A DNA stretch of 64,000 nt from Frigidibacter sp. SD6-1. GTDB taxonomy: Bacteria; Pseudomonadota; Alphaproteobacteria; Rhodobacterales; Rhodobacteraceae. The stretch spans positions 1 through 64,000 of the forward strand of contig NZ_JARJNR010000005.1 of the NCBI RefSeq assembly GCF_030143255.1, given 5' to 3'. The notes beneath the pieces are model-generated. The model was not told the DNA's origin. It saw nothing but the letters and a program-made list of their open reading frames with translations, and did no database searches. Of this stretch, positions 1-64,000 are shown piece after piece. Numbering within the stretch: position 1 is the first letter of the stretch; each line of letters opens with the position of its first letter. The translations under genes and the position numbers were made by a program.

Positions 1-93
1 GCACCCGTCCAGACAGATCGCCACGGCGGGGACCTTCGGCCAGGGATAGGCGCGGTCATTCGCCATAACAGGCCCGCGGTTCTGCATGTTCAT
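1..93 (-). CDS. phnA: phosphonoacetate hydrolase, N-terminal fragment
   Basis: Only the first 31 codons are in the window; the gene runs off the left edge. The start ATG is at 93, with in-frame ATGs at 87 and 66. The visible protein ends in VPAVAICLDGC, which resembles the first beta strand and metal-binding Asp of the nucleotide pyrophosphatase/phosphodiesterase-type phosphonoacetate hydrolases. Those enzymes split phosphonoacetate into acetate and phosphate. It follows phnE2 on the same strand after 66 bases, so it is probably the last visible gene of the phosphonate operon. The family call rests on a short fragment plus context; another member of the alkaline-phosphatase superfamily is possible. 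Confidence 0.6.
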   Translation of the reverse strand, partial: MNMQNRGPVMANDRAYPWPKVPAVAICLDGC

Positions 94-159
94 TCTCAGT
101 CCTTCCTTGTTCGGTCCGGCCGCTGCCGGAACCGCATGACAGTCAACCGGGATCGCCGG

Positions 160-1005
160 TCATTTCGCCCTGTTCACCCGCGCCCGGACCCAGCCCGAGA
201 AGACCTCGGCGATCAGAACCATCGCGATGATCGACAGGATGATCGCGGAGACCTTGGTGTTTTCCAGCTGCTGGATGTTGCGCTTGAGATACCAGCCCAT
301 GCCGCCGCCGCCGAAGAAGCCCACGACCGTGGCCGCGCGGAAGGCGACGTCCCAGGTGTAGATCGCGATGCCGGTGAAGGCGACGCGAACCTGCGGCACC
401 ACCGCCCAGACAAACACCTGAAGATCACTGGCGCCGGCCGACCGCATCGCCTCGACCGGGCCCATGTCGACCGCCTCGATCTCGTCTGCAAAAAGCTTTC
501 CGGCAAACCCGATGCAGAACATCGTCAGCGCGCTTACCCCGGCCAGCATACCGAACCCGAGGATGGAGACGAAGAGGATGGTCCAGATCGTCTCATGGAT
601 TGCACGGCTGGAGATGACGCCGAGACGCCCGAGCGGAAAAAGGATGCGGCGGCTTGGCGTGACGTTCCACGCAGAAAACCAGGCCAACGGAATGGCGCAG
701 ACGACGCCGATGAAACCGCCGAGGAACGACATCTGCAACGTGTCGAGGATCGCCCCCAGATAGCCCGCATTGGCGACATAGGCGATTTCAGGCGGGTAGT
801 AACGGTCGGACACGACCCGCCACACCCCCGAGAAGGTGCCGAGAAGCCGCGAGAGATCGACATTCAGGAAGTGGAGCGAGTAGCCGAGGAAGACGAGGAC
901 GGCCAGAAGCGTGGCATGGCGTGTGGCGGCACCCGTCGCACCGTAGCGCGACCAGGTTTGCCCGCTATCGGGCGCCGGTCCGGGATTGGTTTCTGTCATG
1001 GTCAT
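160..1005 (-). CDS. phnE: phosphonate ABC transporter permease PhnE (second copy)
   Basis: Inner-membrane permease of a phosphonate importer, 281 aa. Several hydrophobic segments surround the EAA-type loop (VEAMRSAGASDLQVF, about residues 165-180). It has the same architecture as the neighbouring permease, and such systems usually carry two PhnE proteins forming a heterodimer. I chose ATG 1005 because GAGGAG lies 6-11 bases upstream; a longer reading starting inside the upstream gene is not supported by homologous sequence. It begins 11 bases after the stop of the first phnE. The last residues (WVRARVNRAK) are a basic cytoplasmic tail. The substrate specificity between phosphonate, phosphite and organophosphate esters cannot be read from the permease. 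Confidence 0.9.
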   Translation of the reverse strand: MTMTETNPGPAPDSGQTWSRYGATGAATRHATLLAVLVFLGYSLHFLNVDLSRLLGTFSGVWRVVSDRYYPPEIAYVANAGYLGAILDTLQMSFLGGFIGVVCAIPLAWFSAWNVTPSRRILFPLGRLGVISSRAIHETIWTILFVSILGFGMLAGVSALTMFCIGFAGKLFADEIEAVDMGPVEAMRSAGASDLQVFVWAVVPQVRVAFTGIAIYTWDVAFRAATVVGFFGGGGMGWYLKRNIQQLENTKVSAIILSIIAMVLIAEVFSGWVRARVNRAK

Positions 1006-1016
1006 TCCCTTGCTCC

Positions 1017-1838
1017 TCAGATCACGGCCTTGCGCAGGAAGTGCGACAGGACCTCGCCGAGAACGATCAGCAGGAGGATGGCAAGGATCACCATCGTCAC
1101 GCCGCCGTAGTTGAAGCTGTTCATCTGCCGGAAGAAGGTCAGGCCCAGCCCGCCCGCGCCCACCAGCCCCATCACGGCCGAACGGCGGATGTTGATGTCC
1201 CATTCGAAGATCACCGTGGCCAGCACCACGGGATAGATCTGCGGCAGGATGCCGTAATACATCACCTGGAAGTCGTTGCCGCCGACCGCGCGGATCGCCT
1301 CGACCGGCTTCTTGTCGATGTTCTCGATGGCCTCGGCCGTGATCTTGGAGATGAAGCCGACCGACCGCATCGCGATGGCAAGTATACCGGGCAGGGCGCC
1401 AAGGCCGACGGCGCTGACGAAGATCAGCGCCCAGATGATCTCATGGACCGAGCGGCTGAGCACCATCAAGAAGCGGCCGGCCGGATAGAAGAAAAAGCGG
1501 TTCGGCGTCACGTTCGCGGCGCCGAACCAGGCCACCGGGAGGGAGAAGAAGCAGCCGAGGACCGTACCGACGCAGGCGACCATGAAGGTCTCGATCGTCG
1601 GGATGACAAGCTCGGGCAGAAGGCTGAAATCGAGCGCGAGGAAGCGGCCAAGGGAACCGAGGACACCATTCGCGCCGCCGATCCGGCTCCAGTCTGTGTC
1701 CTGGATGATGGTGCCGTGAAAGCACCAGGCGAGGAAGGCGAACACCACCGCCCAGATCGCCGCCATCTTCAGGTGGCGCTGACGCACGAGCGCGCGCTGG
1801 CCTTCGACCCGGCCAATGTCGATGTCGAGGCTGGCCAT
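1017..1838 (-). CDS. phnE: phosphonate ABC transporter permease PhnE (first copy)
   Basis: First of two PhnE permeases, 273 aa. A cytoplasmic N-terminus of about 35 residues is followed by a membrane segment at about 30-50 and further segments around the EAA loop (PVEAIRAVGGNDFQVM). The start ATG 1838 lies one base after the phnC stop codon (TGA-C-ATG), so translation is probably coupled to phnC. An upstream in-frame start inside phnC would add about 44 residues of unrelated sequence and was rejected. With phnC and phnD it should form the complete importer; the two permeases are related but clearly different in sequence, as usual for a PhnE1/PhnE2 pair. Confidence 0.9.
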   Translation of the reverse strand: MASLDIDIGRVEGQRALVRQRHLKMAAIWAVVFAFLAWCFHGTIIQDTDWSRIGGANGVLGSLGRFLALDFSLLPELVIPTIETFMVACVGTVLGCFFSLPVAWFGAANVTPNRFFFYPAGRFLMVLSRSVHEIIWALIFVSAVGLGALPGILAIAMRSVGFISKITAEAIENIDKKPVEAIRAVGGNDFQVMYYGILPQIYPVVLATVIFEWDINIRRSAVMGLVGAGGLGLTFFRQMNSFNYGGVTMVILAILLLIVLGEVLSHFLRKAVI

Positions 1839-1839
1839 G

Positions 1840-2592
1840 TCAGAGGACCTCCATCGCATAGATTTCCTCAAGGTCGCGGTCACGCAGGGTGCCCGTCTCG
1901 CCGTCGAATTTCTTGTAGCCGTCCTGAAGGCCGATGATCCGGTTGCAGGATTCCTTGGCAAGCTGGACATCGTGGATGTTGCACAGCGCGGGCACCCGCA
2001 ATTCGCTTGCGATTTCGCGGATCAGCCCCATCACTTCGCGTGAGATCTTGGGGTCGAGCGCCGAGGTCGGTTCATCCAGAAGCAGGAGCTTCGGCTGCTG
2101 CATCAGCGCGCGGGCGATGCCGACACGCTGGCGCTGGCCGCCCGACAATTCATCGGCGCGCTTGTTCACATGGTCCGACAGGCCGACCCGGTCGAGAAGC
2201 GCCAGCGCGCGGCTGATGTCGGACTGCGGGAAGGCGCGGAAGAGGCTGCGGAGGTTACCGGTATAGCCGAGGCGGCCCGAGAGGACATTGTCCATCACCG
2301 ACATGCGGTTGATCAGGTTGAATTCCTGAAAGATCATGCCGACGTTCCGGCGCAATTGCCGCAGCGCGGTTCCCTTCAGCGCCAGCACATCCTGACCGAA
2401 GAGCTCGATCGATCCGGAAGTCGGTTCCACAAGCCGGTTGATGCAGCGGATCAGCGTGGACTTGCCCGCGCCGCTCGGCCCGATGATCGCCATGAAGTCG
2501 CTGTCCTCGACATCGAAGCTGATGCCTTTGAGGATCTCGGGCTGGTTGTCCGCATAGCGGATGCGAAGATCGCGGACCTTCAGGACCGTCAT
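1840..2592 (-). CDS. phnC: phosphonate ABC transporter ATP-binding protein PhnC
   Basis: ATPase subunit of the phosphonate importer, 250 aa, the usual PhnC length. The Walker A motif GPSGAGKST is at about residues 38-46, the Q-loop IFQEFNLI at about 88-95, the ABC signature LSGGQRQRVGIARAL at about 148-162, Walker B LLLLDEPTSALDP just after it, and the switch histidine in NIHDVQLA. The Q-loop sequence QEFNLI and the switch form are typical of PhnC. Its start is preceded by AAGGGGAGGA. It sits 64 bases downstream of phnD, behind a strong hairpin (2611-2636) that may reduce phnC expression relative to the binding protein. Confidence 0.93.
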   Translation of the reverse strand: MTVLKVRDLRIRYADNQPEILKGISFDVEDSDFMAIIGPSGAGKSTLIRCINRLVEPTSGSIELFGQDVLALKGTALRQLRRNVGMIFQEFNLINRMSVMDNVLSGRLGYTGNLRSLFRAFPQSDISRALALLDRVGLSDHVNKRADELSGGQRQRVGIARALMQQPKLLLLDEPTSALDPKISREVMGLIREIASELRVPALCNIHDVQLAKESCNRIIGLQDGYKKFDGETGTLRDRDLEEIYAMEVL

Positions 2593-2610
2593 GTTGCATT
2601 CCTCCCCTTG

Positions 2611-2636
2611 CCTGCCCCCGAACCCTCGGGGGCAGG
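2611..2636 (-). promoter_or_regulatory. intercistronic hairpin between phnD and phnC
   Basis: A perfect 11-bp inverted repeat (CCTGCCCCCGA / TCGGGGGCAGG) with a 4-base loop lies in the 64-base gap between phnD and phnC. There is no T-run after it on the minus strand and the phnC ribosome-binding site follows directly, so it is more likely an mRNA-stabilising or partial-attenuation element that raises phnD over phnC than a terminator. A comparable hairpin lies between oppA and oppB (59756-59779). Confidence 0.7.
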
Positions 2637-2656
2637 TGTTGTCATCGGTCCGGTCG

Positions 2657-3553
2657 TTACTTCCCGTCCAGTTTGCGGATCACATCGTAATCGGCATCGG
2701 TCATGGCGACGAACTTCAATGCGTTCACGTTTTCCAGATACTGGCGGCCTTCCTCGGTCTGGTCGAGTGTCAGGAAGGCGCTCTTGATCTTCTCCTGAAG
2801 TTCGGGGCAGAGGCTCGTGGACAGCGCGAAGGGATCAAGCGGCACCAGCGGCGAGGTCCAGAGAACCTGGTAGTCCTCCACTTTCGCCAGCCCGCGGTCG
2901 ATGACATTGTCCAGCCGGTGTGTCGCGACGAAGGCGCTATCCACCTGCTTTTCTATGACTGCCACGGCGGAAAGGTCATGGCCGCCGGTATAGACGACGC
3001 GGGAGAAGTATCCTTCCAGTTCCCCCCCGCCGATCTCGTCGACGAACAGCACGCGCGGCAGAAGGTTGCCCGAGGTGCTGGCCGGGTCGGTCAGGCCAAC
3101 AACGGTTCCCTTGAGGTCGGGAATGCCGCCATAGCCGGTATCGGCGCGGGCGACCAGAACCGCCTGATAGCCGGGGCCTTCGACCTGGAAATGCCCCTTC
3201 TTCTTGGCATAGGTCGCAAAGACCTCGATCGTCGGCTCCTTTTCATGCGCGATGACGTAGGATTCCGGCCCGAACATGCCGATATCGACCCAGCCGCTCA
3301 GCATCGCCTCGATCACCGAGGCATAGGATGTGGGCAGGTAGAATTCGACATTCTTGCCGGTCGTCGCCTGAAGCTGATGGACAAGCGGCTGGTAGAGCGA
3401 CAGTTCCTGCGTCGTCTCTTCGGTCGGGATCATCGAGAAGCGCAGCGCCTCGGGGTCCTTGCAGTCCTGCGCGGCGGCCGGGCCGGCGGCCGCGAGCGCG
3501 GCAACAAGGGCATAGCAGATGCCGGAACAGGTGGTCTTGAGTTTGTTGATCAT
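2657..3553 (-). CDS. phnD: phosphonate ABC transporter substrate-binding protein PhnD
   Basis: Periplasmic binding protein, 298 aa. The signal peptide covers about residues 1-28, with a hydrophobic core (ICYALVAALAAAG) and an Ala-X-Ala cleavage site at AAAQ. The mature part reads like PhnD: LRFSMIPTEET near the N-terminus, VDIGMFGPESYV and GLTDPASTSGNLLPR in the ligand-binding lobes. I chose ATG 3553, preceded by GGAGGAGACG. A much longer reading frame in this region is only a frame that also runs under the upstream gene. Serines and the aspartate of the STSGN loop are consistent with binding the phosphonate group. First transporter gene after the alcohol dehydrogenase, 80 bases downstream of it. 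Confidence 0.93.
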   Translation of the reverse strand: MINKLKTTCSGICYALVAALAAAGPAAAQDCKDPEALRFSMIPTEETTQELSLYQPLVHQLQATTGKNVEFYLPTSYASVIEAMLSGWVDIGMFGPESYVIAHEKEPTIEVFATYAKKKGHFQVEGPGYQAVLVARADTGYGGIPDLKGTVVGLTDPASTSGNLLPRVLFVDEIGGGELEGYFSRVVYTGGHDLSAVAVIEKQVDSAFVATHRLDNVIDRGLAKVEDYQVLWTSPLVPLDPFALSTSLCPELQEKIKSAFLTLDQTEEGRQYLENVNALKFVAMTDADYDVIRKLDGK

Positions 3554-3633
3554 CGTCTCCTCCACTGGTTTGCATTCGCGGATTCCGGCCGGTTGGCCTG
3601 CACCGTTCTCGTTATTGTCTGTGTGTTTCATGT

Positions 3634-4743
3634 TCATGTCGCCAGCGCGTCCTGCGTCGCCATGAAGCGGTCGAGCGTGCCGATGAAATTCCGCCCGCGT
3701 TCGCCCGCGAAAGCGTCGCGGATGATGCCGGGCCAGCGATGGGCCGGAATGCCGTGATCGTGAAAGCGGGTACCGACCCCGACCGCGTTCAGGAAGCGGT
3801 CCAGATCGTCTGCCCCCCGGCCGAGGTCCTCGCCGAAAATCTCTTTCAGCGCCTCTTCGCGGAAGCCGCCCAGCCCGATCACCGACCGCAGCACCGAGGG
3901 CAAGGTAAAGGAACAGGCGATGCCGTGCTGCACCCCCCAGCCCAGCGTGATCGGGTAGGAAATGTTGTGGGCGATCGCGGTCTTGGTGTTGGAAAATGCC
4001 ATCCCGGCCATCAGCGAGGCTTCGGCCATCGACGCCCTGAGGTCGAGGTTCTGCAAGTCGCCCAGAAGGCTGGGCAGGTCGCGCAGGATCCGCTTGGCGG
4101 ATGCGACGGCGAAGCGGGCCGAGATGGGATTGGCGTTCACGTTCCAGATGCTTTCCAGCGCGTGGGACAGCGTGTCGAGGCCGGTCGAAAGCGTCAGCCC
4201 GTAAGGCTTGCCCAGCATCAGCGCCGGATCGACGATGGCCGCTTCGGGATACAAATCTCTGTGCGCCAGCGAGAACTTCTTCCCCCGCGCCTCGTCCCAG
4301 ACCGTGGCCCAGCACGTCACCTCGCTGCCGGTGCCGGCGGTTGTCGGCACCGCAATGATCGGCGTGTTGACGAAGGCATCGGCGCCCTGTCCGGTTTCCA
4401 GGTAGCGGGCGACGTTTGAAAAGCTGCCCCCTGCCGCGGCAAAGACCTTGGCGGAATCTATGACCGACCCGCCGCCAAGTGCCACGATCACGTCGGGCTG
4501 GGTTTCCAGCTCGGCGAAGCGTACGCATTGCGGCAGCAGATGCTTATAGTCAGGATTGGGTGCGACGTCGTCCACGATCAGCGCGGCGGGTCCGCTCCGT
4601 TCGGCAATGGACGCTGAAAGCTCGGCGAAGTAGGGCTCGGGATAGGTGACAATTGCGTAGCGGCGCCCCTTGATCTGATCGGCGAGGCTGTCCATGGCAC
4701 CGGCACCGAAACGGACCTGCACCGGGTTGTTATAGGCCCACAT
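3634..4743 (-). CDS. phosphonate-associated iron-containing alcohol dehydrogenase
   Basis: Group III (iron-dependent) alcohol dehydrogenase, 369 aa. The N-terminal dinucleotide-binding part has ALGGGSVIDSAK at about 93-104, and the metal domain has PTTAGTGSEVT at about 133-143 and histidines in LSHALESIW and AIAHNISYP. This is the branch found beside phosphonate transporters and phosphonoacetaldehyde or phosphonoacetate enzymes. Its likely job is oxidation or reduction of a hydroxy- or keto-phosphonate intermediate in the cytoplasm, which is inference from context. First gene of the minus-strand phosphonate operon, with a 106-base divergent promoter region to the LysR gene. The ATG at 4743 has only a weak ribosome-binding site (CAGGGGGCAGCC). 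Confidence 0.85.
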   Translation of the reverse strand: MWAYNNPVQVRFGAGAMDSLADQIKGRRYAIVTYPEPYFAELSASIAERSGPAALIVDDVAPNPDYKHLLPQCVRFAELETQPDVIVALGGGSVIDSAKVFAAAGGSFSNVARYLETGQGADAFVNTPIIAVPTTAGTGSEVTCWATVWDEARGKKFSLAHRDLYPEAAIVDPALMLGKPYGLTLSTGLDTLSHALESIWNVNANPISARFAVASAKRILRDLPSLLGDLQNLDLRASMAEASLMAGMAFSNTKTAIAHNISYPITLGWGVQHGIACSFTLPSVLRSVIGLGGFREEALKEIFGEDLGRGADDLDRFLNAVGVGTRFHDHGIPAHRWPGIIRDAFAGERGRNFIGTLDRFMATQDALAT

Positions 4744-4849
4744 TGGCTGCCCCCTGAAATCTGGTATCCGAAGTTCCTTGGAAGAACTCTGGTGTTTCTT
4801 GTGAAATTCAACAAATATATAGTTTGTATGTCATTGATCGGAATTATCT
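4744..4849. promoter_or_regulatory. divergent promoter/operator of the phosphonate operon and its LysR gene
   Basis: This 106-base intergenic region is visibly AT-rich against its surroundings. An interrupted dyad ACAAA-N7-TTTGT at 4811-4827 is a good candidate LysR-type site. LysR regulators normally bind such divergent spacers and activate the neighbouring operon with an inducer. No unambiguous -35/-10 pair was identified. Confidence 0.55.
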
Positions 4850-5728
4850 ATGATTGGAACGCAGATCCGATCCTTCCACGCCGTCGCCCTGCACGGTGGC
4901 TACACGGCCGCGGCAAAGGCGGAGAACGTCAGCCAGCCCACGCTGTCGGCGCAGGTCAAGGACCTCGAGGAGCGATATGGCCTCGAACTCTTTCACCGTG
5001 TCGGGCGGGGGGTCAAACTGTCCCTCGCGGGGCAGGAGCTTTTCGCGCTGACCAGCAAGCTTCAGCACCAGATGGACGAAATCGACGCGCTGCTCAGCGC
5101 CTTTGTCGGGCTGCAGAAGGGAAGCCTGCGGATCGCGGCCGTCGGCCCCTTCCATGCCACCGACCTGATCGCCGCCTTCAAGACCCGCTATCCGATGGTC
5201 GACGTGTCGGTCGCCTTCGGCAACTCCCAGCTCAGCTTCGAACGCCTCATTGCCTATGAGGCGGATGTGGGACTGATCGCCGAGGTCAACGACGACCCGC
5301 GCGTCACCACTCTTCCCTATCGGCAACACGAGGTCGTGGTCTTCGTCAACGAAACCCACCCGTTCTACCATCGCGAAAGCATTTCGTTGACGGAGCTGGC
5401 AGGACAGCGCGTCATCCGGCGGGAAAAGGGGTCGACCACCCGCATGGCGGTCGAGAAGGTTCTGCTTGAACGCGGGATCGAGATCGATGTCGTGCTTGAC
5501 ATCGGCAGCCGCGAGGGCGTTTGGAAAGCAGTGGAGCAGGGGCTGGGTATGGGTTTCGTCGCGGATTTCGAATACATCCCGCATCCCAGGATGAAAGTGG
5601 TCCATATTGATGACGCCACGATCCGCACCAGGTATTTCATTGCCTTTCTGAGCGAGAGAAAGGATGCGCGCCTGATAAAGGCATTCTCAGAGATTTCGCT
5701 TGGCACCTTGCAGCAGGGCACGCGCTAG
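4850..5728 (+). CDS. LysR-family regulator of the phosphonate operon
   Basis: Transcriptional regulator, 292 aa, normal LysR length. The winged helix-turn-helix covers residues 1-60 (SFHAVALHGGYTAAAKAENV, QPTLSAQVKDLE, YGLELFHRVGRG), followed by a linker helix and a two-lobed effector domain (LRIAAVGPFHATDLIAAF from about 90). It is divergent from the alcohol dehydrogenase-phnDCEE operon, the usual position for a LysR activator of an uptake/catabolic operon. The natural inducer, probably a phosphonate intermediate, is not deducible. The start codon at 4850 directly precedes MIGTQIRSFHAVALHGG, so there is no room for a longer N-terminus of family type. Confidence 0.88.
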   Translation: MIGTQIRSFHAVALHGGYTAAAKAENVSQPTLSAQVKDLEERYGLELFHRVGRGVKLSLAGQELFALTSKLQHQMDEIDALLSAFVGLQKGSLRIAAVGPFHATDLIAAFKTRYPMVDVSVAFGNSQLSFERLIAYEADVGLIAEVNDDPRVTTLPYRQHEVVVFVNETHPFYHRESISLTELAGQRVIRREKGSTTRMAVEKVLLERGIEIDVVLDIGSREGVWKAVEQGLGMGFVADFEYIPHPRMKVVHIDDATIRTRYFIAFLSERKDARLIKAFSEISLGTLQQGTR

Positions 5729-5849
5729 CCGCGTTTCGGGATCCGTTCCTTGCGACTTCCACTTCCTGACGTTTGCTCGCCATCTTGGCCTGAGAAGATG
5801 TGGAACTCGTATCGCCGACGCGATTGTCACAGCAAGTGGGTGTTTCGTC

Positions 5850-6866
5850 TTACCGCTTCAATAGCCTCGCGAGTCCGTCCGCGAACGGCGCCCGCACGAT
5901 GCCCCGTTCGGTGATGATGCCGGTTATCAGACGCGCCGGGGTGACATCGAAGGCGGGGTTGAAGACCGGCGCATTTTCCGGAGCGCTCCGTGTGTTGCCA
6001 ATCTCGACAACCTCCGCTGCGGACCGTTCCTCAATCTCGATATCGTCGCCGGTTTGCGTCGACAGGTCGATGGTTGAGGTGGGGGCCGCGACGTAGAAGG
6101 GCACGCCGTTATCCGCCGCGGCGAGGGCAAGGTTGTAAGTGCCGATCTTGTTCGCGGTATCGCCGTTGGCCGCCACCCGGTCGCACCCGACCACCACCAT
6201 GTCCACCTTGCGGGTCCGCATCACATGCGCCGAGGCGCCATCGACGACGATCGCATGCGGCACGCCGTATTGCATCAGTTCGAAGGAAGAAAGTTTGGAC
6301 CCTTGCAGCCTTGGCCTTGTCTCGTCGAGATAGGCGAAAGTCCTGCGCCCGCTCTCATGCGCGGTGCGGATGATGCCAAGCGCGGTGCCCAGGCCGACAG
6401 TGGCGAGCGAGCCGGTATTGCAATGGTGATAGAAGGTGACCTCGCCTTCGGGAACCACCGTCATCGCATGGCGCGAAATGGCGCGGTTGACCTCGATATC
6501 CTCCGCCTCGATGGCCCGCGCCTCGGCCAGAAGTCTGTCGGCCATATTGGGCGCGGTTGCGGCTGCGGCCCAGACAGTCTTCATCCGGTCGAGTGCCCAG
6601 AAGAGGTTCACAGCCGTCGGGCGGGAGGCGCGCAGGACCCTGTCCGACACGGCAAGATCGAGACCCTTCAGGGCCGCCGTCACCATGCCGAAAGCGGCGG
6701 CCACACCGATGGCGGGTGCGCCGCGAACGGTCATATCCTCGATCGCCGCGGCAATCTCTGCGGGTGTGGCATGGTCGAGATAACGGATCTCGGTCGGCAA
6801 CGCCTTCTGGTCGATCAGGCGCAGGCAGGCATCATCGTCGATCCACTCGATGGCGCGAAAGCTCAT
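5850..6866 (-). CDS. mtnA: S-methyl-5-thioribose-1-phosphate isomerase (MtnA family)
   Basis: Converts 5-methylthioribose-1-phosphate to 5-methylthioribulose-1-phosphate; the family can also take 5-deoxyribose-1-phosphate. Length 338 aa, usual for the family. Diagnostic motifs: TVRGAPAIGVAAAFG at 46-60, HHCNTGSLAT with the catalytic Cys at 149, DETRPRLQG at 181-189, VVGCDRVAANGDTANKIGTY with the catalytic Asp at 229. Both catalytic residues are present. It is the last gene of a three-gene minus-strand operon (phosphorylase, deaminase, mtnA), six bases after the deaminase stop. No mtnB, mtnC/mtnD or mtnK gene of the classical methionine salvage pathway is nearby; instead a RuBisCO-like protein lies 3.3 kb away. 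Confidence 0.9.
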   Translation of the reverse strand: MSFRAIEWIDDDACLRLIDQKALPTEIRYLDHATPAEIAAAIEDMTVRGAPAIGVAAAFGMVTAALKGLDLAVSDRVLRASRPTAVNLFWALDRMKTVWAAAATAPNMADRLLAEARAIEAEDIEVNRAISRHAMTVVPEGEVTFYHHCNTGSLATVGLGTALGIIRTAHESGRRTFAYLDETRPRLQGSKLSSFELMQYGVPHAIVVDGASAHVMRTRKVDMVVVGCDRVAANGDTANKIGTYNLALAAADNGVPFYVAAPTSTIDLSTQTGDDIEIEERSAAEVVEIGNTRSAPENAPVFNPAFDVTPARLITGIITERGIVRAPFADGLARLLKR

Positions 6867-6872
6867 GGTTTC

Positions 6873-8198
6873 TCAGGCTTTCTCTTTTATCTTCTCCGCA
6901 AACCGGCGGGTTTCAGCGATCTCAGCCGCGATATCGGTGCAAAGCCGGTGATTGCGCACGACCGGTCTGCCCCGCGCAATGACGTCACGCACGTCGTTTC
7001 GCCCCGCCGAGTAGGCCAGCGCCGAATAGGGGTCGAAGACCGGCACCATATGCGGGGCGTCAAGGCTGATCACCGCAATGTCGGCGCGTTTGCCAGTTTC
7101 CAGCGACCCGGTCTCGGACCCGAGCCGCAAGGCCCTCGCCCCGCCGCACGTGGCCATTTCGACGAGCCTTCGCGCAGGCAGCGCCGCCGGATTGCCGGTG
7201 GCGAGCGCCTGCAGGAAACCGGCAAGCCGCATCGCCTTCCAAAGATCGAGGTCATTGCCGCTCGATGCGCCGTCCGTGCCCAGCGACAGGGGAATGCCCG
7301 CGCGGATCATGTCGGCAACCCGCGCCGTGCCCGAGGCGAGCTTGGCGTTCGACAGGGGGTTGTGGCTGATGGCCGCGCCGGTCGCGGCGATCCGCGCGAT
7401 CTCTGCATCGTCGAGATGCACGCCGTGCGCGATGAGCGGCGCGTGCTCCAGAAGGCCAGCCCGGTCGAAGACGCCGATCGGGCGGGCGCCATCGTGCTGG
7501 CTGGCCACCAGCGCCATTTCAGAGGGGCTTTCAGCGCCGTGGATATGGATGGGGCAGCCGTGACGGTCGGCCAGCGCCACCACTTCCGCCAGCTTGCCCG
7601 CATCGAGCGTGTAACAGGAATGCGGCATCGCCATAAGCTGGAGGTCGGGCGCGTCCCTATGACGGGCCAGGAAGTCGTCCGCCGCCTTTAGTCGCTTCGG
7701 CCAGGGCAGGCCGTCGATCCCGTCGAAGCCGATGAAGACCGGCCCGGTGGTCAGCGACAGGCCGATCCGCCTTGCCGCCGCAATTGTCGCGTCGGGGTGC
7801 CAGTACATGTCAGTGAAATGGGTGATGCCGCCAAGCGCCATCTCGGCCGCGCCGATCGTCGCGCCCAGCTCGACGGTTTCAGGCGTGATGAAAGCCGCCT
7901 CGGCAGCCCAGACCCGTTGCAGGAACCCGTCGAGGTCGCGGTCGTCGGCCAGCCCTCGGAACAGGGTCATCGCGGCGTGGCAATGGGTGTTGATCAGGCC
8001 GGGCATGACGATCGTGCCCTGCGCGTCGATCTCGGTCGCCGCCGATGCCCCGGCGGCTTCGACCGATGGTCCCACGGCGACGATCCGGCCATCGGTGACC
8101 GCGATGGCGCCGTCGGGATGGTCGGAGAATGTGGCGTCCATGGTCAGCACATGGCCGCCGCGAATGATCAGGTCGGCCTTTTCGGGAAATCCGGTCAT
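6873..8198 (-). CDS. mtaD: 5'-methylthioadenosine/S-adenosylhomocysteine deaminase family amidohydrolase
   Basis: Zinc amidohydrolase of the MTA/SAH/5'-deoxyadenosine deaminase group, 441 aa. Metal-binding motif NTHCHAAMTLFRGLADD at about 65-80, then HIHGAESPSE, the metal histidine in LIAHGVHLDD, SHNPLSNAKLASG and LGTDGASSGNDLD carrying the metal aspartate. C-terminal composite beta domain ends in VVRNHRL. In vivo it should remove the 6-amino group of a 5'-modified adenosine, giving the inosine analogue for the adjacent phosphorylase. ATG 8198 overlaps the phosphorylase stop codon (ATGA), so the two are translationally coupled. 8-oxoguanine or other purine deaminase activity is possible; the order of genes favours nucleoside deamination. 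Confidence 0.85.
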   Translation of the reverse strand: MTGFPEKADLIIRGGHVLTMDATFSDHPDGAIAVTDGRIVAVGPSVEAAGASAATEIDAQGTIVMPGLINTHCHAAMTLFRGLADDRDLDGFLQRVWAAEAAFITPETVELGATIGAAEMALGGITHFTDMYWHPDATIAAARRIGLSLTTGPVFIGFDGIDGLPWPKRLKAADDFLARHRDAPDLQLMAMPHSCYTLDAGKLAEVVALADRHGCPIHIHGAESPSEMALVASQHDGARPIGVFDRAGLLEHAPLIAHGVHLDDAEIARIAATGAAISHNPLSNAKLASGTARVADMIRAGIPLSLGTDGASSGNDLDLWKAMRLAGFLQALATGNPAALPARRLVEMATCGGARALRLGSETGSLETGKRADIAVISLDAPHMVPVFDPYSALAYSAGRNDVRDVIARGRPVVRNHRLCTDIAAEIAETRRFAEKIKEKA

Positions 8199-9037
8199 GT
8201 CATGTCCTTCGGCAACGCCGGGATCAGCCGTTCCATCAACGAAAGAAGCCTGGGCTGGGCGATCTTTACCGCCTCCCAAACCTCGTCTTCGTTCGTGACA
8301 TGCGCGTCCGACACGTCCGCAACCGCGATGTTCGTCACGGCCGAAAGCGCCAATACCCTCTGGCCCGCCTGCCGCGCGGCGATCACTTCGGGCACGGTCG
8401 ACATGCCGACAAGGCCGCAGCCCATCGCCGCGAAGAACCGGATCAGTGCCGGGGGCTCGAAGCTCGGCCCGACATTGTGGGCATAGACCGCCCGCTTCAG
8501 CCCGGGTTCCAGCCGCTCGGCCAGCGCCAGAAGCTCCGGGTCATAGGCCTTGTTGAGCGAGGTGAAGCGCGGCCCCGGCGCGTCGTCCTGCGGACCCCGC
8601 GTCGGGTCCATCCCGGCGGCCATGGCCAGCGACAGGTGATCCTCGATCAGCACCAGTTCACCCACAGAATACCCGGCGCCGATGCCGCCCGCCGCATTGG
8701 TAAAGACCGCCGTCCGCGCCCCGAGCGCCGCCATCACCCGTGTCGGGAACACCACCTCGGCCGGGGAGTAGCCCTCATACATATGGACGCGGCCCTGCAT
8801 GGCGACCACCGTGCGCCCGAAAAGCTGCCCCAGACACAGACGCCCCGCATGGCCCGGCGCGGTCGAGACCGGAAAGCCCGGGATATCGCCGTAAGGAATG
8901 CGCGGCCCCTCAATGCGGTCCGCAAGCGGACCGAGACCTGACCCAAGCACAAGCGCAATTTCAGGCCGGGCCGGGAAAACGCCTCGAATATGGTCGACTG
9001 CCCTGTCCAAAGCGTTCCGTTGCATCTTCGCCCGCAT
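8195..9037 (-). CDS. purine nucleoside phosphorylase / methylthioinosine phosphorylase
   Basis: Trimeric (PNP/MTAP superfamily) nucleoside phosphorylase, 280 aa. Motifs: LVLGSGLGPLAD (phosphate loop), GRVHMYEGYSP, TNAAGGIGAGYSVGEL, GPSFEPPALIR carrying the purine-binding Glu, GMSTVPEVIAARQAG and AVTNIAVAD with the Asn typical of 6-oxopurine enzymes. The GMSTVPE and Glu/Asn pair favour a PNP or methylthioinosine phosphorylase rather than an adenosine-specific MTA phosphorylase, which fits the adjacent deaminase. Product would be hypoxanthine and a (5-modified) ribose-1-phosphate for MtnA. First gene of the operon; ATG 9037 or 9025 are both possible. Its 103-base upstream region is shared with the SorC-type regulator. 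Confidence 0.85.
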   Translation of the reverse strand: MRAKMQRNALDRAVDHIRGVFPARPEIALVLGSGLGPLADRIEGPRIPYGDIPGFPVSTAPGHAGRLCLGQLFGRTVVAMQGRVHMYEGYSPAEVVFPTRVMAALGARTAVFTNAAGGIGAGYSVGELVLIEDHLSLAMAAGMDPTRGPQDDAPGPRFTSLNKAYDPELLALAERLEPGLKRAVYAHNVGPSFEPPALIRFFAAMGCGLVGMSTVPEVIAARQAGQRVLALSAVTNIAVADVSDAHVTNEDEVWEAVKIAQPRLLSLMERLIPALPKDMT

Positions 9038-9052
9038 TTGTGACTAATGTTA

Positions 9053-9083
9053 TTGTTAATAACAAATGTTGCATTTGATGCAA
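9053..9083. promoter_or_regulatory. paired inverted repeats, candidate operator of the phosphorylase operon
   Basis: Two perfect 6-bp inverted repeats lie side by side in the divergent spacer: TTGTTA-A-TAACAA at 9053-9065 and TTGCAT-TTG-ATGCAA at 9069-9083. They stand out from the GC-rich background and sit 16 bases upstream of the phosphorylase start. A SorC-type regulator encoded 58 bases to the right is the obvious candidate to bind them. Confidence 0.6.
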
Positions 9084-9140
9084 GCACATTGATGTTGTCC
9101 CGCATCGCCGACATAACGGAACAAACAGGCGAGGTTGTCC

Positions 9141-10094
9141 ATGCGTGCACCCCAGGAACATGTCATCCATAAAGCGGCATGGTTCTATCATATCCAGGGC
9201 ATGCGGCAGGAGGACATTGCCGAAGCGCTAGGGCTGTCCCGCGCGACCGTCATCAATTACCTCAAGCGCGCCCGCGATATCGGTGCGGTGACGATCCGCG
9301 TTCCGGCTGGTTTGTTCCGGGATGACGTGCTCGCACGGCGGCTGGAAGACGGGCTTGGCCTCAAGATGGTCTGGGTCGTCCCGGACGGAAGCGATGGGCC
9401 CGAGGTGAATTTTTCCCAGGCCGCCGGCATGGTCCTTCTCGACCTCGTCCAGCCCGACAGCCTGATGGGGCTGGCCTGGGGCGAAACCGTGTTCGCCATG
9501 GTCGATGCCCTGCCGATGACCGAAGTCCCCGGCCTGTCGATCGTCCAGATGTGCGGCAACCTCGGCACCTCGTTCCAGTACCGGCCCGACTATTGCACGC
9601 TTGAAATGGCGCGCCGCCTTTGGGCCTTTGGCGAGAACCTCTATGCGCCTCTGGTGCTGTCCTCGGAGGAGCTTGCAACCGCGATCAGGCAGGAAGATAC
9701 GGTCAGGCATCAGCTGGAACGGCTTCGCGACTGCGATCTGGCCCTGTTTTCGGTCGGAAGCTGCGGACCCGAAAGCCACGTCGTGAAAAGCGGCGCGGTG
9801 TCGCCCGAAGAACTCTTGCTGCTGATGTCGCGAGGCGCCGTCGCGCAGGTCAATGCCCGCATGATCGGCGCTGACGGCGCTGAAATCGACTGTTCGTACA
9901 ATCGTCGGCTCGTGGCGATGGAGCTGGACGATTTCCGCCGGATCGAGAAACGGCTTTGCCTTGTTTCGGCTAGAGACAAGGTGCCTGCACTGAAAGCGGC
10001 GATTGCCGGGGGTCATGTCAGCCATCTGGTCGTGACCACTTCGGTCGCGGCCGATCTCGGCCGCGACCTCATGGACCCTGATCAGGCGAGCTGA
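9141..10094 (+). CDS. SorC/DeoR-type sugar-binding transcriptional regulator
   Basis: 317 aa regulator with an N-terminal helix-turn-helix (QEDIAEALGLSRATVINYLK, about 20-40) and the C-terminal SorC sugar-phosphate-binding domain (MGLAWGETVFAMVDAL, MCGNLGTSFQYRPD, LALFSVGSCGPES). Such proteins normally bind a phosphorylated sugar and release or engage DNA accordingly. I chose ATG 9141, six bases after GAGG; the TTG at 9135 abuts the Shine-Dalgarno and is unlikely. It is divergent from the phosphorylase-deaminase-mtnA operon and convergent with the RuBisCO-like gene, so its effector may be one of the pentose phosphates of that route. That link is inference. Confidence 0.85.
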   Translation: MRAPQEHVIHKAAWFYHIQGMRQEDIAEALGLSRATVINYLKRARDIGAVTIRVPAGLFRDDVLARRLEDGLGLKMVWVVPDGSDGPEVNFSQAAGMVLLDLVQPDSLMGLAWGETVFAMVDALPMTEVPGLSIVQMCGNLGTSFQYRPDYCTLEMARRLWAFGENLYAPLVLSSEELATAIRQEDTVRHQLERLRDCDLALFSVGSCGPESHVVKSGAVSPEELLLLMSRGAVAQVNARMIGADGAEIDCSYNRRLVAMELDDFRRIEKRLCLVSARDKVPALKAAIAGGHVSHLVVTTSVAADLGRDLMDPDQAS

Positions 10095-10167
10095 TGGCCC
10101 GCAACCTTCGGCATGACTGCGGCGCAGATCGCGAAAACTGCGGTGCTGTCGGGCGGCATGGCGTTCT

Positions 10168-11307
10168 TCAGGCGCCGGTATCAAGGGCGGCGCGCATGTC
10201 GCGGATGGCGTCGCCGATCCTGTCGCCATAGCGCAGGAGCGAGCCGCCGAGGAGGTAGACGCAATCGGGCCCGTAAAGCCGCATCATGTCGGGCAAACGG
10301 TCCATGCTCATCCCGCCGCCGGGGCTGGGCAGGATCGGGCGGCCGGGGCCATTCCCGTCACGGCAATCCGCGACGATCCCGGCACATTCGGCTTCGGAAA
10401 AACCGAAGCGGCCTCCGTGATTGGGAAAGACGGAGATATCGGCCCCGGCGATCCGCATCATCGTGCCAAACATCATCCCGTGGCTGTAACCGGTATCGGG
10501 CGACAACACATAGGGACCAAGATGCGCCGGGTGGGCCATGATCGGCAGGCCGAAGCCTTCGTCCTGCGCAAGCCGGTTCATCGTGTCGAAGCCAAGGATG
10601 CCGGGGATGATCAGGACCCCGTCGGCGCCGGCCTCCTTGGCGAAGAACGCGTCCTCCCGCACCCGGTCGCCGTGGCCGAGAATGGAGGGAAAATAGAGCG
10701 CGCGCGTCGTGTCGCCCCTGGCCTGGCGCTCGGCATTGGCGCGCGCCACCGCGTCGGCGCAGGCCGGGATACGGTCGCGGAAAGGGGCGGCGGGCTGGTT
10801 GGCAAGGCCGTGATCCTCTTTCACGATATCCGCGCCTGCGCGCGCCGTTGCATGGCAGAGCCGGGCGAAATGCGCCGTGTCAGAGCCCTGCGGCTTGATC
10901 ACCGGGCAGACGAAACCGCCCGACTGCCGCCCGGTCAGGGCCCGGATGCCCGACGCGCCGAACCGCGCACCGGGAAAGCGGCGCTCCATCTCCGCCCCCG
11001 GCTCGATCCCCACCACCTTGATGCCCTTCTGGATCGAGGAATTGCCGAAGATCACGTTGATATATTGTGTCAGCTCATTCCCGACCGCGTCAGACGAATA
11101 GCTGATCCGCGCAAGCCAGGTGGCGCCATCGGGCTCTGCCTCAAGCCCGGTCACACGTCCAAGGATCTCATCCTCGACATAGCCGGGGGAAACGACGTCG
11201 CGCGGGACCTCTACGGTCTGTTCAAGAGCGATGCCCTCCGCGCGCGCCCGGGCGTCTTCGCGGGAGCGGGCGAAGAGCCGGTAGGTGACTGTGAAGCGCG
11301 CTCCCAT
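10168..11307 (-). CDS. RuBisCO-like protein (form IV, non-carboxylating)
   Basis: Large-subunit-family protein of 379 aa, shorter than true RuBisCO. N-terminal alpha/beta domain to about 125, then the TIM barrel. Equivalents of active-site positions: CPVIKPQ keeps the first lysine (K138) but has Gln at 140 for the second; IVKEDHG keeps the carbamylated lysine (K163) and Asp165 but has His166 for Glu; MAHPAH keeps His259 but has Pro for Arg; FPNHGGRFGF has Arg300 for the loop-6 lysine; SPGGGMS and YLLGGSLL are the phosphate loops. It cannot be an ordinary carboxylase. The IKP/DHG/FPN-GGRF pattern resembles the OiaX-like type IV branch. ATG 11307 overlaps the transketolase stop (TGATG). Role: isomerase, transcarboxylase or decarboxylase on a sugar phosphate; undetermined. 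Confidence 0.85.
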   Translation of the reverse strand: MGARFTVTYRLFARSREDARARAEGIALEQTVEVPRDVVSPGYVEDEILGRVTGLEAEPDGATWLARISYSSDAVGNELTQYINVIFGNSSIQKGIKVVGIEPGAEMERRFPGARFGASGIRALTGRQSGGFVCPVIKPQGSDTAHFARLCHATARAGADIVKEDHGLANQPAAPFRDRIPACADAVARANAERQARGDTTRALYFPSILGHGDRVREDAFFAKEAGADGVLIIPGILGFDTMNRLAQDEGFGLPIMAHPAHLGPYVLSPDTGYSHGMMFGTMMRIAGADISVFPNHGGRFGFSEAECAGIVADCRDGNGPGRPILPSPGGGMSMDRLPDMMRLYGPDCVYLLGGSLLRYGDRIGDAIRDMRAALDTGA

Positions 11308-12311
11308 CAAAGCGCCTCGGCCTTGACGAGGGAATGGACATCCTCCACGCGGGCGGCGTCTAGATGCTCTTCGGCAATTCCGAAATCCTGCCCCACAAGC
11401 CCCTCGATCCCCCGCACCAGCGCCAAAGCGTCAAGGTCGTAGTAGCGCATCAGATAGGGGCGGGAACCGCCATGGGCGTAGGTGTCCTTCAGCCCCAGCC
11501 GGATCAGGCGCTTTCCCACCCCGGCATCGGCCATCGTCTCGGCGACCAGGCTGCCGATGCCGCCTTCGGTCACATGGTTTTCCAGTGTCACGACGCCGTG
11601 GCGGACCGACCCGATGTGATCGAGAAGCTGGGCCGCGTCGAACGGCTTGATCGTGTGCAGGTGCAGATGGCGGATCGAAAGACCCGCGCGCGACAGCGCC
11701 ACACGGGCACGCAAGGCCTCTTCGGTGGTGATGCCGGACGTCACGACAAGGATGTCGCTGCCTTCCGACAGGACCCGCATCTCGCCCACCCGGATCGGCG
11801 TGTCGAACAGCCGCGGCACCGAGCCGCGCAGGATGCGGCACCAGACCGGGCCGTCGATGCTGTCGGCGGCCTCGCAGATGCTTTCGACCTCGGTCGCGTC
11901 GCCGGTTTCAAGGATCGACATATTGGGGATCGAGCGCATCACCGCGATATCCTCGATGGCCTGATGGGTCATGCCGCCGGGCGTCGTGATGCCGGGCAGA
12001 AAGCCCATCAGGCGCACCTTGCGGCGCGGATAGGCGACCGAGGCCATGAGCTGGTCATAGGGCCTGCGATACATGAAGACGCCAAACGTGTGAATGAAGG
12101 GCCTGAACCCCGCCAGCGCCAGCCCGCCCGCGAAACTCATCATGTTCTGCTCGGCCATGCCCATCGACAGGAACTGATCGGGGTGCCGGTCGCGAAACCC
12201 GTCCACCTCGCAGGACGAGGTCAGGTCAGCCGACAGGCAGAGGATATCGGGGTTGCCCGCCGCATAGGCTTCGAACGCGCGGGCGTAGGGCCGGTTTACC
12301 ATTTCAACCAT
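11307..12311 (-). CDS. transketolase, C-terminal (pyrimidine-binding) subunit
   Basis: Second half of a split transketolase, 334 aa. N-terminal Pyr domain with SADLTSSCEVDGFRDRHP and the conserved cofactor-activating glutamate in GMAEQNMMSFAGGLAL (E54), PGITTPGGMTHQAIEDIA in the middle, and the C-terminal transketolase domain from about 190 (SDILVVTSGI, VTLENHVTEGGIGSLVAE). Works with the N-terminal subunit encoded 12 bases upstream to transfer a two-carbon ketol unit with thiamine diphosphate. Overlaps the RuBisCO-like gene by one base, indicating a shared pathway. Similar two-subunit enzymes include apulose-4-phosphate transketolase AptAB; the substrate here is unknown. Confidence 0.85.
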   Translation of the reverse strand: MVEMVNRPYARAFEAYAAGNPDILCLSADLTSSCEVDGFRDRHPDQFLSMGMAEQNMMSFAGGLALAGFRPFIHTFGVFMYRRPYDQLMASVAYPRRKVRLMGFLPGITTPGGMTHQAIEDIAVMRSIPNMSILETGDATEVESICEAADSIDGPVWCRILRGSVPRLFDTPIRVGEMRVLSEGSDILVVTSGITTEEALRARVALSRAGLSIRHLHLHTIKPFDAAQLLDHIGSVRHGVVTLENHVTEGGIGSLVAETMADAGVGKRLIRLGLKDTYAHGGSRPYLMRYYDLDALALVRGIEGLVGQDFGIAEEHLDAARVEDVHSLVKAEAL

Positions 12312-12323
12312 GCTCAGACCCTC

Positions 12324-13253
12324 TCAGTGCCGGTCGTCGATCGGATCGACGCCAAGCTCGGCGGCGATGGACAGGTTCATGCGGGCTCGTTCCTCCTCGG
12401 ACTTGAACCGCACATAATGCAGGCGCGGGAACCGTTCCTGTAGGGCGCTCATCGCATGGAAGGGCGAGGTGCGGGCGAGGATGATCAGCGGGCGGCCTTC
12501 ATGCGGTTCGCGTACCGCATCGCGCATCGCGGTCAGGTCGTGGCCGTCGATCTCGGCGCAGGCGGCACCGAAGCAGCGGAACTTGGCGGCGATATCGCCG
12601 ACCTCCATCACCGAGGACATTGCGCCATCGCATTGCTGATCGTTGACGTCCATGATCGCGAGAAGATTGTCGATCCCGTGATGAACGGCGGCCTGAACCG
12701 CCTCCCAGGTCTGGCCTTCCTGCACCTCGCCGTCGGACATGAAAACCCAGGTCCGCCCCGGCTCGGCCCGGCGCTTGCGGCCCCAGGCCAGCCCCGCGCC
12801 GGTCGAAAGCCCGATGCCAAGCGTGCCGTTATGCACCTCCATGCCCGGGCTGTGTTCCGCCCCGATCATCTCGACCGACGAGCCGTCCTGATTGAACATC
12901 TCCAGCCCCTCGGGCGCCATACGGCCAACCTCGATCAGGGTCGCATAGGCGACCAGAGCATAATGGGCAGGGGCAATGAACAACCGGTCGAACTCCGGAG
13001 CCGCGGGGCCGTTATAGCCAGCCCCGGTGTGGTAATCGGAGTTGGACGCCGACGGCACACCGGCGAAGGGCCTGGGGATCATCGGCAAGGTCGGCGCACC
13101 AAGCTTCAGTTCCTCGTTATAGAGCCAGGCCAGCTGCTCGGCCGCCGAGCAGGCCTGTGAAAGATAACCGCCATTGTTGCGGATCGTATGTTCGAAGACC
13201 CGGCGCCGGATCCCCAGCGCCACGTCCTCGGTCGTTCGGGCGTTCGTCAGCAA
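12324..13253 (-). CDS. transketolase, N-terminal (TPP-binding) subunit
   Basis: First half of the split transketolase, about 309 aa. The diphosphate-binding motif is FMSDGEVQEGQTWEA (about 171-185) followed by VNDQQCDG; canonical enzymes have GDGE where this has SDGE. The N-terminal substrate loop reads NNGGYLSQACSAAE instead of GHxGG, so the usual catalytic histidine of that loop is replaced. HTGAGYNG and APAHYALVAY follow. Start: no ATG near the N-terminus; TTG 13253 is preceded by GGGAGG with 7-base spacing and is my choice. TTG 13289 would add 12 residues without a good ribosome-binding site. First gene of TK-N, TK-C, RuBisCO-like protein. Substrate not deducible. Confidence 0.82.
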   Translation of the reverse strand: MLTNARTTEDVALGIRRRVFEHTIRNNGGYLSQACSAAEQLAWLYNEELKLGAPTLPMIPRPFAGVPSASNSDYHTGAGYNGPAAPEFDRLFIAPAHYALVAYATLIEVGRMAPEGLEMFNQDGSSVEMIGAEHSPGMEVHNGTLGIGLSTGAGLAWGRKRRAEPGRTWVFMSDGEVQEGQTWEAVQAAVHHGIDNLLAIMDVNDQQCDGAMSSVMEVGDIAAKFRCFGAACAEIDGHDLTAMRDAVREPHEGRPLIILARTSPFHAMSALQERFPRLHYVRFKSEEERARMNLSIAAELGVDPIDDRH

Positions 13254-13302
13254 ACGATGTCCTCCCTGGTCATCTATCAGGATTGTCAAACTCTACCGGG
13301 GT

Positions 13303-13552
13303 TCAAGGAGCGCGGCGCAGGAATTGTTTGGTTCTGCCATGCGCGGGTGCCGAAAAGATCGCCTCTGGCGGACCCGCTTCGACGATCGTTCCCTTGTCGA
13401 GGAAGCAGATCTTGTCGGCCGCCTCCCGGGTAAAGCCCATTTCATGGGTGGCCATGACCATCGTCATGCCTGCGGACTTCAGCTCGCGCACCGCATCGAG
13501 CACCTCGCCCGCCAGTTCGGGTTCCAGCGCCAATGTGATTTCGTCAAACAGC
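13303..13552 (-). pseudogene. remnant of a polar amino-acid ABC transporter ATPase
   Basis: The reading frame gives LFDEITLALEPELAGEV, a decayed Walker B/D-loop (family form LLFDEPTSALDPEL), followed by TMVMATHEMGFTREAADKI with the switch histidine and a family-like C-terminus FSAPAHGRTKQFL. Everything upstream of Walker B (Walker A, Q-loop, signature) is missing and a stop codon stands just before LFDE. This is the last third of a glutamine/histidine-type uptake ATPase, left between the AfuC-like ATPase and the transketolase gene. It shows that the present junction of importer and enzyme genes arose by rearrangement. Confidence 0.8.
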
Positions 13553-13968
13553 CCTCACCTTGATCTTGATAACGCTCTCCCGCTTCGCGATCGCATTGAC
13601 AAATGTTTTAGTAATTACCAAAAGTACATCAACTCCGGCGAGTCAAGCGTAATCTTGCCAAACAAGCACGGAAAGCGCGGCTGCCCATGCGACCGAACTC
13701 AGGTACCAGTACCCTTCTCAGCCATGTCGCAGAGCATGATGACCGTCACTTTTCGCACACGATGCCGATCTGTCAGACATCGACATTCGGCCTTGTCGAT
13801 GCGGCGGATGCGGGCAACCTGCCGGCCTCGAAAACCCGCGACCGTTCTCGACCCCACTGTCACAGGCGCCTATCACGCGCGCGCGGCCTGGCCCGAGGGG
13901 AGGTTTCTCGATGCCTGCAGTTGTGCGAGGGCGCGAGTACGACCAATCCCTTCTGAGCCGATGGTCCG
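13553..13968. promoter_or_regulatory. gene-free stretch with a palindromic operator candidate
   Basis: About 416 bases with no supported gene; short frames on both strands have no recognisable motif. At 13606-13623 an 18-bp near-perfect palindrome (TTTTAGTAATTACCAAAA, one mismatched pair) with a GTAATTAC core lies in a locally AT-rich patch, next to a TTGACA at 13596-13601. It could be a GntR-type operator for the transketolase/RuBisCO-like operon or a leftover of the lost amino-acid transporter. Confidence 0.45.
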
Positions 13969-15036
<1,068 letters not shown>

Positions 15037-15052
15037 CTGGGGTCTCCGATGA

Positions 15053-17209
15053 TCAGGCTTCGACACGATCCGCCCGGCGCAGGCGGCGTTTGCCGATGAG
15101 AAGTTGAAGGATGAGGATTGCGGCGAGCATCGTCAGGATCAGCACCGCCGAATAGGCGATGGCAAAGCCGAATTCGCCGTTTTCGACGCGGCCGACGATG
15201 AAGGATGTCGCCATGTTGTGCCGCGCCGAGACAAGGAAGATGACGGCCGAAACCGAGGTGATGGCGCGGACAAAACTGTAGGTCAGCGCGGCCAGGATCG
15301 CGGGGCCCAGAAGCGGCGCGATGACCCGGCGGGCGGTGGTGAAGCTGTTCGCGCCCAGCATGAGCGAGGCCTCGTCGAGGCTGCGATCCAGCTGCGACAT
15401 GGCGGCGATGCCGCCCCGCACGCCGACCGGCATGTTGCGGAAGACGAAGACGAGGATGAGGATGACCGAGGTTCCCGTCAGCTCGATCGGCGGGAAGTTG
15501 AAGGCCATGACATAGGCGACGCCGATCACCGTGCCGGGGATCGCGAAAGAGAGCATGGTCGAGAACTCAAACGCCTCTTTGCCCGCGAATTTCTGGCGCA
15601 CGAGAAGATAGGCCGTGGCAAGGCCGACGAATGCCGTCAGCGGGGCCGAAATGCCGGCGATGGTCAGCGTGGTGAAATAGCTGTCCCAGGCCGAGCCGGT
15701 AAAGCGGACGCCGTTGGCGAACGAGACCGAAAAGGCGCGGATGTAATGCTCCAGCGTGAAAGAATGGTCATAGCCCCAGAGCTTCACGAAGGACCCGAAG
15801 ACGATCATCGAATAGATCGCGGCGGTGAAGGCGGCCCAGGGCAGCGCGGTCAGGTAGCAGGCCCAGCGGAGCGCCGGGTTGAGCGCGGCATGGCGCCCGG
15901 AATCCGCCTTGCCGGTGACGGTCGCGTAGGACTTCTTGCCGACCCAGCGGCGCTGGATCAGGAAGGCGCCAAGCGTCATGACCAGAAGTGCGATCGACAG
16001 GATGGCAGCTTTGGCAGGGTCGGCGACCGCGCCGACGATGGCAAAATAAATCTCGGTCGACAGCACGTTGAAATTGCCGCCCAGCACCAGCGGGTTGCCG
16101 AAATCGGCAAGGCTTTCGATGAAGCCAAGAAGGAAGGCATTGGCCAGCCCCGGCCGCATCAATGGCAGCGAGACATAGCGGAAGGTCTGCCAGCGGTCTG
16201 CGTCGAGCGTCTGGCTCGCCTCCTCCATCGAGGGGCTGACGCCTTCGACCACGCCGATCAGGACGAGAAAGGCGATGGGGGTGAAGGACAGCATCTGCGC
16301 GAGGTAGATGCCGCCGAAGCCGTAAAGCCAGCGGGTCTTTTCCCAGCCAAAGGCGTCGGCGAAGAATTCGGTGACCGTGCCCGCGCGACCGAAGAGAAGG
16401 ATCAGGGCAAGGCCGATGACGAAGGGCGGCGTGATGATCGGGATGATGGTCAGGACCCGCAAGAGCGGCTTGGCCCGGAACCCGGTCCGGGTGAAGATCA
16501 GCGCGAAGGCAAGGCCGAGCGCGGTCGTCCCCGCCCCGGTCATCACAGCCAGGATCAGCGAATTGATGGCCGGGCCGCATTCGGCGCCGGTCAGGCAGCC
16601 AAGCCCCCAGAGGTCGGCAGAAAAGAAACGGCCGAAGAATTCCGAGATGCCATACCCCGCGCCGCCTTTCATCTCGAAGGCGCGGATCAGGACATGGGCG
16701 ACGGGGTAGAATACGAAGGTCGCGACCAGTGCCACGATCAGGCCGATCAGGCCGGTCACGAACGCGTCGCCCCGCCCCCGGCCAAGGCCGGAAATACCGG
16801 TGGTCAGGATCATGAGGAGCCCGAGCGCGGTGACGAAAGCCCCGGCCCCCATGCCGGGCTGACCCTCGCCCGCGATCCAGCCGAACCGTGCAGCCGTACC
16901 GGGGATCAGGAGCGCCTCGGCAATCAAAAATCCGAGCCCCGCCGCCGCCGCGATGATGAGCCCGCGTGCCATGGCTGTCTGCCCATGCACAAGCGCAAGC
17001 ACCAGCGCGGCGGCGGCGAAGGCCGGAAGCGGACCGGACAGCCACCATTTACCATGGAGAACGACCTGCAAAAGGGCGGGAGCAGCCCCCGTACCGGTCA
17101 TTTCGTTCATCCAGCCGAGGCTGAAAACCCCGCCCGACACCATATACCAGGGCAGGAGCGCATAGCCCGCAAGCCCGATCAGGAGCCAGAGCCCCGCCGT
17201 CCGCTTCAT
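15053..17209 (-). CDS. afuB: AfuB-type fused ABC transporter permease
   Basis: 718 aa permease in which two six-helix halves are fused in one chain; each half carries an EAA loop (SMEEASQTLDADRWQTF at about 330 and SLDEASLMLGANSFTTA at about 640). An additional N-terminal block of four or five membrane helices (1-160) precedes the first half. This architecture is that of FbpB/AfuB proteins, so no partner permease is needed. Start ATG 17209, 65 bases after the binding-protein gene. Located in the inner membrane; transported compound presumably a small anionic sugar phosphate by analogy with AfuA. Confidence 0.88.
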   Translation of the reverse strand: MKRTAGLWLLIGLAGYALLPWYMVSGGVFSLGWMNEMTGTGAAPALLQVVLHGKWWLSGPLPAFAAAALVLALVHGQTAMARGLIIAAAAGLGFLIAEALLIPGTAARFGWIAGEGQPGMGAGAFVTALGLLMILTTGISGLGRGRGDAFVTGLIGLIVALVATFVFYPVAHVLIRAFEMKGGAGYGISEFFGRFFSADLWGLGCLTGAECGPAINSLILAVMTGAGTTALGLAFALIFTRTGFRAKPLLRVLTIIPIITPPFVIGLALILLFGRAGTVTEFFADAFGWEKTRWLYGFGGIYLAQMLSFTPIAFLVLIGVVEGVSPSMEEASQTLDADRWQTFRYVSLPLMRPGLANAFLLGFIESLADFGNPLVLGGNFNVLSTEIYFAIVGAVADPAKAAILSIALLVMTLGAFLIQRRWVGKKSYATVTGKADSGRHAALNPALRWACYLTALPWAAFTAAIYSMIVFGSFVKLWGYDHSFTLEHYIRAFSVSFANGVRFTGSAWDSYFTTLTIAGISAPLTAFVGLATAYLLVRQKFAGKEAFEFSTMLSFAIPGTVIGVAYVMAFNFPPIELTGTSVILILVFVFRNMPVGVRGGIAAMSQLDRSLDEASLMLGANSFTTARRVIAPLLGPAILAALTYSFVRAITSVSAVIFLVSARHNMATSFIVGRVENGEFGFAIAYSAVLILTMLAAILILQLLIGKRRLRRADRVEA

Positions 17210-17274
17210 CGTTCGCTATCCTTGATTGTCCCGCACCGGGAAAGGCGGGCCGCCGATGCGACCCGCTTCCGCGC

Positions 17275-18303
17275 TTACTCTTCGACCGCCCCGCCAGCGC
17301 CCTTCACCTCGGCTTCCCAGCGCGCCAGAAGCCGCTCGCGGGTGTCCGATGCGCCATAGGTGGCGAAATCGTAGTCGATCAGCTTGATCGAGGAGAGGTC
17401 GGGCGAATCCGGGTCAAGCGACGCGCCGGAATTCGAGGGGACATTGTAGACGCCGACCTGAAGACCGGCCTGCTGCGCCTCGGCAGTAAGGACGAAATCG
17501 ACCCATTTCTTCGCGGCCTCGGGGTTCTTGGCCCCCTTGATCACGGAAACACCACCAACCTCGTAACCGGTCCCCTCGCAGGGGGCGACGATCTCCAGCG
17601 GGAAACCCGCCTTCCGCAGGTTCACCATGTCATGCATGAAACCGATGGAAATCGTGGTCTCGCCGCGCGCCGCCGCCTTGGACGGGGCTGAACCCGACTT
17701 GGTGTACTGGTTCACATTGGCCCCGATCTCGGCCAGAAGCTTGAAAGCCTCATCCTCGCCGAAAAGCTGGGTGAGGGTCGCGAGTTCGGTATAGGCCGTG
17801 CCCGATGAATTCGGATTGGCGACCTGAATCTCGCCCTTGTAGGCGGGATCGGCCAGATCCTTCCAGCAGGCCGGAGCCTTCAGGCCCTTTTCGGCGAGAA
17901 TGTCGGCGTTATAGGCAATCCCCAGCGCCCCGGCATGGATGCCGATGGTCTTGCCGCCGGAGATCTCGGCGATGTTCACCGCCCAGGGCAAAAGCGCCGA
18001 CGTGTCGGCACCCGACGCCTCGGTCAGATCCTCAGCCGCAGCGATCAGATGCGGATCGCCCGTGCCTCCCCACCAGACGTCGATCTTTGGATTGCCCGCC
18101 TCTGCACGCACCTGCGCCAGTGTTTCACCCGTCGATTTGCGGACCATGGCGACGTCGATACCGGTCGCCGCCTCGAAATTCGAGGCCATCAGATCGCACC
18201 AATCCTGTTCGTTCGAACAGACGACGTTCAGTTCATCGGCAAAGGCGGGGGCGGCCAGAACGGCCAGCACAGCCGCAAGGCTGATCGAAGAGAATTTGTT
18301 CAC
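17275..18303 (-). CDS. afuA: AfuA-type periplasmic substrate-binding protein
   Basis: 342 aa with a signal peptide (LAAVLAVLAAPAFADE, cleavage after AFA, about residue 22). The mature protein matches the AfuA pattern as I remember it: ATGIDVAMVRKSTGE, DVWWGGTGDPHL, LGIAYNADILAEKGLKAP, IQVANPNSSGTAYTELATL, NVNQYTKSGSAP, GFMHDMV. AfuA of Actinobacillus binds hexose phosphates and sedoheptulose phosphate rather than iron, so a phosphorylated sugar is the best guess. The start is GTG 18303 with AAGGGAGGA five bases upstream; the ATG at 18305 is out of frame. First gene of the minus-strand importer operon and divergent from a two-component system. Confidence 0.87.
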   Translation of the reverse strand: MNKFSSISLAAVLAVLAAPAFADELNVVCSNEQDWCDLMASNFEAATGIDVAMVRKSTGETLAQVRAEAGNPKIDVWWGGTGDPHLIAAAEDLTEASGADTSALLPWAVNIAEISGGKTIGIHAGALGIAYNADILAEKGLKAPACWKDLADPAYKGEIQVANPNSSGTAYTELATLTQLFGEDEAFKLLAEIGANVNQYTKSGSAPSKAAARGETTISIGFMHDMVNLRKAGFPLEIVAPCEGTGYEVGGVSVIKGAKNPEAAKKWVDFVLTAEAQQAGLQVGVYNVPSNSGASLDPDSPDLSSIKLIDYDFATYGASDTRERLLARWEAEVKGAGGAVEE

Positions 18304-18552
18304 ATGTTCCTCCCTTGGGTTCGCACCGCAAGTCTCCTCTGGACGGGTCTGCGGCCGGTGCGGTCATGATGCGAAACAGACGCTCCGGTAGGCGAGCAGG
18401 GCTTGGTAAACAGTGCTAACACGAGGCGGCGAAACGGTTAACAATGTTACAGGCTGCGCGTTTGCCACTTAACAAAGCAAACCAAAAACCGAAGGTAGGG
18501 TCGGCAAAACCGTGCCATAGTCCTGTAAAACCGGACAAGACCCGTAACGCCG
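18304..18552. promoter_or_regulatory. divergent promoter region between importer and two-component system
   Basis: 249 bases between afuA and the response-regulator gene. It holds a short dyad TAACA-A-TGTTA (18439-18449) and nearby related TAAACA/TTAACA words (around 18408, 18440 and 18471), spaced irregularly, which could serve as OmpR-type binding repeats. The importer is probably controlled from here by the divergent regulator. No terminator or RNA element was seen. Confidence 0.5.
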
Positions 18553-19278
18553 ATGGCCGAGACCGACAGCCAGACCCCTGTGATTGCCGTCATCGACGAT
18601 GACGCCAACATGCGTGAAACCGTTGCGGCGCTTCTGACCGAGAACGGGTTCGAGGCGCACGCGTTCGAAGGGATCGCCGCCTTCGGGGCACATGGGGCGG
18701 ATGGGCTGGACATGGCGCTGATCGACCTCAAGCTTAACGGCGAAAGCGGTCTGTCGCTGGCGATGGACCTGCGCGCGAGGGGAAATCTGCCGATCATCAT
18801 GCTGACCGGGCGGGGCGACGAGATCGACAAGATCATCGGGTTGGAGGTCGGCGCGGACGATTATGTGATGAAGCCCTTCAACCCGCGCGAACTGATTGCC
18901 CGTATCCGCGCCGTACTTCGCCGCACTGGCCGCATGACGGCACCGAGGCCTGTTTCAGACGCCGCCATCCGTTTCGGAGATTTGCGCCTTGACCTGCAGA
19001 AACGCGAGCTCCTTGACGCTGAAGGCGATGAGATCGCGCTGACAAACGGCGAATACCGCCTTCTGGAATACTTCCTGCGCCATCCAGACCGGGTGATCCC
19101 GCGCACAGAGCTTCTGCAAGAGTTGGGCAGCGATCTGTCGAGCTATGTCGACCGCACGATCGACGTGCTGATCCTGAGGCTCAGGCGCAAGATCGAACCT
19201 GTTCCGTCAAAACCCGTCCATCTGCAGACGCGGCGCGGGCAGGGCTATCTTTTCGCCCTTGGTTCGGAGGAAGGATGA
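18553..19278 (+). CDS. OmpR-family response regulator
   Basis: 241 aa regulator. Receiver domain 9-125 with the acidic pair IDDDANMRE, phosphoacceptor Asp58 in ALIDLKLNGE, Thr in IIMLTGRGDE and Lys in YVMKPFNPREL. Winged-helix domain from about 135 (FGDLRLDLQKREL, LTNGEYRLLEYFLRHPDRV, YVDRTIDVLILRLRRKIE, RRGQGYLF). ATG 18553 has no clear Shine-Dalgarno, so the initiation site is slightly uncertain. It overlaps the histidine kinase by ATGA. Divergent from afuABC, so its target is most likely that operon, possibly with the transketolase and RuBisCO-like genes downstream. Confidence 0.9.
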   Translation: MAETDSQTPVIAVIDDDANMRETVAALLTENGFEAHAFEGIAAFGAHGADGLDMALIDLKLNGESGLSLAMDLRARGNLPIIMLTGRGDEIDKIIGLEVGADDYVMKPFNPRELIARIRAVLRRTGRMTAPRPVSDAAIRFGDLRLDLQKRELLDAEGDEIALTNGEYRLLEYFLRHPDRVIPRTELLQELGSDLSSYVDRTIDVLILRLRRKIEPVPSKPVHLQTRRGQGYLFALGSEEG

Positions 19279-21770
19279 GGGCCGCGGCGCCTCGTTGGAG
19301 CGTGCGTGGCAGGCTCTGGACTGCGCTTGCTGCACTGGCGGCATCGACCCTGATCGTCGGCATTGTCGCGATGATCGCGCTGGCGCGGGCCGAGGCGCGG
19401 CTTGAGGCCCTGCACCGCGATACGCTGACCGAAGTCGCCAATGCGCTGGAGCTGTCGCGTCGTTCCGCGGGTCTGGCAGCCTCGGCCCCTTATCTTCTCA
19501 ATCTCCCCTCGCTGATCCGTGTCCGGCAAGAGGCCGAGGCGATCAGCCGGACGATTGCGGAAATACGCAGTATGTCGGGCGGAAAAGGCGACGTATCGGG
19601 CGCGGTTGCCGCAATGGACATCGCTGTCGGGGATCTCGTGGCGGCGACCGGCCGGATGACCGAAGCGCGCGAACAGGGCCTCAGGCAGGTGGCTGCACTG
19701 TCGCTGCTGGAGCGCAGGGTGGCCCTTGCGACCGCCGATCCAGGAGCGCCGCTTGCGGTCCGGCGCGGCTGGCTGCAACTGCAAAGGCTTGCAAGTGCCG
19801 TCATCGGTGCGGGCCGGGCCGAAAGCCTGATCGCCGCCGGCGAGTTCCAGCGCGAATACCATCAGCAGATGGCCGCAGTGAAGCCGGATCTGCTTGATCC
19901 GGCCCAGCAAGACGCACTCAGTCTTGTCATCAGCCTCGTATCCGGCCCCGAGGGACTGTTCACGACAAGACGCCTCGAGCTTAGCGAGCGTCTCGCCGGG
20001 CAGAATGCGCTTTTCCGCATCCGTCGCGCAACTGAAGCGCTGAGCGAAACAAGTGCCGATGTCGTCGCGGCGGCAGAGGCAAAGCTGTCGCAGGAACGAA
20101 ACGCCACGTCGTCGACAATTGCCGTGGCGCGTCTTGCCGTGATCGGCGCGGCCCTGACCAGCGTCGCGATTGCCGTGGTGGCGGCGCTTTTCGTTTCAGG
20201 CTACGTCACGGGCAATCTTGCCGCGATTTCAGATGCGATGATGCGGCTCGCCTCTGGGGACCGTACCAGCCGTCTGCCGCGCGGAGAGGGGTCCGGCGAC
20301 GAAATCGGCAAGCTCTTCCACGCCTTCCGCACCTTCCGCGCCAATGCCCTGCGGCTCGACCGCTCCAACCGTCAGCTTGCCCGGAAGAATGCGCTTTTCG
20401 AACGGGTGTTCGGCAATATCAGCGACGGCGTCGCCATCATGGGCGAGGACGGCCGGTTGCTGGTCGCCAACCCGAGCCTGCCGCGCGTGCTGCGCATTGA
20501 TCCCGCCATCCTTTCCCGGCGCCCGGTGATTGACGAACTGCGTGTGGCCTCGTCCCTCGAAGGGGCGGGCGATGGCGATTGGCAAAGCGCCGACGGATTC
20601 GTCGTCGAGGCGCGGCGCAACTCGCTTCCCGCTGGCGGATCGGTCTGGCTTTTCGCGGATGCGACCGAAAAGCGCCGGATCGATGAGCGCCTCGCCCAGA
20701 TCCAGCGCATCGAGAGCCTTGGCAAGGTAACAGGCGAGGTGGCGCATGATTTCGGCAATATCCTGTCGACCATAGCCGGGTCGCTCCAGCTCTGGAAACC
20801 GGACCCGAGTGGCGAAGGCGATGCTGTTCGCAACCGGATCCGCGATGCCGTGGACATTGGCATCGCGCTGACCCAGCGGCTTCTGGTCTTCGCCCGCAAG
20901 CAGCATCTGGAGCCCGAGATCGTCGAGCTGAACGGTTTGATGGAAGGGCTGACAGATCTGATCGGCTTTGCCATGCGCGACGAGGTGACGCTGACGGTTC
21001 ACCCGGCCAAGGCACCGCTTCACGTCCGCGTCGACCCCGGGCAGCTGGAAAGTGCCATCCTGAACCTCTGCCTGAATGCCAACCAGGCGATCCAAGGTCA
21101 GGGGCAGGTCTGCGTCAGCCTGAGCGAAACCGACAGCGCTTGCGCCCGGATCACTGTGCGGGATGACGGACCAGGCATGGCGCCCGAGGTTCTGCGCCAT
21201 GCGATGGAGCCGTTCTACACGGCGCGTGCCGATGGCACCGGCACCGGGCTCGGCCTGTCGACGGTCTACGGTTTCATCCGCCAGTCGGACGGAGATATCC
21301 AGATCACCTCGGCGCCGGGCGAAGGCACCTCGGTCGCGCTCTATCTGCCGATCGTTGCGGGGGAGGCGCCCGTGCCGATGGTGGGGAGGAACCGGCTGTG
21401 TCTTGCCGTCGACGACGAACCTGCCGCACTGAAGGCAACAGCGCGCGCGATGACGTCGCTTGGCTGCCAGACCGAAATGGCGTCGAGCTACCGTCAAGCG
21501 CTCGACCTGCTCGAGGCTGGCGAAACACCGGACCTTCTTGTCACCGACCTCAATCTCGAGGCGGGACACTCCGGTTGGGAACTGGCCGAAACGTTCCTCA
21601 AGCGCTCGTCCAGTGCGCAGGCCATCGTCGTTTCCGGGCATGTGCCCCCGGATCATCCGCTGCTCCACCGGTTTGGTGCGCGGATCGCGATGGTACCCAA
21701 ACCGGCGACCGCGGCTGCTCTGGCACCAATCGTTGCGACCCGCATACATGAACAGGAGACCCATGAATGA
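19275..21770 (+). CDS. hybrid sensor histidine kinase with C-terminal receiver
   Basis: 831 aa. Membrane segment at about 12-33, a long periplasmic helical sensor (34-285) resembling TorS-type sensors, second membrane segment around 285-310, HAMP (310-365), a PAS-like region starting ARKNALFERVFGNISDG (about 370-475), then the kinase core: H-box GEVAHDFGNILS with His491, N-box NLCLNANQAIQ, G boxes VRDDGPGMAPE and GTGLGLSTVYGFI. A receiver domain follows (LAVDDEPAALKA, DLLVTDLNLE, IVVSGH). ATG overlaps the regulator stop (ATGA) and its own stop overlaps the cupin start (ATGA). It probably senses a periplasmic ligand, perhaps the sugar phosphate or ligand-loaded AfuA-like protein. Confidence 0.88.
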   Translation: MRAAAPRWSVRGRLWTALAALAASTLIVGIVAMIALARAEARLEALHRDTLTEVANALELSRRSAGLAASAPYLLNLPSLIRVRQEAEAISRTIAEIRSMSGGKGDVSGAVAAMDIAVGDLVAATGRMTEAREQGLRQVAALSLLERRVALATADPGAPLAVRRGWLQLQRLASAVIGAGRAESLIAAGEFQREYHQQMAAVKPDLLDPAQQDALSLVISLVSGPEGLFTTRRLELSERLAGQNALFRIRRATEALSETSADVVAAAEAKLSQERNATSSTIAVARLAVIGAALTSVAIAVVAALFVSGYVTGNLAAISDAMMRLASGDRTSRLPRGEGSGDEIGKLFHAFRTFRANALRLDRSNRQLARKNALFERVFGNISDGVAIMGEDGRLLVANPSLPRVLRIDPAILSRRPVIDELRVASSLEGAGDGDWQSADGFVVEARRNSLPAGGSVWLFADATEKRRIDERLAQIQRIESLGKVTGEVAHDFGNILSTIAGSLQLWKPDPSGEGDAVRNRIRDAVDIGIALTQRLLVFARKQHLEPEIVELNGLMEGLTDLIGFAMRDEVTLTVHPAKAPLHVRVDPGQLESAILNLCLNANQAIQGQGQVCVSLSETDSACARITVRDDGPGMAPEVLRHAMEPFYTARADGTGTGLGLSTVYGFIRQSDGDIQITSAPGEGTSVALYLPIVAGEAPVPMVGRNRLCLAVDDEPAALKATARAMTSLGCQTEMASSYRQALDLLEAGETPDLLVTDLNLEAGHSGWELAETFLKRSSSAQAIVVSGHVPPDHPLLHRFGARIAMVPKPATAAALAPIVATRIHEQETHE

Positions 21771-22132
21771 CCGAGATAACCTACCGCGCCGGACAGGCCG
21801 AAATCCGCCCGTGGGGCCGCTGGCAGGTGGTGCAGACCGATCCCGGCTATGTCGTGAAGCGGATCGACGTCAATCCGGGCGCGCGCCTGTCGCTGCAGTA
21901 TCACAACCACCGGTCCGAGCATTGGGTCGTGGTCGCAGGCCGTGGCAAGGTCACCATCGGCGGGGACACGATCCGGGTGGATCGCGGCAGCCACATCTAC
22001 ATTCCGAAAGAGATCAAACACAGAATCGCCAATGACGGCGACGCGCCACTGGTCTTCGTCGAAGTGCAATTCGGCACCGAACTCCGCGAGGACGATATCG
22101 TCCGGATCGATGACGATTTCGCGCGGAAGTAG
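21767..22132 (+). CDS. small cupin, mannose-6-phosphate-isomerase type II-like
   Basis: 121 aa single cupin domain like the C-terminal domain of type II phosphomannose isomerases: RPWGRWQVV, GYVVKRIDVNPGARLSLQYH, HNHRSEHWVVVAGRGKV with the metal ligands His-X-His-X4-His, IYIPKEIKHRI. It is translationally coupled to the kinase (ATGA). A stand-alone cupin of this type could isomerise or modify a sugar phosphate, or act as a ligand-sensing partner of the kinase. In Rhodospirillum a cupin (CupB) completes the MTA-isoprenoid shunt after a RuBisCO-like protein; whether this cupin plays such a role is speculation, as it is shorter and of another cupin subgroup. Confidence 0.8.
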   Translation: MTEITYRAGQAEIRPWGRWQVVQTDPGYVVKRIDVNPGARLSLQYHNHRSEHWVVVAGRGKVTIGGDTIRVDRGSHIYIPKEIKHRIANDGDAPLVFVEVQFGTELREDDIVRIDDDFARK

Positions 22133-22142
22133 CGGACAAACC

Positions 22143-22611
22143 CCGACCCACCGCACCACTGGTTCAAGCGCACCAGCGAAGGTGGGCCGCGCCCAACATC
22201 AGCCAGCGTCCGCAAAAGGGGAACTCCGCGCCAGGGGCGCAGACCCGCCCAGGAGACCAGAGATCGCGCCGCGACAGGCAGCAGACTGTCCTTGTATCGA
22301 TCTGGTCATGGTCAACAGCCTGCCCGCGCCTTCCGTCCTGTTCGCCGACCGGGCCCATAAGGCTGACAACGGCCGCAACACCATGGCGACGCGCACTGTC
22401 GTGCCGGTCATCCGGATGCGAAAGACCAGCAGGCGGCGCGTGGCCGTCGATCGCGCCCTCTACCGGCCGCGGATCTTGGTCGGGCGCTGATGCAACAAGC
22501 TGAAGAATGCCCGCCGCGTCCCCGCCCCGCTACGACAAGACCGCCGAAAGCCCACTCGGCTGCATCAGTATGGCGTCGATCCGCCTCTGGCGCCGCCGGT
22601 CGTCATCATGA
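22143..22611 (+). pseudogene. decayed IS5-type transposase, C-terminal half
   Basis: Translation in one frame gives LFADRAHKADNGRN and RALYRPRILVGR, matching the family segments LLADRGYDADxFR and RALYRQRxxIER of IS5-group transposases. An in-frame TGA (22488-22490) stands where the family has a coding residue; the same frame continues as CNKLKNARRV. A one-base insertion near 22527 shifts to RYDKTAESPLGCISMASIR, the typical C-terminal block, ending with TGA at 22609-22611. The N-terminal half is not recognisable and no terminal inverted repeats were found. It touches the 3' end of the next gene. Confidence 0.75.
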
Positions 22612-24192
22612 CGTCGGGCCGGAACCGGTGGGAAGAACCTTCGACAAGGCTGGAAATGCCTTGTACTCGGTAAAGAATCGTTCGGCCATAATATGCAAGA
22701 CGACGTCCGGCTTCTCCCGTTCTATTATGTCTTCGTAGACTTGCCCCTTGTGCCAAATAAAAACGCTTCGCGAAAAGTGCTCCGCCAAGAGCGGCACAAT
22801 GAAATCCGATGTCGAATCACGGAAGATCACCGCTCTGGGCAAATTCGCGTTATCGTTCTCGAATACAAAAAGCGGCCTTTCGCCGAGATTGTTCTCATAC
22901 TCCACATCACCGGCAACCCTCCGAGCGCTGCGTAGGTCATCCGGAAGCTCGTAACAAACTGTGTACTCGAAGGGCTTCCCGGGAGATATCGGCTTCCATG
23001 TCGTCTTAACGATGCGCGCCTGATCCTCAGGCATTTGGCTGGCAATATCCCCCTCATATCCGGCGAGTTTAGGCGTCAACTGCGACAAGCTTATCGGAGT
23101 CTTCTTCTTTCCGTCAGCCAGACTCGCATTCAGATGCTCGGCAATATGCAGATATGCCAAGAAAGCGCCGAGCCAGTTCGTGTGACTGTCGCCCTTGAAG
23201 TAAAGGAATCCAAGCGATTTAGCATCGCGAAATACATCCGCAAGGTAGCTGTAGCCCGGCACCCCTGCGTCCATGACTCTCTGTGCAGGTCGCCCTTCAT
23301 CAATTTGCATTCCGCGGAAAATCTTTGGTAGGTATTCCGGATAAACAGCCGACTTCTCCGGTATCACGAACTTTAGGTACTGTCGGCCGCTCTGATTCAA
23401 CGCTGTGCGCCGAGCTTTCAGTGTCTCGATCGCGCGCCCCAATTGCTCTTCAGTCCACTTTTTCTTGCCATACAAGTATTCCAAGAAATCAGAACTATCA
23501 TTGACCAGAAAAACCCAGCCATACTCGCTCAACATCCCCTTGTGAGGCGCGCAGCATCTTTCGGCATAGGTGATGACATCGCCATCAGTCATGTCGAACA
23601 TTGTGGATCTGGACGACCACAGGCGCAAATCATAGGATTTACTGGCATTCTCGCGCCCCAATTGAATGGTCTCCTCGAGGCCCAGGAACTTGGAGAGAAT
23701 GAGTGAATTCTCTCGGCTGCTGTTGTCGATATTGATTTCAAGGAACCGCACCCCTTTGGCGGAAGCCAGTCGTCGAATTCTCTCGTTCAGTGAAACATGG
23801 ATTTCTGACAGCCTCGGAATATCGAGCTTAAAGCCGAACTTTGTCATGAACTCCGTCATGCTGCGTTGCCAGACATTAAGACTTTCACGGCTTGAAAGTA
23901 TAAAGAAGGCATCGGGGTAGGTTTCTATCAATTCCTTGTAATAGCTTCTCGTCGGGTAGTCGGAGAACGCATCATAATCAGACGTGTCAATGAAGTCCCT
24001 CAGACGCTGCCAGTTTTCAGCCATGCCGATCTCGATCGGTTGCTCGGCGCCCGGATTCTGACTTACGCCACTTTCTTTAAAGTAATAGTGGATGGACCGG
24101 TAGCCCGCCGCGAGAAGAAACTTATGTATGGACGTGGTCCCGGTTCTGGAGTCACCCAGCACGAAGACCTTTTTGGGCGTGTCATTGTTCAT
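22606..24192 (-). CDS. sulfotransferase - SGNH (AlgX/AlgJ-like) fusion protein
   Basis: 528 aa. The N-terminal 250 residues look like a PAPS-dependent sulfotransferase: VFVLGDSRTGTTSIHKFL at 9-26 is the 5'-phosphosulfate loop, and AFFILSSRESLNVWQRSM the 3'-phosphate region. The C-terminal half resembles the SGNH-type O-acetyltransferase AlgX/AlgJ: YFKGDSHTNWLGAFLAY (Asp-X-His pair), PRAVIFRDSTSDFIVPLLAEHF (candidate nucleophile Ser) and KPDVVLHIMAERFF. Likely modifies a surface polysaccharide by sulfation and acetyl transfer; no signal peptide is seen. Base composition is visibly less GC-rich than the surroundings, suggesting transfer. The last residues (about TGSGPTS) are encoded by the transposase remnant, so the natural C-terminus may be lost. 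ATG 24192 follows GAAGGGAATCTC. Confidence 0.75.
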   Translation of the reverse strand: MNNDTPKKVFVLGDSRTGTTSIHKFLLAAGYRSIHYYFKESGVSQNPGAEQPIEIGMAENWQRLRDFIDTSDYDAFSDYPTRSYYKELIETYPDAFFILSSRESLNVWQRSMTEFMTKFGFKLDIPRLSEIHVSLNERIRRLASAKGVRFLEINIDNSSRENSLILSKFLGLEETIQLGRENASKSYDLRLWSSRSTMFDMTDGDVITYAERCCAPHKGMLSEYGWVFLVNDSSDFLEYLYGKKKWTEEQLGRAIETLKARRTALNQSGRQYLKFVIPEKSAVYPEYLPKIFRGMQIDEGRPAQRVMDAGVPGYSYLADVFRDAKSLGFLYFKGDSHTNWLGAFLAYLHIAEHLNASLADGKKKTPISLSQLTPKLAGYEGDIASQMPEDQARIVKTTWKPISPGKPFEYTVCYELPDDLRSARRVAGDVEYENNLGERPLFVFENDNANLPRAVIFRDSTSDFIVPLLAEHFSRSVFIWHKGQVYEDIIEREKPDVVLHIMAERFFTEYKAFPALSKVLPTGSGPTS

Positions 24193-24267
24193 GAGATTCC
24201 CTTCACGAATTCATTCCACTCTTCTCGATGAGTCCTCCTCGAGGGAAGGCGTCTCCCACATACTTTT

Positions 24268-25302
24268 TCAGGCAAGGGTCATCAGATCGGTATGTTTGAC
24301 GAGCCATCTCCGGAAGTCCGTCTCGTAAGGATTCGGGAAGGCCTCTTGTAGATCCAGCCTTTGCCTGAATAATTCGCGCGCTGCCTTGGGTATCGCCGTT
24401 CCATCCCTGAAGACGCCATAATACCACCAACCCGACGGAATCCTCGGGTCGGTGAAACGTTCTACCTCGCGCCGGTACCAGGCCCAGATCTCATAGACCT
24501 CAAAGTTGTCTTTCGCATAGCGTTCGGTCATCGTGTCGCCGATCGGGCCGAGCTTGGTAAAATGGTAGAATCGCAATGGCGCGCCATTGACCAGAATAGA
24601 ACCGTCCAAGGGTATCGAAATCTTCCGATGACTGAGGTTCCAGCTGGCAACATTATAGCCCGGGTCTCGCAAGACTTTTACACTATCGAAATAGCACGGG
24701 ATGAGATTGCACCATTTCTGATCAACAAATACGCCGATATCCAGTCGATCGACACACCAGGAATCCAGTCGCGCGGTCCACCACTCGGCAAAGGCCCTTG
24801 CTTCTCCATCGTTGCGCAAGGCCAGGAAGCCGAGGTTATACGTTCCATAGTGCAACGACGTGATCTCGTTGTCGCGGATCGCTATTTCCTCTGTTTCGGG
24901 TGTGGTCTGATGCGGGGTCAGTACAATAGACCAATCGTCCAGAAGATCTATTACCGGTTTCATCGAGCCAAAAACCGCAATGTCCGGATCGAAATAGACG
25001 ACCTTTTCCGCGTCCGGTTGATCCATGATATGCATGATCGCCCGGCCCTTGACGGCAGTGCAAGCCTCCACGATGTCGTAACGGAAGAGCCAGGGTTCGA
25101 CGGCCTCACCAAGCAATTGCTCGGCGGTAATGACCCTGTCGAATTCCTCGTTCGAGATATCGAAATTGAACCCCTCGGGTGGGTGGTCCGTGATGACGGC
25201 CCAGATAATCCAGTCAGGGTGCTGGCGGCGCAGGCTGCTGGCCAATACGCGGGCGCGGTTCAGGTAGCTGTAGGAAAAACTGGTGAAGGCGTGGACGGTC
25301 AT
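24268..25302 (-). CDS. glycosyltransferase, GT8-like
   Basis: 344 aa. Starts HAFTSFSYSYLNRARVLASS, the usual beginning of GT-A-fold enzymes that read a donor sugar nucleotide; the metal-binding DxD motif is in KVVYFDPDIAVFG (about 99-111). HYGTYNLGFLALRND, LDIGVFVDQKWCNLIP and PLRFYHFTKLGP are typical of the family also annotated as DUF-type nucleotide-diphospho-sugar transferases. Cytoplasmic, acting in surface glycan synthesis. Coupled by ATGA to the large FkbM-glycosyltransferase gene; 75 bases lie between it and the sulfotransferase gene. Donor and acceptor are unknown. Confidence 0.78.
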   Translation of the reverse strand: MTVHAFTSFSYSYLNRARVLASSLRRQHPDWIIWAVITDHPPEGFNFDISNEEFDRVITAEQLLGEAVEPWLFRYDIVEACTAVKGRAIMHIMDQPDAEKVVYFDPDIAVFGSMKPVIDLLDDWSIVLTPHQTTPETEEIAIRDNEITSLHYGTYNLGFLALRNDGEARAFAEWWTARLDSWCVDRLDIGVFVDQKWCNLIPCYFDSVKVLRDPGYNVASWNLSHRKISIPLDGSILVNGAPLRFYHFTKLGPIGDTMTERYAKDNFEVYEIWAWYRREVERFTDPRIPSGWWYYGVFRDGTAIPKAARELFRQRLDLQEAFPNPYETDFRRWLVKHTDLMTLA

Positions 25303-28007
25303 GGAAGATACAAACCTGTGAGCGCGGGGATTGCCATTTCGCTGTAATGCACGTCCAGCACTTCGCTACGCCGCCGCTCTCGGGCCTGCAGGACCAGATC
25401 ACGGCAGTCTGCCGAGTAGAGCCAAGAGGCCAGCGCCTCTTCGGATTCCAGGACCGCGCCCCTTCCGGTGGACTGTACCAATGCGGCGACATTGCCAGAC
25501 TGCGACTGCGTAACAACGTAGGCCTGGCTCGCCAGCGCCTCGGCCGTGGTCAAGGAAAACGTCTCGGGCCAGCGGGCAAAATGCAGAACCAGGTCAATTC
25601 CCGCTGCTTCCAACGCGCGGGTCATCGCGTCCGGCTGTGCCGCAGAGACCTCGACATGGTGCTTTATGACATCCAAGTCAGCTGTATAGCTGCCAAAATA
25701 GTGGAACTCGAGAAGCTTGGATCGAGCGTGATCAGTCACCAGTCTTTCGAACTCATTCCAACCTTTATGCGCGACGGGCGCCCCAAGATAGGCAACCTTG
25801 ATCGGTGCATCATCGGCCCCACCAAGCACAGGCAATGGCTTCGCGCGTTCGGTCGCTTCAAGGACCATATGCGGTTGTACGATCAAATCGTGCAGCCGGT
25901 ATCCGCAGGTCCTGGTCCAAATGTCCGCCGCAACCTGCGAGGGTGCAAGCGCCGTGACTGCAATCCGGTCAAAGAAGTGCCGCAGACGCTCGGTATGCCT
26001 TGGGCGAGCCTGACCGAACACACATACGCCACACGCCGGAGATGCCAGATCTGGCCCGCCACAATAGCTAATGGCGTTGCGCATCAGAGTATAGCTTTGG
26101 CAGGCACTAAAGAAATCATGCAGCCAGTAGCAGCAGCGGTTGTCGCCGCTGGCCTCGATCAGCTGAGCAACCGCTTCAGGAGAGTGGCCCATCAGGTGAT
26201 GGACCACAAAACGGAATTTCTGTCCCGTGGCAGCGCGGCTCTCGATCGCGGCGATCATGTCTGCGTAGCGCGCTGTTCCCAGCACTTCACCATTCAGAAC
26301 CAAACGATATGTCGAGGTGTTGACCTCGGCTTCAGGGAGCAGTGCGTTGCAGGTGCGAACCGGGTGTATGTTAAGATAGTCCATTCCAGCGGGCGCTGCG
26401 CGACTGGCTTCGATCCGGATGCAGACCTGGGTGCCGCCCATGACATCCAGGTAATTGTCGTGAGACAAGCTCACGATCACTCGTTCACGGCCGCGCGCCA
26501 GAATATCGGCAATTGCATTATCCTTGAGCACAGTTTCATGGATATCGGGTGGCGGCGCCAAGACGGCCAGGCCAATGCTGGACGTAATCGTGCGGATCCT
26601 GGCAGCGCGATCGTTCTGCGTGAGTGACGTCGCCGACACAGGTATTGCATCGGCTCGCCCGAGCGCTGCATTAAAAATATGGCGCAACTGCGACAGGCTC
26701 TTCTGCGCCATGTCAGGCATATTAACGGATCGAAGCAGATTGCGGGTAGAGCGTCGATAGCGGCGACTGACGCGGAAGAACAAGGAGAACGGCAATTTCC
26801 GAACTTTCCGTGCGAGCTTGATCGCCGCGGCATGTTGTTCGCGCCATTGCTCGTATAGTCCGTGTAGCTCGTCCAGCTCTGTTCGTGCCATACCCAAACG
26901 CCGAGCGTAGTCGCTATTGACCGACTGAAACTCTGCTCTGCTGTCAGCAAGCTGCTGGGTCAAGGTCTTCGCCTCGGCTGCGCGTGCATCCAGTGCGGCC
27001 CTGCTGTCAGCAAGCTGCTGGGTCAAGGTCTTCGCCTCGTCTGCGCGGGCATCCAAAACGGTCCGGATTTCGGCCAGCTCCGCGTTGGCCCGCATCGCGT
27101 CAATCGGTGCCAGCGGCATCGGCAACCGACGTGCGGCGCTCTCCCGAGGCAGTCTCTCTCGGCTATATTGGGGCTGTTGCAGCATCAACAGCGCAAGATC
27201 GTCAACTGTTTCGATCAGGGGCAGCGCAAGGGCTTCAATCCTATCGCGGTACTTGTCAGCAGCTTCCGAAGGCAGGAACAGCAGGCCGCACTCCGTCCCG
27301 TCAAAGAAGATGTCCCGCGCCGATCCGTTGAAATTTGACGGGTTGAAGGCCGGGGAGTGGATCCCGCAACAGAAATAGCCGTGCCCCTGCATGAAGCGCA
27401 ACAGATCGCTGCCGCCGTGAATCCCCAGCACTTCGCAGAAGACGACTGGCCTGTCCTCTGCCAGGATACGGGTTGCACCCTTCAGCGCCGCCAGTTCCGC
27501 ACCTTCCAGATCAAGTTTGACAAACTGTACAGATTTGGGCCCTGCATCATCAAGCCGAACCAGAACCACCGGCCCTTCATGCGCCTCGGACTCCAAATGC
27601 GTGCCACCAGCATTTCCATCAGGAGCCTCGATCAGCCGCCCATACCCTGCCTGCTCGCCCAGGGCTTCGGACCGGATCTTGATATTGTGAATCGCGGCGG
27701 CCGCAACGTTCTTTTCCAGGACCGACCGGTTCGCGGGCGAAGGCTCGAAGCAGATCACTTCCCCGCGCACGCCAACTTTCTGCGAAAACGCCCGCGCATG
27801 CGTCCCGAAGCAGGCCCCGCCGTCTATCAGGATATCCCCGTCCGCGATGAACTGGCACAGCATATCCAGTTCGATCTGCGCCCATTCCCCGTATTCACGC
27901 AAAGAATTCGCGATAATGTCTGAATTGTCAGGGACATAGAACATCCCATACCGCGTATTGATTGCGGCAAGGGAAGGCTGCGCCTCGGTAGCGTTTCGTG
28001 TCGTCAT
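25299..28007 (-). CDS. FkbM methyltransferase - coiled coil - glycosyltransferase fusion
   Basis: 902 aa, three parts. Residues about 40-260: FkbM-type SAM methyltransferase with ILIDGGACFGTHARAF (SAM loop), VICFEPSPANRSVLEKNV and VKLDLEGAELAALKGA. Residues about 305-400: coiled coil containing two nearly identical 21-residue units (KTLTQQLADSRAALDARA). Residues about 480-900: GT-B-like glycosyltransferase with YLGAPVAHKGWNEFERL and the donor-site segment FSLTTAEALASQAYVVT. LVLNGEVLGTARY and YWLHDFFSACQSYTL occur before it. It should make and O-methylate a cell-surface glycan. First gene of the minus-strand polysaccharide operon; its stop overlaps the next start (ATGA). ATG 28007. Confidence 0.8.
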   Translation of the reverse strand: MTTRNATEAQPSLAAINTRYGMFYVPDNSDIIANSLREYGEWAQIELDMLCQFIADGDILIDGGACFGTHARAFSQKVGVRGEVICFEPSPANRSVLEKNVAAAAIHNIKIRSEALGEQAGYGRLIEAPDGNAGGTHLESEAHEGPVVLVRLDDAGPKSVQFVKLDLEGAELAALKGATRILAEDRPVVFCEVLGIHGGSDLLRFMQGHGYFCCGIHSPAFNPSNFNGSARDIFFDGTECGLLFLPSEAADKYRDRIEALALPLIETVDDLALLMLQQPQYSRERLPRESAARRLPMPLAPIDAMRANAELAEIRTVLDARADEAKTLTQQLADSRAALDARAAEAKTLTQQLADSRAEFQSVNSDYARRLGMARTELDELHGLYEQWREQHAAAIKLARKVRKLPFSLFFRVSRRYRRSTRNLLRSVNMPDMAQKSLSQLRHIFNAALGRADAIPVSATSLTQNDRAARIRTITSSIGLAVLAPPPDIHETVLKDNAIADILARGRERVIVSLSHDNYLDVMGGTQVCIRIEASRAAPAGMDYLNIHPVRTCNALLPEAEVNTSTYRLVLNGEVLGTARYADMIAAIESRAATGQKFRFVVHHLMGHSPEAVAQLIEASGDNRCCYWLHDFFSACQSYTLMRNAISYCGGPDLASPACGVCVFGQARPRHTERLRHFFDRIAVTALAPSQVAADIWTRTCGYRLHDLIVQPHMVLEATERAKPLPVLGGADDAPIKVAYLGAPVAHKGWNEFERLVTDHARSKLLEFHYFGSYTADLDVIKHHVEVSAAQPDAMTRALEAAGIDLVLHFARWPETFSLTTAEALASQAYVVTQSQSGNVAALVQSTGRGAVLESEEALASWLYSADCRDLVLQARERRRSEVLDVHYSEMAIPALTGLYLP
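26938..27063 (-). repeat. tandem 63-bp repeat inside the FkbM-glycosyltransferase gene
   Basis: Two adjacent, nearly identical 63-bp units encode three heptads each of the coiled coil (CTGTCAGCAAGCTGCTGGGT recurs at 26941 and 27004). Unit length is a multiple of both three and of the heptad, so copy number can change without breaking the frame, a way to vary the spacing between the two enzyme domains. Confidence 0.85.
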
Positions 28008-28554
28008 GGAAGATCATCACCCGGTACAAACGTCTTCTGTGCAGACCTAGATCGGCGAGGCGCATCGGTCATCCTCAGCCCCGGTCGAACGCCTCAGTAC
28101 GAGCACTGCTGCACAAGCGGCATAGCGACGGTCATCATCACGCGTGCCGAGATTCGGTTCCCCGTACAATTTCACCTTGCGCTAGTCAATCCGCCGATCT
28201 CTCGACGTTCACCACGAATTCCCGATTCGTTGCCAGATCGTGATGGATGCAGCGAGGCCGCCGGTGCAGAGGACGCGCCCGGACGTGAAGGGCCGCGGGT
28301 GGCTTCTTGCCCCTCGTGGTCCCTGCGGGCGAAGCGCATCGTCGGTCCCTGCGGCCCCCTCGCAGCTATCGCACACGACCACCGCCGGGGCCGGTCACGC
28401 CCTCAGGCATCGCGCGCGTCCGTTTTTCACCTGGCAACAAAAACAGCGCCCGGCACAGGTTGTTCACCGGGCGCGCCTTTTTCTTGCCGCAATTTGTTAA
28501 GCATTCGCCTAGAATGCCAAGATCGCACGACCCTCACCGCTGGAGAGCGCCCTT
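28008..28554. promoter_or_regulatory. 547-base divergent region between glycan operon and RTX gene
   Basis: No supported gene. The region should hold the promoters for the polysaccharide operon (minus) and the RTX gene (plus). Short open frames around 28230-28500 lack recognisable motifs. It ends with a rho-independent terminator-like hairpin (28446-28482) and an AT-rich segment (28490-28515) that could carry the RTX promoter. The RTX start is preceded by GGAGAGCGCCCTT. Confidence 0.5.
28446..28482 (+). terminator. rho-independent terminator upstream of the RTX gene
   Basis: Perfect 8-bp stem GCGCCCGG / CCGGGCGC with a 13-base loop followed by GCCTTTTT. It faces rightward and lies 70 bases before the RTX start, though no rightward gene precedes it. 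It may shield the RTX gene from read-through, act as an attenuator in a long leader, or be left over from a lost gene. Confidence 0.65.
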
Positions 28555-31326
28555 ATGTCCGTCCCGACCTTTGGTTCCGAGTTTCTCGTCAATTCAATCA
28601 CCGATTTCAACCAGAAGCAGTCTTCCGTTGCTGCGCTCGACAACGGCTTCTTCGTAGTTACTTACACGGATGACAGCGCCGCCGGCAGCGACGCGGATAA
28701 CACCGGAATATACGGTCAGATCTTCAATGCGGCAGGGGCGCCCGTTGGTGCCACTTTCCTGATCAACGCGACGACGACCAACGATCAGTCCGATTCCAGC
28801 GTGATTGCCCTCAGTGGAGGACGGTTCGCAGTGGTCTGGGTCGACGGTAGCCAGCTGCCAGGCGCCGACGGCTATGACATCCGCGCGCGGGTTTTCAACG
28901 CGGACGGCAGTGTGGCGGTCGCCGAAATGGTGGTGAACTCCACGGCGACGAATCTACAGATTGCCCCCGCCATCGCCGAACTGACGGACGGCAGCTTCGT
29001 GATCAGCTGGACGGACAGCAGCCAGACCGGCAGCGACACCAGCGGCCAGGCCGTGCGCGCCCAGCATTTCACATCCGGGGGCGTCGCGACCGGCAGCGAG
29101 CTAACCGTCAATAGCACAACCGCCTCTGACCAGGCCGAAAGTTCGGTCACCGCACTCAGTGGCGGCCGGTTCCTCGTCGTCTGGACAGACAACAGTCAAA
29201 CAGCCGGTGATACGGATAGCGGCGCGATCCGCGGGCAGGTCTTCAATTCCGACGGAAGCCCATCGGGCGCCGAGCTTCTGATTAACACGACCACGCTCGG
29301 CAACCAGTTCAATCCTTCTGTAGTTGCGCTGGGCGGCGGCTTTGTCGTGACCTGGACCGATGGCAGCGGCACGGGTACCGATACCAGCGGCTCCTCGATC
29401 CGTGGACGGGTCTACGATGATTCAGGCAATCCGACGGGAACGGACTTTGTCGTGAACACAACGACAAATTCAGGCCAGGACGAGAGCACCACCGCTGCGC
29501 TGCCGGATGGCGGGTTCGTGGTCTGCTGGCTGGACAACAGTTCCGCAACGAATGGAAGCGATATCCGGGCACAAGTCTTCGACGCGGACGGCACGCCGTC
29601 GGGCGCGGAGTTCCTGGTCAACACGACCACGACGGGCGACCAGTCCGCCCCGTCCATATCCGTCCTTGCCGATGGCAGGTTCATCGTCACTTGGACCGAC
29701 GGAAGCACGACCGGCGCCGACACCAGCGGCCTTGCTATCCGCGCCCAGATCTTCGATCCCCGCACGGCTGCGGTCGCGGTTGCGGGCACCGCAATTGCCG
29801 ATCACTACATTGGCACCGCCTTTGCGGACCAGCTGATGGGCAGTGACGGCAACGATCGGCTGATAGGCAACGACGGTAACGACTTTCTCAATGGCGGCAA
29901 TGACAACGACAGCATTTTCGGAGGCAACGGAAACGACACGGTTTATGGCGGCGAGGGTTCGGACCTTCTTTATGGCAACAGCGGCAATGACACGCTGAGC
30001 GGCGACCTCGGCGCCGATACGATGGTCGGCGGCGATGGCAACGACAGCTACACCGTCGACAACACCGGCGACATCGTGATCGAGACCAATGCCGATGCCG
30101 CCACCGGCGGCATCGATATCGTGAACAGCTGGCGTGGAAACTACACGCTTGGCGCCAATATCGAGAATGGCCGCATTCTGGCGGCCGGGACCGCCTTCCT
30201 GACCGGCAACGGCCTTGCCAACACGCTGGTTGCGGGTGCGGGCGACAACATCCTCAACGGCGCCGCCGGCACCGACACGGTATCCTACTGGGCAGCGACA
30301 GGCGCGGTGACGGTGAACCTCGGCGTGACCGGCGCGCAGGCCACCGGCGGCTCCGGCCTCGACTGGCTGATCAGCATCGAGAACCTGACGGGATCGACCT
30401 TCAACGATCGGCTCAGCGGCAATGCGGCAGCCAACCGGCTCGACGGCGGTGCGGGCGATGACACGCTCATTGGCGGCGCAGGGAATGACACGCTGTTCGG
30501 TGGCGCGGGAGCCGATACCATGGCTGGCGGCGATGGCAACGACAGCTACACCGTCGACAACACCGGCGACATCGTGATCGAGGGCAATGCCGATGCCGCC
30601 ACCGGCGGCATCGATATCGTGAACAGCTGGCGTGGAAACTACACGCTTGGCGCCAATATCGAGAATGGCCGCATTCTGGCGGCCGGGACCGCCTTCCTGA
30701 CCGGCAACGGCCTTGCCAACACGCTGGTTGCGGGTGCGGGCGACAACATCCTCAACGGCGCCGCCGGCACCGACACGGTATCCTACTGGGCAGCGACAGG
30801 CGCGGTGACGGTGAACCTCGGCGTGACCGGCGCGCAGGCCACCGGCGGCTCCGGCCTCGACTGGCTGATCAGCATCGAGAACCTGACGGGATCGAACTTC
30901 AACGATTGGCTCAGCGGCAATGCGGCAGCCAACCGGCTCATCGGTGGTGCCGGAGATGACACGCTCATCGGCGGCGCCGGGAATGATGCCCTGATGGGCG
31001 GTCTCGGCAGCGATGCCTTTGTCTTTGATACTGCGATAGGCTCCGGAAATGTGGATACGATCACCGACTTCTCGGTTGTTGACGACACAATCTGGCTCGA
31101 CAATGCAGTAATGGGGGGTCTGGGGTCTGCCGGTTCGATGGCTGCGGGACTGTTTGAGGCGAACACCGCGGGGGTCGCCGCAACTGCGGGCACACGGATC
31201 GTCTACGATATCGATGACGGTCGCCTCTTTTATGATGCCGATGGCAACGGCGCGGGCGCAGCTGTACAGATCGCGAAACTCGGCGCGTTCCTCGCACTCG
31301 ACGCCAACGACTTTCTCATCATCTGA
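28555..31326 (+). CDS. type I-secreted RTX calcium-binding repeat protein
   Basis: 923 aa, no signal peptide. Residues about 5-405: seven repeats of about 57 residues (core ADGRFIVTWTDGSTTG, followed by IRAQVFDADGTPSGAEF), suggestive of a seven-bladed beta-propeller. Residues about 420-860: RTX nonapeptides (GGNGNDTVYGGEGSD, GGAGDDTLIGGAGND) alternating with two almost identical 166-residue blocks (YTVDNTGDIVIE ... NAAANRL). The last 70 residues (TITDFSVVDDTIWLDNA, LFYDADGNGAGAAVQIAKL, FLII) form the usual C-terminal secretion signal. No protease or lipase motif is seen, so adhesive or S-layer-like function is the best guess. No type I export genes are adjacent. Divergent from the polysaccharide operon. 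Confidence 0.88.
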   Translation: MSVPTFGSEFLVNSITDFNQKQSSVAALDNGFFVVTYTDDSAAGSDADNTGIYGQIFNAAGAPVGATFLINATTTNDQSDSSVIALSGGRFAVVWVDGSQLPGADGYDIRARVFNADGSVAVAEMVVNSTATNLQIAPAIAELTDGSFVISWTDSSQTGSDTSGQAVRAQHFTSGGVATGSELTVNSTTASDQAESSVTALSGGRFLVVWTDNSQTAGDTDSGAIRGQVFNSDGSPSGAELLINTTTLGNQFNPSVVALGGGFVVTWTDGSGTGTDTSGSSIRGRVYDDSGNPTGTDFVVNTTTNSGQDESTTAALPDGGFVVCWLDNSSATNGSDIRAQVFDADGTPSGAEFLVNTTTTGDQSAPSISVLADGRFIVTWTDGSTTGADTSGLAIRAQIFDPRTAAVAVAGTAIADHYIGTAFADQLMGSDGNDRLIGNDGNDFLNGGNDNDSIFGGNGNDTVYGGEGSDLLYGNSGNDTLSGDLGADTMVGGDGNDSYTVDNTGDIVIETNADAATGGIDIVNSWRGNYTLGANIENGRILAAGTAFLTGNGLANTLVAGAGDNILNGAAGTDTVSYWAATGAVTVNLGVTGAQATGGSGLDWLISIENLTGSTFNDRLSGNAAANRLDGGAGDDTLIGGAGNDTLFGGAGADTMAGGDGNDSYTVDNTGDIVIEGNADAATGGIDIVNSWRGNYTLGANIENGRILAAGTAFLTGNGLANTLVAGAGDNILNGAAGTDTVSYWAATGAVTVNLGVTGAQATGGSGLDWLISIENLTGSNFNDWLSGNAAANRLIGGAGDDTLIGGAGNDALMGGLGSDAFVFDTAIGSGNVDTITDFSVVDDTIWLDNAVMGGLGSAGSMAAGLFEANTAGVAATAGTRIVYDIDDGRLFYDADGNGAGAAVQIAKLGAFLALDANDFLII
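30012..30939 (+). repeat. 498-bp tandem duplication inside the RTX gene
   Basis: Two copies with period 498 bp (for example GGCGATGGCAACGACAGCTA at 30031 and 30529) are identical over about 410 bases except a handful of substitutions near the ends (GAGACC/GAGGGC, ACCTTC/AACTTC, GATCGG/GATTGG). Each encodes 166 residues. Such identity points to a recent duplication or ongoing gene conversion. Confidence 0.9.
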
Positions 31327-31342
31327 CACATCGCAGGTCAAG

Positions 31343-31380
31343 CCGCGTAAGCAGCGCGCGCGTCCCCGCTGCTTACGCGG
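31343..31380. terminator. bidirectional hairpin between RTX gene and a small minus-strand gene
   Basis: Perfect 14-bp stem (CCGCGTAAGCAGCG / CGCTGCTTACGCGG) with a 10-base loop, 16 bases after the RTX stop. It overlaps the stop codon of the small minus-strand gene at 31373. There is no T-run on either side, so it is a stable hairpin that may act with Rho rather than a classical intrinsic terminator. Confidence 0.6.
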
Positions 31381-31567
31381 TGAACCCACGTTCGATGCGC
31401 ACAAAATTCTCGACGCGGCTCGGGCCTTCCCGGCCGAGCGGGCGCTTGTGCAGCGCGCGGCTTGACGGGTGGACGCCGTCGGCATCGCCGGTCTTCTCGA
31501 TGCGGTAGAAATGCTTCAGGCGCCCGCCGTCGCTTTGGGCGCGGTGATCGGCCAGGTGGCGGCTCAT
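31373..31567 (-). CDS. small hypothetical protein
   Basis: 64 aa, basic, no membrane segment or recognised motif (starts MSRHLADHRAQSDGGRLKHF). Support for it being real: ATG 31567 is preceded by GGGAGG with ideal 5-base spacing, and its stop lies in a strong hairpin shared with the convergent RTX gene. A longer version from TTG 31630 is possible but less likely. The 224 bases between it and the flavin oxidoreductase gene hold no other supported gene. Confidence 0.45.
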   Translation of the reverse strand: MSRHLADHRAQSDGGRLKHFYRIEKTGDADGVHPSSRALHKRPLGREGPSRVENFVRIERGFTA

Positions 31568-31791
31568 TCTCTCCTCCCGGGTGGCGAATGGTCGTGGGGT
31601 CAGCTTGCGCCCGAATCGCGCCTGCCACAAGATATTCTACCCTGGATGGTAACAGGGGCATGAAACCGCCGATCAGGATGGCAGGCCTTGCGATTCGCGC
31701 CTGTCTGCAGAACCGCTCCGTGCCTGTGCGTGCACGCCTACTTTCCGTTCCCGGTGCAACAGACTAGCTCTTGGCAGACAGGAGGGGTCCC

Positions 31792-32823
31792 ATGAGCCAG
31801 ACAATCGAACTCGCGCTTGATACGTTCGGCGACGTGACGCAAGGTCCGGACGGCAATCGCCTGCCGCAGGATCAGGTGATCCGCAATGTGGTCGAAGAGG
31901 CGGTGCTCGCCGATCAGGTCGGGGTCGATTACATCGGCCTTGGCGAACATCACCGCGACGATTTCGCGATTTCCGCGCCCGAGGTGATCCTTGGCGCCAT
32001 CGCCGCCCGCACCTCGCGCATCCGCATGGGCACAGCGGTCACCGTCCTGTCTTCGGATGATCCGATCCGGGTGTTCCAGCGGTTCTCCACTCTGAATGCC
32101 CTGTCAGGCGGCCGGGCCGAAGTGATCCTCGGCCGTGGATCGTTCACCGAAAGCTTCCCGCTGTTCGGCTTCGACCTTCAGGATTACGAACTTCTCTTCG
32201 AGGAAAAGCTCGATCTTTTTGCCCGGCTGATCCGCGCACCCGCTGTCAGCTGGGAGGGCCGGACCCGACCCGCGTTGAAGAACCAGAAGATCTTTCCGCC
32301 GCTTGGGCCCAAACCTCTGAAGACCTGGATCGGCGTGGGCGGCAGCCCCGATTCCGTGATCCGCGCCGTGCGCCACGATCTGCCGATGATGCTGGCGATC
32401 ATCGGCGGCAATCCGGCGCGGTTCCGCCCCTTCGTAGACCTCTACCATCAGGCCTACGGCCAGATCGGCAAGGCGCCGCAGCCTTTGGGCGTCCATTCGC
32501 CGGGCCATGTGGCCGAAAGCGATGAGCGCGCGCGCGAAGAGCTGTGGCCCGGCTACAAGGCGCTGCACGACCGGATCGGCCGCGAACGCGGCTGGCCACC
32601 GACGACGCGCGAGAATTTCGAACGCGAGGCTGATCACGGCTCGCTTTACGTCGGCACGCCCGAGACGGTCGCGAAGAAGATCGTGCAGACGGTGAAGGCG
32701 CTGGGCCTCGCGCGGTTCGAGATGAAATATTCCTCGGGCACGCTCGGGCACGAGAAGTTGCTGCGCTCGATCGAGCTTTACGGCACCCGCGTGGCGCCCT
32801 TGGTGCGGGACATGCTGGCTTGA
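31792..32823 (+). CDS. LLM-class flavin-dependent oxidoreductase
   Basis: 343 aa bacterial luciferase-like monooxygenase. TIM-barrel with VDYIGLGEHHRDDFAISAP at about 45-62 (the EHH motif), ARTSRIRMGTAVTVLSSDDP, GGRAEVILGRGSF and TWIGVGGSPDSV. Catalyses FMNH2- or F420-dependent oxidation; in proteobacteria FMNH2 is expected. Substrate unknown. ATG 31792 is preceded by GGAGGGGTCC; an upstream TTG was rejected. Stands alone on the plus strand, followed 78 bases later by a quinone-oxidoreductase-like gene in the same direction. Confidence 0.85.
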   Translation: MSQTIELALDTFGDVTQGPDGNRLPQDQVIRNVVEEAVLADQVGVDYIGLGEHHRDDFAISAPEVILGAIAARTSRIRMGTAVTVLSSDDPIRVFQRFSTLNALSGGRAEVILGRGSFTESFPLFGFDLQDYELLFEEKLDLFARLIRAPAVSWEGRTRPALKNQKIFPPLGPKPLKTWIGVGGSPDSVIRAVRHDLPMMLAIIGGNPARFRPFVDLYHQAYGQIGKAPQPLGVHSPGHVAESDERAREELWPGYKALHDRIGRERGWPPTTRENFEREADHGSLYVGTPETVAKKIVQTVKALGLARFEMKYSSGTLGHEKLLRSIELYGTRVAPLVRDMLA

Positions 32824-32901
32824 TGCATTTCCCGCCCTGACATGGCGTTGGCGCCATGCAATGCTGACACGCGCCGCCAGAATGTTTGAGGGGGGTCGTC
32901 G

Positions 32902-34014
32902 ATGACAGACAGGTTCGAGCCCGACGGCGCCTCTGCAACGATGATGGCGGTGGTGACTGAGGCTCAGGGTGGCTTTGAACAGCTGCGGTATCGCAAGGTA
33001 CGGCGCCCCCTGCCAAAGGACGGCGAGGTTCTGGTCCATGTCCTCGCCGCGGGTGTGAACAACACCGACATCAATACAAGGGTCGGCTGGTACGCGAGCA
33101 CCGTCACGGCTTCGACCGGGGAAAGCCTCGAGCCAGCAGGCGACGGCCCCCCCGAGGCAGGCGGCTGGCAGGGCGCGACACCGTTTCCGATGATCCAAGG
33201 CACCGATTGCGCGGGACGCATCGCCGGGCTTGGTGCCGGGGTCGATCCGGGGCTGCTGGGCCGCCGGGTGCTGGTCAGACCCTGCATGAGGGTCAATGGT
33301 TTCCATGATCCGGCGACGCGCTGGCTGGCGGCGGACTTCGACGGCGCCTTCGCGCAGTTCGTGGCCGTTCCGGCTAGCGAGGCCTTCGTCGTGGACTGCG
33401 ACTGGACCGATGCCGAGCTTGCGAGCCTTCCCTGTGCCTACGGCACAAGCGAGAACATGCTGCATCGCGCGCGTGTCGGCGCGGGCGAGGTGGTTCTGGT
33501 CACGGGCGCCTCGGGTGGTGTCGGCTCTGCCACGGTTCAGCTTGCGCGCCGGCGCGGGGCGAAGGTGATCGCCATCGCATCCCGGAGCAAACATGACGAC
33601 CTGCGATCGATCGGCGCGGAGCGATTGCTCGACCGCGCCGACGATCCGGCAGAGGTGCTTGGCGCAGAAAGCGTCGATGTCGTCATCGACAATGTCGCAG
33701 GGCAGGGCTTTCCGACGTTGCTCAAGGCATTGCGGCGCGGTGGTCGATATGTCTCGTCCGGTGCGATTGCAGGCCCAATCGTATCGCTCGACATGCGCGA
33801 TCTGTATCTGAAGGACCTGACGCTGATCGGCACGACGGCCTGGGATGAGCCCGTCTTTCCGAACCTGATTGGTTATATCGAACGCCGTGAGATCAGGCCG
33901 CTTGTGGCGGCGACCTACCCGCTTGCCGACATCGCAAAGGCGCAGAAGGACTTCCTGGAAAAGCGCCATGTCGGCAAGCTGGTTCTGATCCCGCCACCTG
34001 CCGGTCAGGCCTGA
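32902..34014 (+). CDS. medium-chain dehydrogenase/reductase (quinone oxidoreductase-like)
   Basis: 370 aa MDR protein. GroES-like half: GEVLVHVLAAGVNNTDINTR at about 43-62 and QGTDCAGRIAGLGAGVD; no catalytic zinc cysteine set of alcohol dehydrogenases in the first half, though an unusual insert (YASTVTASTGESLEPAGDG) follows the NNTD motif. Rossmann half: VVLVTGASGGVGSATVQLA at about 197-215, typical of NADPH-dependent quinone or enone reductases; C-terminus HVGKLVLIP. Substrate unknown. Its 3' end overlaps the convergent zapE gene by 10 bases. Start ATG 32902 follows GAGGGGGGTCGTCG. Confidence 0.82.
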   Translation: MTDRFEPDGASATMMAVVTEAQGGFEQLRYRKVRRPLPKDGEVLVHVLAAGVNNTDINTRVGWYASTVTASTGESLEPAGDGPPEAGGWQGATPFPMIQGTDCAGRIAGLGAGVDPGLLGRRVLVRPCMRVNGFHDPATRWLAADFDGAFAQFVAVPASEAFVVDCDWTDAELASLPCAYGTSENMLHRARVGAGEVVLVTGASGGVGSATVQLARRRGAKVIAIASRSKHDDLRSIGAERLLDRADDPAEVLGAESVDVVIDNVAGQGFPTLLKALRRGGRYVSSGAIAGPIVSLDMRDLYLKDLTLIGTTAWDEPVFPNLIGYIERREIRPLVAATYPLADIAKAQKDFLEKRHVGKLVLIPPPAGQA

Positions 34015-35099
34015 CCCCAGTCCGCCGCCTGCATTTCCCTCAGGCGGCTCGCTGTGCGTTCGAACTCAAACGACCCCGCGCCCTCTACGTAAAGCCGCTC
34101 CGGCTCGTCGGCGGCCGAACAGATCAGCCGAACCTTGCCCTCGTAAAGCGCGTCTATCAGCGTAACAAAACGTTTGGCCTCGTTATAGTTCTCGGCCGAC
34201 AGATGAGGAATTTCTTCGACGATCAGAACCCGCACCGCTTTGGCGATCGCCAGATAGTCTGCGGGGCCGAGAGGGCGGCTGCAAAGTTCCCAGAAGGAGG
34301 CGCGCGCCACCCCGGACCGGTGATCGGGCAGGCTGACGGGACGGTTGTTTACGGTGAGTGTCAGCGGCCCATCGCCCCCGCCGCCGGTCAGTTCGCGCCA
34401 TATGCCATCGATCTCGGCCCGTGCTAGCGCATTTGCCGGTGTGAAATAGGTCCGCGCGCCTTCAAGGCGATGCTGGCGATAATCCGTCTCGCTCTCGATC
34501 TCGCGCACCTCCATCCGCGCCTTCAGCAGGTCGATGAACGGCAGGAACAGCGGCCGGTTCAGCCCGTCCTTGTAAAGGTCGTCCGGCACCCGGTTTGACG
34601 TGGTCACCACGCAGGTGCCGCGCTCGAACAGCATCTGGAAGAGCCGCCCCACGATCATCGCATCGGCAATGTCGGTGATCTGCATTTCGTCGAACGACAG
34701 AAGCCGCAGCTTCGACGAGATATCAACCGCCACGGGCCGGATCGCATCATCGACGCCGGTCTTGCGGGCGGCGTGTAGGGCGGCCTGCACCTCCTGCATG
34801 AAGGCATGGAAATGCACGCGCCGCTTGGCCTCGATCGCGGTCGCTTCGTGGAAAAGATCCATCAGCATCGACTTGCCGCGCCCGACACCGCCCCAGAGGT
34901 ACAGCCCCTTCGGCGCCACCGGCGGCTTGCCGAAGAGACCGCCGAGGAAGCCCTTCTTCTTCTGCCCGTCCTCCTCCAGCGCTGCACGGATGCGCTCGAA
35001 TTCGGGCAGAAGCGCGCGCTGGGCAGCGTCGGGGCGGATCGTGCCCTCAGCCACCTTGCGGTCGTAGATCTCTGTCAGGCTTTCGCGCGCGTCCGTCAT
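34005..35099 (-). CDS. zapE: cell division ATPase ZapE (AFG1-like)
   Basis: 364 aa AAA-type ATPase. Walker A LWGGVGRGKSMLMDLFHE at about 68-85, histidine-rich VHFHAFMQEVQ after it, Walker B LLSFDEMQITDIADAMI, sensor VVTTSNRVPDDLYKDGLNR, and family block FWELCSRPLGPADYLAIA. ZapE binds FtsZ at the constriction site; homologues act in respiratory protein quality control. ATG 35099; convergent overlap of 10 bases with the dehydrogenase gene. Single gene, followed upstream by the island described at 35158-37900. Confidence 0.92.
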   Translation of the reverse strand: MTDARESLTEIYDRKVAEGTIRPDAAQRALLPEFERIRAALEEDGQKKKGFLGGLFGKPPVAPKGLYLWGGVGRGKSMLMDLFHEATAIEAKRRVHFHAFMQEVQAALHAARKTGVDDAIRPVAVDISSKLRLLSFDEMQITDIADAMIVGRLFQMLFERGTCVVTTSNRVPDDLYKDGLNRPLFLPFIDLLKARMEVREIESETDYRQHRLEGARTYFTPANALARAEIDGIWRELTGGGGDGPLTLTVNNRPVSLPDHRSGVARASFWELCSRPLGPADYLAIAKAVRVLIVEEIPHLSAENYNEAKRFVTLIDALYEGKVRLICSAADEPERLYVEGAGSFEFERTASRLREMQAADWGQA

Positions 35100-35157
35100 G
35101 GATCGCTGATAGCAACCCGCGCCCCGCCTGTCACGCGGCCGGGCGTCGCCCGCTGGA

Positions 35158-35205
35158 TCAGAACGGCAGCTCGAATTTTGGCGGCAAGCCGAGGCCTTCG
35201 GCCCG
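35158..35205 (-). repeat. copy of the ybaB 3' end (possible att-like repeat)
   Basis: On the minus strand this 48-base stretch encodes AEGLGLPPKFELPF and a stop, preceded by an in-frame TGA. The genuine ybaB gene ends TEGLGLPPDFKLPF-stop at 37901-37948 in the same orientation. The DNA is clearly alike (GAACGGCAGCT, GGCGGCA, GCCGAGGCC shared) but not identical. It marks the left edge of the inserted segment 35206-37900. Nothing else convincing is seen in 35206-35470, although a 99-codon frame starting with TTG 35395 reads through the region. Confidence 0.75.
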
Positions 35206-35470
35206 TCATATCGGGGGCGCTAACGGACCAGCACAGGCCCTCGTCCTCCTCGTCGTACTCCCGTGAGCCCTCGAGTTCGCCGCACTGGCATGGAACTGGC
35301 GACAGGGCGATATGGCCAACCGGGGCGGTCGGCGCAAGGTTCGCGACATGCTCGAACATCACCTTGGCGCGTTCGGGCTTTCCGGTCTCATCCAAGGTGC
35401 TGACGCTGATAGCCGGGAATGGATGGGCCTGGAAAAGCCATGTTTTCTCACATGCTTGGGATTGGTTTCG

Positions 35471-36109
35471 TTATTGCTTCTTCTGCCAGTCGAGAACCGG
35501 CCCGATATTTTCTTCCGGGATCCACGGATCGTCGGATTCCTGCTGTTCGGTCATGTAGAAGTTTCGGATGCGCTCGGCTTTCATCACCTTGGCTGCTTCG
35601 TTCGACATGATTAGGTTCGGGGCGGATAGGTTGTCGGTGATCCAAAAATGACGCCCAGCCATCTCAGGTCGGCTGAAAGTCAGCATATTGGGTCTAACAT
35701 CGCAATGAAGGCCCGGCTTTCCGTTGAATCTCCTGACCCACTTCACCTTCTCCTGCTTCATATACTTCACCAGGATTGCGTCAAATTTCTCACATGCATT
35801 GAAGATGAACCAGCCGCCCTCGATCGGTTCTCCGTTCTTGCGCCGTAGCTTCAGCGGAAAGAACTGATGCTTGTTGGGTTCAAGGCGCTCGACAATCGCT
35901 TTGAACCGGGTGCTTACACCATTGAGACCAGGCAAAGGGAAAACGTCGGTCATTGCGCTTTTGTTCTCTTGAGAAGCGGATGTGGGCATCCGCGCGGGAT
36001 CGATCCAAACACCTCCACTGAAGCCAAAGAACGGCATGGTTTTCGGCCGCTCATCAAACTCAAATTGCGGCTGAGTTTGGGAGTAGAGAAGCGAACATAC
36101 ATAGGGCAT
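35471..36109 (-). CDS. Imm11-like (DUF1629/MXAN_0049-type) protein
   Basis: 212 aa. The central part, STRFKAIVERLEPNKHQFFP, then GGWFIFNACEKFDAIL and the C-terminal HFWITDNLSAPNLIMSNEAAKVMKAERIRNFYM pattern, resembles the Imm11/MXAN_0049 family found as putative immunity or toxin-associated proteins. ATG 36109 is chosen, preceded by AAAGGAAAGACCC. A second, diverged member lies at 36923-37525. Between them are an acyltransferase fragment and an unknown gene. If immunity is right, the cognate toxin is absent or unrecognised here. Base composition is less GC-rich than the flanking core genes. Confidence 0.6.
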   Translation of the reverse strand: MPYVCSLLYSQTQPQFEFDERPKTMPFFGFSGGVWIDPARMPTSASQENKSAMTDVFPLPGLNGVSTRFKAIVERLEPNKHQFFPLKLRRKNGEPIEGGWFIFNACEKFDAILVKYMKQEKVKWVRRFNGKPGLHCDVRPNMLTFSRPEMAGRHFWITDNLSAPNLIMSNEAAKVMKAERIRNFYMTEQQESDDPWIPEENIGPVLDWQKKQ

Positions 36110-36232
36110 GGGTCTTTCCTTTGTGGTTCGGGCCGGAGCAGTCCAGGCCATGGATAAGGCGTATTCGCGCGCCGTGCCTGATCTCTATGCAGAGTGCGGC
36201 CAGCCCTGTCCACGGCACCGATCCGGCGTCCT

Positions 36233-36445
36233 TCAGGCAGTGCGGGTACCGCCCATCTTCTCCAGCATCTCACCCTCCACCAGCCCGCCGATCTGCGGAT
36301 GCATGCGCAGTTGGAATTCCTTCACCACCTGCCGGAAATTGGCGATGACCCGGCCGGTCGTGGCGCGGTCCGGCGCGATGACATCGAGGAGCCAGTTGAC
36401 CTGCCCTGGCTGCCAATCCTCGGGCTTCAGCCGCACCGGGACGGC
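36233..36445 (-). pseudogene. fragment of an HlyC-type toxin-activating lysine acyltransferase
   Basis: About 70 codons read PVRLKPEDWQPGQVNWLLDV, then IAPDRATTGRVIANFRQVV and HPQIGGLVEGEML. This is the C-terminal half of the RTX-toxin-activating acyltransferase family (HlyC has RLKPEDWKSGDRLWLID). The N-terminal half with the catalytic histidine is missing; upstream sequence is unrelated and contains the REP-like repeat. A second copy of the same segment is at 37528-37875. The Asp in WLLDV that corresponds to the family aspartate is retained. Confidence 0.65.
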
Positions 36446-36482
36446 GGAGGGCGATGGGTTTGCGACGCAGGGAAGCGGTGGG

Positions 36483-36920
36483 TCAACGCGCACGCGCCGC
36501 GCTGGCCCCGTTCGTCCATCCATCGCGAGATTGCGGCGAGGAGATGGTAGGGTGCGTGATTTCACGCACCGATGATCGTTGGCGTGGGGTGAGGTGCGTG
36601 CGAGCACGCACCCTACGCTTGCTGTAGGTGGCATGTCTTGGGTCCGACCCGCGACTATCGTGCAGTTGATCGCCGATGCCCGCTTCGCCAAGCGCATCCA
36701 TCAGCCCAGGAACGGATTTGAACGCCTCGAGCGTCGTGGCGTTCCGAAACAGGGCATGCAAATTGCCCCGCATGTTGGGGTCAAATCCCGCATCGGACAT
36801 CAGCTTTGGGTAAAGCTGCACAATCCTTTCGATGACAGCATGATGAACGTCGAACCCGAAAAGCTTTGCAGCGCTGTAGGATTCGGTGAATTCGGCGGAA
36901 TCGACGGCATCATCGGTCAT
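36483..36920 (-). CDS. hypothetical protein, possible toxin/immunity remnant
   Basis: 145 aa; ATG 36920 stands two bases after the Imm11-like stop, so it is probably read by coupling. Residues 1-100 look like a folded domain: YSAAKLFGFDVHHAVIERIV, LYPKLMSDAGFDPNMRGNLH, GIGDQLHDSRGSDPRH. The HH pair, the FDPN-x-x-N segment and the late histidines recall AHH/HNH-type nuclease toxin ends, a weak resemblance only. After about residue 100 the frame runs through the REP-like repeat (36547-36616) and gives low-complexity sequence, so the natural end has probably been lost. Confidence 0.4.
   Translation of the reverse strand: MTDDAVDSAEFTESYSAAKLFGFDVHHAVIERIVQLYPKLMSDAGFDPNMRGNLHALFRNATTLEAFKSVPGLMDALGEAGIGDQLHDSRGSDPRHATYSKRRVRARTHLTPRQRSSVREITHPTISSPQSRDGWTNGASAARAR
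36547..36616. repeat. REP/BIME-like paired palindromes
   Basis: Two hairpins in inverted orientation: GTAGGGTGCGTGATTTCACG at its start (36547-36570, stem GGTGCGTGA/TCACGCACC) and GGTGCGTGCGAGCACGCACC (36593-36612) followed by CTAC, separated by 22 bases. The outer words GTAGGGTGCGTG and CACGCACCCTAC are exact reverse complements. This organisation is that of REP doublets mobilised by RAYT transposases; no such transposase is in the window. Confidence 0.8.
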
Positions 36921-36922
36921 TT

Positions 36923-37525
36923 TCAGTCCACTAACTTGCAGCGTTTCAGTTTGAAGGCTTTGGTCAGCCCTGCCTTTTCCAAGGCATCATGCAGGCGCTG
37001 GCTGACGAAAAACATTGGTCGGATGCTCGGATCGGTCCAGAGGTCCGGCCCGGTCAGGGCATTGCGGTTCAGCGCGAGGTAATCGTCTTGCTCGCCAATT
37101 GGCTTCCGGTAGGAGCCGAGAAGGAACGTCAGAGGACCGCTTTTCTCGGGAACCAGAGCTTGCTTCCGTTCACTTAGCCCCAGGATATAGAAGGGTTCCG
37201 GATAGGCTTCGGGATCTTTCTCGGAGATCAGTTTTATCGGATAAAGCCCGGCGGAACCCAGGTCGAACTGGCGGAGAAACTGCGCCATCTTGCCGGTGAC
37301 ACAAAGATATTCATTAACATGGAAAAGCGGGGGGAATTTCTTGAATTCGGGCCATTCCTTGTCTAATACCGCGTACTGCGGCAGATTGGCGGGATCGATC
37401 GGTCGGCCGGCGATATGATCTTGCGTCACAACGCGCCCGATGGGATCACCCACGTTTGACCTTCTGAATGGCACGACCAGATCCGAGTTCAGCAGTGCAT
37501 AGCTTGCCCATACTGTGTCTGTCAT
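36923..37525 (-). CDS. Imm11-like (DUF1629/MXAN_0049-type) protein
   Basis: 200 aa, second member of the family in this island. Features: TVWASYALLNSDLVVPF at the start, PQYAVLDKEWPEFKKFPPLF in the middle, and a C-terminus MFFVSQRLHDALEKAGLTKA, the segment most typical of Imm11-type proteins. ATG 37525 has AAAGGAG seven bases upstream and lies three bases past the stop of the acyltransferase fragment, so the two are coupled. Function inferred only from family resemblance; an effector-like role cannot be excluded. Confidence 0.6.
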   Translation of the reverse strand: MTDTVWASYALLNSDLVVPFRRSNVGDPIGRVVTQDHIAGRPIDPANLPQYAVLDKEWPEFKKFPPLFHVNEYLCVTGKMAQFLRQFDLGSAGLYPIKLISEKDPEAYPEPFYILGLSERKQALVPEKSGPLTFLLGSYRKPIGEQDDYLALNRNALTGPDLWTDPSIRPMFFVSQRLHDALEKAGLTKAFKLKRCKLVD

Positions 37526-37527
37526 CG

Positions 37528-37875
37528 TCACGCTCCTTTGTGCTGGGACGCGCCCATCTTCTCCAGAAGCTCCGGCTCCACAAGCCCGCCGATCTGCGGA
37601 TGCATCCTGAGGTCGCCCCCCTTCACCACCTGCCGGAAATTGGCGATCACCCGGCCGGTCGTGGCGCGGTCCGGCGCGATGACATCGAAGAGCCAGTTGA
37701 TCGTGCCCGACTGCCAATCCTCGGGCTTCAGCCGCAGCGGGAAGGTCCCCGCCTTGATCTGGTCGCGGATCTTGGCGTCCACCTCCTCGCTGACCGAGGC
37801 CCGAGACGCGCAAAGCCCGCGATGTCGGTCAGCATGCCCGGCTCTTCCTTCGCGGGCCGGGTTCATCAGCGCCAT
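37528..37875 (-). CDS. truncated HlyC-type lysine acyltransferase
   Basis: 115 aa if ATG 37875 is used. Residues about 30-105 are HlyC-like: ASVSEEVDAKIRDQIKAGTF, RLKPEDWQSGTINWLFDVIA, TTGRVIANFRQVV, HPQIGGLVEPELLEKMG. Complete toxin acyltransferases are about 150-170 aa and carry the catalytic histidine in the N-terminal part, which is absent. The first 30 residues (MALMNPAREGRAG) do not fit the family and another frame there reads differently, so the gene is a 5'-truncated fusion. It lies between ybaB and an Imm11-like gene. Possibly still expressed because the next start is coupled to its stop. Confidence 0.55.
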   Translation of the reverse strand: MALMNPAREGRAGHADRHRGLCASRASVSEEVDAKIRDQIKAGTFPLRLKPEDWQSGTINWLFDVIAPDRATTGRVIANFRQVVKGGDLRMHPQIGGLVEPELLEKMGASQHKGA

Positions 37876-37900
37876 CAGCAGCTGGCCGAAGCTTTACCTT

Positions 37901-38251
37901 TCAGAACGGCAGCTTGAAGTCAGGCGGCAGGCCGAGGCCCTCGGTCAGGCGCTTCATTTCCGCCTGGGCCCGCTCGCCCGCCTTCCTCTGGGCGTCCTTG
38001 ATCGCGGCAAGGATCAGGTCCTCGACCACTTCCTTCTGGGTCGGATCGAAGATCGTGGGATTGATGTCGAGCGCCTTCAGTTCGCCCTTGGCCGAACAGG
38101 TCGCCGTCACCAGCCCCGCGCCCGCTTCGCCCACGACCATGATCCGGTCGAAGCTTTCCTGCAGTTCGCCGATCTTGCCCTGCATCTCCTGCGCGGCTTT
38201 CATCATCTTGGCCATGTCGCCAAGGCCACCGAGGCCCAGTCCCTTAAGCAT
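37901..38251 (-). CDS. ybaB: nucleoid-associated protein YbaB/EbfC
   Basis: 116 aa, standard length. N-terminal MLKGLGLGGLGDMAKMMKAA, the helix AQEMQGKIGELQESFDRI, the sheet region with VTATCSAKGELKALDI, DPTQKEVVEDLILAAIKDAQ and the C-terminus LPPDFKLPF. Dimeric DNA-binding protein. Eight bases downstream of dnaX and cotranscribed. In many alphaproteobacteria recR follows; here the island sits in that place, and a partial copy of the ybaB 3' end occurs at 35158-35205. Confidence 0.95.
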   Translation of the reverse strand: MLKGLGLGGLGDMAKMMKAAQEMQGKIGELQESFDRIMVVGEAGAGLVTATCSAKGELKALDINPTIFDPTQKEVVEDLILAAIKDAQRKAGERAQAEMKRLTEGLGLPPDFKLPF

Positions 38252-38259
38252 GTTCTCTC

Positions 38260-40002
38260 CTACTCCTCGAACGGGTCCCATTCGTCCTCGACCTCGGGCA
38301 GCGCGGTCAGCGCAGCTTCGGTCCGCGTTTCCTCGGGCGTGCGGATCGCGGTGATCTTCGCGCCCGGGAAGGCGGCGAACACCGCCTGGACGACGGGGTT
38401 CTGCAAGGCTTCTTCCTCGGCGGCGAGATAGGCGGCGTTGCGCGTCTCTGCAATGGTGGGCTGGCCACCTTCGGCGACGACAGACACGCCCCAGCGCGTG
38501 CCGGTCCAGCTTTGCAGGCGTTGGGCGAGGGTCGCGGCGAGGTCGCGCGGCGCGTCGCGGGTGGGTTCGAACTCGATCCGCCCCGGCGCGTAATGGACGA
38601 GGCGCAGATGAGTTTCGACCTCCATCAGAAGCTTCACGTCGCGGTTGGCGCGGATCAGTTCGACCACGGCGGCGAAGGTCGCGTATCGCGCGAGTGCCAT
38701 CTCCGGCGCGACAGCGAGCGCGGTGGCCGCACCCGAGGCGGTCGGCGCGGCAGTCGTCACCGCGCGCGGCGCGGCATGGGTCACCGTGCCGCCCGGTGCG
38801 GGGCCGCGCCCCGTGGGGGCGGGGGCTGCGGGGCCGGGGCCTTCTGACAGGCGGCGCATCAGTTGCTCGGGATCGGGCAGGTCGGCGACATGGGTCAGCC
38901 GGATCACCGCCATCTCGGCAGCCATCATCGCGTTCGGGGCCTGCGCCACCTCCTCGATCGCTTTCAGAAGCATCTGCCACATGCGCGTCAGCACCCGCAT
39001 AGGCAGGGCGCCCGCCATGGCCAGACCGCGCGCCTTCTCGTCGGGCGGCACGGTCGGGTCGTCGGCGGCCTGGGGCGTGATCTTGATCACCGAAATCCAG
39101 TGGGTGACTTCGGCCAGATCGCGCAGGACGGCCATCGGATCGGCGCCATCGGCATATTGCGCCGAAAGCTCGGCGAGCGCCCCCGCCGCCTCGCCCTTCA
39201 GGATCATGTCGAAAAGGTCGAGCACGCGGCCCCGGTCGGCAAGGCCAAGCATCGCGCGGACCTGATCCGCCGTCGTTTCGCCCGCGCCATGGCTGATCGC
39301 CTGATCGAGAAGCGATGTTGCATCGCGCGCCGAGCCTTCGGCGGCGCGGGTAATGAGCGCGAGCGCCTCGTCGCTGATCGAGGCACCTTCGGCCCCGGCG
39401 ATCTTCTGCAGAAGCGCGATCATCACCTCCGGCTCGATCCGGCGCAGGTCGAAGCGCTGGCAGCGGGAAAGGACGGTAACGGGAACCTTGCGGATCTCGG
39501 TCGTGGCGAAGATGAACTTCACATGGGCGGGCGGCTCTTCCAACGTCTTCAGCAGTGCATTGAAGGCATTCGTCGACAGCATGTGGACTTCGTCGATGAT
39601 GTAGACCTTGTAGCGCGCCGAGGCCGCCCGGTAGTGCACGCTGTCGATGATCTCGCGAATGTCGCCCACACCGGTGCGCGAGGCCGCGTCCATTTCCATC
39701 ACATCGACATGGCGGCCTTCCATGATCGCGCGGCAGTGCTCGCACTGGCCGCAGGGGTCGGTCGTCGGGCCGCCGGTGCCGTCCGGCCCGACGCAGTTCA
39801 GCCCCTTGGCGATGATCCGTGCCGTGGTGGTCTTTCCCGTCCCCCGGATGCCGGTCATGATGAAGGCCTGGGCGATCCGGTCGGCGGCGAAGGCATTCTT
39901 CAGCGTGCGGACCATCGCTTCCTGCCCGACGAGATCGGCGAAGGTCTCGGGCCGGTATTTGCGGGCGAGAACCTGATAGCGGGTCCCGGTGTCGTCGGTC
40001 AT
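38260..40002 (-). CDS. dnaX: DNA polymerase III subunits gamma and tau
   Basis: 580 aa clamp-loader ATPase. LARKYRPETFADLVGQEAMV at 10-29, Walker A MTGIRGTGKTTTARIIAKGL, zinc cysteines in CGQCEHCRAIMEG, Walker B YIIDEVHMLSTNAFNALLKT, sensor 1 FIFATTEIRKVPVTVLSRCQ; the tau-type C-terminal extension continues to about 580 with a proline/alanine linker. No slippery frameshift heptamer was identified. ATG 40002; an upstream start would extend into unrelated sequence. Followed directly by ybaB. Confidence 0.95.
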   Translation of the reverse strand: MTDDTGTRYQVLARKYRPETFADLVGQEAMVRTLKNAFAADRIAQAFIMTGIRGTGKTTTARIIAKGLNCVGPDGTGGPTTDPCGQCEHCRAIMEGRHVDVMEMDAASRTGVGDIREIIDSVHYRAASARYKVYIIDEVHMLSTNAFNALLKTLEEPPAHVKFIFATTEIRKVPVTVLSRCQRFDLRRIEPEVMIALLQKIAGAEGASISDEALALITRAAEGSARDATSLLDQAISHGAGETTADQVRAMLGLADRGRVLDLFDMILKGEAAGALAELSAQYADGADPMAVLRDLAEVTHWISVIKITPQAADDPTVPPDEKARGLAMAGALPMRVLTRMWQMLLKAIEEVAQAPNAMMAAEMAVIRLTHVADLPDPEQLMRRLSEGPGPAAPAPTGRGPAPGGTVTHAAPRAVTTAAPTASGAATALAVAPEMALARYATFAAVVELIRANRDVKLLMEVETHLRLVHYAPGRIEFEPTRDAPRDLAATLAQRLQSWTGTRWGVSVVAEGGQPTIAETRNAAYLAAEEEALQNPVVQAVFAAFPGAKITAIRTPEETRTEAALTALPEVEDEWDPFEE

Positions 40003-40120
40003 GCGTGCCTCGGAGGGTAGGGTCCGGCGCAGTCTAGAGAAGTGCTTGGGTGGCGTAAACCGGGCAGGCCGCTCTTCGCCGCTCACAGGGCTCATCGTTT
40101 TCACGCAGCGAAGAGGGCTG

Positions 40121-40428
40121 TCAGGCCCGATGAGCGGCCCGATGAGTGACCTGCCCGGGCGCGTGGGGCGGTTGGGCCAGATCGTCGAGGATCGGGCAGT
40201 CGGGGCGATCATCGCCCGCACAGCGGTGCGCCAGATCGGCAAGCGTCGCGCGCATCGCGCGAAGCCGAGCGCGCGCCCGGCCGAGGAAGGCACGCTTGTG
40301 CAGGTCGTCGTCTCGGTAGCTGCGATAGCCGTTCACGGCGCGCAGGGCTTCACCGGCCCGATCTCCTCGGAGAAGCGGATGGTCTTTGCCGGTAGGAACG
40401 ACCGTTCCGCGACGTCGCCGATGTTCAT
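40121..40428 (-). pseudogene. cueR: broken MerR-family copper regulator (cueR-like)
   Basis: ATG 40428 overlaps the copA stop (ATGA) and gives [20 protein letters not shown], then EEIG, a clear MerR/CueR N-terminus. The frame ends in a TGA near 40336. One frame over, NGYRSYRDDDLHKRAFLGRA resumes the regulator, then jumps directly to LRAMRATLADLAHRCAGDDR and PDCPILDDLA, the C-terminal end. So there is a frameshift and an internal deletion of roughly 40 codons covering most of the effector helix region. The end of the second frame is altered as well. Copper regulation must come from another gene or be lost. Confidence 0.85.
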
Positions 40429-42893
40429 CGCATGTCTTCCGACCCTTCGTCCATCGCAGGCGCGATGCGGCGCAGGCGCAGCGCGTTCGTTAGGACGAAG
40501 ACCGAACTGAGCGCCATCGCCCCGGCCGCAAGGACCGGGGACAGAAGCAGGCCGAAGGCCGGATAGAGAGCCCCCGCCGCGACCGGGATCAGCGCGACAT
40601 TGTAGCCGAAGGCCCAGAAGAGATTTTCACGGATATTGGCCATCGTGCGGCGCGAGACCTCGAAAGCGTTGACCACGCCCCGAAGGTCGCCCGACATCAA
40701 GACCACATCGGCGCTTTCGATGGCGACGTCGGTGCCGGTACCGATGGCGATGCCGACATCGGCATGGGCGAGCGCGGGGGCGTCGTTGATACCGTCGCCG
40801 ACGAAGGCGATGCGACCTGCAGCCCTGAGCGCGTCCAGCGCCTCGACCTTGCCGCCCGGCAGCACGTCGGCGACCACCCGGTCGATGCCGACCTCGGCTG
40901 CAATCGCCTCGGCCGTCTCACGCTTGTCGCCGGTGATCATCGCCACTTGCAGGCCTCGCGCCCTCAGCGCGGCGATGGCGGCGCGGCTTGCCGGCTTGAC
41001 CGGGTCGGCGACACCGATGACGGCTGCGATCCGCCCGCCGATGGCCGCGAAGAGCGCGGTGCGGCCGCGCCGGGCAAGGTCGGCCTGCGCTGAGGCGAGC
41101 CGACCGAGGGCGATCCCTTCGCGGACCATCAGCCGCTCGGCGCCCACAAGCACGCTCTGGCCCGCAACCATGGCCCGCACGCCATAGCCGGTGAAGGAAG
41201 CGAAGGCCTGCACTTCGAGCCTGGGCGTGTCCTCTGCCGCCGCCCCGCGCACGATGGCCAAGGCGATCGGGTGTTCGGACCGCGCCTCGACCGCCGCGAC
41301 ACGCGCCAGAACGTCGGCCCTGTCGAACCCGTCGGCAAGGATCACGTCGGTCAGTTCGGGTCGCCCGCGCGTCACAGTGCCGGTCTTGTCGAGGGCGATC
41401 GTCCCGACCCCGCTCAGCGCCTGCAGCGCGTCGCCTTTGCGGAACAGGACCCCCAGTTCCGCCGCGCGGCCGGTGCCGACCATGATCGAGGTCGGCGTGG
41501 CAAGGCCCATCGCGCACGGGCAGGCAATGATCAGGACCGAGACGCCCGCGACGAGCGCATAGGTTAGCGCCGGTTCGGGCCCGAGGAGCAGCCAGACAAG
41601 CACGGTCAGTGCCGCCAGCGACATCACCGCGGGCACGAACCACAAAGTGATCCGGTCGACGAGTCCCTGGATCGGCAGTTTCGCGCCCTGCGCCTCCTCG
41701 ACCATGCGGATGATCTGCGCGAGCGTCGTGTCGGCGCCGACCCGTGTGGCGCGGAAGGTCAGGCTGCCCGCGCCATTCACCGTGCCGCCGGTGACGGCCG
41801 CACCCGGCGCCTTCACGACCGGCAGGGGTTCGCCGGTGATCATGCTTTCATCGACATGGCTTTCGCCTTCGGTCACCTCGCCATCGACCGCGATCCGCTC
41901 GCCGGGGCGGACGAGCACCAGATCGCCCGCTTTCAGCGCCTCGATCTCGACCTCGCGCGGCTGGCCGCCCGCAAACACGGTCGCCGTCTTGACCTGAAGC
42001 CCCAGAAGCTTGCGGATCGCCGCGCCGGTGCGGCCCTTGGCCCGCGCCTCCAGCCAGCGGCCGACGAGGATGAGGACGACGATCACTGCGGCCGCTTCAT
42101 AATAGACGGCGCGCACGCCTTCGGGCAGCAGGGGGGCGGCGAAGGTCGCCACCAGCGAATAGAGATAGGCGGCACCCGTCCCGACCGCGACGAGGCTGTT
42201 CATGTCCGGAGCGCCCGTGAGAAGCGCGGGAATGCCCTTGAGGTAGAATTGCCGCCCCGGACCGGCCAGCACGGCGGTGGTCAGCGCGAACTGGACAAGC
42301 CAGCTCGCCTCGCGCCCGATGGTCGCCATGACCAGATGATGGAAGGCCGGGATCATATGGCCGCCCATCTCCATCACGAAGACCGGTACAGCCAGCATCG
42401 CGGCGATCAGCACCTTGAACCTCAGCCTGCGCGCCTCTTCCTCCTTGCGGGTCGCCCTGTCTTCGGCCGCATCAGCCTTCGCGAGATGCGCGGCATAACC
42501 CGCGCCCTCTGCGGCACGGATCAGGTCGGCGGGCTCGATCACGCGTTCCAGAAAGGTCACCTGTGCCGTTTCTGCCGCGAGGTTCACATGCGCCTCCGTC
42601 ACGCCGGGGACGGCGGCAAGCGCCCGCTCCACCCGGCCGACGCAGGAGGCGCAGGTCATGCCTTCTACCGCCAGCGTCACCGTGGCCTTCCGCGCCGGAT
42701 ATCCCAGCGTCTCGAGCTTCGCGGCCGCGGTCGACAGGCTTGCCGGGCCATCTGCCCGGAACCGCGCCACCTCTGCTGCAAGATTGACCGACACGTCGGA
42801 GATGCCATCGACCGATTTGAGGCCGCGATCGACCCGCGCGACGCAGGAGGCGCAACTCATGCCTTCGACAGAAAGAGAGACAGGTCTGGTCAA
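40425..42893 (-). CDS. copA: copper-exporting P1B-type ATPase CopA
   Basis: 822 aa. Two N-terminal heavy-metal-binding domains with GMSCASC (about 10-16) and GMTCASC (about 79-85); transmembrane ion motif [11 protein letters not shown] (CPC); phosphorylation site [11 protein letters not shown]; actuator TGEPLPV; ATP-site SEHPIA and hinge [19 protein letters not shown]. The pair of HMA domains and CPC indicate Cu(I) export. Start: TTG 42893, five bases after GGAGG; no ATG in frame nearby. Promoter with a CueR-like operator at 42922-42952. The downstream cueR gene is broken. Confidence 0.93.
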
Positions 42894-42921
42894 ATCGGCC
42901 TCCGATGGGCATCCGATTGGA

Positions 42922-42952
42922 TGAATGAGGGTTCCCGTAGCGGGAAGGTCAA
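42922..42952 (-). promoter_or_regulatory. CueR-type promoter of copA
   Basis: Reading the minus strand: TTGACC (-35, 42952-42947), a 19-base spacer and CATTCA (weak -10, 42927-42922). The spacer holds the dyad ACCTTCCC-N5-GGGAA(CC), the pattern of MerR/CueR-controlled promoters with an overlong spacer. It lies about 30 bases upstream of the copA start. Confidence 0.75.
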
Positions 42953-43004
42953 GTGTCCAGGCTGATCAATCTGCCGCTATGGCCTGTCCCGGCGGCGAAG
43001 ATGG

Positions 43005-43092
43005 TGGCGGATGGGGTGGGATTCGAACCCACGGAACCTTTCGGTTCGCCGGTTTTCAAGACCGGTGCCTTAAACCGCTCGGCCACCCATCC
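43005..43092 (-). tRNA. tRNA-Ser (anticodon TGA)
   Basis: On the minus strand the gene begins GGATGGGTGGCCGAGCGG and ends CCCATCC-G-CCA. Acceptor stem GGATGGG/CCCATCC is perfect; the anticodon stem CCGGT/ACCGG carries the loop CTTGAAA with TGA; a long variable arm (CGAACCGAAAGGTTCG) marks a class II tRNA; T arm GTGGG-TTCGAATC-CCAC. The CCA end is encoded. Confidence 0.97.
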
Positions 43093-43403
43093 GTCGATGC
43101 CGCGATGACCGCAGATATCGCGGATCAGGCAGGCGGAGGCAGACCTAGCCGCTTGACGCGCCGATCACAAGCCGCTCTGTGAGAGCATGCCGTCCTGCCA
43201 TACGTCCCCGATGGCTGCGAAAAGCTGCCGGTCGCGTTTCGGTGAAGTCCCGATGGCTTTTCTTGCCTGGCGTGCTGCGATACAGTCACGCGCGAAGGCG
43301 CGGAAACAGGCGCGGGCAGATCGGGCAAAGGCAGGCGGGCAGCCCCAGTTGGGTGCGGACCGGCCATATGGGTCGCATGGGCAGGATGCGCGAAGGGGAC
43401 AGG

Positions 43404-44402
43404 ATGAGCGAACCGCAATTCAGTCGGCTTGGGCCGACCGTTCTATTGGTGCTGGCGATCGCCGGCTGTCAGTTCAAGGGCGGCAGCAAACCGACCGAGC
43501 CGGTGGTGGGCGATCTTGCGGGCGAGGATGGCGCGGTTGCGACCGAGGTACCGGGCAATGCCGCCGCCGGAACTGCCGCCGCTGGCGGCCAGCGCGATGT
43601 CGAGGCGCCCGAGATCTTCTCGAAGACCGACAAGGCACTTTGGGACGGGCGTCCCTCGCTTGGCGGTATCTGGGTCGCGCATGGCGATGTGAAGGACCCC
43701 GAGCGCGTGGTGATCCGCAATCCCGCGACCGGCAAGTCGGTGACCGGCGCGCTGTTCCGCCGCGAAGTGTCGAACCCTGGGCCGAGCCTGCAGCTGTCGT
43801 CGGACGCGGCCGAGGCGCTGGGCATTCTCGCCGGGCAGCCGACGACCCTGCAGGTTGTCGCGCTGAAGCGGGTCGAGGTCGCGCCGCCCCCGCCCCCGGC
43901 GGAGCCCGCGGCAAAGGTCGCTGGCACCAAGGCGCCGCCGAAGCCCGATGCGGCCCCAACCGCTCCGGCCGTGGCCCCTGCGGCGATCGACCAGAAAAAG
44001 CTCGACCCCGTGGCCAAGACAGCGGCAGAGGCGATTGACAAGGCGGTGAAGAAGGGGGCTGCCGCACCTGCCGCAGCGCCTGCTCCTGCACCTGCCGCAG
44101 CGCCTGCGACCGCTGCGCCCGGCACCGGCGCGCCTCTCTCGGCGATCCCGGCGCAGCCTTCCGGGGCGCTGTCGAAACCCTATCTGCAGATAGGCATCTT
44201 CAGCACCGAGGAGAATGCCAAGAAAGCTGCGGCCCAGATGCAGAAGGCGGGACTTGGCGCTGTGGTGAAGCCCGAGAAGAGCCAGGACAAGACGCTGTGG
44301 CGGGTGCTGATCGGGCCCGCTGCGACCCAGGCCGAACGCGACGCGATGGTCGCCAAGGTCAAGTCGCTTGGCTATCCCGACGCCTATGCCGTGTCGAAGT
44401 AA
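43404..44402 (+). CDS. SPOR-domain lipoprotein
   Basis: 332 aa. Starts with a lipoprotein signal ending in LAIAGC (lipobox, Cys about residue 23). A long Ala/Pro-rich linker (about 150-250) leads to a C-terminal SPOR domain (KPYLQIGIFSTEENAKKAAA, LWRVLIGPAATQAERDAM, about 255-330), which binds denuded glycan strands of peptidoglycan at the septum. Located in the outer or inner membrane facing the periplasm. It precedes the D,D-carboxypeptidase gene by 13 bases, consistent with a wall-remodelling pair. ATG 43404 chosen because it opens the lipoprotein signal; GAAGGGGACAGG precedes it. Confidence 0.85.
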   Translation: MSEPQFSRLGPTVLLVLAIAGCQFKGGSKPTEPVVGDLAGEDGAVATEVPGNAAAGTAAAGGQRDVEAPEIFSKTDKALWDGRPSLGGIWVAHGDVKDPERVVIRNPATGKSVTGALFRREVSNPGPSLQLSSDAAEALGILAGQPTTLQVVALKRVEVAPPPPPAEPAAKVAGTKAPPKPDAAPTAPAVAPAAIDQKKLDPVAKTAAEAIDKAVKKGAAAPAAAPAPAPAAAPATAAPGTGAPLSAIPAQPSGALSKPYLQIGIFSTEENAKKAAAQMQKAGLGAVVKPEKSQDKTLWRVLIGPAATQAERDAMVAKVKSLGYPDAYAVSK

Positions 44403-44415
44403 GGAAGGACAGATC

Positions 44416-45576
44416 ATGCGCGGGACCACTCCATTCGGCTGGCTGATCGGGGCGGTCCTGCTTGTTGTCAGCGCAATTCCTGCGCTGGCATTCGAGACCC
44501 GTGCCCGCGCCGCCTGGATCTATGACCTGACGACCGGGACGGTTCTGCTGGAAAAGAACGCTCATACGCCGCTGCCGCCCGCCTCGATGTCGAAGCTGAT
44601 GACGGTGAACATGCTGTTCGAGGCTTTGAAGGACGGGCGCGTGACGCTGGATGAGCGTTTCGCGGTCTCCTCGCACGCCAAGTCGATGGAAGGCTCGACC
44701 ATGTTCCTGAACGAAAGGGACAAGCCGACGGTCGAGGAACTGATCCAGGGTATCGTGGTCCTGTCGGGCAACGATGCCTGCGTCGTGGTCGCCGAAGGCC
44801 TTGCCGGGACAGAGGCCGATTTTGCTGCCAAGATGAATGAACGCGCCAAGGCGCTCGGCCTGAACGACAGCCATTTCGTCAATGCCTCCGGCTGGCCCGA
44901 TCCGAACCATCTGATGAGCATGAATGACCTCGGTCACCTTGCCGTGCGGCTGATCACCGAGTTTCCGGACTATTACCATTATTTCGCGCTGACCGAATTT
45001 CCCTATGACGGGCGGTCCCCCGACAACCGCTTCAACCGCAATCCGCTTCTGAAGATGGGGATCGGCGCCGACGGCCTGAAGACCGGCCACACGTCCGAGG
45101 CGGGCTATGGCCTCGTCGGATCCGCGGTGAAGGACGGGCGGCGGGTGGTATTCGTCATCTCGGGCCTTGCAAGCGAGAAGGAACGCGCAGAGGAGGCCCA
45201 GCGCGTCGTCGACTGGGCCTTTCGGGAATTCAAGCAAAAGACCATAGCGAAACAGGGCCAGAAGATCACTGATGCGCCGGTCTGGGTCGGTTCTGCCAAG
45301 ACCGTGGGCCTTGTGGTCGAAAAGGATCTGACCCTGCTTCTGCCCTCGCTCGCCCAAGGCAATCTCAAGGGCGAGCTGCGTTATTCCGGGCCGATCCGGG
45401 CGCCCGTTGCGGCGGGAACGAAGCTTGCCGATCTGGTGATCGATATTCCCGGCCACAATCCGGTCACTGTGCCGCTGGTCGCGGAAAGCGACGTGGGCGC
45501 GGGCGGCTTCATGACCCGGCTCTCGACCGCGTTCGACATCATGGCCGGGCGGCTGATCGCGCAGATCGGCAGCTGA
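44416..45576 (+). CDS. dacF: D-alanyl-D-alanine carboxypeptidase (PBP5/6 type)
   Basis: 386 aa periplasmic enzyme that trims the terminal D-Ala from peptidoglycan stem peptides. Signal peptide (LIGAVLLVVSAIPALAFE). Penicillin-binding motifs SMSK (ASMSKLMTVNMLFE), SGN (VVLSGNDACVVVAE) and KTG (DGLKTGHTSEAGYGLVGSA). The C-terminal beta domain and an amphipathic end (MTRLSTAFDIMAGRLIAQIG) suit membrane attachment. ATG 44416 follows AAGGAAGGACAGATC. Second gene of the seven-gene plus-strand run starting at the SPOR lipoprotein. The precise paralogue name is a guess. Confidence 0.92.
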   Translation: MRGTTPFGWLIGAVLLVVSAIPALAFETRARAAWIYDLTTGTVLLEKNAHTPLPPASMSKLMTVNMLFEALKDGRVTLDERFAVSSHAKSMEGSTMFLNERDKPTVEELIQGIVVLSGNDACVVVAEGLAGTEADFAAKMNERAKALGLNDSHFVNASGWPDPNHLMSMNDLGHLAVRLITEFPDYYHYFALTEFPYDGRSPDNRFNRNPLLKMGIGADGLKTGHTSEAGYGLVGSAVKDGRRVVFVISGLASEKERAEEAQRVVDWAFREFKQKTIAKQGQKITDAPVWVGSAKTVGLVVEKDLTLLLPSLAQGNLKGELRYSGPIRAPVAAGTKLADLVIDIPGHNPVTVPLVAESDVGAGGFMTRLSTAFDIMAGRLIAQIGS

Positions 45577-45583
45577 TCCTCGC

Positions 45584-46210
45584 ATGTTCATCACCTTCGA
45601 AGGGATCGACGGATCGGGCAAGAGCACGCAGGCGCGGCTTCTGGCCGAGACATTGCGCGGCGCGGGTCACGAGGTCGTCCTGACCCGCGAACCGGGCGGC
45701 AGCCCCGGCGCCGAGGAAATCCGCCGTCTGGTCCTTGAAGGCGATCCGGACCGCTGGTCGGCGGAGACCGAGATCCTTCTCTTCACCGCTGCCCGCCGCG
45801 ACCATCTGGAACGCACGATTCAACCCGCTCTGGCGGCGGGAAAGGTCGTGATTTCCGACCGGTTCGCCGACAGCACGCGCATGTATCAGGGCCTGTCGCG
45901 CGGCGACCTGAGGCCCACTGTCGACCGGCTGCACCAGATGATGATCGGCCGCGAACCTGACCTGACCTTTCTGATCGACATTGATCCGGAGGTGGGCCTC
46001 TCCCGCGCCAAGGGGCGGAACGGCCATGAGGAGAGGTTCGAGGATATGGGCCTCGACATGCAGCGACGGATGCGGGCGGGCTTTCTGGCGCTCGCCGCCG
46101 AGTTCCGCCTGCGTTTCCATGTGATCGACGGCGCCCGCGCGCCCGACATTGTCGCAGTCGACATCGCGGCGATGGCGCTTTCGGCGCTCGCCAGGCCGGA
46201 CCATGACTGA
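45584..46210 (+). CDS. tmk: thymidylate kinase
   Basis: 208 aa, normal length. P-loop FITFEGIDGSGKSTQARLLA at 2-21, DR-x motif VISDRFADSTRMYQG, the TREPGG segment after the first helix, and the lid region with RAKGRNGHEERFEDM. Phosphorylates dTMP to dTDP in the cytoplasm. Seven bases after the carboxypeptidase gene and overlapping holB by eight bases; the tmk-holB pair is widely conserved. Confidence 0.96.
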   Translation: MFITFEGIDGSGKSTQARLLAETLRGAGHEVVLTREPGGSPGAEEIRRLVLEGDPDRWSAETEILLFTAARRDHLERTIQPALAAGKVVISDRFADSTRMYQGLSRGDLRPTVDRLHQMMIGREPDLTFLIDIDPEVGLSRAKGRNGHEERFEDMGLDMQRRMRAGFLALAAEFRLRFHVIDGARAPDIVAVDIAAMALSALARPDHD

Positions 46211-47333
46211 GGTCACGCTTCCCGAACCCGACCGGGTCGAAGGCGCACCGCACCCGCGCGAGACCGACCATCTATACGGCCAGGGCGCGGCGGAAGCGGC
46301 CTTTCTCGAAGCCTACGGGACCGGCCGCCTGCATCACGGCTGGCTACTGACCGGGCCGCGCGGTGTCGGCAAGGCGACGCTGGCCTGGCGGATCGCGCGG
46401 TTCCTTCTGGCCACGCCGCCAGATCAGGGCGGCGGCCTCTTCGGCGATCCCGCACCCGCTCCCGCGACCCTGGACATTCCTGCCGACCACCCAGTCGCGC
46501 GGCGGATGCGGGCGGGGGCGGAACCCGGCCTCTTCGTCCTCAGGCGCGGGCCAAACGACAAGGGCGACCGGCTGTCGGCTGAGATACGGGTAGATGAGGT
46601 CCGGAAGCTGAAGAGCTTCCTCCATCTCTCCTCTGCCGACGGCGGGCGCAGGGTGGTGATCGTCGATGCGGCGGACGAATTGAACGTGGCTGCCGCCAAC
46701 GCGCTTTTGAAACTGCTTGAGGAGCCGCCGGAGGGGGCGACGCTCCTCCTTGTCGCCCACCAGCCCTCGCGGCTTCTGCCGACGATCCGCTCGCGTTGCC
46801 GCGAACTCAGGCTTGCGCCGCTCGCGCCCGAAGACCTCGCAGAGGCACTTGCGGCAGCGGGGGCGGAGGGGGATGCGGTGCGGCTTTCCGTCCTGTCGGC
46901 CGGTTCGGCGGGCGAGGCGGTCCGCCTCGTCAATCAGGGCGGGCTCGAAGCCTATGAGGAGATCGTCTCGCTTTTCGCGAGCCTGCCGCGCCTTGATCGC
47001 CCCGCAGCCCTGAAGCTTGCGGAAAGTGCCGCGCAGCGCGGCGGGGCGGACACGCGGCTCGATCTTCTCCTCGCGCTCATGGACCTCTTCCTTGCGCGTC
47101 TCGCCCGCGCGGGTGTTACCGGGCTCGCAGGCCCGGAAGCGGCAGCGGGCGAAGCCGCGCTGCTCGCGCGTCTCTCGCCCCACGCCGCCGCCGCCCGCGC
47201 CTGGGCCGATCTGCACCAGACGCTCGGCGCCCGCGCCCGCCACGGGCGCGCCGTCAACCTTGACCCTGCCGCCCTTCTCCTCGATATGTTCCTGCGGATA
47301 GACCAGACCGCAGGCGCGCTTGCCCTGAGGTGA
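46203..47333 (+). CDS. holB: DNA polymerase III subunit delta'
   Basis: 376 aa clamp-loader subunit. HLYGQGAAEAAFLEAYGTGR at the N-terminus, degenerate P-loop LLTGPRGVGKATLAWRIARF, VVIVDAADELNVAAANALLK and LEEPPEGATLLLVAHQPSRL with LLPTIRSRCRELRL. These are typical of alphaproteobacterial delta' proteins. ATG 46203 lies within the tmk 3' end. Six bases separate it from tatD. Its C-terminal third is rich in Ala and Arg and less conserved. Confidence 0.94.
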   Translation: MTEVTLPEPDRVEGAPHPRETDHLYGQGAAEAAFLEAYGTGRLHHGWLLTGPRGVGKATLAWRIARFLLATPPDQGGGLFGDPAPAPATLDIPADHPVARRMRAGAEPGLFVLRRGPNDKGDRLSAEIRVDEVRKLKSFLHLSSADGGRRVVIVDAADELNVAAANALLKLLEEPPEGATLLLVAHQPSRLLPTIRSRCRELRLAPLAPEDLAEALAAAGAEGDAVRLSVLSAGSAGEAVRLVNQGGLEAYEEIVSLFASLPRLDRPAALKLAESAAQRGGADTRLDLLLALMDLFLARLARAGVTGLAGPEAAAGEAALLARLSPHAAAARAWADLHQTLGARARHGRAVNLDPAALLLDMFLRIDQTAGALALR

Positions 47334-47339
47334 GCGCAG

Positions 47340-48152
47340 ATGACCAGCCAAGAAACTCCCCCCCTGATCACCGACAGCCATTGTCACCTGGATTTCCCCG
47401 ATTTCGAGGGCGAAACGGCTGCAATCATCGCCCGCGCGCAAGCGGCAGGCGTGCACCGGATGGTGACGATCTGCACCCGGCAGCGCGGCCTTGATGCGGT
47501 CCGCGTCATCGCCGAGGCGCATGATCCGGTCTTCTTCGCCTTCGGCATCCATCCGATGAGCGTCGTTGAGGAACCGCCGATTACGGTAGAGGAATTGCTT
47601 GCCGTCGCCGCCCATCCCAAATGCGTGGGCATCGGCGAGACCGGCCTTGATTATCACTACACGGCCGACAGCGCCGCCCGGCAGCAGGCCAGCCTACGTA
47701 TCCATATCGAGGCAGCGCGGCAGACCGGCCTGCCCTTGATCATCCATGCCCGCGCGGCCGACGAGGATATGGCGCGCATCCTGACCGAGGAATACCGTCA
47801 GGGCGCCTATGCTTGCGTCATGCATTGCTTTTCCTCGGGCGCGAGGTTGGCGAAGGCCGCGCTCGACCTCGGCTTCTATCTTTCCATGTCCGGCATCGCC
47901 GCCTTCCCGAAAAGTCAGGAGCTGCGCGACATATTCGCTGCCGCGCCGGTTGACCGTGTGCTTCTGGAAACCGACGCGCCCTACCTCGCCCCGCCGCCCC
48001 ATCGCGGCAAAAGGAACGAACCGGCCTACACCGCCCATACGGCGAAAGTCGGGGCCGGTCTCTACGGCCTGTCGATCGAGGATTTCGCGGCTAGGACCGA
48101 GGCGAACTTCGAACGGCTCTTCACCAAGGCCGCGGCGCGGCGGGCGGCCTGA
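47340..48152 (+). CDS. tatD: TatD-family metal-dependent hydrolase (YcfH-like)
   Basis: 270 aa TIM-barrel DNase/hydrolase. Metal ligands in TDSHCHLDFPDFEGE (11-25), GIGETGLDYHY, PLIIHARAADEDM, MHCFSSGARLAKAAL and LLETDAPYLAPPPHRGK. The family includes 3'-5' exonucleases and D-aminoacyl-tRNA-related hydrolases; precise substrate unknown. Follows holB as in many bacteria (tmk-holB-ycfH). One base separates its stop from the next ATG. Confidence 0.93.
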   Translation: MTSQETPPLITDSHCHLDFPDFEGETAAIIARAQAAGVHRMVTICTRQRGLDAVRVIAEAHDPVFFAFGIHPMSVVEEPPITVEELLAVAAHPKCVGIGETGLDYHYTADSAARQQASLRIHIEAARQTGLPLIIHARAADEDMARILTEEYRQGAYACVMHCFSSGARLAKAALDLGFYLSMSGIAAFPKSQELRDIFAAAPVDRVLLETDAPYLAPPPHRGKRNEPAYTAHTAKVGAGLYGLSIEDFAARTEANFERLFTKAAARRAA

Positions 48153-48153
48153 G

Positions 48154-48951
48154 ATGGCGCGGCTCCGCTTCACCATCCTCGGCTGCGGATCGTCGGGCGG
48201 CGTGCCGCGCATCGGCGGGCTTTGGGGCGATTGCGACCCGGCAAACCCGAAGAACCGCCGGACCCGCTGTTCGCTGCTGGTCGAACGGATCACCGACGAA
48301 GGCCGCACGTCCGTCCTGATCGACACATCGCCCGACATGCGGGCGCAGCTTCTGGATGCGAACGTCTCGACGCTCGATGCGGTCGTCTATACCCACAGCC
48401 ATGCCGATCATGTCCACGGCCTAGATGATATTCGCCAGCTCGTGATCCTCAGCCGCCGTCACATGCCGGTCTGGGCCGATCCGCCGACGCAGGAGGCACT
48501 CTTCAACCGCTTCGGCTATGCCTTCGTGCAACCCGAAGGTTCCTCCTATCCGCCGATCTGCGACATGCACACGATCAAGGGCCCGTTCGAGATCGCGGGC
48601 GCAGGCGGCGCGATCCGGCTTACACCCTTCCATGTCGAGCACGGCGATATCGAAGCGCTGGGTTTCCGGATCGGCGATCTGGCCTATCTGCCCGATGTCT
48701 CCGCCATTCCCGACGCGGCGCTGCCGCATCTGGAGGGGCTGAAGGTCTGGATCCTCGACGCGCTGCGCCGCAAGCCGCATCCGACGCATTTCCATTTCGA
48801 GAGGGCGCTCGACTGGATCGCGCGGATGAAGCCCAAGCGCGCAGTGCTGACCAACATGCACAACGATCTGGATCACGCGGCGGTCGAGGCCGAGACACCC
48901 GCCCATGTCGACGCCGCCCATGACGGCATGGTGATCGAGCTGGAGGCCTGA
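48154..48951 (+). CDS. MBL-fold metallo-hydrolase (PhnP-like)
   Basis: 265 aa beta-lactamase-fold phosphodiesterase candidate. LGCGSSGGVPRIGG at the N-terminus, dizinc motif VVYTHSHADHVHGLDDIRQL (HxHxDH) at about 73-92, further ligands in TPFHVEHGDIEALGF, LAYLPDVSAIPD and FHFERALDWI. Related proteins include the cyclic phosphodiesterase PhnP; here it belongs with the tatD gene rather than a phosphonate lyase operon. Last base of its stop is the first of the AEC transporter start (TGATG), so translation is coupled. Confidence 0.9.
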   Translation: MARLRFTILGCGSSGGVPRIGGLWGDCDPANPKNRRTRCSLLVERITDEGRTSVLIDTSPDMRAQLLDANVSTLDAVVYTHSHADHVHGLDDIRQLVILSRRHMPVWADPPTQEALFNRFGYAFVQPEGSSYPPICDMHTIKGPFEIAGAGGAIRLTPFHVEHGDIEALGFRIGDLAYLPDVSAIPDAALPHLEGLKVWILDALRRKPHPTHFHFERALDWIARMKPKRAVLTNMHNDLDHAAVEAETPAHVDAAHDGMVIELEA

Positions 48952-49889
48952 TGCAGGCGCTGTTCGAGGTCATCCTGCCGGTCTTTCTGGTGATGGGGGC
49001 TGGCTATCTGGCCACGCGGCTGGGGCTTTTCGAGGATCGCGCCGTCGATGCGCTCATGCGGTTCGCCCAGAATTTCGCGGTGCCTTGCGTGCTCTTCAAG
49101 GGCGTGGCGCAACTCGACCTCTCAAGCGCCTATGACGCCGGGCTGATGATCTCTTTCTACGCGGGCGCTTTCACCAGCTTCACGCTTGGCGCGCTCGGCG
49201 CGCGTGCGCTTTTCGGGCGGCCGGGGCCGGATGCGGTGGCGATCGGTTTCGCCGGCCTCTTCTCCAATTCGCTGCTTCTGGGCCTGCCGATCACCGAACG
49301 CGCCTATGGAACGGCGGCATTGTCCGGCAACTACGCGATCATCTCGATCCATGCGCCGATGCTTTATGCTTTCGGGATCACGATGATGGAACTGACGCGC
49401 GCCCATGGCATTGGCCTGCCGGTCGGCCAGATCGCGCGGCAGATCTTCCGGGGGATCGTGACCAATCCTTTGGTCATCGGCATCGCGCTTGGCTTCGCGG
49501 TGAACGTCTCTGGCGATCCCTTGCCGGAACCGGTCTGGGCGGGGGTCGACATGCTGGCACGCGCGGGGCTTCCGGCGGCACTCTTTGGCTTGGGCGGGGT
49601 GATGGTGCGCTACCGGCCCGAGGGCGATCTCAGGCTGGTCGCGATGATCGCGAGCTGTTCCTTGCTCCTGCATCCGGGGCTGGCCTGGTTTCTGGGAACA
49701 CGGGTCTATGGGCTCGATACGGCGGCGCTGCGGTCGGTCGTGGTGACGGCCTCGATGGCGCCGGGGATCAATGCCTATCTCTTCGCCAACATGTATGGCG
49801 TGGCCAAGCGGGTGGCAGCGACGGCGGTTCTGCTGTCCACCGCGCTGTCGATCCTGACGGTCTGGTTCTGGCTGCATGTCCTGCCCTGA
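48951..49889 (+). CDS. AEC-family transporter
   Basis: 312 aa membrane protein with about ten hydrophobic helices: EVILPVFLVMGAGYLATRLG, FAVPCVLFKGVAQLDL, FAGLFSNSLLLGLPITERAY with the conserved N/P residues of the auxin-efflux-carrier fold, and MAPGINAYLFANMYG near the end. Family members export or import small carboxylates (malonate, malate) or auxin; substrate not deducible here. Last gene of the SPOR-to-AEC run. 72 bases separate it from the MFS gene. Confidence 0.88.
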   Translation: MQALFEVILPVFLVMGAGYLATRLGLFEDRAVDALMRFAQNFAVPCVLFKGVAQLDLSSAYDAGLMISFYAGAFTSFTLGALGARALFGRPGPDAVAIGFAGLFSNSLLLGLPITERAYGTAALSGNYAIISIHAPMLYAFGITMMELTRAHGIGLPVGQIARQIFRGIVTNPLVIGIALGFAVNVSGDPLPEPVWAGVDMLARAGLPAALFGLGGVMVRYRPEGDLRLVAMIASCSLLLHPGLAWFLGTRVYGLDTAALRSVVVTASMAPGINAYLFANMYGVAKRVAATAVLLSTALSILTVWFWLHVLP

Positions 49890-49961
49890 GGCAGGATGTT
49901 TAAGGGCGCCCGTTGCCGCGCGGGTTTTTCCGGGATAGCGAAAGGCTGATCGGAGGTGCGC

Positions 49962-51125
49962 ATGTCGATCCTTGAAGCAAGCAGTCTATCACGCGCCCCG
50001 ATGGCGGGGCTTGCGGCGGTCGGCATTTTCTGGGGCGGCTTTGCCGCCTATGTGCCCGAGATCAAGGCGCAGGTCGGCGCAAGCGATGCGGCCTTCGGCG
50101 CGGCGCTGCTCGCGCCTGCCGCGGGCGGTATCCTTGCCATGTATTTCGCCCCCGCCCTTGTCGGCCGCTTTGGCCGCAGCCTTCTGCCCGCCGCCGCGAT
50201 TCTCCTGGCTCTGGCCTACTTCTTTCCGCTTCTCGCCATGACCGTCCCCGCGCTTGGAGCCGCGCTCTTCTTCATGGGGGTCGCGGTCTCGCTCGTCGAT
50301 ATGAGCGCCAACATGCGGATATCGGACCTTGAGGAACAGAGCGGGCGGCATCTGATGAATGTCAATCACGCGGCCTTTTCCTTTGCCTTTGCGGCGGCGG
50401 CGCTGGCGGCAAGCCTGACGCGGCGAGAGGCGATGCCCGCAGCCGTCGCCTTCCCGATCTTTGCTGCCGCGATCCTCGCATTGGGCTGGGTGATGCGCGA
50501 CAGGCGCGACTGGACGGTTTCGGTGTCCGAAGCCGATCAGGCGATGCATAGCGGCCTCGCACGGCCCGTGGCGCTTGCCGCCGCCGTGCTCTTCATCACC
50601 TTTGTCGCCGAGAATGCCTGTGACAGCTGGTCGGCGCTGCATATCGAGCGGACCCTGGGCGGCGCGTCGGGCAACGGCGGGTTCGGACCGATGATGCTGG
50701 GCCTGACCATGGGGATCGGGCGGCTTTCGGGGCAGGTCGCGGCGCAGAAGTTGGGCGAGGCCGGTCTGATCTTTGCCTCGACGCTGGTCGGTATCGTGGG
50801 CGCAACGCTTCTGGCACTCGCGCCCTCCGTCGCGCTGGCGCTCGCGGGCGTTGCACTTCTGGGTCTGGGCGTCGCGGTCGCGGTGCCCTCGGTCAATTCG
50901 CTTCTGGGCAAGCGCGTGCGCGCCGCCGACCGCGGCTGGGCGATCTCGCGCGCCTGGATGATCGGGTTTACGGGCTTCTTCGTCGGCCCGACACTCATGG
51001 GACAAGTGTCGGAACTCGCGGGCCTGCGCGCGGCGTTCCTTTTGATAGCGCTCCTTCTGGTCTTGGCCCTGCCCGCCGTCACGCTTCTGGGGCGAAGCCC
51101 CGTGCTCGCCCGCGCTCAGGCGTAA
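49962..51125 (+). CDS. MFS transporter
   Basis: 387 aa, twelve predicted membrane segments. FWGGFAAYVPEIKAQVGASD at 23-42 and SLVDMSANMRISDLEEQSGR in the first half, GLTMGIGRLSGQVAAQKLGE and SLLGKRVRAADRGWAISRAW in the second, resemble the fucose/sugar-efflux-like and YfmO-type MFS group. Substrate unknown. ATG 49962 is preceded by GGAGG at five bases; the GTG at 49956 abuts that site. Its 3' end overlaps the convergent lldD gene by 10 bases. Confidence 0.85.
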   Translation: MSILEASSLSRAPMAGLAAVGIFWGGFAAYVPEIKAQVGASDAAFGAALLAPAAGGILAMYFAPALVGRFGRSLLPAAAILLALAYFFPLLAMTVPALGAALFFMGVAVSLVDMSANMRISDLEEQSGRHLMNVNHAAFSFAFAAAALAASLTRREAMPAAVAFPIFAAAILALGWVMRDRRDWTVSVSEADQAMHSGLARPVALAAAVLFITFVAENACDSWSALHIERTLGGASGNGGFGPMMLGLTMGIGRLSGQVAAQKLGEAGLIFASTLVGIVGATLLALAPSVALALAGVALLGLGVAVAVPSVNSLLGKRVRAADRGWAISRAWMIGFTGFFVGPTLMGQVSELAGLRAAFLLIALLLVLALPAVTLLGRSPVLARAQA

Positions 51126-52279
51126 CGATCTTCGAATCCTTTCGGGACCAGAAGGTTGTGACGACCAAGGCCCGCAGGTGATTTTTCGCCACAGAGCGCC
51201 ATGGTGATGTCGAACTCCTTTTGCAGGATTTCGAGCGCCCTGGTGACGCCTGCTTCGCCCATCGCGCCGAGGCCGTAGATATAGGACCGGCCGATGAAAC
51301 AGGCACGCGCGCCCATCGCGACGGCCTTCAGCACGTCCTGACCCGAACGCACACCGCTGTCGAGATAGATCTCTGTCCGGTCGCCCACCGCTTTCACGAT
51401 CTCGGGCAACATGCGGATCGAGGAAAGCGCGCCGTCGAGCTGCCGCCCGCCATGGTTCGACACAAGGATCGCATCGGCGCCGAAATCCGCCGCGCGGCGG
51501 GCATCGTCGGGGTCGAGGATGCCCTTGAGGATCATCTTGCCGCCCCACATGTCGCGGATCTTGGCGATCTTGCCCCAGTCGAGCTGCGGGTCGAACTGTT
51601 CGTTCGTCCAGCTCATCAGCGAGCGGAGATCACCCACGCCTTTCGCATGGCCGACGATATTGCGGAACGTATGACGCCGCGTCATCGCCATGCCCGCCAC
51701 CCAGCGGGGTTTGGTCGCGAGGTTGATCAGGTTCTTGAGCGTCAGGCGCGGCGGCGCTGTCAGGTCGTTCTTCAGGTCCTTGTGGCGCTGGCCGAGGATC
51801 TGCAGGTCGAGCGTGAGGACGAGCGCCGAACAGCCCGCGCGCCTGGCGCGTTCTATGGCGGCGGCGACGAACTCCTCGTCCTTCATCACATAGAGCTGGA
51901 ACCAGAAGGGCGCTTTCGTATGGGCGGCAATATCCTCGATCGAGCAGATCGACATGGTCGAGAGCGTGAAGGGAACGCCAAACTTTTCAGCGGCGCGGGC
52001 CGCCTTGATCTCGCCATCCGCGCATTGCATCCCCGCCATGCCGACAGGCGCGAGTGCCAGCGGCATAGCGACCTTCTGCCCAAGCATCGTGGTTTCGCTC
52101 GTGCGGCCCAGCATGTCGACCGCGACTTTCTGCTTCAGCCGAATGTCGGCGAAGTCGGAGGTGTTTTCGCGGAAGGTCTGTTCGGTATAGCTGCCGCTCT
52201 CGCAGTAATCGAAGAACATCTTTGGCGCGCGGCGGCGGTGCAGCGTCTTCAGGTCGTCAATGCAGGTGATCACGGGCAT
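51116..52279 (-). CDS. lldD: FMN-dependent L-lactate dehydrogenase / alpha-hydroxy-acid oxidase
   Basis: 387 aa TIM-barrel flavoenzyme. KMFFDYCESGSYTEQTFREN at the start, LALAPVGMAGMQCADGEIKA, PFWFQLYVMKDEEF, LTLDLQILGQRHKDLKND, the catalytic histidine-arginine segment ILVSNHGGRQLDGALSS and LDSGVRSGQDVLKAVAMGA. Oxidises L-lactate (or glycolate-like acids) and passes electrons to quinone. A perfect palindrome 12-40 bases upstream of the start (52292-52320) suggests control by a GntR/LldR-type repressor; no such regulator is next to it. Confidence 0.9.
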   Translation of the reverse strand: MPVITCIDDLKTLHRRRAPKMFFDYCESGSYTEQTFRENTSDFADIRLKQKVAVDMLGRTSETTMLGQKVAMPLALAPVGMAGMQCADGEIKAARAAEKFGVPFTLSTMSICSIEDIAAHTKAPFWFQLYVMKDEEFVAAAIERARRAGCSALVLTLDLQILGQRHKDLKNDLTAPPRLTLKNLINLATKPRWVAGMAMTRRHTFRNIVGHAKGVGDLRSLMSWTNEQFDPQLDWGKIAKIRDMWGGKMILKGILDPDDARRAADFGADAILVSNHGGRQLDGALSSIRMLPEIVKAVGDRTEIYLDSGVRSGQDVLKAVAMGARACFIGRSYIYGLGAMGEAGVTRALEILQKEFDITMALCGEKSPAGLGRHNLLVPKGFEDRYA

Positions 52280-52291
52280 GGGCGGCTCCGG

Positions 52292-52320
52292 AAAATTGGT
52301 AATTTTCGATTACCAATTTT
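52292..52320. promoter_or_regulatory. palindromic operator upstream of lldD
   Basis: Perfect 12-bp inverted repeat AAAATTGGTAAT-TTTCG-ATTACCAATTTT, directly upstream of lldD. The half-site with TTGGT/ACCAA is of the type bound by LldR/FadR-subfamily GntR repressors. Placement between promoter and start is consistent with repression in the absence of lactate. Confidence 0.75.
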
Positions 52321-52416
52321 AGCGATTTCGCGCAATGGCCTTTGGGTACGTCGGCATGCTCCCGAGCGGCCGTGATCCGGCGGAGCGCCCGTTCCGGGCG
52401 CAAGCCTGTCTCTCGC

Positions 52417-52439
52417 GGCTTTCGCGGGGCGCGAAAGCC
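52417..52439 (-). terminator. hairpin downstream of trpA
   Basis: Perfect 10-bp stem GGCTTTCGCG / CGCGAAAGCC with a 3-base loop, 46 bases after the trpA stop on the same strand. No T-run follows, so termination would be weak or Rho-assisted. The rest of 52321-52484 shows nothing else. Confidence 0.45.
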
Positions 52440-52484
52440 ACTCGGGCGGGTGATTGTGAAGGCGCTGCGACCGCTCTGCCCGGT

Positions 52485-53276
52485 TCAGGCGGAATGCGCG
52501 CCGTCGGCGAGGCCCTTCACGAAGGCGAGGATTTCCGGCACAGGGCGCTTTTCCTCGACCATCTTGACGATGGCCGAGCCGACCACGGCGCCGTCGGCGA
52601 CGGAGGCGATCGCGCGTGCGGTTTCCGGCGTGCGGATGCCGAAGCCGACGATCACGGGCAGGTCGGTCGCGGCCTTGATGCGCGCGACCTCTGGCGCGAC
52701 GTCGCCGGCCTGGGCGGCGGCCGCGCCGGTGATGCCGGTGATCGAGACATAATAGACGAAGCCCGAGGTGTTCTGCAGCACCTTGGGCAGGCGTTTGTCG
52801 TCGGTTGTGGGCGTCGCGAGACGGATGAAGTTCAGCCCGGCCTTCTGGGCGGGGATGCAAAGCTCCTCATCTTCCTCGGGCGGCAGGTCGACCACGATCA
52901 GCCCATCGACCCCGGCGGCCTTGGCATCCTTCAGAAAGGTTTCGACGCCGCGCGAATATATCGGATTATAGTAACCCATCATCACGATCGGCGTCTTGTC
53001 GTCGCCCTTGCGGAAGGCGGCGACCATGTCGAGCGTCTTCTGCAGCGTCTGGCCACCCTCGAGCGCGCGCTGGCCCGCAAGCTGGATCGTCGGTCCGTCC
53101 GCCATCGGGTCGGTGAAGGGCATGCCAAGCTCGATCACGTCGACCCCGGCCGCGGGCAGCCCCTTCATCAAGTCCAGCGATGTCGCAAGATCAGGATCGC
53201 CCGCCATGATATAGGCCACGAAAGCCTTGCGCCCTTCGGCCCCGAGGGCGGCGAACTTGGCTTCGATCCGGGTCAT
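52485..53276 (-). CDS. trpA: tryptophan synthase alpha chain
   Basis: 263 aa. Splits indole-3-glycerol phosphate to indole and glyceraldehyde-3-phosphate. Catalytic Glu in [20 protein letters not shown] (about 45-64), catalytic Asp in [24 protein letters not shown] loop 6, and phosphate site [11 protein letters not shown] and [10 protein letters not shown]. trpB is not adjacent in this window on either side, so trpA seems separated from the rest of the pathway, or trpB lies elsewhere. ATG 53276 is preceded by AGTTGGAGTTGCCGC. Confidence 0.95.
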
Positions 53277-53436
53277 GCGGCAACTCCAACTGGCTTTCCG
53301 GGGTAGTGCAGAAAAGCTGGCGGAAAATCAATGGGGCTGGTTCCCCGGGGGCTGTCGCTGATGCCAAGCGGTGTTGCCGCACTGAGACGATTGGGTTAGC
53401 ATCACAATAGATTGGAACCCGGCAGAGGAGGATGTC

Positions 53437-53478
53437 ATGCAGGCCATTGTCATTCACCGCGCCGGGGCGCGGACCTGA
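53437..53478 (+). other. 13-codon leader ORF or dehydrogenase scrap before rsgA
   Basis: ATG 53437 has an excellent ribosome-binding site (GAGGAGG, five bases) but the frame stops after MQAIVIHRAGART. The first residues look like the start of a zinc-type alcohol/idonate dehydrogenase (M-x-A-x-V-I-H). It is either the surviving 5' end of a deleted gene, whose promoter may now serve rsgA, or a small leader peptide. The rest of 53277-53565 shows no gene. Confidence 0.4.
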
Positions 53479-53565
53479 GGCGTTCGCCTTGCCATTGCCC
53501 CGATGACCCGTCAGGCAGCCGCGCGCAACGTGCGGGGCCGTTTCAGCATCTTTCAGGGGCATCCC

Positions 53566-54612
53566 ATGACGTCATCTACGACTCTGGCCGATCTTGGCTG
53601 GACCAACCAGCTGCTCGGCCAGCTCTCAATCACGGAGCTTGAGACCCGCCTTCCTGCGCGGGTGGCCGAAGTGCACCGCGACAGGCTTGTCGCATTTTCC
53701 ACGAAGGGGCCGCTGGCGCTGACCTTGCCGCCCTCGTTGTCTTCGGGCGCAGTAGCGGTCGGTGACTGGCTGATCTGTGACGAAGGCCGCCGGGTGGTCG
53801 ACCGCCTGCTCGACCGCACCACTTGTCTCGCCCGGCGCGCGGCAGGCGAGACCGCGCGCGAGCAGCTTATCGCCGCGAATGTCGACACGGCTTTCCTGAC
53901 CACCTCCTGCAACGCGGACTTCAACGTCGCCCGGATCGAACGTTACCTTGCGCTGATCCTCGGCGGCGGGATCGAGCCGGTGATCCTGCTGACAAAGGCC
54001 GATCTTGACGATCCTGCGCCTTACCTGGACAGGCTCCGCCCTGTCACGAGGGATGTGCCCGCACTGGCCGTCGATGCCTTTTCGCCGGACCTGATCGAAA
54101 GGCTGGCACCGTGGTGCGGCCGGGGTCGTACCCTGTGCTTTCTGGGGTCGTCCGGTGTCGGCAAGTCGACGCTAGCCACAGCACTGACCGGCCGCACGCT
54201 CACAACCGCGGCCATTCGCGAGGACGACGCCAAGGGTCGCCATACGACGACCGCGCGTTCGCTGATGCCCGCTGCGGGCGGTTGCTGGCTGATCGACACG
54301 CCTGGCATGCGCGAACTTCGGCTTCAGGGCGTGGCCGAGGGGATCGACGCGACATTCGCCGACCTGAGCGAAATTGCCCGAGAATGCCGGTTCTCGGATT
54401 GCCGGCACGAGAGCGAACCAGGCTGCGCGATCCGTGCGGCGATCGACGCGGGCGAGATTGACCGCGCGCGCCTGCATCGATGGCAGAAGCTGCAGCGGGA
54501 AGACAACTGGAACAGCGCATCGGTGGCCGAGCTTCGCGCCCGGTCCCGGAGCTTCGGGCGGATGACACGTGACGTGATGAAGCACAAGCGCAACCGATGG
54601 GAGGAAAGCTGA
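53566..54612 (+). CDS. rsgA: small ribosomal subunit biogenesis GTPase RsgA
   Basis: 348 aa circularly permuted GTPase for 30S maturation. OB-like N-domain (VGDWLICDEGRRVVDRLLDR), G4 ILLTKADLDDP, then G1 FLGSSGVGKSTLATALTG, G3 WLIDTPGMRELRL, and the C-terminal zinc-binding cluster CRFSDCRHESEPGC, complete with its cysteines and histidine. ATG 53566 chosen as it gives the usual N-terminus; an in-frame start at 53503 has no family sequence. Single gene on the plus strand, 86 bases before ychF. Confidence 0.92.
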   Translation: MTSSTTLADLGWTNQLLGQLSITELETRLPARVAEVHRDRLVAFSTKGPLALTLPPSLSSGAVAVGDWLICDEGRRVVDRLLDRTTCLARRAAGETAREQLIAANVDTAFLTTSCNADFNVARIERYLALILGGGIEPVILLTKADLDDPAPYLDRLRPVTRDVPALAVDAFSPDLIERLAPWCGRGRTLCFLGSSGVGKSTLATALTGRTLTTAAIREDDAKGRHTTTARSLMPAAGGCWLIDTPGMRELRLQGVAEGIDATFADLSEIARECRFSDCRHESEPGCAIRAAIDAGEIDRARLHRWQKLQREDNWNSASVAELRARSRSFGRMTRDVMKHKRNRWEES

Positions 54613-54698
54613 CGATAGCCGCAAGGATAACGCCGAAACGGCTTCCATCTTCGCGCATGCTGGAATAGATCGCTCCAGTCTTTCTACAGGAGCGCGCG

Positions 54699-55796
54699 AT
54701 GGGTTTCAGGATGGGTATCGTCGGTCTGCCGAATGTCGGCAAGTCCACCCTTTTCAACGCCCTGACGCGCACGGCGGCGGCACAGGCGGCGAACTTTCCC
54801 TTCTGCACGATCGAACCCAATGTGGGCGAAGTGGCCGTGCCGGACCCGCGGCTCGACAAGCTGGCGGCGATTGCCGGATCAAAGCAGATCATCCCGACCC
54901 GCATCACCTTCGTTGATATCGCGGGGCTGGTGCGCGGCGCCTCGAAGGGCGAGGGGCTCGGCAACCAGTTCCTTGCGAACATCCGCGAGGTCGATGCGAT
55001 TGCCCATGTGTTGCGTTGCTTCGAGGATGGCGACATCACCCATGTCGAAGGCCGGATCGACCCGGTCGCGGATGCCGAGACGATCGAGACCGAGCTGATG
55101 ATCGCTGACATGGAGAGTATCGAGCGTCGGCTGGCGGGCATTGCCCGCAAGATCAAGGGCGGCGACAAGGAAGCGGTGGCGCAGGAGCGGCTGATGAAGG
55201 CGGCCCTTGCCGCGCTGGAAAACGGCCAGCCCGCGCGGACCGTGACGGTCAGCGAGGACGACCGGAAGCCCTGGGCGATGCTGCAGCTCCTGACCTCAAA
55301 GCCCGTTCTCTTCGTCTGCAATGTCGAGGAAGCCTCTGCCGCGACCGGTAACAGCCAGTCCGCGCGGGTGGCCGAGATGGCGGCGCGGCAGGGTGCGGGC
55401 CATGTGGTGATCTCGGCCAGGATCGAGGAAGAACTGGCGCAGATGCCCGCCGAGGATGCGGCGATGTTCCTTGAGGAGATGGGCCTCAACGAGGCGGGCC
55501 TCGACCGGCTGATCCGTGCGGGCTACGACCTTCTGGGGCTGCAGACCTATTTCACCGTGGGGCCGAAGGAAGCCCGTGCCTGGACGATCGAGAAGGGCAC
55601 GCTGGCACCGCAGGCGGCGGGCGTGATCCACGGCGATTTCGAGCGTGGCTTCATCCGTGCCGAGACGATCGCCTATGACGACTATGTCGCCGGAAACGGC
55701 GAGGCCGGCGCGCGCGAGGCGGGCAAGTTCCGGGTCGAGGGCAAGGGCTACGAGGTGAAGGACGGCGACGTCTTGCATTTTCTCTTCAACGCCTGA
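54699..55796 (+). CDS. ychF: redox-regulated ATPase YchF (OLA1-like)
   Basis: 365 aa Obg-related ATPase. P-loop MGIVGLPNVGKSTLFNALTR, G2/G3 PFCTIEPNVGEVAVPDPRLD and FVDIAGLVRGASKGEGLGN, NxxE motif VCNVEEASA (Asn-Val-Glu in place of NKxD, the reason it prefers ATP), coiled-coil insert and a C-terminal TGS domain (YFTVGPKEARAWTIEKGTLA). Associates with ribosomes and stress response. ATG 54699 after ACAGGAGCGCGCG. Convergent with oppF; two hairpins separate them. Confidence 0.95.
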   Translation: MGFRMGIVGLPNVGKSTLFNALTRTAAAQAANFPFCTIEPNVGEVAVPDPRLDKLAAIAGSKQIIPTRITFVDIAGLVRGASKGEGLGNQFLANIREVDAIAHVLRCFEDGDITHVEGRIDPVADAETIETELMIADMESIERRLAGIARKIKGGDKEAVAQERLMKAALAALENGQPARTVTVSEDDRKPWAMLQLLTSKPVLFVCNVEEASAATGNSQSARVAEMAARQGAGHVVISARIEEELAQMPAEDAAMFLEEMGLNEAGLDRLIRAGYDLLGLQTYFTVGPKEARAWTIEKGTLAPQAAGVIHGDFERGFIRAETIAYDDYVAGNGEAGAREAGKFRVEGKGYEVKDGDVLHFLFNA

Positions 55797-55805
55797 CCGC
55801 CGGGG

Positions 55806-55880
55806 GCGGAAAAATCTTCGGCAAGATTTTTCCGCTTGTCGCGCGTCGGGCCGAAAAATCTTCGCGAAGATTTTTCGGCC
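55806..55880. terminator. twin hairpins between ychF and oppF
   Basis: Two strong inverted repeats in tandem: a 13-bp stem with 4-base loop at 55806-55835 (GCGGAAAAATCTT / AAGATTTTTCCGC) and a perfect 32-bp palindrome at 55849-55880 whose stem is GGCCGAAAAATCTTCG. Both carry the same AAAAATCTT core, so A/T-runs lie within the stems and can serve as bidirectional terminators for the converging ychF and opp transcripts. Confidence 0.8.
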
Positions 55881-55886
55881 GTACCG

Positions 55887-56900
55887 TCACGCCTCTTCCA
55901 TCGCTTTCCGGAATTCGGCGAGCGGGCCGGGGAAATGGCAGGCGACCTGATGGTCGCCCGGGTTCAGGCGCGGCGCGTCAGCGGCGCAGCGCGCCTCGGC
56001 CCGCGGGCAGCGGGTGCGGAAGACGCAGCCCGATGGCGGGCGCAGCGGCGAGGGCAGATCGCCTTCGAGCGGGATCATGCGCTTGGCCCGTTCCGCCGCC
56101 GGATCGGGGATCGGAACGGCGGAGAGGAGCGCCTGAGTATAGGGATGCTGCGGGGCGCTGTAGAGATCGCCGCTGGTCGCTACCTCCATCGTGCGGCCGA
56201 GATAGAGCACCATCACCCGGTCGGAGATATGTTTCACCACGCTCAGATCATGGGCGATGAAGATCATCGCAAGGCCAAGCTCGCGCTGCAGCTTCATCAG
56301 AAGGTTGATGACCTGGGCCTGGATCGAGACATCGAGGGCCGAGACCGGCTCGTCGCAGATCAGAAGCTTCGGCTCGACGATCAGCGCGCGGGCGATGCCG
56401 ATCCGCTGGCACTGGCCGCCGGAAAACTCGTGTGGATAGCGGTTGATCTGATTGGGCAGGAGCCCGACCTTGTCCATCATCGCCTTCACCCGCAACTTCA
56501 CCTCGTCCTTCGAGAGGCCCGGGTGGTGGGTGGTCAGAGGTTCGGCGATGATCTGCCCGACCGTCATGCGCGGATTGAGGCTCGCCAGCGGGTCCTGGAA
56601 GACCATCTGGATGTCGGAGCGGTATTTCAGCATCTCGCGCGATGAGAGCGAGAGGAGGTCCACGCCATCCTCCCACACCGCCCGGCCGGTGGCGGGCACC
56701 ATCTGGATGATCGCCCGGGCGAGTGTCGACTTTCCGCAACCGCTTTCGCCCACGATGCCAAGCGTCTCGCCCGGCATCAGTTCGAAACTCACGCCACCCA
56801 CCGCGTGCAGTTGGAGCGGCTTGGTCCAAGGCATGTCGCCTTCACGGCTGATCTGGAACGTAACGCGCAGGTCCTCGACCTTCAGGAGCGGTATCGTCAT
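55887..56900 (-). CDS. oppF: oligopeptide ABC transporter ATP-binding protein OppF
   Basis: 337 aa. Walker A IVGESGCGKSTLARAIIQMV, Q-loop QMVFQDPLASLNPRMTV, signature EFSGGQCQRIGIARALI, Walker B LLICDEPVSALDVSIQAQ, switch IFIAHDLSVVKHI. The C-terminal oligopeptide-transporter extension with three cysteines (CVFRTRCPRAEARCA) is present, possibly an iron-sulphur site. ATG 56900 overlaps the oppD stop (ATGA). Last gene of the oppABCDF operon. Confidence 0.93.
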   Translation of the reverse strand: MTIPLLKVEDLRVTFQISREGDMPWTKPLQLHAVGGVSFELMPGETLGIVGESGCGKSTLARAIIQMVPATGRAVWEDGVDLLSLSSREMLKYRSDIQMVFQDPLASLNPRMTVGQIIAEPLTTHHPGLSKDEVKLRVKAMMDKVGLLPNQINRYPHEFSGGQCQRIGIARALIVEPKLLICDEPVSALDVSIQAQVINLLMKLQRELGLAMIFIAHDLSVVKHISDRVMVLYLGRTMEVATSGDLYSAPQHPYTQALLSAVPIPDPAAERAKRMIPLEGDLPSPLRPPSGCVFRTRCPRAEARCAADAPRLNPGDHQVACHFPGPLAEFRKAMEEA

Positions 56901-57865
56901 GCCAGTTCCTCCACAGGGCGGTTGCAGGCCCGGAAGCGGCCGGGGGCAAATTCGGTCAGGGGATCGAGCGCGACCGTGCAGCGGTCGATCTCGAACTCGC
57001 AGCGCGGCGCGAAGGGGCAACCCTTCGGCGCGCGCATCATGTTGGGCGGCGTGCCGGGGATCGAGGCCAGCTCCTCGCCCTCCTGATCGACGCGCGGAAG
57101 CGCGTGCAGAAGGCCGCGCGTATAGGGGTGGGAGGGCGCGGCAAAGACCGGATCGACCGGGCTTTTCTCCATCACCTGGCCGCCGTACATCACCATCACC
57201 TCGTCGCAGAAACCCGCCACCACGCCGAGGTCATGGGTGATGAGGATCGTGGCCATGCCGAAATCATGGCGCAGGTCGCCCAGAAGCTGCATGATCTGCG
57301 CCTGCACGGTCACGTCGAGCGCGGTCGTCGGCTCGTCGGCGATGAGAAGGTCGGGCTTGCACAGAAGCGCCATGGCGATCATCACCCGCTGCCGCATGCC
57401 GCCGGAAAACTCGTGCGGGTAAAGCCGGAAGCGGCCCGCCGCATCGGGGATCTTCACCGCGTCCAGCATGCGGACACATTCCTTCGCCGCCTGATCCTTG
57501 CTCATCCCCTTGTGATGAAGAAGAACCTCCATCATCTGGTCCGAGACCCGCATGTAGGAATTGAGCGAGGTCATGGGATCTTGAAAGATCATGCCGATCT
57601 TGTTGGCGCGGACCCGGTTGATCACTGAGGGCGGGGCATTCAGGATCTCCTGCCCGTCGAAGCTGACCGATCCGGTCGCACGGCCGTTCTTGGCCAACAG
57701 CCCCATCACGGCAAAGGCGAGCTGGCTCTTGCCCGATCCGCTTTCGCCAACGATGCCAAGTGCGCCGCCGCGTTCGAGCGACAAGGTGATGCCGTTCACG
57801 GCATTCACGACGCCGTCATTGGTGCGGAACTGGACGCGCAGGTCCTTGATGTCGAGTAGAGCCAT
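56897..57865 (-). CDS. oppD: oligopeptide ABC transporter ATP-binding protein OppD
   Basis: 322 aa, partner ATPase of OppF. Walker [22 protein letters not shown]-loop [16 protein letters not shown], signature [17 protein letters not shown], Walker [19 protein letters not shown], switch [13 protein letters not shown], and the C-terminal [14 protein letters not shown] cysteines. Begins one base downstream of oppC. ATG 57865 gives [13 protein letters not shown]; an upstream extension was rejected. Confidence 0.93.
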
Positions 57866-57866
57866 G

Positions 57867-58793
57867 TCAGCGGTCCTTGGGATCGAGCGCGTCGCGCAGA
57901 CCGTCGCCGACGAAGAAGAAGGCGAACTGGGTGAGGACAAAAAAGGCAAGGGGCGCATTCAAGGACCAGAGGTAACCATAGCGCATCGTACCCGCACCTT
58001 CTGCAATCAAGGCGCCAAGGCTAGTCACCGGCGGGGCAGGCCCAAGTCCTAGAAAGCTAATGAAACTTTCGGTCAGGATCATGTCTGGCACGAGCAACGT
58101 GGCATAGACAGCAACAATACCCAAAAGATTGGGGACGATATGGCGCAGGATGATCTTCCATGCCGGCACGCCCGCCGCCTGTGCGGCCTGGATGAATTCC
58201 TTGTTCTTGAGCGACAGGGTCTGGCCCCGCACAATCCGTGCCATGGAGAGCCACGACAGAAGCCCGATGCCGACAAAGAGCATGAACAGCGACCGACCGA
58301 ACATCACCAGCAACAGGATCAGAACGAACATATAGGGTATTGCGAGGAGGATATCGACGATCCGCATCATGATCTGGTCGGTGCGGCCGCCGACATATCC
58401 AGCGGTGGCGCCGTACAAGGTTCCAACGATGACTGCGATAGCCGAGCCAACGATACCGACAAAGAGCGAAATGCGCGTTCCGAATGCCGTGCGGACGAAC
58501 ACGTCAAACCCGTCATTGTCGACGCCGAAATAGTGACCGCTCTCCCATGACGGCGCACCAAGTTCTGCCGCATGGCCCATGATCATGAAGTCGGCGGTGT
58601 CGTACGCATAAGGTGAAACGTGAGCAGCAGCCAATGCATAGAGCGTAATTACGATCAGCAGGATCAAGCCCCCAACCGCCGCCTTGTTCCGTATGAATCT
58701 GCTGCGAGCATCCGCCCAAAGCGAACGGCCTTTGACTTCATCTGCGGCCAGCCGTTCGGCCAGTGCGCTCATGTCGATTGAACTCAAAACCAT
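57867..58793 (-). CDS. oppC: oligopeptide ABC transporter permease OppC
   Basis: 308 aa permease with six membrane helices. N-terminal domain with DARSRFIRNKAAVGGLILLI, EAA-type loop EFIQAAQAAGVPAWKIILRH, C-terminal FFFVGDGLRDALDPKDR. Unlike its neighbours the stretch from about 57990 to 58790 is distinctly less GC-rich (one sampled 60-base line has 29 G/C) and uses more A/T-ending codons, suggesting an allele exchanged from another source while keeping frame and operon position. ATG 58793; three bases after the oppB stop. Confidence 0.93.
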   Translation of the reverse strand: MVLSSIDMSALAERLAADEVKGRSLWADARSRFIRNKAAVGGLILLIVITLYALAAAHVSPYAYDTADFMIMGHAAELGAPSWESGHYFGVDNDGFDVFVRTAFGTRISLFVGIVGSAIAVIVGTLYGATAGYVGGRTDQIMMRIVDILLAIPYMFVLILLLVMFGRSLFMLFVGIGLLSWLSMARIVRGQTLSLKNKEFIQAAQAAGVPAWKIILRHIVPNLLGIVAVYATLLVPDMILTESFISFLGLGPAPPVTSLGALIAEGAGTMRYGYLWSLNAPLAFFVLTQFAFFFVGDGLRDALDPKDR

Positions 58794-58796
58794 GGC

Positions 58797-59720
58797 TCAG
58801 TACCTGATCTTGGGGTCGATCCAGGCGTAGAGGATATCGACCAGAAGGTTGAAGATGATGGTGAGGACACCGACGAGGAGCGTGATGCCCATCATGACCG
58901 CGTAGTCGCGGTTCAAGGCACTGTCGACGAAGGCCTTGCCGATGCCGCCGGTCGAGAAAAAGCTATCGACGACGACAGACCCGGTGATCATGGCCACGAA
59001 GGCCGGCCCGAGGTAGGAAATCACCGGGATCAGCGACGGTTTCAGCGCGTGGCGCAGGATGACCTTGTGTTCCGGCAGGCCCTTGGCGCGGGCGGTGCGG
59101 ACATGGTTCGAGGTCAGGACCTCCAGCATCGAGGAGCGGGTGATCCGCGCGATCGAGGCCATGTAGCTGGTGGCAAGCGCGATCACCGGCAAGATGACGT
59201 GGCTGATCTCGCCACCCTCCCAGCCGCCGGCGGGCAGCCAGCCAAGCCAGAGCGCGAAGACAAGGACGAGGACCGGCGCCATCACGAAGTTCGGCAGCAC
59301 CTGCGCGCCGATCGACAGGCCGACGGCAAAATAGTCGATCAGGCTGTTCTGGCGGACGGCGGCAACGACGCCAAGCGTCACGCCCGTGACAACGGCGACC
59401 ACGAAGGCGATCGAGCCGTAGTAGAGCGTGACGGGGAAGCCCTGGGCGATGATCTCGTTCACATCGCGGTCCTTGTAGACGAAGGACGGGCCGAAATCGA
59501 AATGGGCAATGATGCCCCAGACATAGGAAACCATCTGCCGCCAGAGCGGCTGGTCAAGGCCGTATTTGGCGTTGAGGTTTGCCAGCACTTCCGGGGGCAG
59601 CTTCTTTTCATAGGTGAAGGGCCCGCCCGGGGCGGCGTGCATCAGAAGGAAGGACAGGACCATCAGGACGAGAAGCGTCGGGATGGCCACCACCAGACGT
59701 TTGATGATGTAGGAAAACAT
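58797..59720 (-). CDS. oppB: oligopeptide ABC transporter permease OppB
   Basis: 307 aa. Typical N-terminus MFSYIIKRLVVAIPTLLVLM, then PGGPFTYEKKLPPEVLANL as in OppB, EAA loop HVRTARAKGLPEHKVILRHA and the end LVDILYAWIDPKIRY. Forms the membrane channel with OppC. Normal GC content. 80 bases downstream of oppA with a hairpin in the gap. Confidence 0.94.
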   Translation of the reverse strand: MFSYIIKRLVVAIPTLLVLMVLSFLLMHAAPGGPFTYEKKLPPEVLANLNAKYGLDQPLWRQMVSYVWGIIAHFDFGPSFVYKDRDVNEIIAQGFPVTLYYGSIAFVVAVVTGVTLGVVAAVRQNSLIDYFAVGLSIGAQVLPNFVMAPVLVLVFALWLGWLPAGGWEGGEISHVILPVIALATSYMASIARITRSSMLEVLTSNHVRTARAKGLPEHKVILRHALKPSLIPVISYLGPAFVAMITGSVVVDSFFSTGGIGKAFVDSALNRDYAVMMGITLLVGVLTIIFNLLVDILYAWIDPKIRY

Positions 59721-59755
59721 GAAAGACCCCCATGCGCGCGGGAAATGGCCGAAAG

Positions 59756-59779
59756 CGGCCCCCGAAATTCGGGGGCCGC
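59756..59779 (-). promoter_or_regulatory. intercistronic hairpin between oppA and oppB
   Basis: Inverted repeat GCGGCCCC / GGGGCCGC with an 8-base loop in the 80-base gap after oppA. No T-run follows. As with the hairpin after phnD, it probably protects the binding-protein message or partly attenuates the downstream permease genes. Confidence 0.6.
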
Positions 59780-59800
59780 CTCGGTCAGAAGATCAGATGA

Positions 59801-61417
59801 TCACTGGGCGACGCGGTAGAGGTCTTTGGCGTACCAGGTCTGCTGCACGTTGTTCTGCGGCAGGCCCTTCAGGTCCGACTTGATCATGTCGACCTTGGCA
59901 TAGTGGTAGATCGGGATGATCGCCATATCCTTGGCCAGGATTTCCTCGGCCTTCGTGTAATCCGGGCCGGGATCGGCCGCGGTCTTCGCGTTCTTCAGGA
60001 GCGCGTCATACTCGGCGTTGGCATATTTCGCGTCATTGTTGCCCGAATAGCTGGCCCAGAGGTCGAGGAAGGTCGAGGCCTCGTTATAGTCCGCGCACCA
60101 GGCGTAGCGGGCCATCTCGAAGTCGCCGGCATTCATCTTGTCGGTATGGACCTTCCATTCGAAGTTCTGCGGGGTCATCTCGACACCCAGCTTCTGCTTC
60201 CACATCTGCTGGACGGCGACCGCGATCTTCTGGTGGGCTTCCGAGGTGTTGTAGTTCAGCGTGATCTTCAGCGGGTTTTCCGGGCCGAAGCCGGCTTCCG
60301 CCAACAGCGCCTTTGCTTTTTCGTCGCGCTCGGCCTGGGTCCACTTCGAATAGTCGATTTCGGGCATGGTGAAGCCGTTCATCGCCCAGTGGGTCCAGCT
60401 GTAGGCGGACTTCTGGCCGCCCTGCAGGATGTTGTTCACCACGATATCGCGGTCCAGCGCATAGGACAGCGCCTCGCGCACGCGCACATCCTTCAGCGCC
60501 TCGTTGCCCTTACCTTCGGCGAGGTTGAAGATATAGGTGTAGGAACAGGAATAGGGGGTCGAGGTGGCCTCGTCCGGGAACTCTTCCTTCAGACGGGGAT
60601 ACTGACCTGCCGGAACGATGGTGCGGTCAAGCTCGCCCGCCTCATAGCGGGTCAGCGCCGCGTTCTCGTCGTTGATGGTCAGGCCGGTGACCGGCGACAT
60701 GACAGTTTTCGCGGCATCCCAGTAGCTGTCGCTCTTCTCCATCACGATCTTTTCGCCGACGATATGGTCCTTCAGCGTGTAGGCACCGTTGCCGACATAG
60801 TTGCCGGGCTTGGTCCAGTCGGCGCCGAACTGTTCGACCACCTTCTGGTTGACCGGGAAGACCGACGTATGCGTCAGCATCTTGGGGAAGTAGGGCAGCG
60901 GCGCGAGGATCTTCACTTCCAGCGTGTGATCGTCGATCGCGGTGACGCCCAGTTCCTCGGGCTTCTTCTCGCCGGCGGTGATTTCGGCGCCATTCACCAC
61001 CTGCATCAGTTCCATATACCAGGCATATTCCGACGCGGTCGCCGGATCGGCCAGGCGGCGCCAGGCATAGACGAAGTCACCCGCCGTCACCGGATCGCCG
61101 TTCGACCATTTCGCTTCGGGGCGCAGGTGGAACGTATAGGTGGTCTTGTCTTCCGACAAATCATGGCTCAGTGCGACGCCCGGCACCAGGTTGCCGTCGC
61201 CGTCTTCGTTATAGAGGCCCTCCATCAGCGAGCGGACCGCGTCGCTGTCCTCGACCGACGAGACGATCTGGGGGTCAAGCGACTTGATCGCGTCGAGCAT
61301 CCAGTAATTGTAGGCTTGGTTCTCGGCCAGCGCGGTGCCCTCGGGCACGTTCGCGGCAACCGCCGGGATGGCAAGCGTGGCGCTGAGAATGGTGGAAAGT
61401 AGCAGCCTCTGTTTCAT
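59801..61417 (-). CDS. oppA: oligopeptide ABC transporter substrate-binding protein OppA
   Basis: 538 aa periplasmic binding protein of the SBP_bac_5 family. Signal peptide MKQRLLLSTILSATLAIPAVAA. Family segments: LDPQIVSSVEDSDAVRSLME, GLYNEDGDGNLVPGVALS, YTFHLRPEAKWSNGDPVTAG, VGNGAYTLKDHIVGEKIVM, VRVREALSYALDRD and the C-terminal GLPQNNVQQTWYAKDLY. Similar to OppA/MppA of enterobacteria. ATG 61417 follows GGGAGGCCCCT. The upstream 61418-61743 region should hold the operon promoter; no further gene is supported there. Confidence 0.93.
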   Translation of the reverse strand: MKQRLLLSTILSATLAIPAVAANVPEGTALAENQAYNYWMLDAIKSLDPQIVSSVEDSDAVRSLMEGLYNEDGDGNLVPGVALSHDLSEDKTTYTFHLRPEAKWSNGDPVTAGDFVYAWRRLADPATASEYAWYMELMQVVNGAEITAGEKKPEELGVTAIDDHTLEVKILAPLPYFPKMLTHTSVFPVNQKVVEQFGADWTKPGNYVGNGAYTLKDHIVGEKIVMEKSDSYWDAAKTVMSPVTGLTINDENAALTRYEAGELDRTIVPAGQYPRLKEEFPDEATSTPYSCSYTYIFNLAEGKGNEALKDVRVREALSYALDRDIVVNNILQGGQKSAYSWTHWAMNGFTMPEIDYSKWTQAERDEKAKALLAEAGFGPENPLKITLNYNTSEAHQKIAVAVQQMWKQKLGVEMTPQNFEWKVHTDKMNAGDFEMARYAWCADYNEASTFLDLWASYSGNNDAKYANAEYDALLKNAKTAADPGPDYTKAEEILAKDMAIIPIYHYAKVDMIKSDLKGLPQNNVQQTWYAKDLYRVAQ

Positions 61418-61743
61418 AGGGGCCTCCCTTGTTATCTGGTGGGTCGCGTGCCTGTCCCGCACTGCGAAAGTGCGAGGAGAGTAGTCGCCTCACGCGGTGT
61501 GACAAGCATATTTCGGTGCAGTCTGCCGCAAACCTTGCGTCAATATGACGGAGAGATCGGTCATATTGCGCCCGAGGTCGGATGTCCTGTTTGCGACGGT
61601 TCAGGGTGACCTAACGTCCACTCGCGGTTGATTCCCTGAAAACAATCCATTCCCGCATCGGGCGCAATCGGCCCGATCTCCGCCATTTTTGGGCCATTTC
61701 CGGCCGGTAGGACAGGTTCAGGGGCGCAGAAGGGCGGATTGAA

Positions 61744-61908
61744 ATGAAAATTCTGGCTATGCTTTTGGCGCCATTCTCGCGCCGCAAGTCCGAAGAGGCT
61801 GACACATTTGAACTGCGCCTCCAGTCGCTTGAAAAGGCCGAACAGCGCCGCCGCCGTACGGCGAAGGCGCAGCCTGACCTCTTCCGCCGCGCCCGTATGG
61901 CCGCCTGA
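61744..61908 (+). CDS. small hypothetical protein
   Basis: 54 aa, basic and helical (MKILAMLLAPFSRRKSEEAD, then LRLQSLEKAEQRRRRTAKAQ). A short hydrophobic N-terminus is followed by an Arg-rich part. A weak ribosome-binding site (AAGGGCGGA) precedes the ATG. It ends 21 bases before the 3' end of mipZ on the opposite strand. No family recognised. Confidence 0.45.
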   Translation: MKILAMLLAPFSRRKSEEADTFELRLQSLEKAEQRRRRTAKAQPDLFRRARMAA

Positions 61909-61929
61909 CAAGATACTGCTGCCTGAGCG

Positions 61930-62739
61930 TCAGAAGTTGATCGTGACGCCGGGCAGCTCCAGTGCCTTCATCAGGTCGCGCACTTCCTGACGCGCCGCGA
62001 CGTTCGAGATGTTCAGGCTCTCGACCCCCACATCGCGCAGATCGAGAAGCGTCAGGCCGCGCGGGAACAGCTCGCGGAAGATCACCCGTTCCGAAAATCC
62101 CGGTGCCACGCGGAATCCGATGCGCTTGGACAGTTGTTCCAGCGCCTCGCCCACCTTCTTCTTGTTGTGCATCTGTTGCGCGCCCAGACGGTTGCGCAGC
62201 ACGATCCAGTCGATCGGCTTCAGCCCCGCCCGCGCGCGCAATTGCCGCGCCGACCAGACCATCTCCGAATAGATCGAGGGTCCGGTGACGCGGCTCGTAT
62301 CCGGATCGACCCGTGCCAGAAGGTCAAAGTCGATGAAACTGTCGTTTAACGGCGTGATCAGCGTGTCGGCCAGCGAATGGGCAACCTGGCTCAGCCGCGT
62401 GTGGCTGCCGGGGCAGTCGATCACGATGAAATCGCAATCCCGCTCCAGCCCCGCCACCGCTCCGGACAGCCGCCGGTCGAAGGCATTCTCGCCCGGGGCG
62501 AGCGCCGCCTGATCCACCTCCGGCAGATCGCGGTAATCGGGCGTCGGCAGGCTCAGGCCTTCCTTGCGCAGATAGGCCAGCCGGTTCTCGACATAGCGCC
62601 CGAAACTGCGCTGGCGCAGGTCGAGGTCAAGCGCGCCGACCCGGTGGCCCATGCGGCAAAGCGCGGTCGCCACATGCATGCATGTGGTCGATTTCCCCGA
62701 CCCGCCCTTTTCGTTTCCCACGACGATGATATGCGCCAT
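61930..62739 (-). CDS. mipZ: division-plane positioning ATPase MipZ
   Basis: 269 aa ParA-superfamily ATPase. Deviant Walker A VVGNEKGGSGKSTTCMHVAT at 6-25, switch I ALDLDLRQRSFGRYVENR, Walker B FIVIDCPGSHTRLSQVA. The sequence DLDLRQRSFGRYVENR is specific for MipZ, which forms bipolar gradients with ParB and inhibits FtsZ in alphaproteobacteria. Monocistronic; 118 bases of non-coding DNA separate it from the thioredoxin gene. Confidence 0.94.
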   Translation of the reverse strand: MAHIIVVGNEKGGSGKSTTCMHVATALCRMGHRVGALDLDLRQRSFGRYVENRLAYLRKEGLSLPTPDYRDLPEVDQAALAPGENAFDRRLSGAVAGLERDCDFIVIDCPGSHTRLSQVAHSLADTLITPLNDSFIDFDLLARVDPDTSRVTGPSIYSEMVWSARQLRARAGLKPIDWIVLRNRLGAQQMHNKKKVGEALEQLSKRIGFRVAPGFSERVIFRELFPRGLTLLDLRDVGVESLNISNVAARQEVRDLMKALELPGVTINF

Positions 62740-62857
62740 GTTCGCCCTTCGCTTGTATCGGCCCCCTCAAGCCAACGCCCGCTCTCTAGGGCCAGACAGC
62801 CGCAAAGGAAAGGGTTTTGGCGCCTTTCCCGTAAGGAAATGGGTCTGGTTCGCGCGT

Positions 62858-63430
62858 TCAGGGGGCGATCAGGGCCTTGATCAGCGCCTGCGCCTCGGGG
62901 CCGTCCCAGACCGCGTCACCCATCAGGCGCGCAATTTCCCGGCCTTCGCGATCGACGATCAGGCTGACCGGCAGGCCGAGAACGCCCGAGGCGCGCGAGA
63001 AAGTCATGTCCGGATCGCGCAGGATCGGCAGGCGGGTGATGCCTTCCTCGGCAAAAAGCTTTTCGATGGCAGGCAACGGGTTGCGGCCGGTGGCGATGGT
63101 GACGACGGCGAACTCCGCGCCGCCAAGCGCTGCATCAAGCCGGTCGAGCGAGGCAAGCTCCGCCCGGCAGGGCGCGCACCAGGTCGCCCAGAAATTCACG
63201 AGGATGATCTTGCCGCGGTATTCCTCAAGGCTGCGCGGCGCGTCGGTTTCGTCGATCAGCGCGGCCTCGGGCAAGGGCAGCGGCGCCTCCACCGGAACCA
63301 GCCGCGCCATGCCGCCGGTCGCGAAGGGCTGAAGCGCCTCGGCGGGACGGTCCAGCGCCAGTTCCGCGCGGGCTCCGTTTGCACCGAGCGCGAGGGCCGT
63401 GTAGAGGACGAACCGGACGAGAAACCGCAT
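62858..63430 (-). CDS. TlpA-family thiol:disulfide oxidoreductase
   Basis: 190 aa periplasmic thioredoxin-fold protein. Signal peptide or anchor [20 protein letters not shown], then the fold with [20 protein letters not shown] (active site WCAPC), [37 protein letters not shown] with the cis-proline. Likely reduces cytochrome c or other cysteine pairs. ATG 63430 has GGAGG four bases upstream. It is divergent from argH with only 22 bases between the start codons, so the two promoters must lie inside the opposite coding sequences. Confidence 0.9.
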
Positions 63431-63452
63431 GATACCTCCGAAAGGGCCGGCC

Positions 63453-64000
63453 ATGACCGACCAGAAAACCTCGAACGCCGCGAATGCGATGTGGGGCGGG
63501 CGTTTCGCCGCCGGGCCGGACGCGATCATGGAGGCGATCAATGCCTCGATCTCGTTCGACCGGCGGCTTTACGCACAGGACATCGCCGGCAGCCGCGCCC
63601 ATGCCGCGATGCTCGCGGCGCAGGGTATAATCACTGATAAGGACGCCGAGGCGATCGGGGAAGGGCTGCTCACGGTCTTGTCAGAGATCGAGGCGGGAAA
63701 GTTCGAATTCAGGACCGCGCTCGAGGACATTCACATGAATGTCGAGGCGCGGCTGAAAGAGGTGATCGGCGAACCGGCCGGGCGGCTGCACACGGCGCGG
63801 TCGCGCAATGATCAGGTGGCGACCGATTTCCGCCTCTGGGTGCGCGATCAGTGCGATCAGGCGGACGAGGCGCTCGGCGCGCTCTTGCGGGCGCTTCTCG
63901 CGCAGGCAGAGGCAGGCGCCGACTGGGTCATGCCGGGCTTCACCCATCTGCAGACCGCACAGCCGGTAACCTGGGGCCATCACATGATGGCCTATGTCGA
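63453..64000 (+). CDS. argH: argininosuccinate lyase, N-terminal part
   Basis: The first 182 codons, cut off at the window end. Begins with [20 protein letters not shown], then [60 protein letters not shown] and [19 protein letters not shown]. All are ArgH signatures of the fumarase/aspartase superfamily. Cleaves argininosuccinate to arginine and fumarate. ATG 63453; only 22 bases separate it from the divergent TlpA-like gene. Confidence 0.95.

What the first reader, a model, noticed from the sequence alone, without database searches (positions are those of the whole stretch)
5850..22132. Possible new pathway: RuBisCO-like protein with split transketolase beside a nucleoside phosphorylase-deaminase-MtnA operon and an AfuABC importer
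Seen: PNP, MTA/SAH-type deaminase and MtnA in one operon; next to it RuBisCO-like protein, TK-C, TK-N with overlapping genes; then AfuC, AfuB, AfuA on the same strand; a divergent regulator-kinase-cupin operon. Known: in Rhodospirillum rubrum a RuBisCO-like protein takes 5-methylthioribulose-1-phosphate (the MtnA product) to 1-methylthioxylulose-5-phosphate, and a cupin completes the MTA-isoprenoid shunt; in apiose catabolism RuBisCO-like OiaX and transketolase AptAB act on branched sugar phosphates; AfuA binds sugar phosphates. Inference: here the modified pentose phosphate is passed to a transketolase, which would give a two-carbon fragment plus glyceraldehyde-3-phosphate, or the importer supplies another phosphorylated sugar. 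I know of no described route with this gene set.
Basis: partly seen in the sequence, partly recalled or inferred. Interest (0 to 1): 0.88.

Follow-up and report, generated by a model that had tools for sequence, protein, structure and literature searches.

The report
RuBisCO-like–transketolase salvage of 5-deoxy sugars
Many marine and soil bacteria keep a RuBisCO-like enzyme and a remodelled two-part transketolase together with the MtnA isomerase, which points to an undescribed way of breaking down methylthio- or deoxy-ribose left over from S-adenosylmethionine chemistry.

Summary
In the best 80 of 321 RLP relatives, TK-C lies nearby in 75 and MtnA in 63; in the 53 loci with 8 kb on both sides, every genome holds RLP, this TK and MtnA. 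In 390 genomes of the same order, all 26 with the RLP have the TK and MtnA (MtnA overall: 100). The usual feeder is MtnK+MtnA with a sugar importer; PNP-deaminase-MtnA is a minority form. AfuA, AfuB and the window's cupin occur in 0 of 80.

The RLP groups with MTRu-1P 1,3-isomerase-type RLPs, but a TK stands where that pathway has its cupin. The TK keeps ThDP motifs but lacks the donor C1-OH histidine (EcTK H100), as do engineered C1-deoxy-accepting TKs, but also two of seven control split TKs.

Best explanation: 5-X-ribose-1-P → (MtnA) 5-X-ribulose-1-P → (RLP) 1-X-xylulose-5-P → (TK) glyceraldehyde-3-P plus a two-carbon X fragment (X = SCH3 or H). Linkage is shown; chemistry is inferred. My open-licence paper searches listed no description.

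The parts
5850..6866 (-). mtnA, 5-methylthioribose-1-P isomerase family; the only IF-2B family match in this genome
   Evidence: TIGR00512 408 bits, cut-off 279; one PF01008 match in own genome
6873..8198 (-). amidohydrolase, MTA/SAH/5'-deoxyadenosine deaminase kind (specificity not settled)
   Evidence: PF01979; best NCBIfam NF006549 358 bits, below cut-off 540
8195..9037 (-). purine nucleoside phosphorylase (PNPH type, not MTAP type)
   Evidence: NF006054 284 bits, cut-off 218; MTAP model only 52 bits
9135..10094 (+). SorC/DeoR-type sugar-binding regulator, divergent from PNP operon
   Evidence: PF04198 2.5e-46; 28% identity over 308 aligned positions to E. coli YjhU = MtnR; SorC-type gene near 57 of 80 RLP relatives
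10168..11310 (-). RuBisCO-like protein, predicted 5-X-ribulose-1-P 1,3-isomerase; the only RuBisCO-family match in this genome
   Evidence: PF00016; best PDB 3qfw; signature and tree with cupin-linked (DeepYkr-type) RLPs
11307..12311 (-). TK-C, C-terminal subunit of dedicated split transketolase (motif GFLPGITTPGGMTHQ)
   Evidence: PF02779, PF02780; best PDB 6yaj split TK; motif in the 75 of 76 sequences that reach it
12324..13289 (-). TK-N, N-terminal subunit of dedicated split transketolase (motif EMIGAEHSPGMEV; donor C1-OH His absent by alignment); start codon uncertain
   Evidence: PF00456; motif in 73 of 73; alignments to TktA, 6yak and control split TKs

Best explanation
MtnA, the RLP and the split transketolase form one catabolic module for 5-substituted riboses (5-methylthioribose and/or 5-deoxyribose) made from S-adenosylmethionine by-products. 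In this genome the feeder is a 5'-X-adenosine: deaminase gives 5'-X-inosine, PNP gives hypoxanthine and 5-X-ribose-1-P. MtnA gives 5-X-ribulose-1-P. The RLP moves the carbonyl (1,3-isomerisation, as reported for the R. rubrum and R. palustris enzymes) to give 1-X-D-xylulose-5-P, a transketolase-type donor. The dedicated split transketolase cleaves it into glyceraldehyde-3-P and a ThDP-bound two-carbon unit carrying X, released as X-acetaldehyde, passed to an acceptor, or lost with X. Shown here: the genes, operons, co-occurrence, RLP kinship and TK pocket changes. Inferred: every reaction of the deaminase, PNP, RLP and TK here, the identity of X, and the fate of the two-carbon unit.
For: (1) Linkage: of the best 80 RLP relatives, TKC 75, TKN 72, MtnA 63, MtnK 58 within reach; TKC ends less than 60 nt upstream of RLP, same strand, in 74 of 75; the 5 of 53 well-covered loci without MtnA and the 3 of 53 without TKC have that gene elsewhere in the genome. 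(2) Co-occurrence in 390 genomes: RLP 26, TKC 31, MtnA 100; all 26 RLP genomes have both (Fisher p 3e-17 for MtnA, uncorrected for kinship). (3) RLP kinship: best PDB match 3qfw (216 bits, next 124); shares KPQG, KxDHGL, FPNxGGRF, P[GA]GGM, GGxLL with RLPs of which 13 of 16 loci hold an adjacent shunt-type cupin, and not with OiaX or MtnW; groups with them 96/91. R. palustris RLP1 makes 1-methylthioxylulose-5-P (PMC5893883, passages). (4) No cupin of that kind in the 80 loci as fetched or found in this genome. (5) TK: ThDP motif, H66, H473 and E411 equivalents kept; no His aligned at EcTK H100 in 73 of 73. H100 is a donor-binding residue, is Phe in DXPS, and H100L/F gives use of a C1-deoxy donor (PMC7661550, PMC7696235, PMC10787763, passages). 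(6) The same TK away from RLP sits with a XylB-like kinase and an AraD-like 4-epimerase in L141, L214 and L217-L219 (only the L141 proteins were scored against models), another route to a xylulose-5-P-type compound. (7) Of the three known outlets for the MtnA product that I looked for in this genome (MtnB, FucA-like aldolase, methylsulfurylase cupin) none was found. (8) 23 of 80 loci carry an RbsD/FucU-family mutarotase-type gene beside the importer and TK; a fucose-mutarotase homologue is also reported in a 5-deoxyribose cluster (PMC6079011, legend passage).
Against: No enzyme here has been assayed. The pocket change is not private to this module: of seven hand-picked control split TKs (from 510 plasmid records) two, L142 and L143, not linked to RLP, also lack H26 and H100; D469 is also missing in several controls. 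EcTK phosphate-contact H461 and, by eye, R358 are not kept, which weakens the case for a phosphorylated leaving aldehyde. 37 of 80 loci also carry an aldolase/SDR fusion and 7 a class II aldolase-family ORF (L063's is FucA-like), so the MtnA product may have another outlet there. TK occurs without RLP or MtnA in 5 of 31 TK genomes. Vibrio nigripulchritudo has TK plus a divergent RLP with an FGGY kinase and no MtnA within 8 kb. Branch order between TK-linked and cupin-linked RLPs is unresolved. The own-genome cupin search has no positive control. The census is of the best 80 of 321 relatives, so weaker relatives were not examined.
Confidence: 0.6

Rival explanations
1. X is OH: the module simply turns ribose-1-P from nucleosides into ribulose-1-P (MtnA), xylulose-5-P (RLP) and feeds an ordinary transketolase.
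For: PNP here is of the inosine/guanosine type, not MTAP; the RLP product would be a normal transketolase donor; the XylB/AraD-fed TK clusters could also give plain xylulose-5-P; an RbsD/FucU-family gene in 23 loci could serve ribose.
Against: 58 of 80 loci carry MtnK; the two scored give 490 and 465 bits as MTR kinase, cut-off 275. The donor C1-OH histidine is missing by alignment in 73 of 73 TK-N, which should hurt use of plain ketoses. This genome has six other Transket_pyr matches (not told apart into transketolase, DXS and 2-oxoacid dehydrogenases).
Confidence: 0.13
2. Two separate outlets share one locus: MtnK-MtnA-aldolase (DHAP shunt) for 5-deoxy sugars, and RLP-TK for a different imported deoxyketose; MtnA and RLP do not act in series.
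For: 37 of 80 loci have an aldolase/SDR fusion, 7 a class II aldolase-family ORF. TK and a divergent RLP occur with an FGGY kinase and no MtnA nearby.
Against: All 26 RLP genomes of the order sample have MtnA. The one PF00596 gene of the window genome is not of FucA or MtnB type. An RLP of this wider clade acts on the MtnA product.
Confidence: 0.13
3. It is the known MTA-isoprenoid shunt (RLP makes 1-methylthioxylulose-5-P, a methylsulfurylase makes DXP) with the transketolase only a neighbour.
For: RLP kinship and MtnA.
Against: The cupin is absent from the 80 loci as fetched while the same tblastn query finds it in 13 of 16 cupin-type loci; not found in this genome. TKC abuts RLP in 74 of 75 and is in 26 of 26 RLP genomes.
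Confidence: 0.06
4. The transketolase builds a deoxy- or methylthio-ketose (for example a 7-deoxysedoheptulose-like compound) rather than degrading the sugar.
For: A cyanobacterial transketolase makes 7-deoxysedoheptulose from 5-deoxyribose (PMC8102628, passages).
Against: Sugar importers (59 of 80) and sugar-binding regulators (57 of 80) point to catabolism. Among ORF families in at least 5 of the 80 loci I saw no biosynthetic enzyme.
Confidence: 0.06
5. It is an apiose/isoapionate-type pathway (OiaX plus AptAB).
For: RLP next to a split transketolase, superficially similar.
Against: OiaX model 49 bits, cut-off 700; OiaX has other active-site motifs; one AptAB-annotated pair keeps the canonical GHPD motif; MtnA has no place in that route (recalled).
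Confidence: 0.02

Closest known systems
MTA-isoprenoid shunt (Rhodospirillum rubrum, Rhodopseudomonas palustris RLP1)
   Same: MtnA followed by an RLP of the same broad clade, predicted to make 1-methylthioxylulose-5-P
   Different: No cupin methylsulfurylase found; a dedicated split transketolase takes its place; mostly MtnK-fed with an importer
DHAP shunt / 5-deoxyribose disposal (MtnK or MtnP, MtnA, Ald2/DrdA)
   Same: MtnK-MtnA feeder, sugar importer, DeoR/SorC-type regulator, two- plus three-carbon split of the product; many loci also hold a class II aldolase-family gene
   Different: In this genome no FucA-type aldolase found; the split would be made by RLP plus ThDP enzyme and give glyceraldehyde-3-P instead of DHAP
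Apiose catabolism (OiaX; AptAB apulose-4-P transketolase)
   Same: RLP and split transketolase families
   Different: Different RLP clade and motifs, different TK motifs, no MtnA
Canonical split transketolase (Carboxydothermus hydrogenoformans 6yaj/6yak)
   Same: Two-subunit architecture and ThDP-binding motifs
   Different: Donor C1-OH histidine lost, EMIGAEHSPGME and GFxPGxTTPGG motifs, extra segment near residues 65-95 of TK-N
Engineered transketolases EcTK H100L/D469T (with stabilising changes) and TKgst H102L/H474S
   Same: Loss of the same donor histidine; loss of D469 (EcTK)
   Different: Here natural and invariant; native substrate unknown; H473/H474 equivalent kept here

Membership tests
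MTRu-1P 1,3-isomerase RLP (DeepYkr type) | Sequence clade and active-site signature | tested here: met
   Signature shared with cupin-linked RLPs; grouping 96/91 apart from OiaX, MtnW, L242 and the V. nigripulchritudo RLP; branch order inside unresolved
MTRu-1P 1,3-isomerase RLP (DeepYkr type) | Isomerase activity on MTRu-1P | not testable with these tools
   needs enzyme assay
MTA-isoprenoid shunt | MtnA | tested here: met
   TIGR00512 408 bits
MTA-isoprenoid shunt | Cupin 1-methylthioxylulose-5-P methylsulfurylase | tested here: not met
   0 of 80 loci as fetched, same query finds it in 13 of 16 cupin-type loci; none found in own genome, no positive control in that search
DHAP shunt | Ald2/DrdA (FucA-like class II aldolase) | tested here: not met
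   Own genome has one PF00596 match, PRK07490 type. Relatives do carry aldolase-family genes
Universal methionine salvage pathway | MtnB dehydratase | tested here: not met
   No MtnB-type PF00596 gene in own genome
OiaX 3-oxo-isoapionate-4-P decarboxylase | NCBIfam equivalog score | tested here: not met
   48.8 bits, cut-off 700
DK-MTP-1P enolase MtnW | NCBIfam equivalog score | tested here: not met
   PRK09549 165 bits, cut-off 409; TIGR03332 128, cut-off 514
Transketolase | ThDP-binding and catalytic motifs | tested here: met
   SDGE...DVND, AEQN, APAHYAL, THQ kept; H26 equivalent is Tyr
Transketolase | Donor C1-OH-binding histidine (EcTK H100) | tested here: not met
   Not aligned in 73 of 73 TK-N; present in TktA and five of seven control split TKs (L144-L148), absent in two (L142, L143)
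Sugar-phosphate importer AfuABC as part of the module | Conserved neighbourhood | tested here: not met
   AfuA 0 and AfuB 0 of 80; AfuC-like ATPase 5 of 80

The most novel reading that the evidence does not exclude
The split transketolase works like a thio-phosphoketolase: after cleaving 1-methylthioxylulose-5-P it expels methanethiolate from the ThDP-bound two-carbon unit, giving acetyl-ThDP and then acetyl-P or acetate. MTA would thus become glyceraldehyde-3-P, an acetyl unit and methanethiol without a cupin, an aldolase or oxygen: a new methionine-salvage route with two enzymes borrowed from carbon fixation and the pentose phosphate pathway.
Probability: 0.15. Interest if true: 0.88.

Novelty: new variant of a known kind. 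Interest (0 to 1): 0.75.

Why it matters
[quoted passage not shown] It would give a function to a whole RLP branch (321 stretches in one genome collection encode a relative of it; how many of the 241 not kept are cupin-linked instead is unknown) and show a natural transketolase-family enzyme with the donor-site change that engineers introduced to use C1-deoxy donors. It bears on how marine bacteria use dissolved methylthioadenosine and 5-deoxyribose, and possibly on methanethiol formation.

Tried and rejected
Rejected: AfuABC, the two-component pair and the window's cupin as parts (AfuA, AfuB, kinase, response regulator and cupin 0 of 80); OiaX/AptAB; the shunt cupin. The S/N-oxide reductase idea was only partly borne out: I expected the 780-aa gene downstream of RLP in the closest relatives L061 and L062 to be one, but it is PDH-E1-like. 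A bisC-type reductase is near RLP/TK in L069, L070 (contig edge), L081 and L121 of 80, plus L028, and near TK away from RLP in L141, L214 and L216-L220, not in L213 or L215. Own genome has only weak matches to it (best 110 bits, cut-off 1018). My first reading of the ORF clustering, that all unlabelled families were antisense shadows, was wrong: on recheck 26 of 29 unlabelled families mostly overlap labelled genes, and three do not: an RbsD/FucU-family gene (23 loci), an aldehyde dehydrogenase (6) and a TRAP DctM subunit (5). The census used tblastn score cut-offs set by hand, and 27 of 80 loci have under 8 kb on one side.

Paper searches: (search listings). None listed a paper that from title, abstract start or term counts treats an RLP with transketolase and MtnA. 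Passages were read by term search in PMC6302742, PMC5893883, PMC6079011, PMC7696235, PMC7661550, PMC10787763, PMC12632272, PMC10986504, PMC8102628, PMC10663253 and PMC4334135; no whole paper was read. The apiose paper (Carter et al. 2018), Erb et al. 2012, Warlick et al. 2012 and Saravanan et al. 2017 were seen only as citations or recalled. That 3qfw is R. palustris RLP1 is recalled and unverified (one search found nothing useful). The roles of EcTK H26, H261, E411 and D155 are recalled.

Full report
WHAT IS THERE. On the minus strand lie two operons: PNP-deaminase-MtnA (8195-9037, 6873-8198, 5850-6866; gaps -4 and 6 nt) and TK-N-TK-C-RLP (12324-13289, 11307-12311, 10168-11310; 12 nt, then a 4-nt overlap). 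Between them is a plus-strand SorC/DeoR-type regulator, divergent from PNP by 97 nt. AfuC ends the next operon upstream, 679 nt from TK-N. The genome (3.9 Mb, 38 contigs) has one RuBisCO-family match, one IF-2B/MtnA-family match and seven Transket_pyr matches, this TK-C included.

CENSUS. I aligned 20 RLPs and scanned one genome each of 84,980 species: 392 stretches matched, 321 encode a relative, and only the best 80 were kept, with up to 10 kb each side. Local tblastn with window and annotated-plasmid proteins gave, of 80: TKC 75, TKN 72, MtnA 63, sugar ABC importer 59, MtnK 58, SorC-type regulator 57, bifunctional aldolase/SDR 37, PNP 8, deaminase 7, AfuC-like ATPase 5, nucleoside-type BMP binding protein 3, AfuA 0, AfuB 0, window cupin 0, window kinase and response regulator 0. 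TKC lies directly upstream of RLP (same strand, under 60 nt) in 74 of 75. Feeder genes of the 80: MtnK+MtnA 55, PNP+deaminase+MtnA 5, all four 2, PNP+MtnA 1, MtnK only 1, none seen 16.

MISSES. 53 of the 80 loci have at least 8 kb on both sides. There TKC is in 50 and MtnA in 48. The five without MtnA (L074, L083, L086, L112, L129) have it elsewhere in the genome. The three without TKC (L113, L115, L135) have the same TKC at 88-89% identity elsewhere. So all 53 genomes hold RLP, TK and MtnA. Of all 17 loci with no MtnA found locally, 14 genomes have a match, 13 of them over the model cut-off; the fourteenth is a 30-residue piece at a contig end. Three metagenome genomes have none. Counting every match gives 77 of 80. 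Of the five loci without a local TKC, four genomes had it elsewhere and one metagenome genome (L073) did not.

INDEPENDENT SAMPLE. In 390 genomes of the window's order, RLP is in 26 (E up to 1e-40), TKC in 31 (1e-100) and MtnA in 100 (1e-40). Read off these lists, all 26 RLP genomes have TKC and MtnA; the five TKC-only genomes (G021, G045, G049, G258, G347) are in neither the RLP nor the MtnA list. Fisher tests give 3e-17 (RLP with MtnA) and 7e-36 (RLP with TKC), without correction for kinship; RLP spans 19 of 139 genera.

FEEDERS. Annotated plasmids show the forms plainly. Ponticoccus: nucleoside-type (BMP) ABC importer, then PNP-deaminase-MtnA-Mo oxidoreductase-TKN-TKC-RLP. Agrobacterium MA01, Shinella and Mariluticola: sugar ABC importer beside mtnK-mtnA-TKN-TKC-RLP, with a SorC-type regulator and an aldolase/SDR fusion. 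The MtnK of L029 scores 490 bits as MTR kinase against a cut-off of 275, and L063's scores 465. The window's form, with PNP and deaminase, is also in its nearest relatives L061 and L062 (RLP 80% and 74%). In 23 of the 80 loci an RbsD/FucU-family gene, as in ribose or fucose mutarotation, is also present (L064 7512-7955 scores PF05025 at 1.7e-31); an aldehyde dehydrogenase family is in 6 and a TRAP permease subunit in 5 (same calls). A fucose-mutarotase homologue is mentioned in one published 5-deoxyribose cluster (PMC6079011, figure-legend passage).

WHAT THE RLP IS. Its best solved relative is 3qfw (216 bits), well ahead of the next at 124. NCBIfam models for MtnW, OiaX and true RuBisCO all fall far below cut-off. 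I searched 385 genomes of the class with the 3qfw stretch: 17 matched including this genome. Of the 16 loci other than the window's own, 13 hold a cupin 53-59% identical to the one next to the Terrarubrum RLP. The RLPs there share with the window RLP the strings KPQG, KxDHGL, FPNxGGRF, P[GA]GGM and GGxLL, whereas OiaX and MtnW differ (where four of the 16 were not extracted; all 16 are in the tree). In a 106-row tree the TK-linked and cupin-type RLPs group together (96/91) apart from MtnW, OiaX, an acid-sugar-type RLP and the Vibrio nigripulchritudo RLP; the window and the 80 loci are one branch (100/100). The three rhizobial plasmid RLPs branch separately, two weakly similar class members (L235, L236) too, and the order among these branches is open. 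R. palustris RLP1, described as DeepYkr type, turns 5-methylthioribulose-1-P into 1-methylthioxylulose-5-P and 1-methylthioribulose-5-P, 3:1 (PMC5893883, passages). That cupin is absent from the 80 loci as fetched and was not found in this genome (no positive control).

WHAT THE TRANSKETOLASE IS. Both subunits match the Carboxydothermus split transketolase best. ThDP and Mg motifs and the equivalents of EcTK H66, H473 and E411 are kept. EMIGAEHSPGME replaces the GHPxxxxxPGVE stretch, and alignments put no histidine at EcTK H100 in 73 of 73 sequences; GFLPG[IV]TTPGG replaces the THxGxxxGEDG stretch in the 75 of 76 sequences that reach it. Exact six-frame matches to both motifs occur in 69 of 80 loci, and slightly looser ones in all 14 further loci tested. 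H66, H100, G114 and H473 bind the donor; H100 is Phe in DXPS; H100F or H100L raises use of pyruvate (PMC7661550, passage). E. coli TK with H100L and D469T, plus stabilising changes, uses pyruvate with propanal (PMC10787763, passages). This fits a donor without a C1 hydroxyl, such as 1-deoxy- or 1-methylthio-xylulose-5-P. Against overreading: of seven hand-picked control split TKs two (L142, L143), with no RLP beside them, also lack H26 and H100, five plus TktA keep H100, and D469 varies.

A SECOND FEEDER TO THE SAME TRANSKETOLASE. Where the TK lacks RLP, as on a Paracoccus seriniphilus plasmid, it sits with an S/N-oxide reductase (bisC family, 845 bits, cut-off 1018), a XylB-like FGGY kinase (290 bits, cut-off 380), a Zn-dehydrogenase and a class II aldolase-family protein closest to L-ribulose-5-P 4-epimerase (245 bits, cut-off 251). 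By homology to these, the reductase is beside the TK in all five TK-only genomes of the order sample; the kinase, dehydrogenase and epimerase-like set is clear in three of them (L217-L219) and, at a TK locus of a genome that has RLP elsewhere, in L214; L213 and L215, two more such loci, show none of it. In Vibrio nigripulchritudo a TKN-TKC-RLP-FGGY kinase operon has no MtnA within 8 kb, with nearly the same TK motifs and a divergent RLP. A kinase plus an AraD-type epimerase should end at a xylulose-5-P-type compound, the predicted RLP product class, so two feeders may converge on one TK substrate class. This is inference.

NO OTHER OUTLET FOUND IN THIS GENOME. The next steps of known routes are MtnB (universal pathway) or a FucA-like aldolase (DHAP shunt), both PF00596, or the cupin. 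The genome has one PF00596 match, of the PRK07490 type, and no such cupin was found. In relatives a class II aldolase-family gene is often in the cluster (37 fusions, 7 stand-alone; L063's is FucA-like), so there RLP-TK and a DHAP-type outlet may coexist.

REGULATION. The window's SorC regulator is 28% identical over 308 aligned positions to E. coli YjhU, which was renamed MtnR after it was shown to repress the mtnK-mtnA-ald2 operon (PMC12632272, passages).

MECHANISM AND ITS LIMITS. I commit to MtnA, then RLP 1,3-isomerisation, then transketolase cleavage at C2-C3 giving glyceraldehyde-3-P. For X = SCH3 the two-carbon product would be 2-methylthioacetaldehyde, the same aldehyde as in the DHAP shunt (PMC10986504, passage), or methanethiol plus an acetyl unit if X is expelled. 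E. coli with the DHAP shunt accumulates 2-methylsulfinylethanol (same paper, passage), so an S-oxide reductase near some of these TKs would make sense for X = SCH3; but it is near only 4 of 80 RLP loci plus the Ponticoccus plasmid and is not in the window.

NOVELTY. Searches of an open-licence library listed no paper on this gene set; subscription papers are not covered. I rate it a new variant of a known kind: a further branch of 5'-deoxynucleoside salvage.

Noticed in passing
window 160-4743: A phosphonate-type ABC importer (PhnC over cut-off, PhnD-like below cut-off, two PhnE-like permeases by eye) beside PsrA, an iron-containing alcohol dehydrogenase tied to phosphonate genes (TIGR03405 over cut-off), with a LysR-type regulator by eye; looks like a separate phosphonate-uptake locus.
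   Followed up: partly
window 13969-22132: AfuABC-type importer with a divergent response regulator, histidine kinase and mannose-6-phosphate-isomerase-type cupin; probably its own unit, ligand unknown.
   Followed up: partly
L141 6441-15005; L216-L220: The same transketolase without RLP or MtnA nearby, beside an S/N-oxide reductase in each of these, and in L141 and L217-L219 also a XylB-like kinase, Zn-dehydrogenase and AraD-like protein; a sulfatase gene is near in L141, L217 and L218. A second unexplained sugar pathway.
   Followed up: partly
L241 5944-10563: Vibrio nigripulchritudo plasmid with TKN-TKC, a divergent RLP and an FGGY kinase in one operon: an MtnA-free version.
   Followed up: partly
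L061 11156-13498; L062 8308-10647: In the two closest relatives a 780-aa PDH-E1/aceE-like ThDP enzyme follows RLP directly; not beside RLP in the window.
   Followed up: no
L064 7512-7955 and 22 other loci: RbsD/FucU-family gene beside the sugar importer and TK-N in 23 of 80 RLP loci, found only on recheck.
   Followed up: no
L142 4045-5918; L143 3061-4918: Split transketolases not linked to RLP that also lack the H26 and H100 histidines, next to TRAP/ABC or MFS transporters; function unknown.
   Followed up: no
L081: A contig filed under the actinobacterium Enemella evansiae carries the Ponticoccus-type cluster at 97-99% protein identity for several genes: contamination or very recent transfer.
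   Followed up: no
L242 4752-7248: An RLP of another kind beside a four-carbon acid sugar kinase and a TRAP importer in Pseudosulfitobacter.
   Followed up: no
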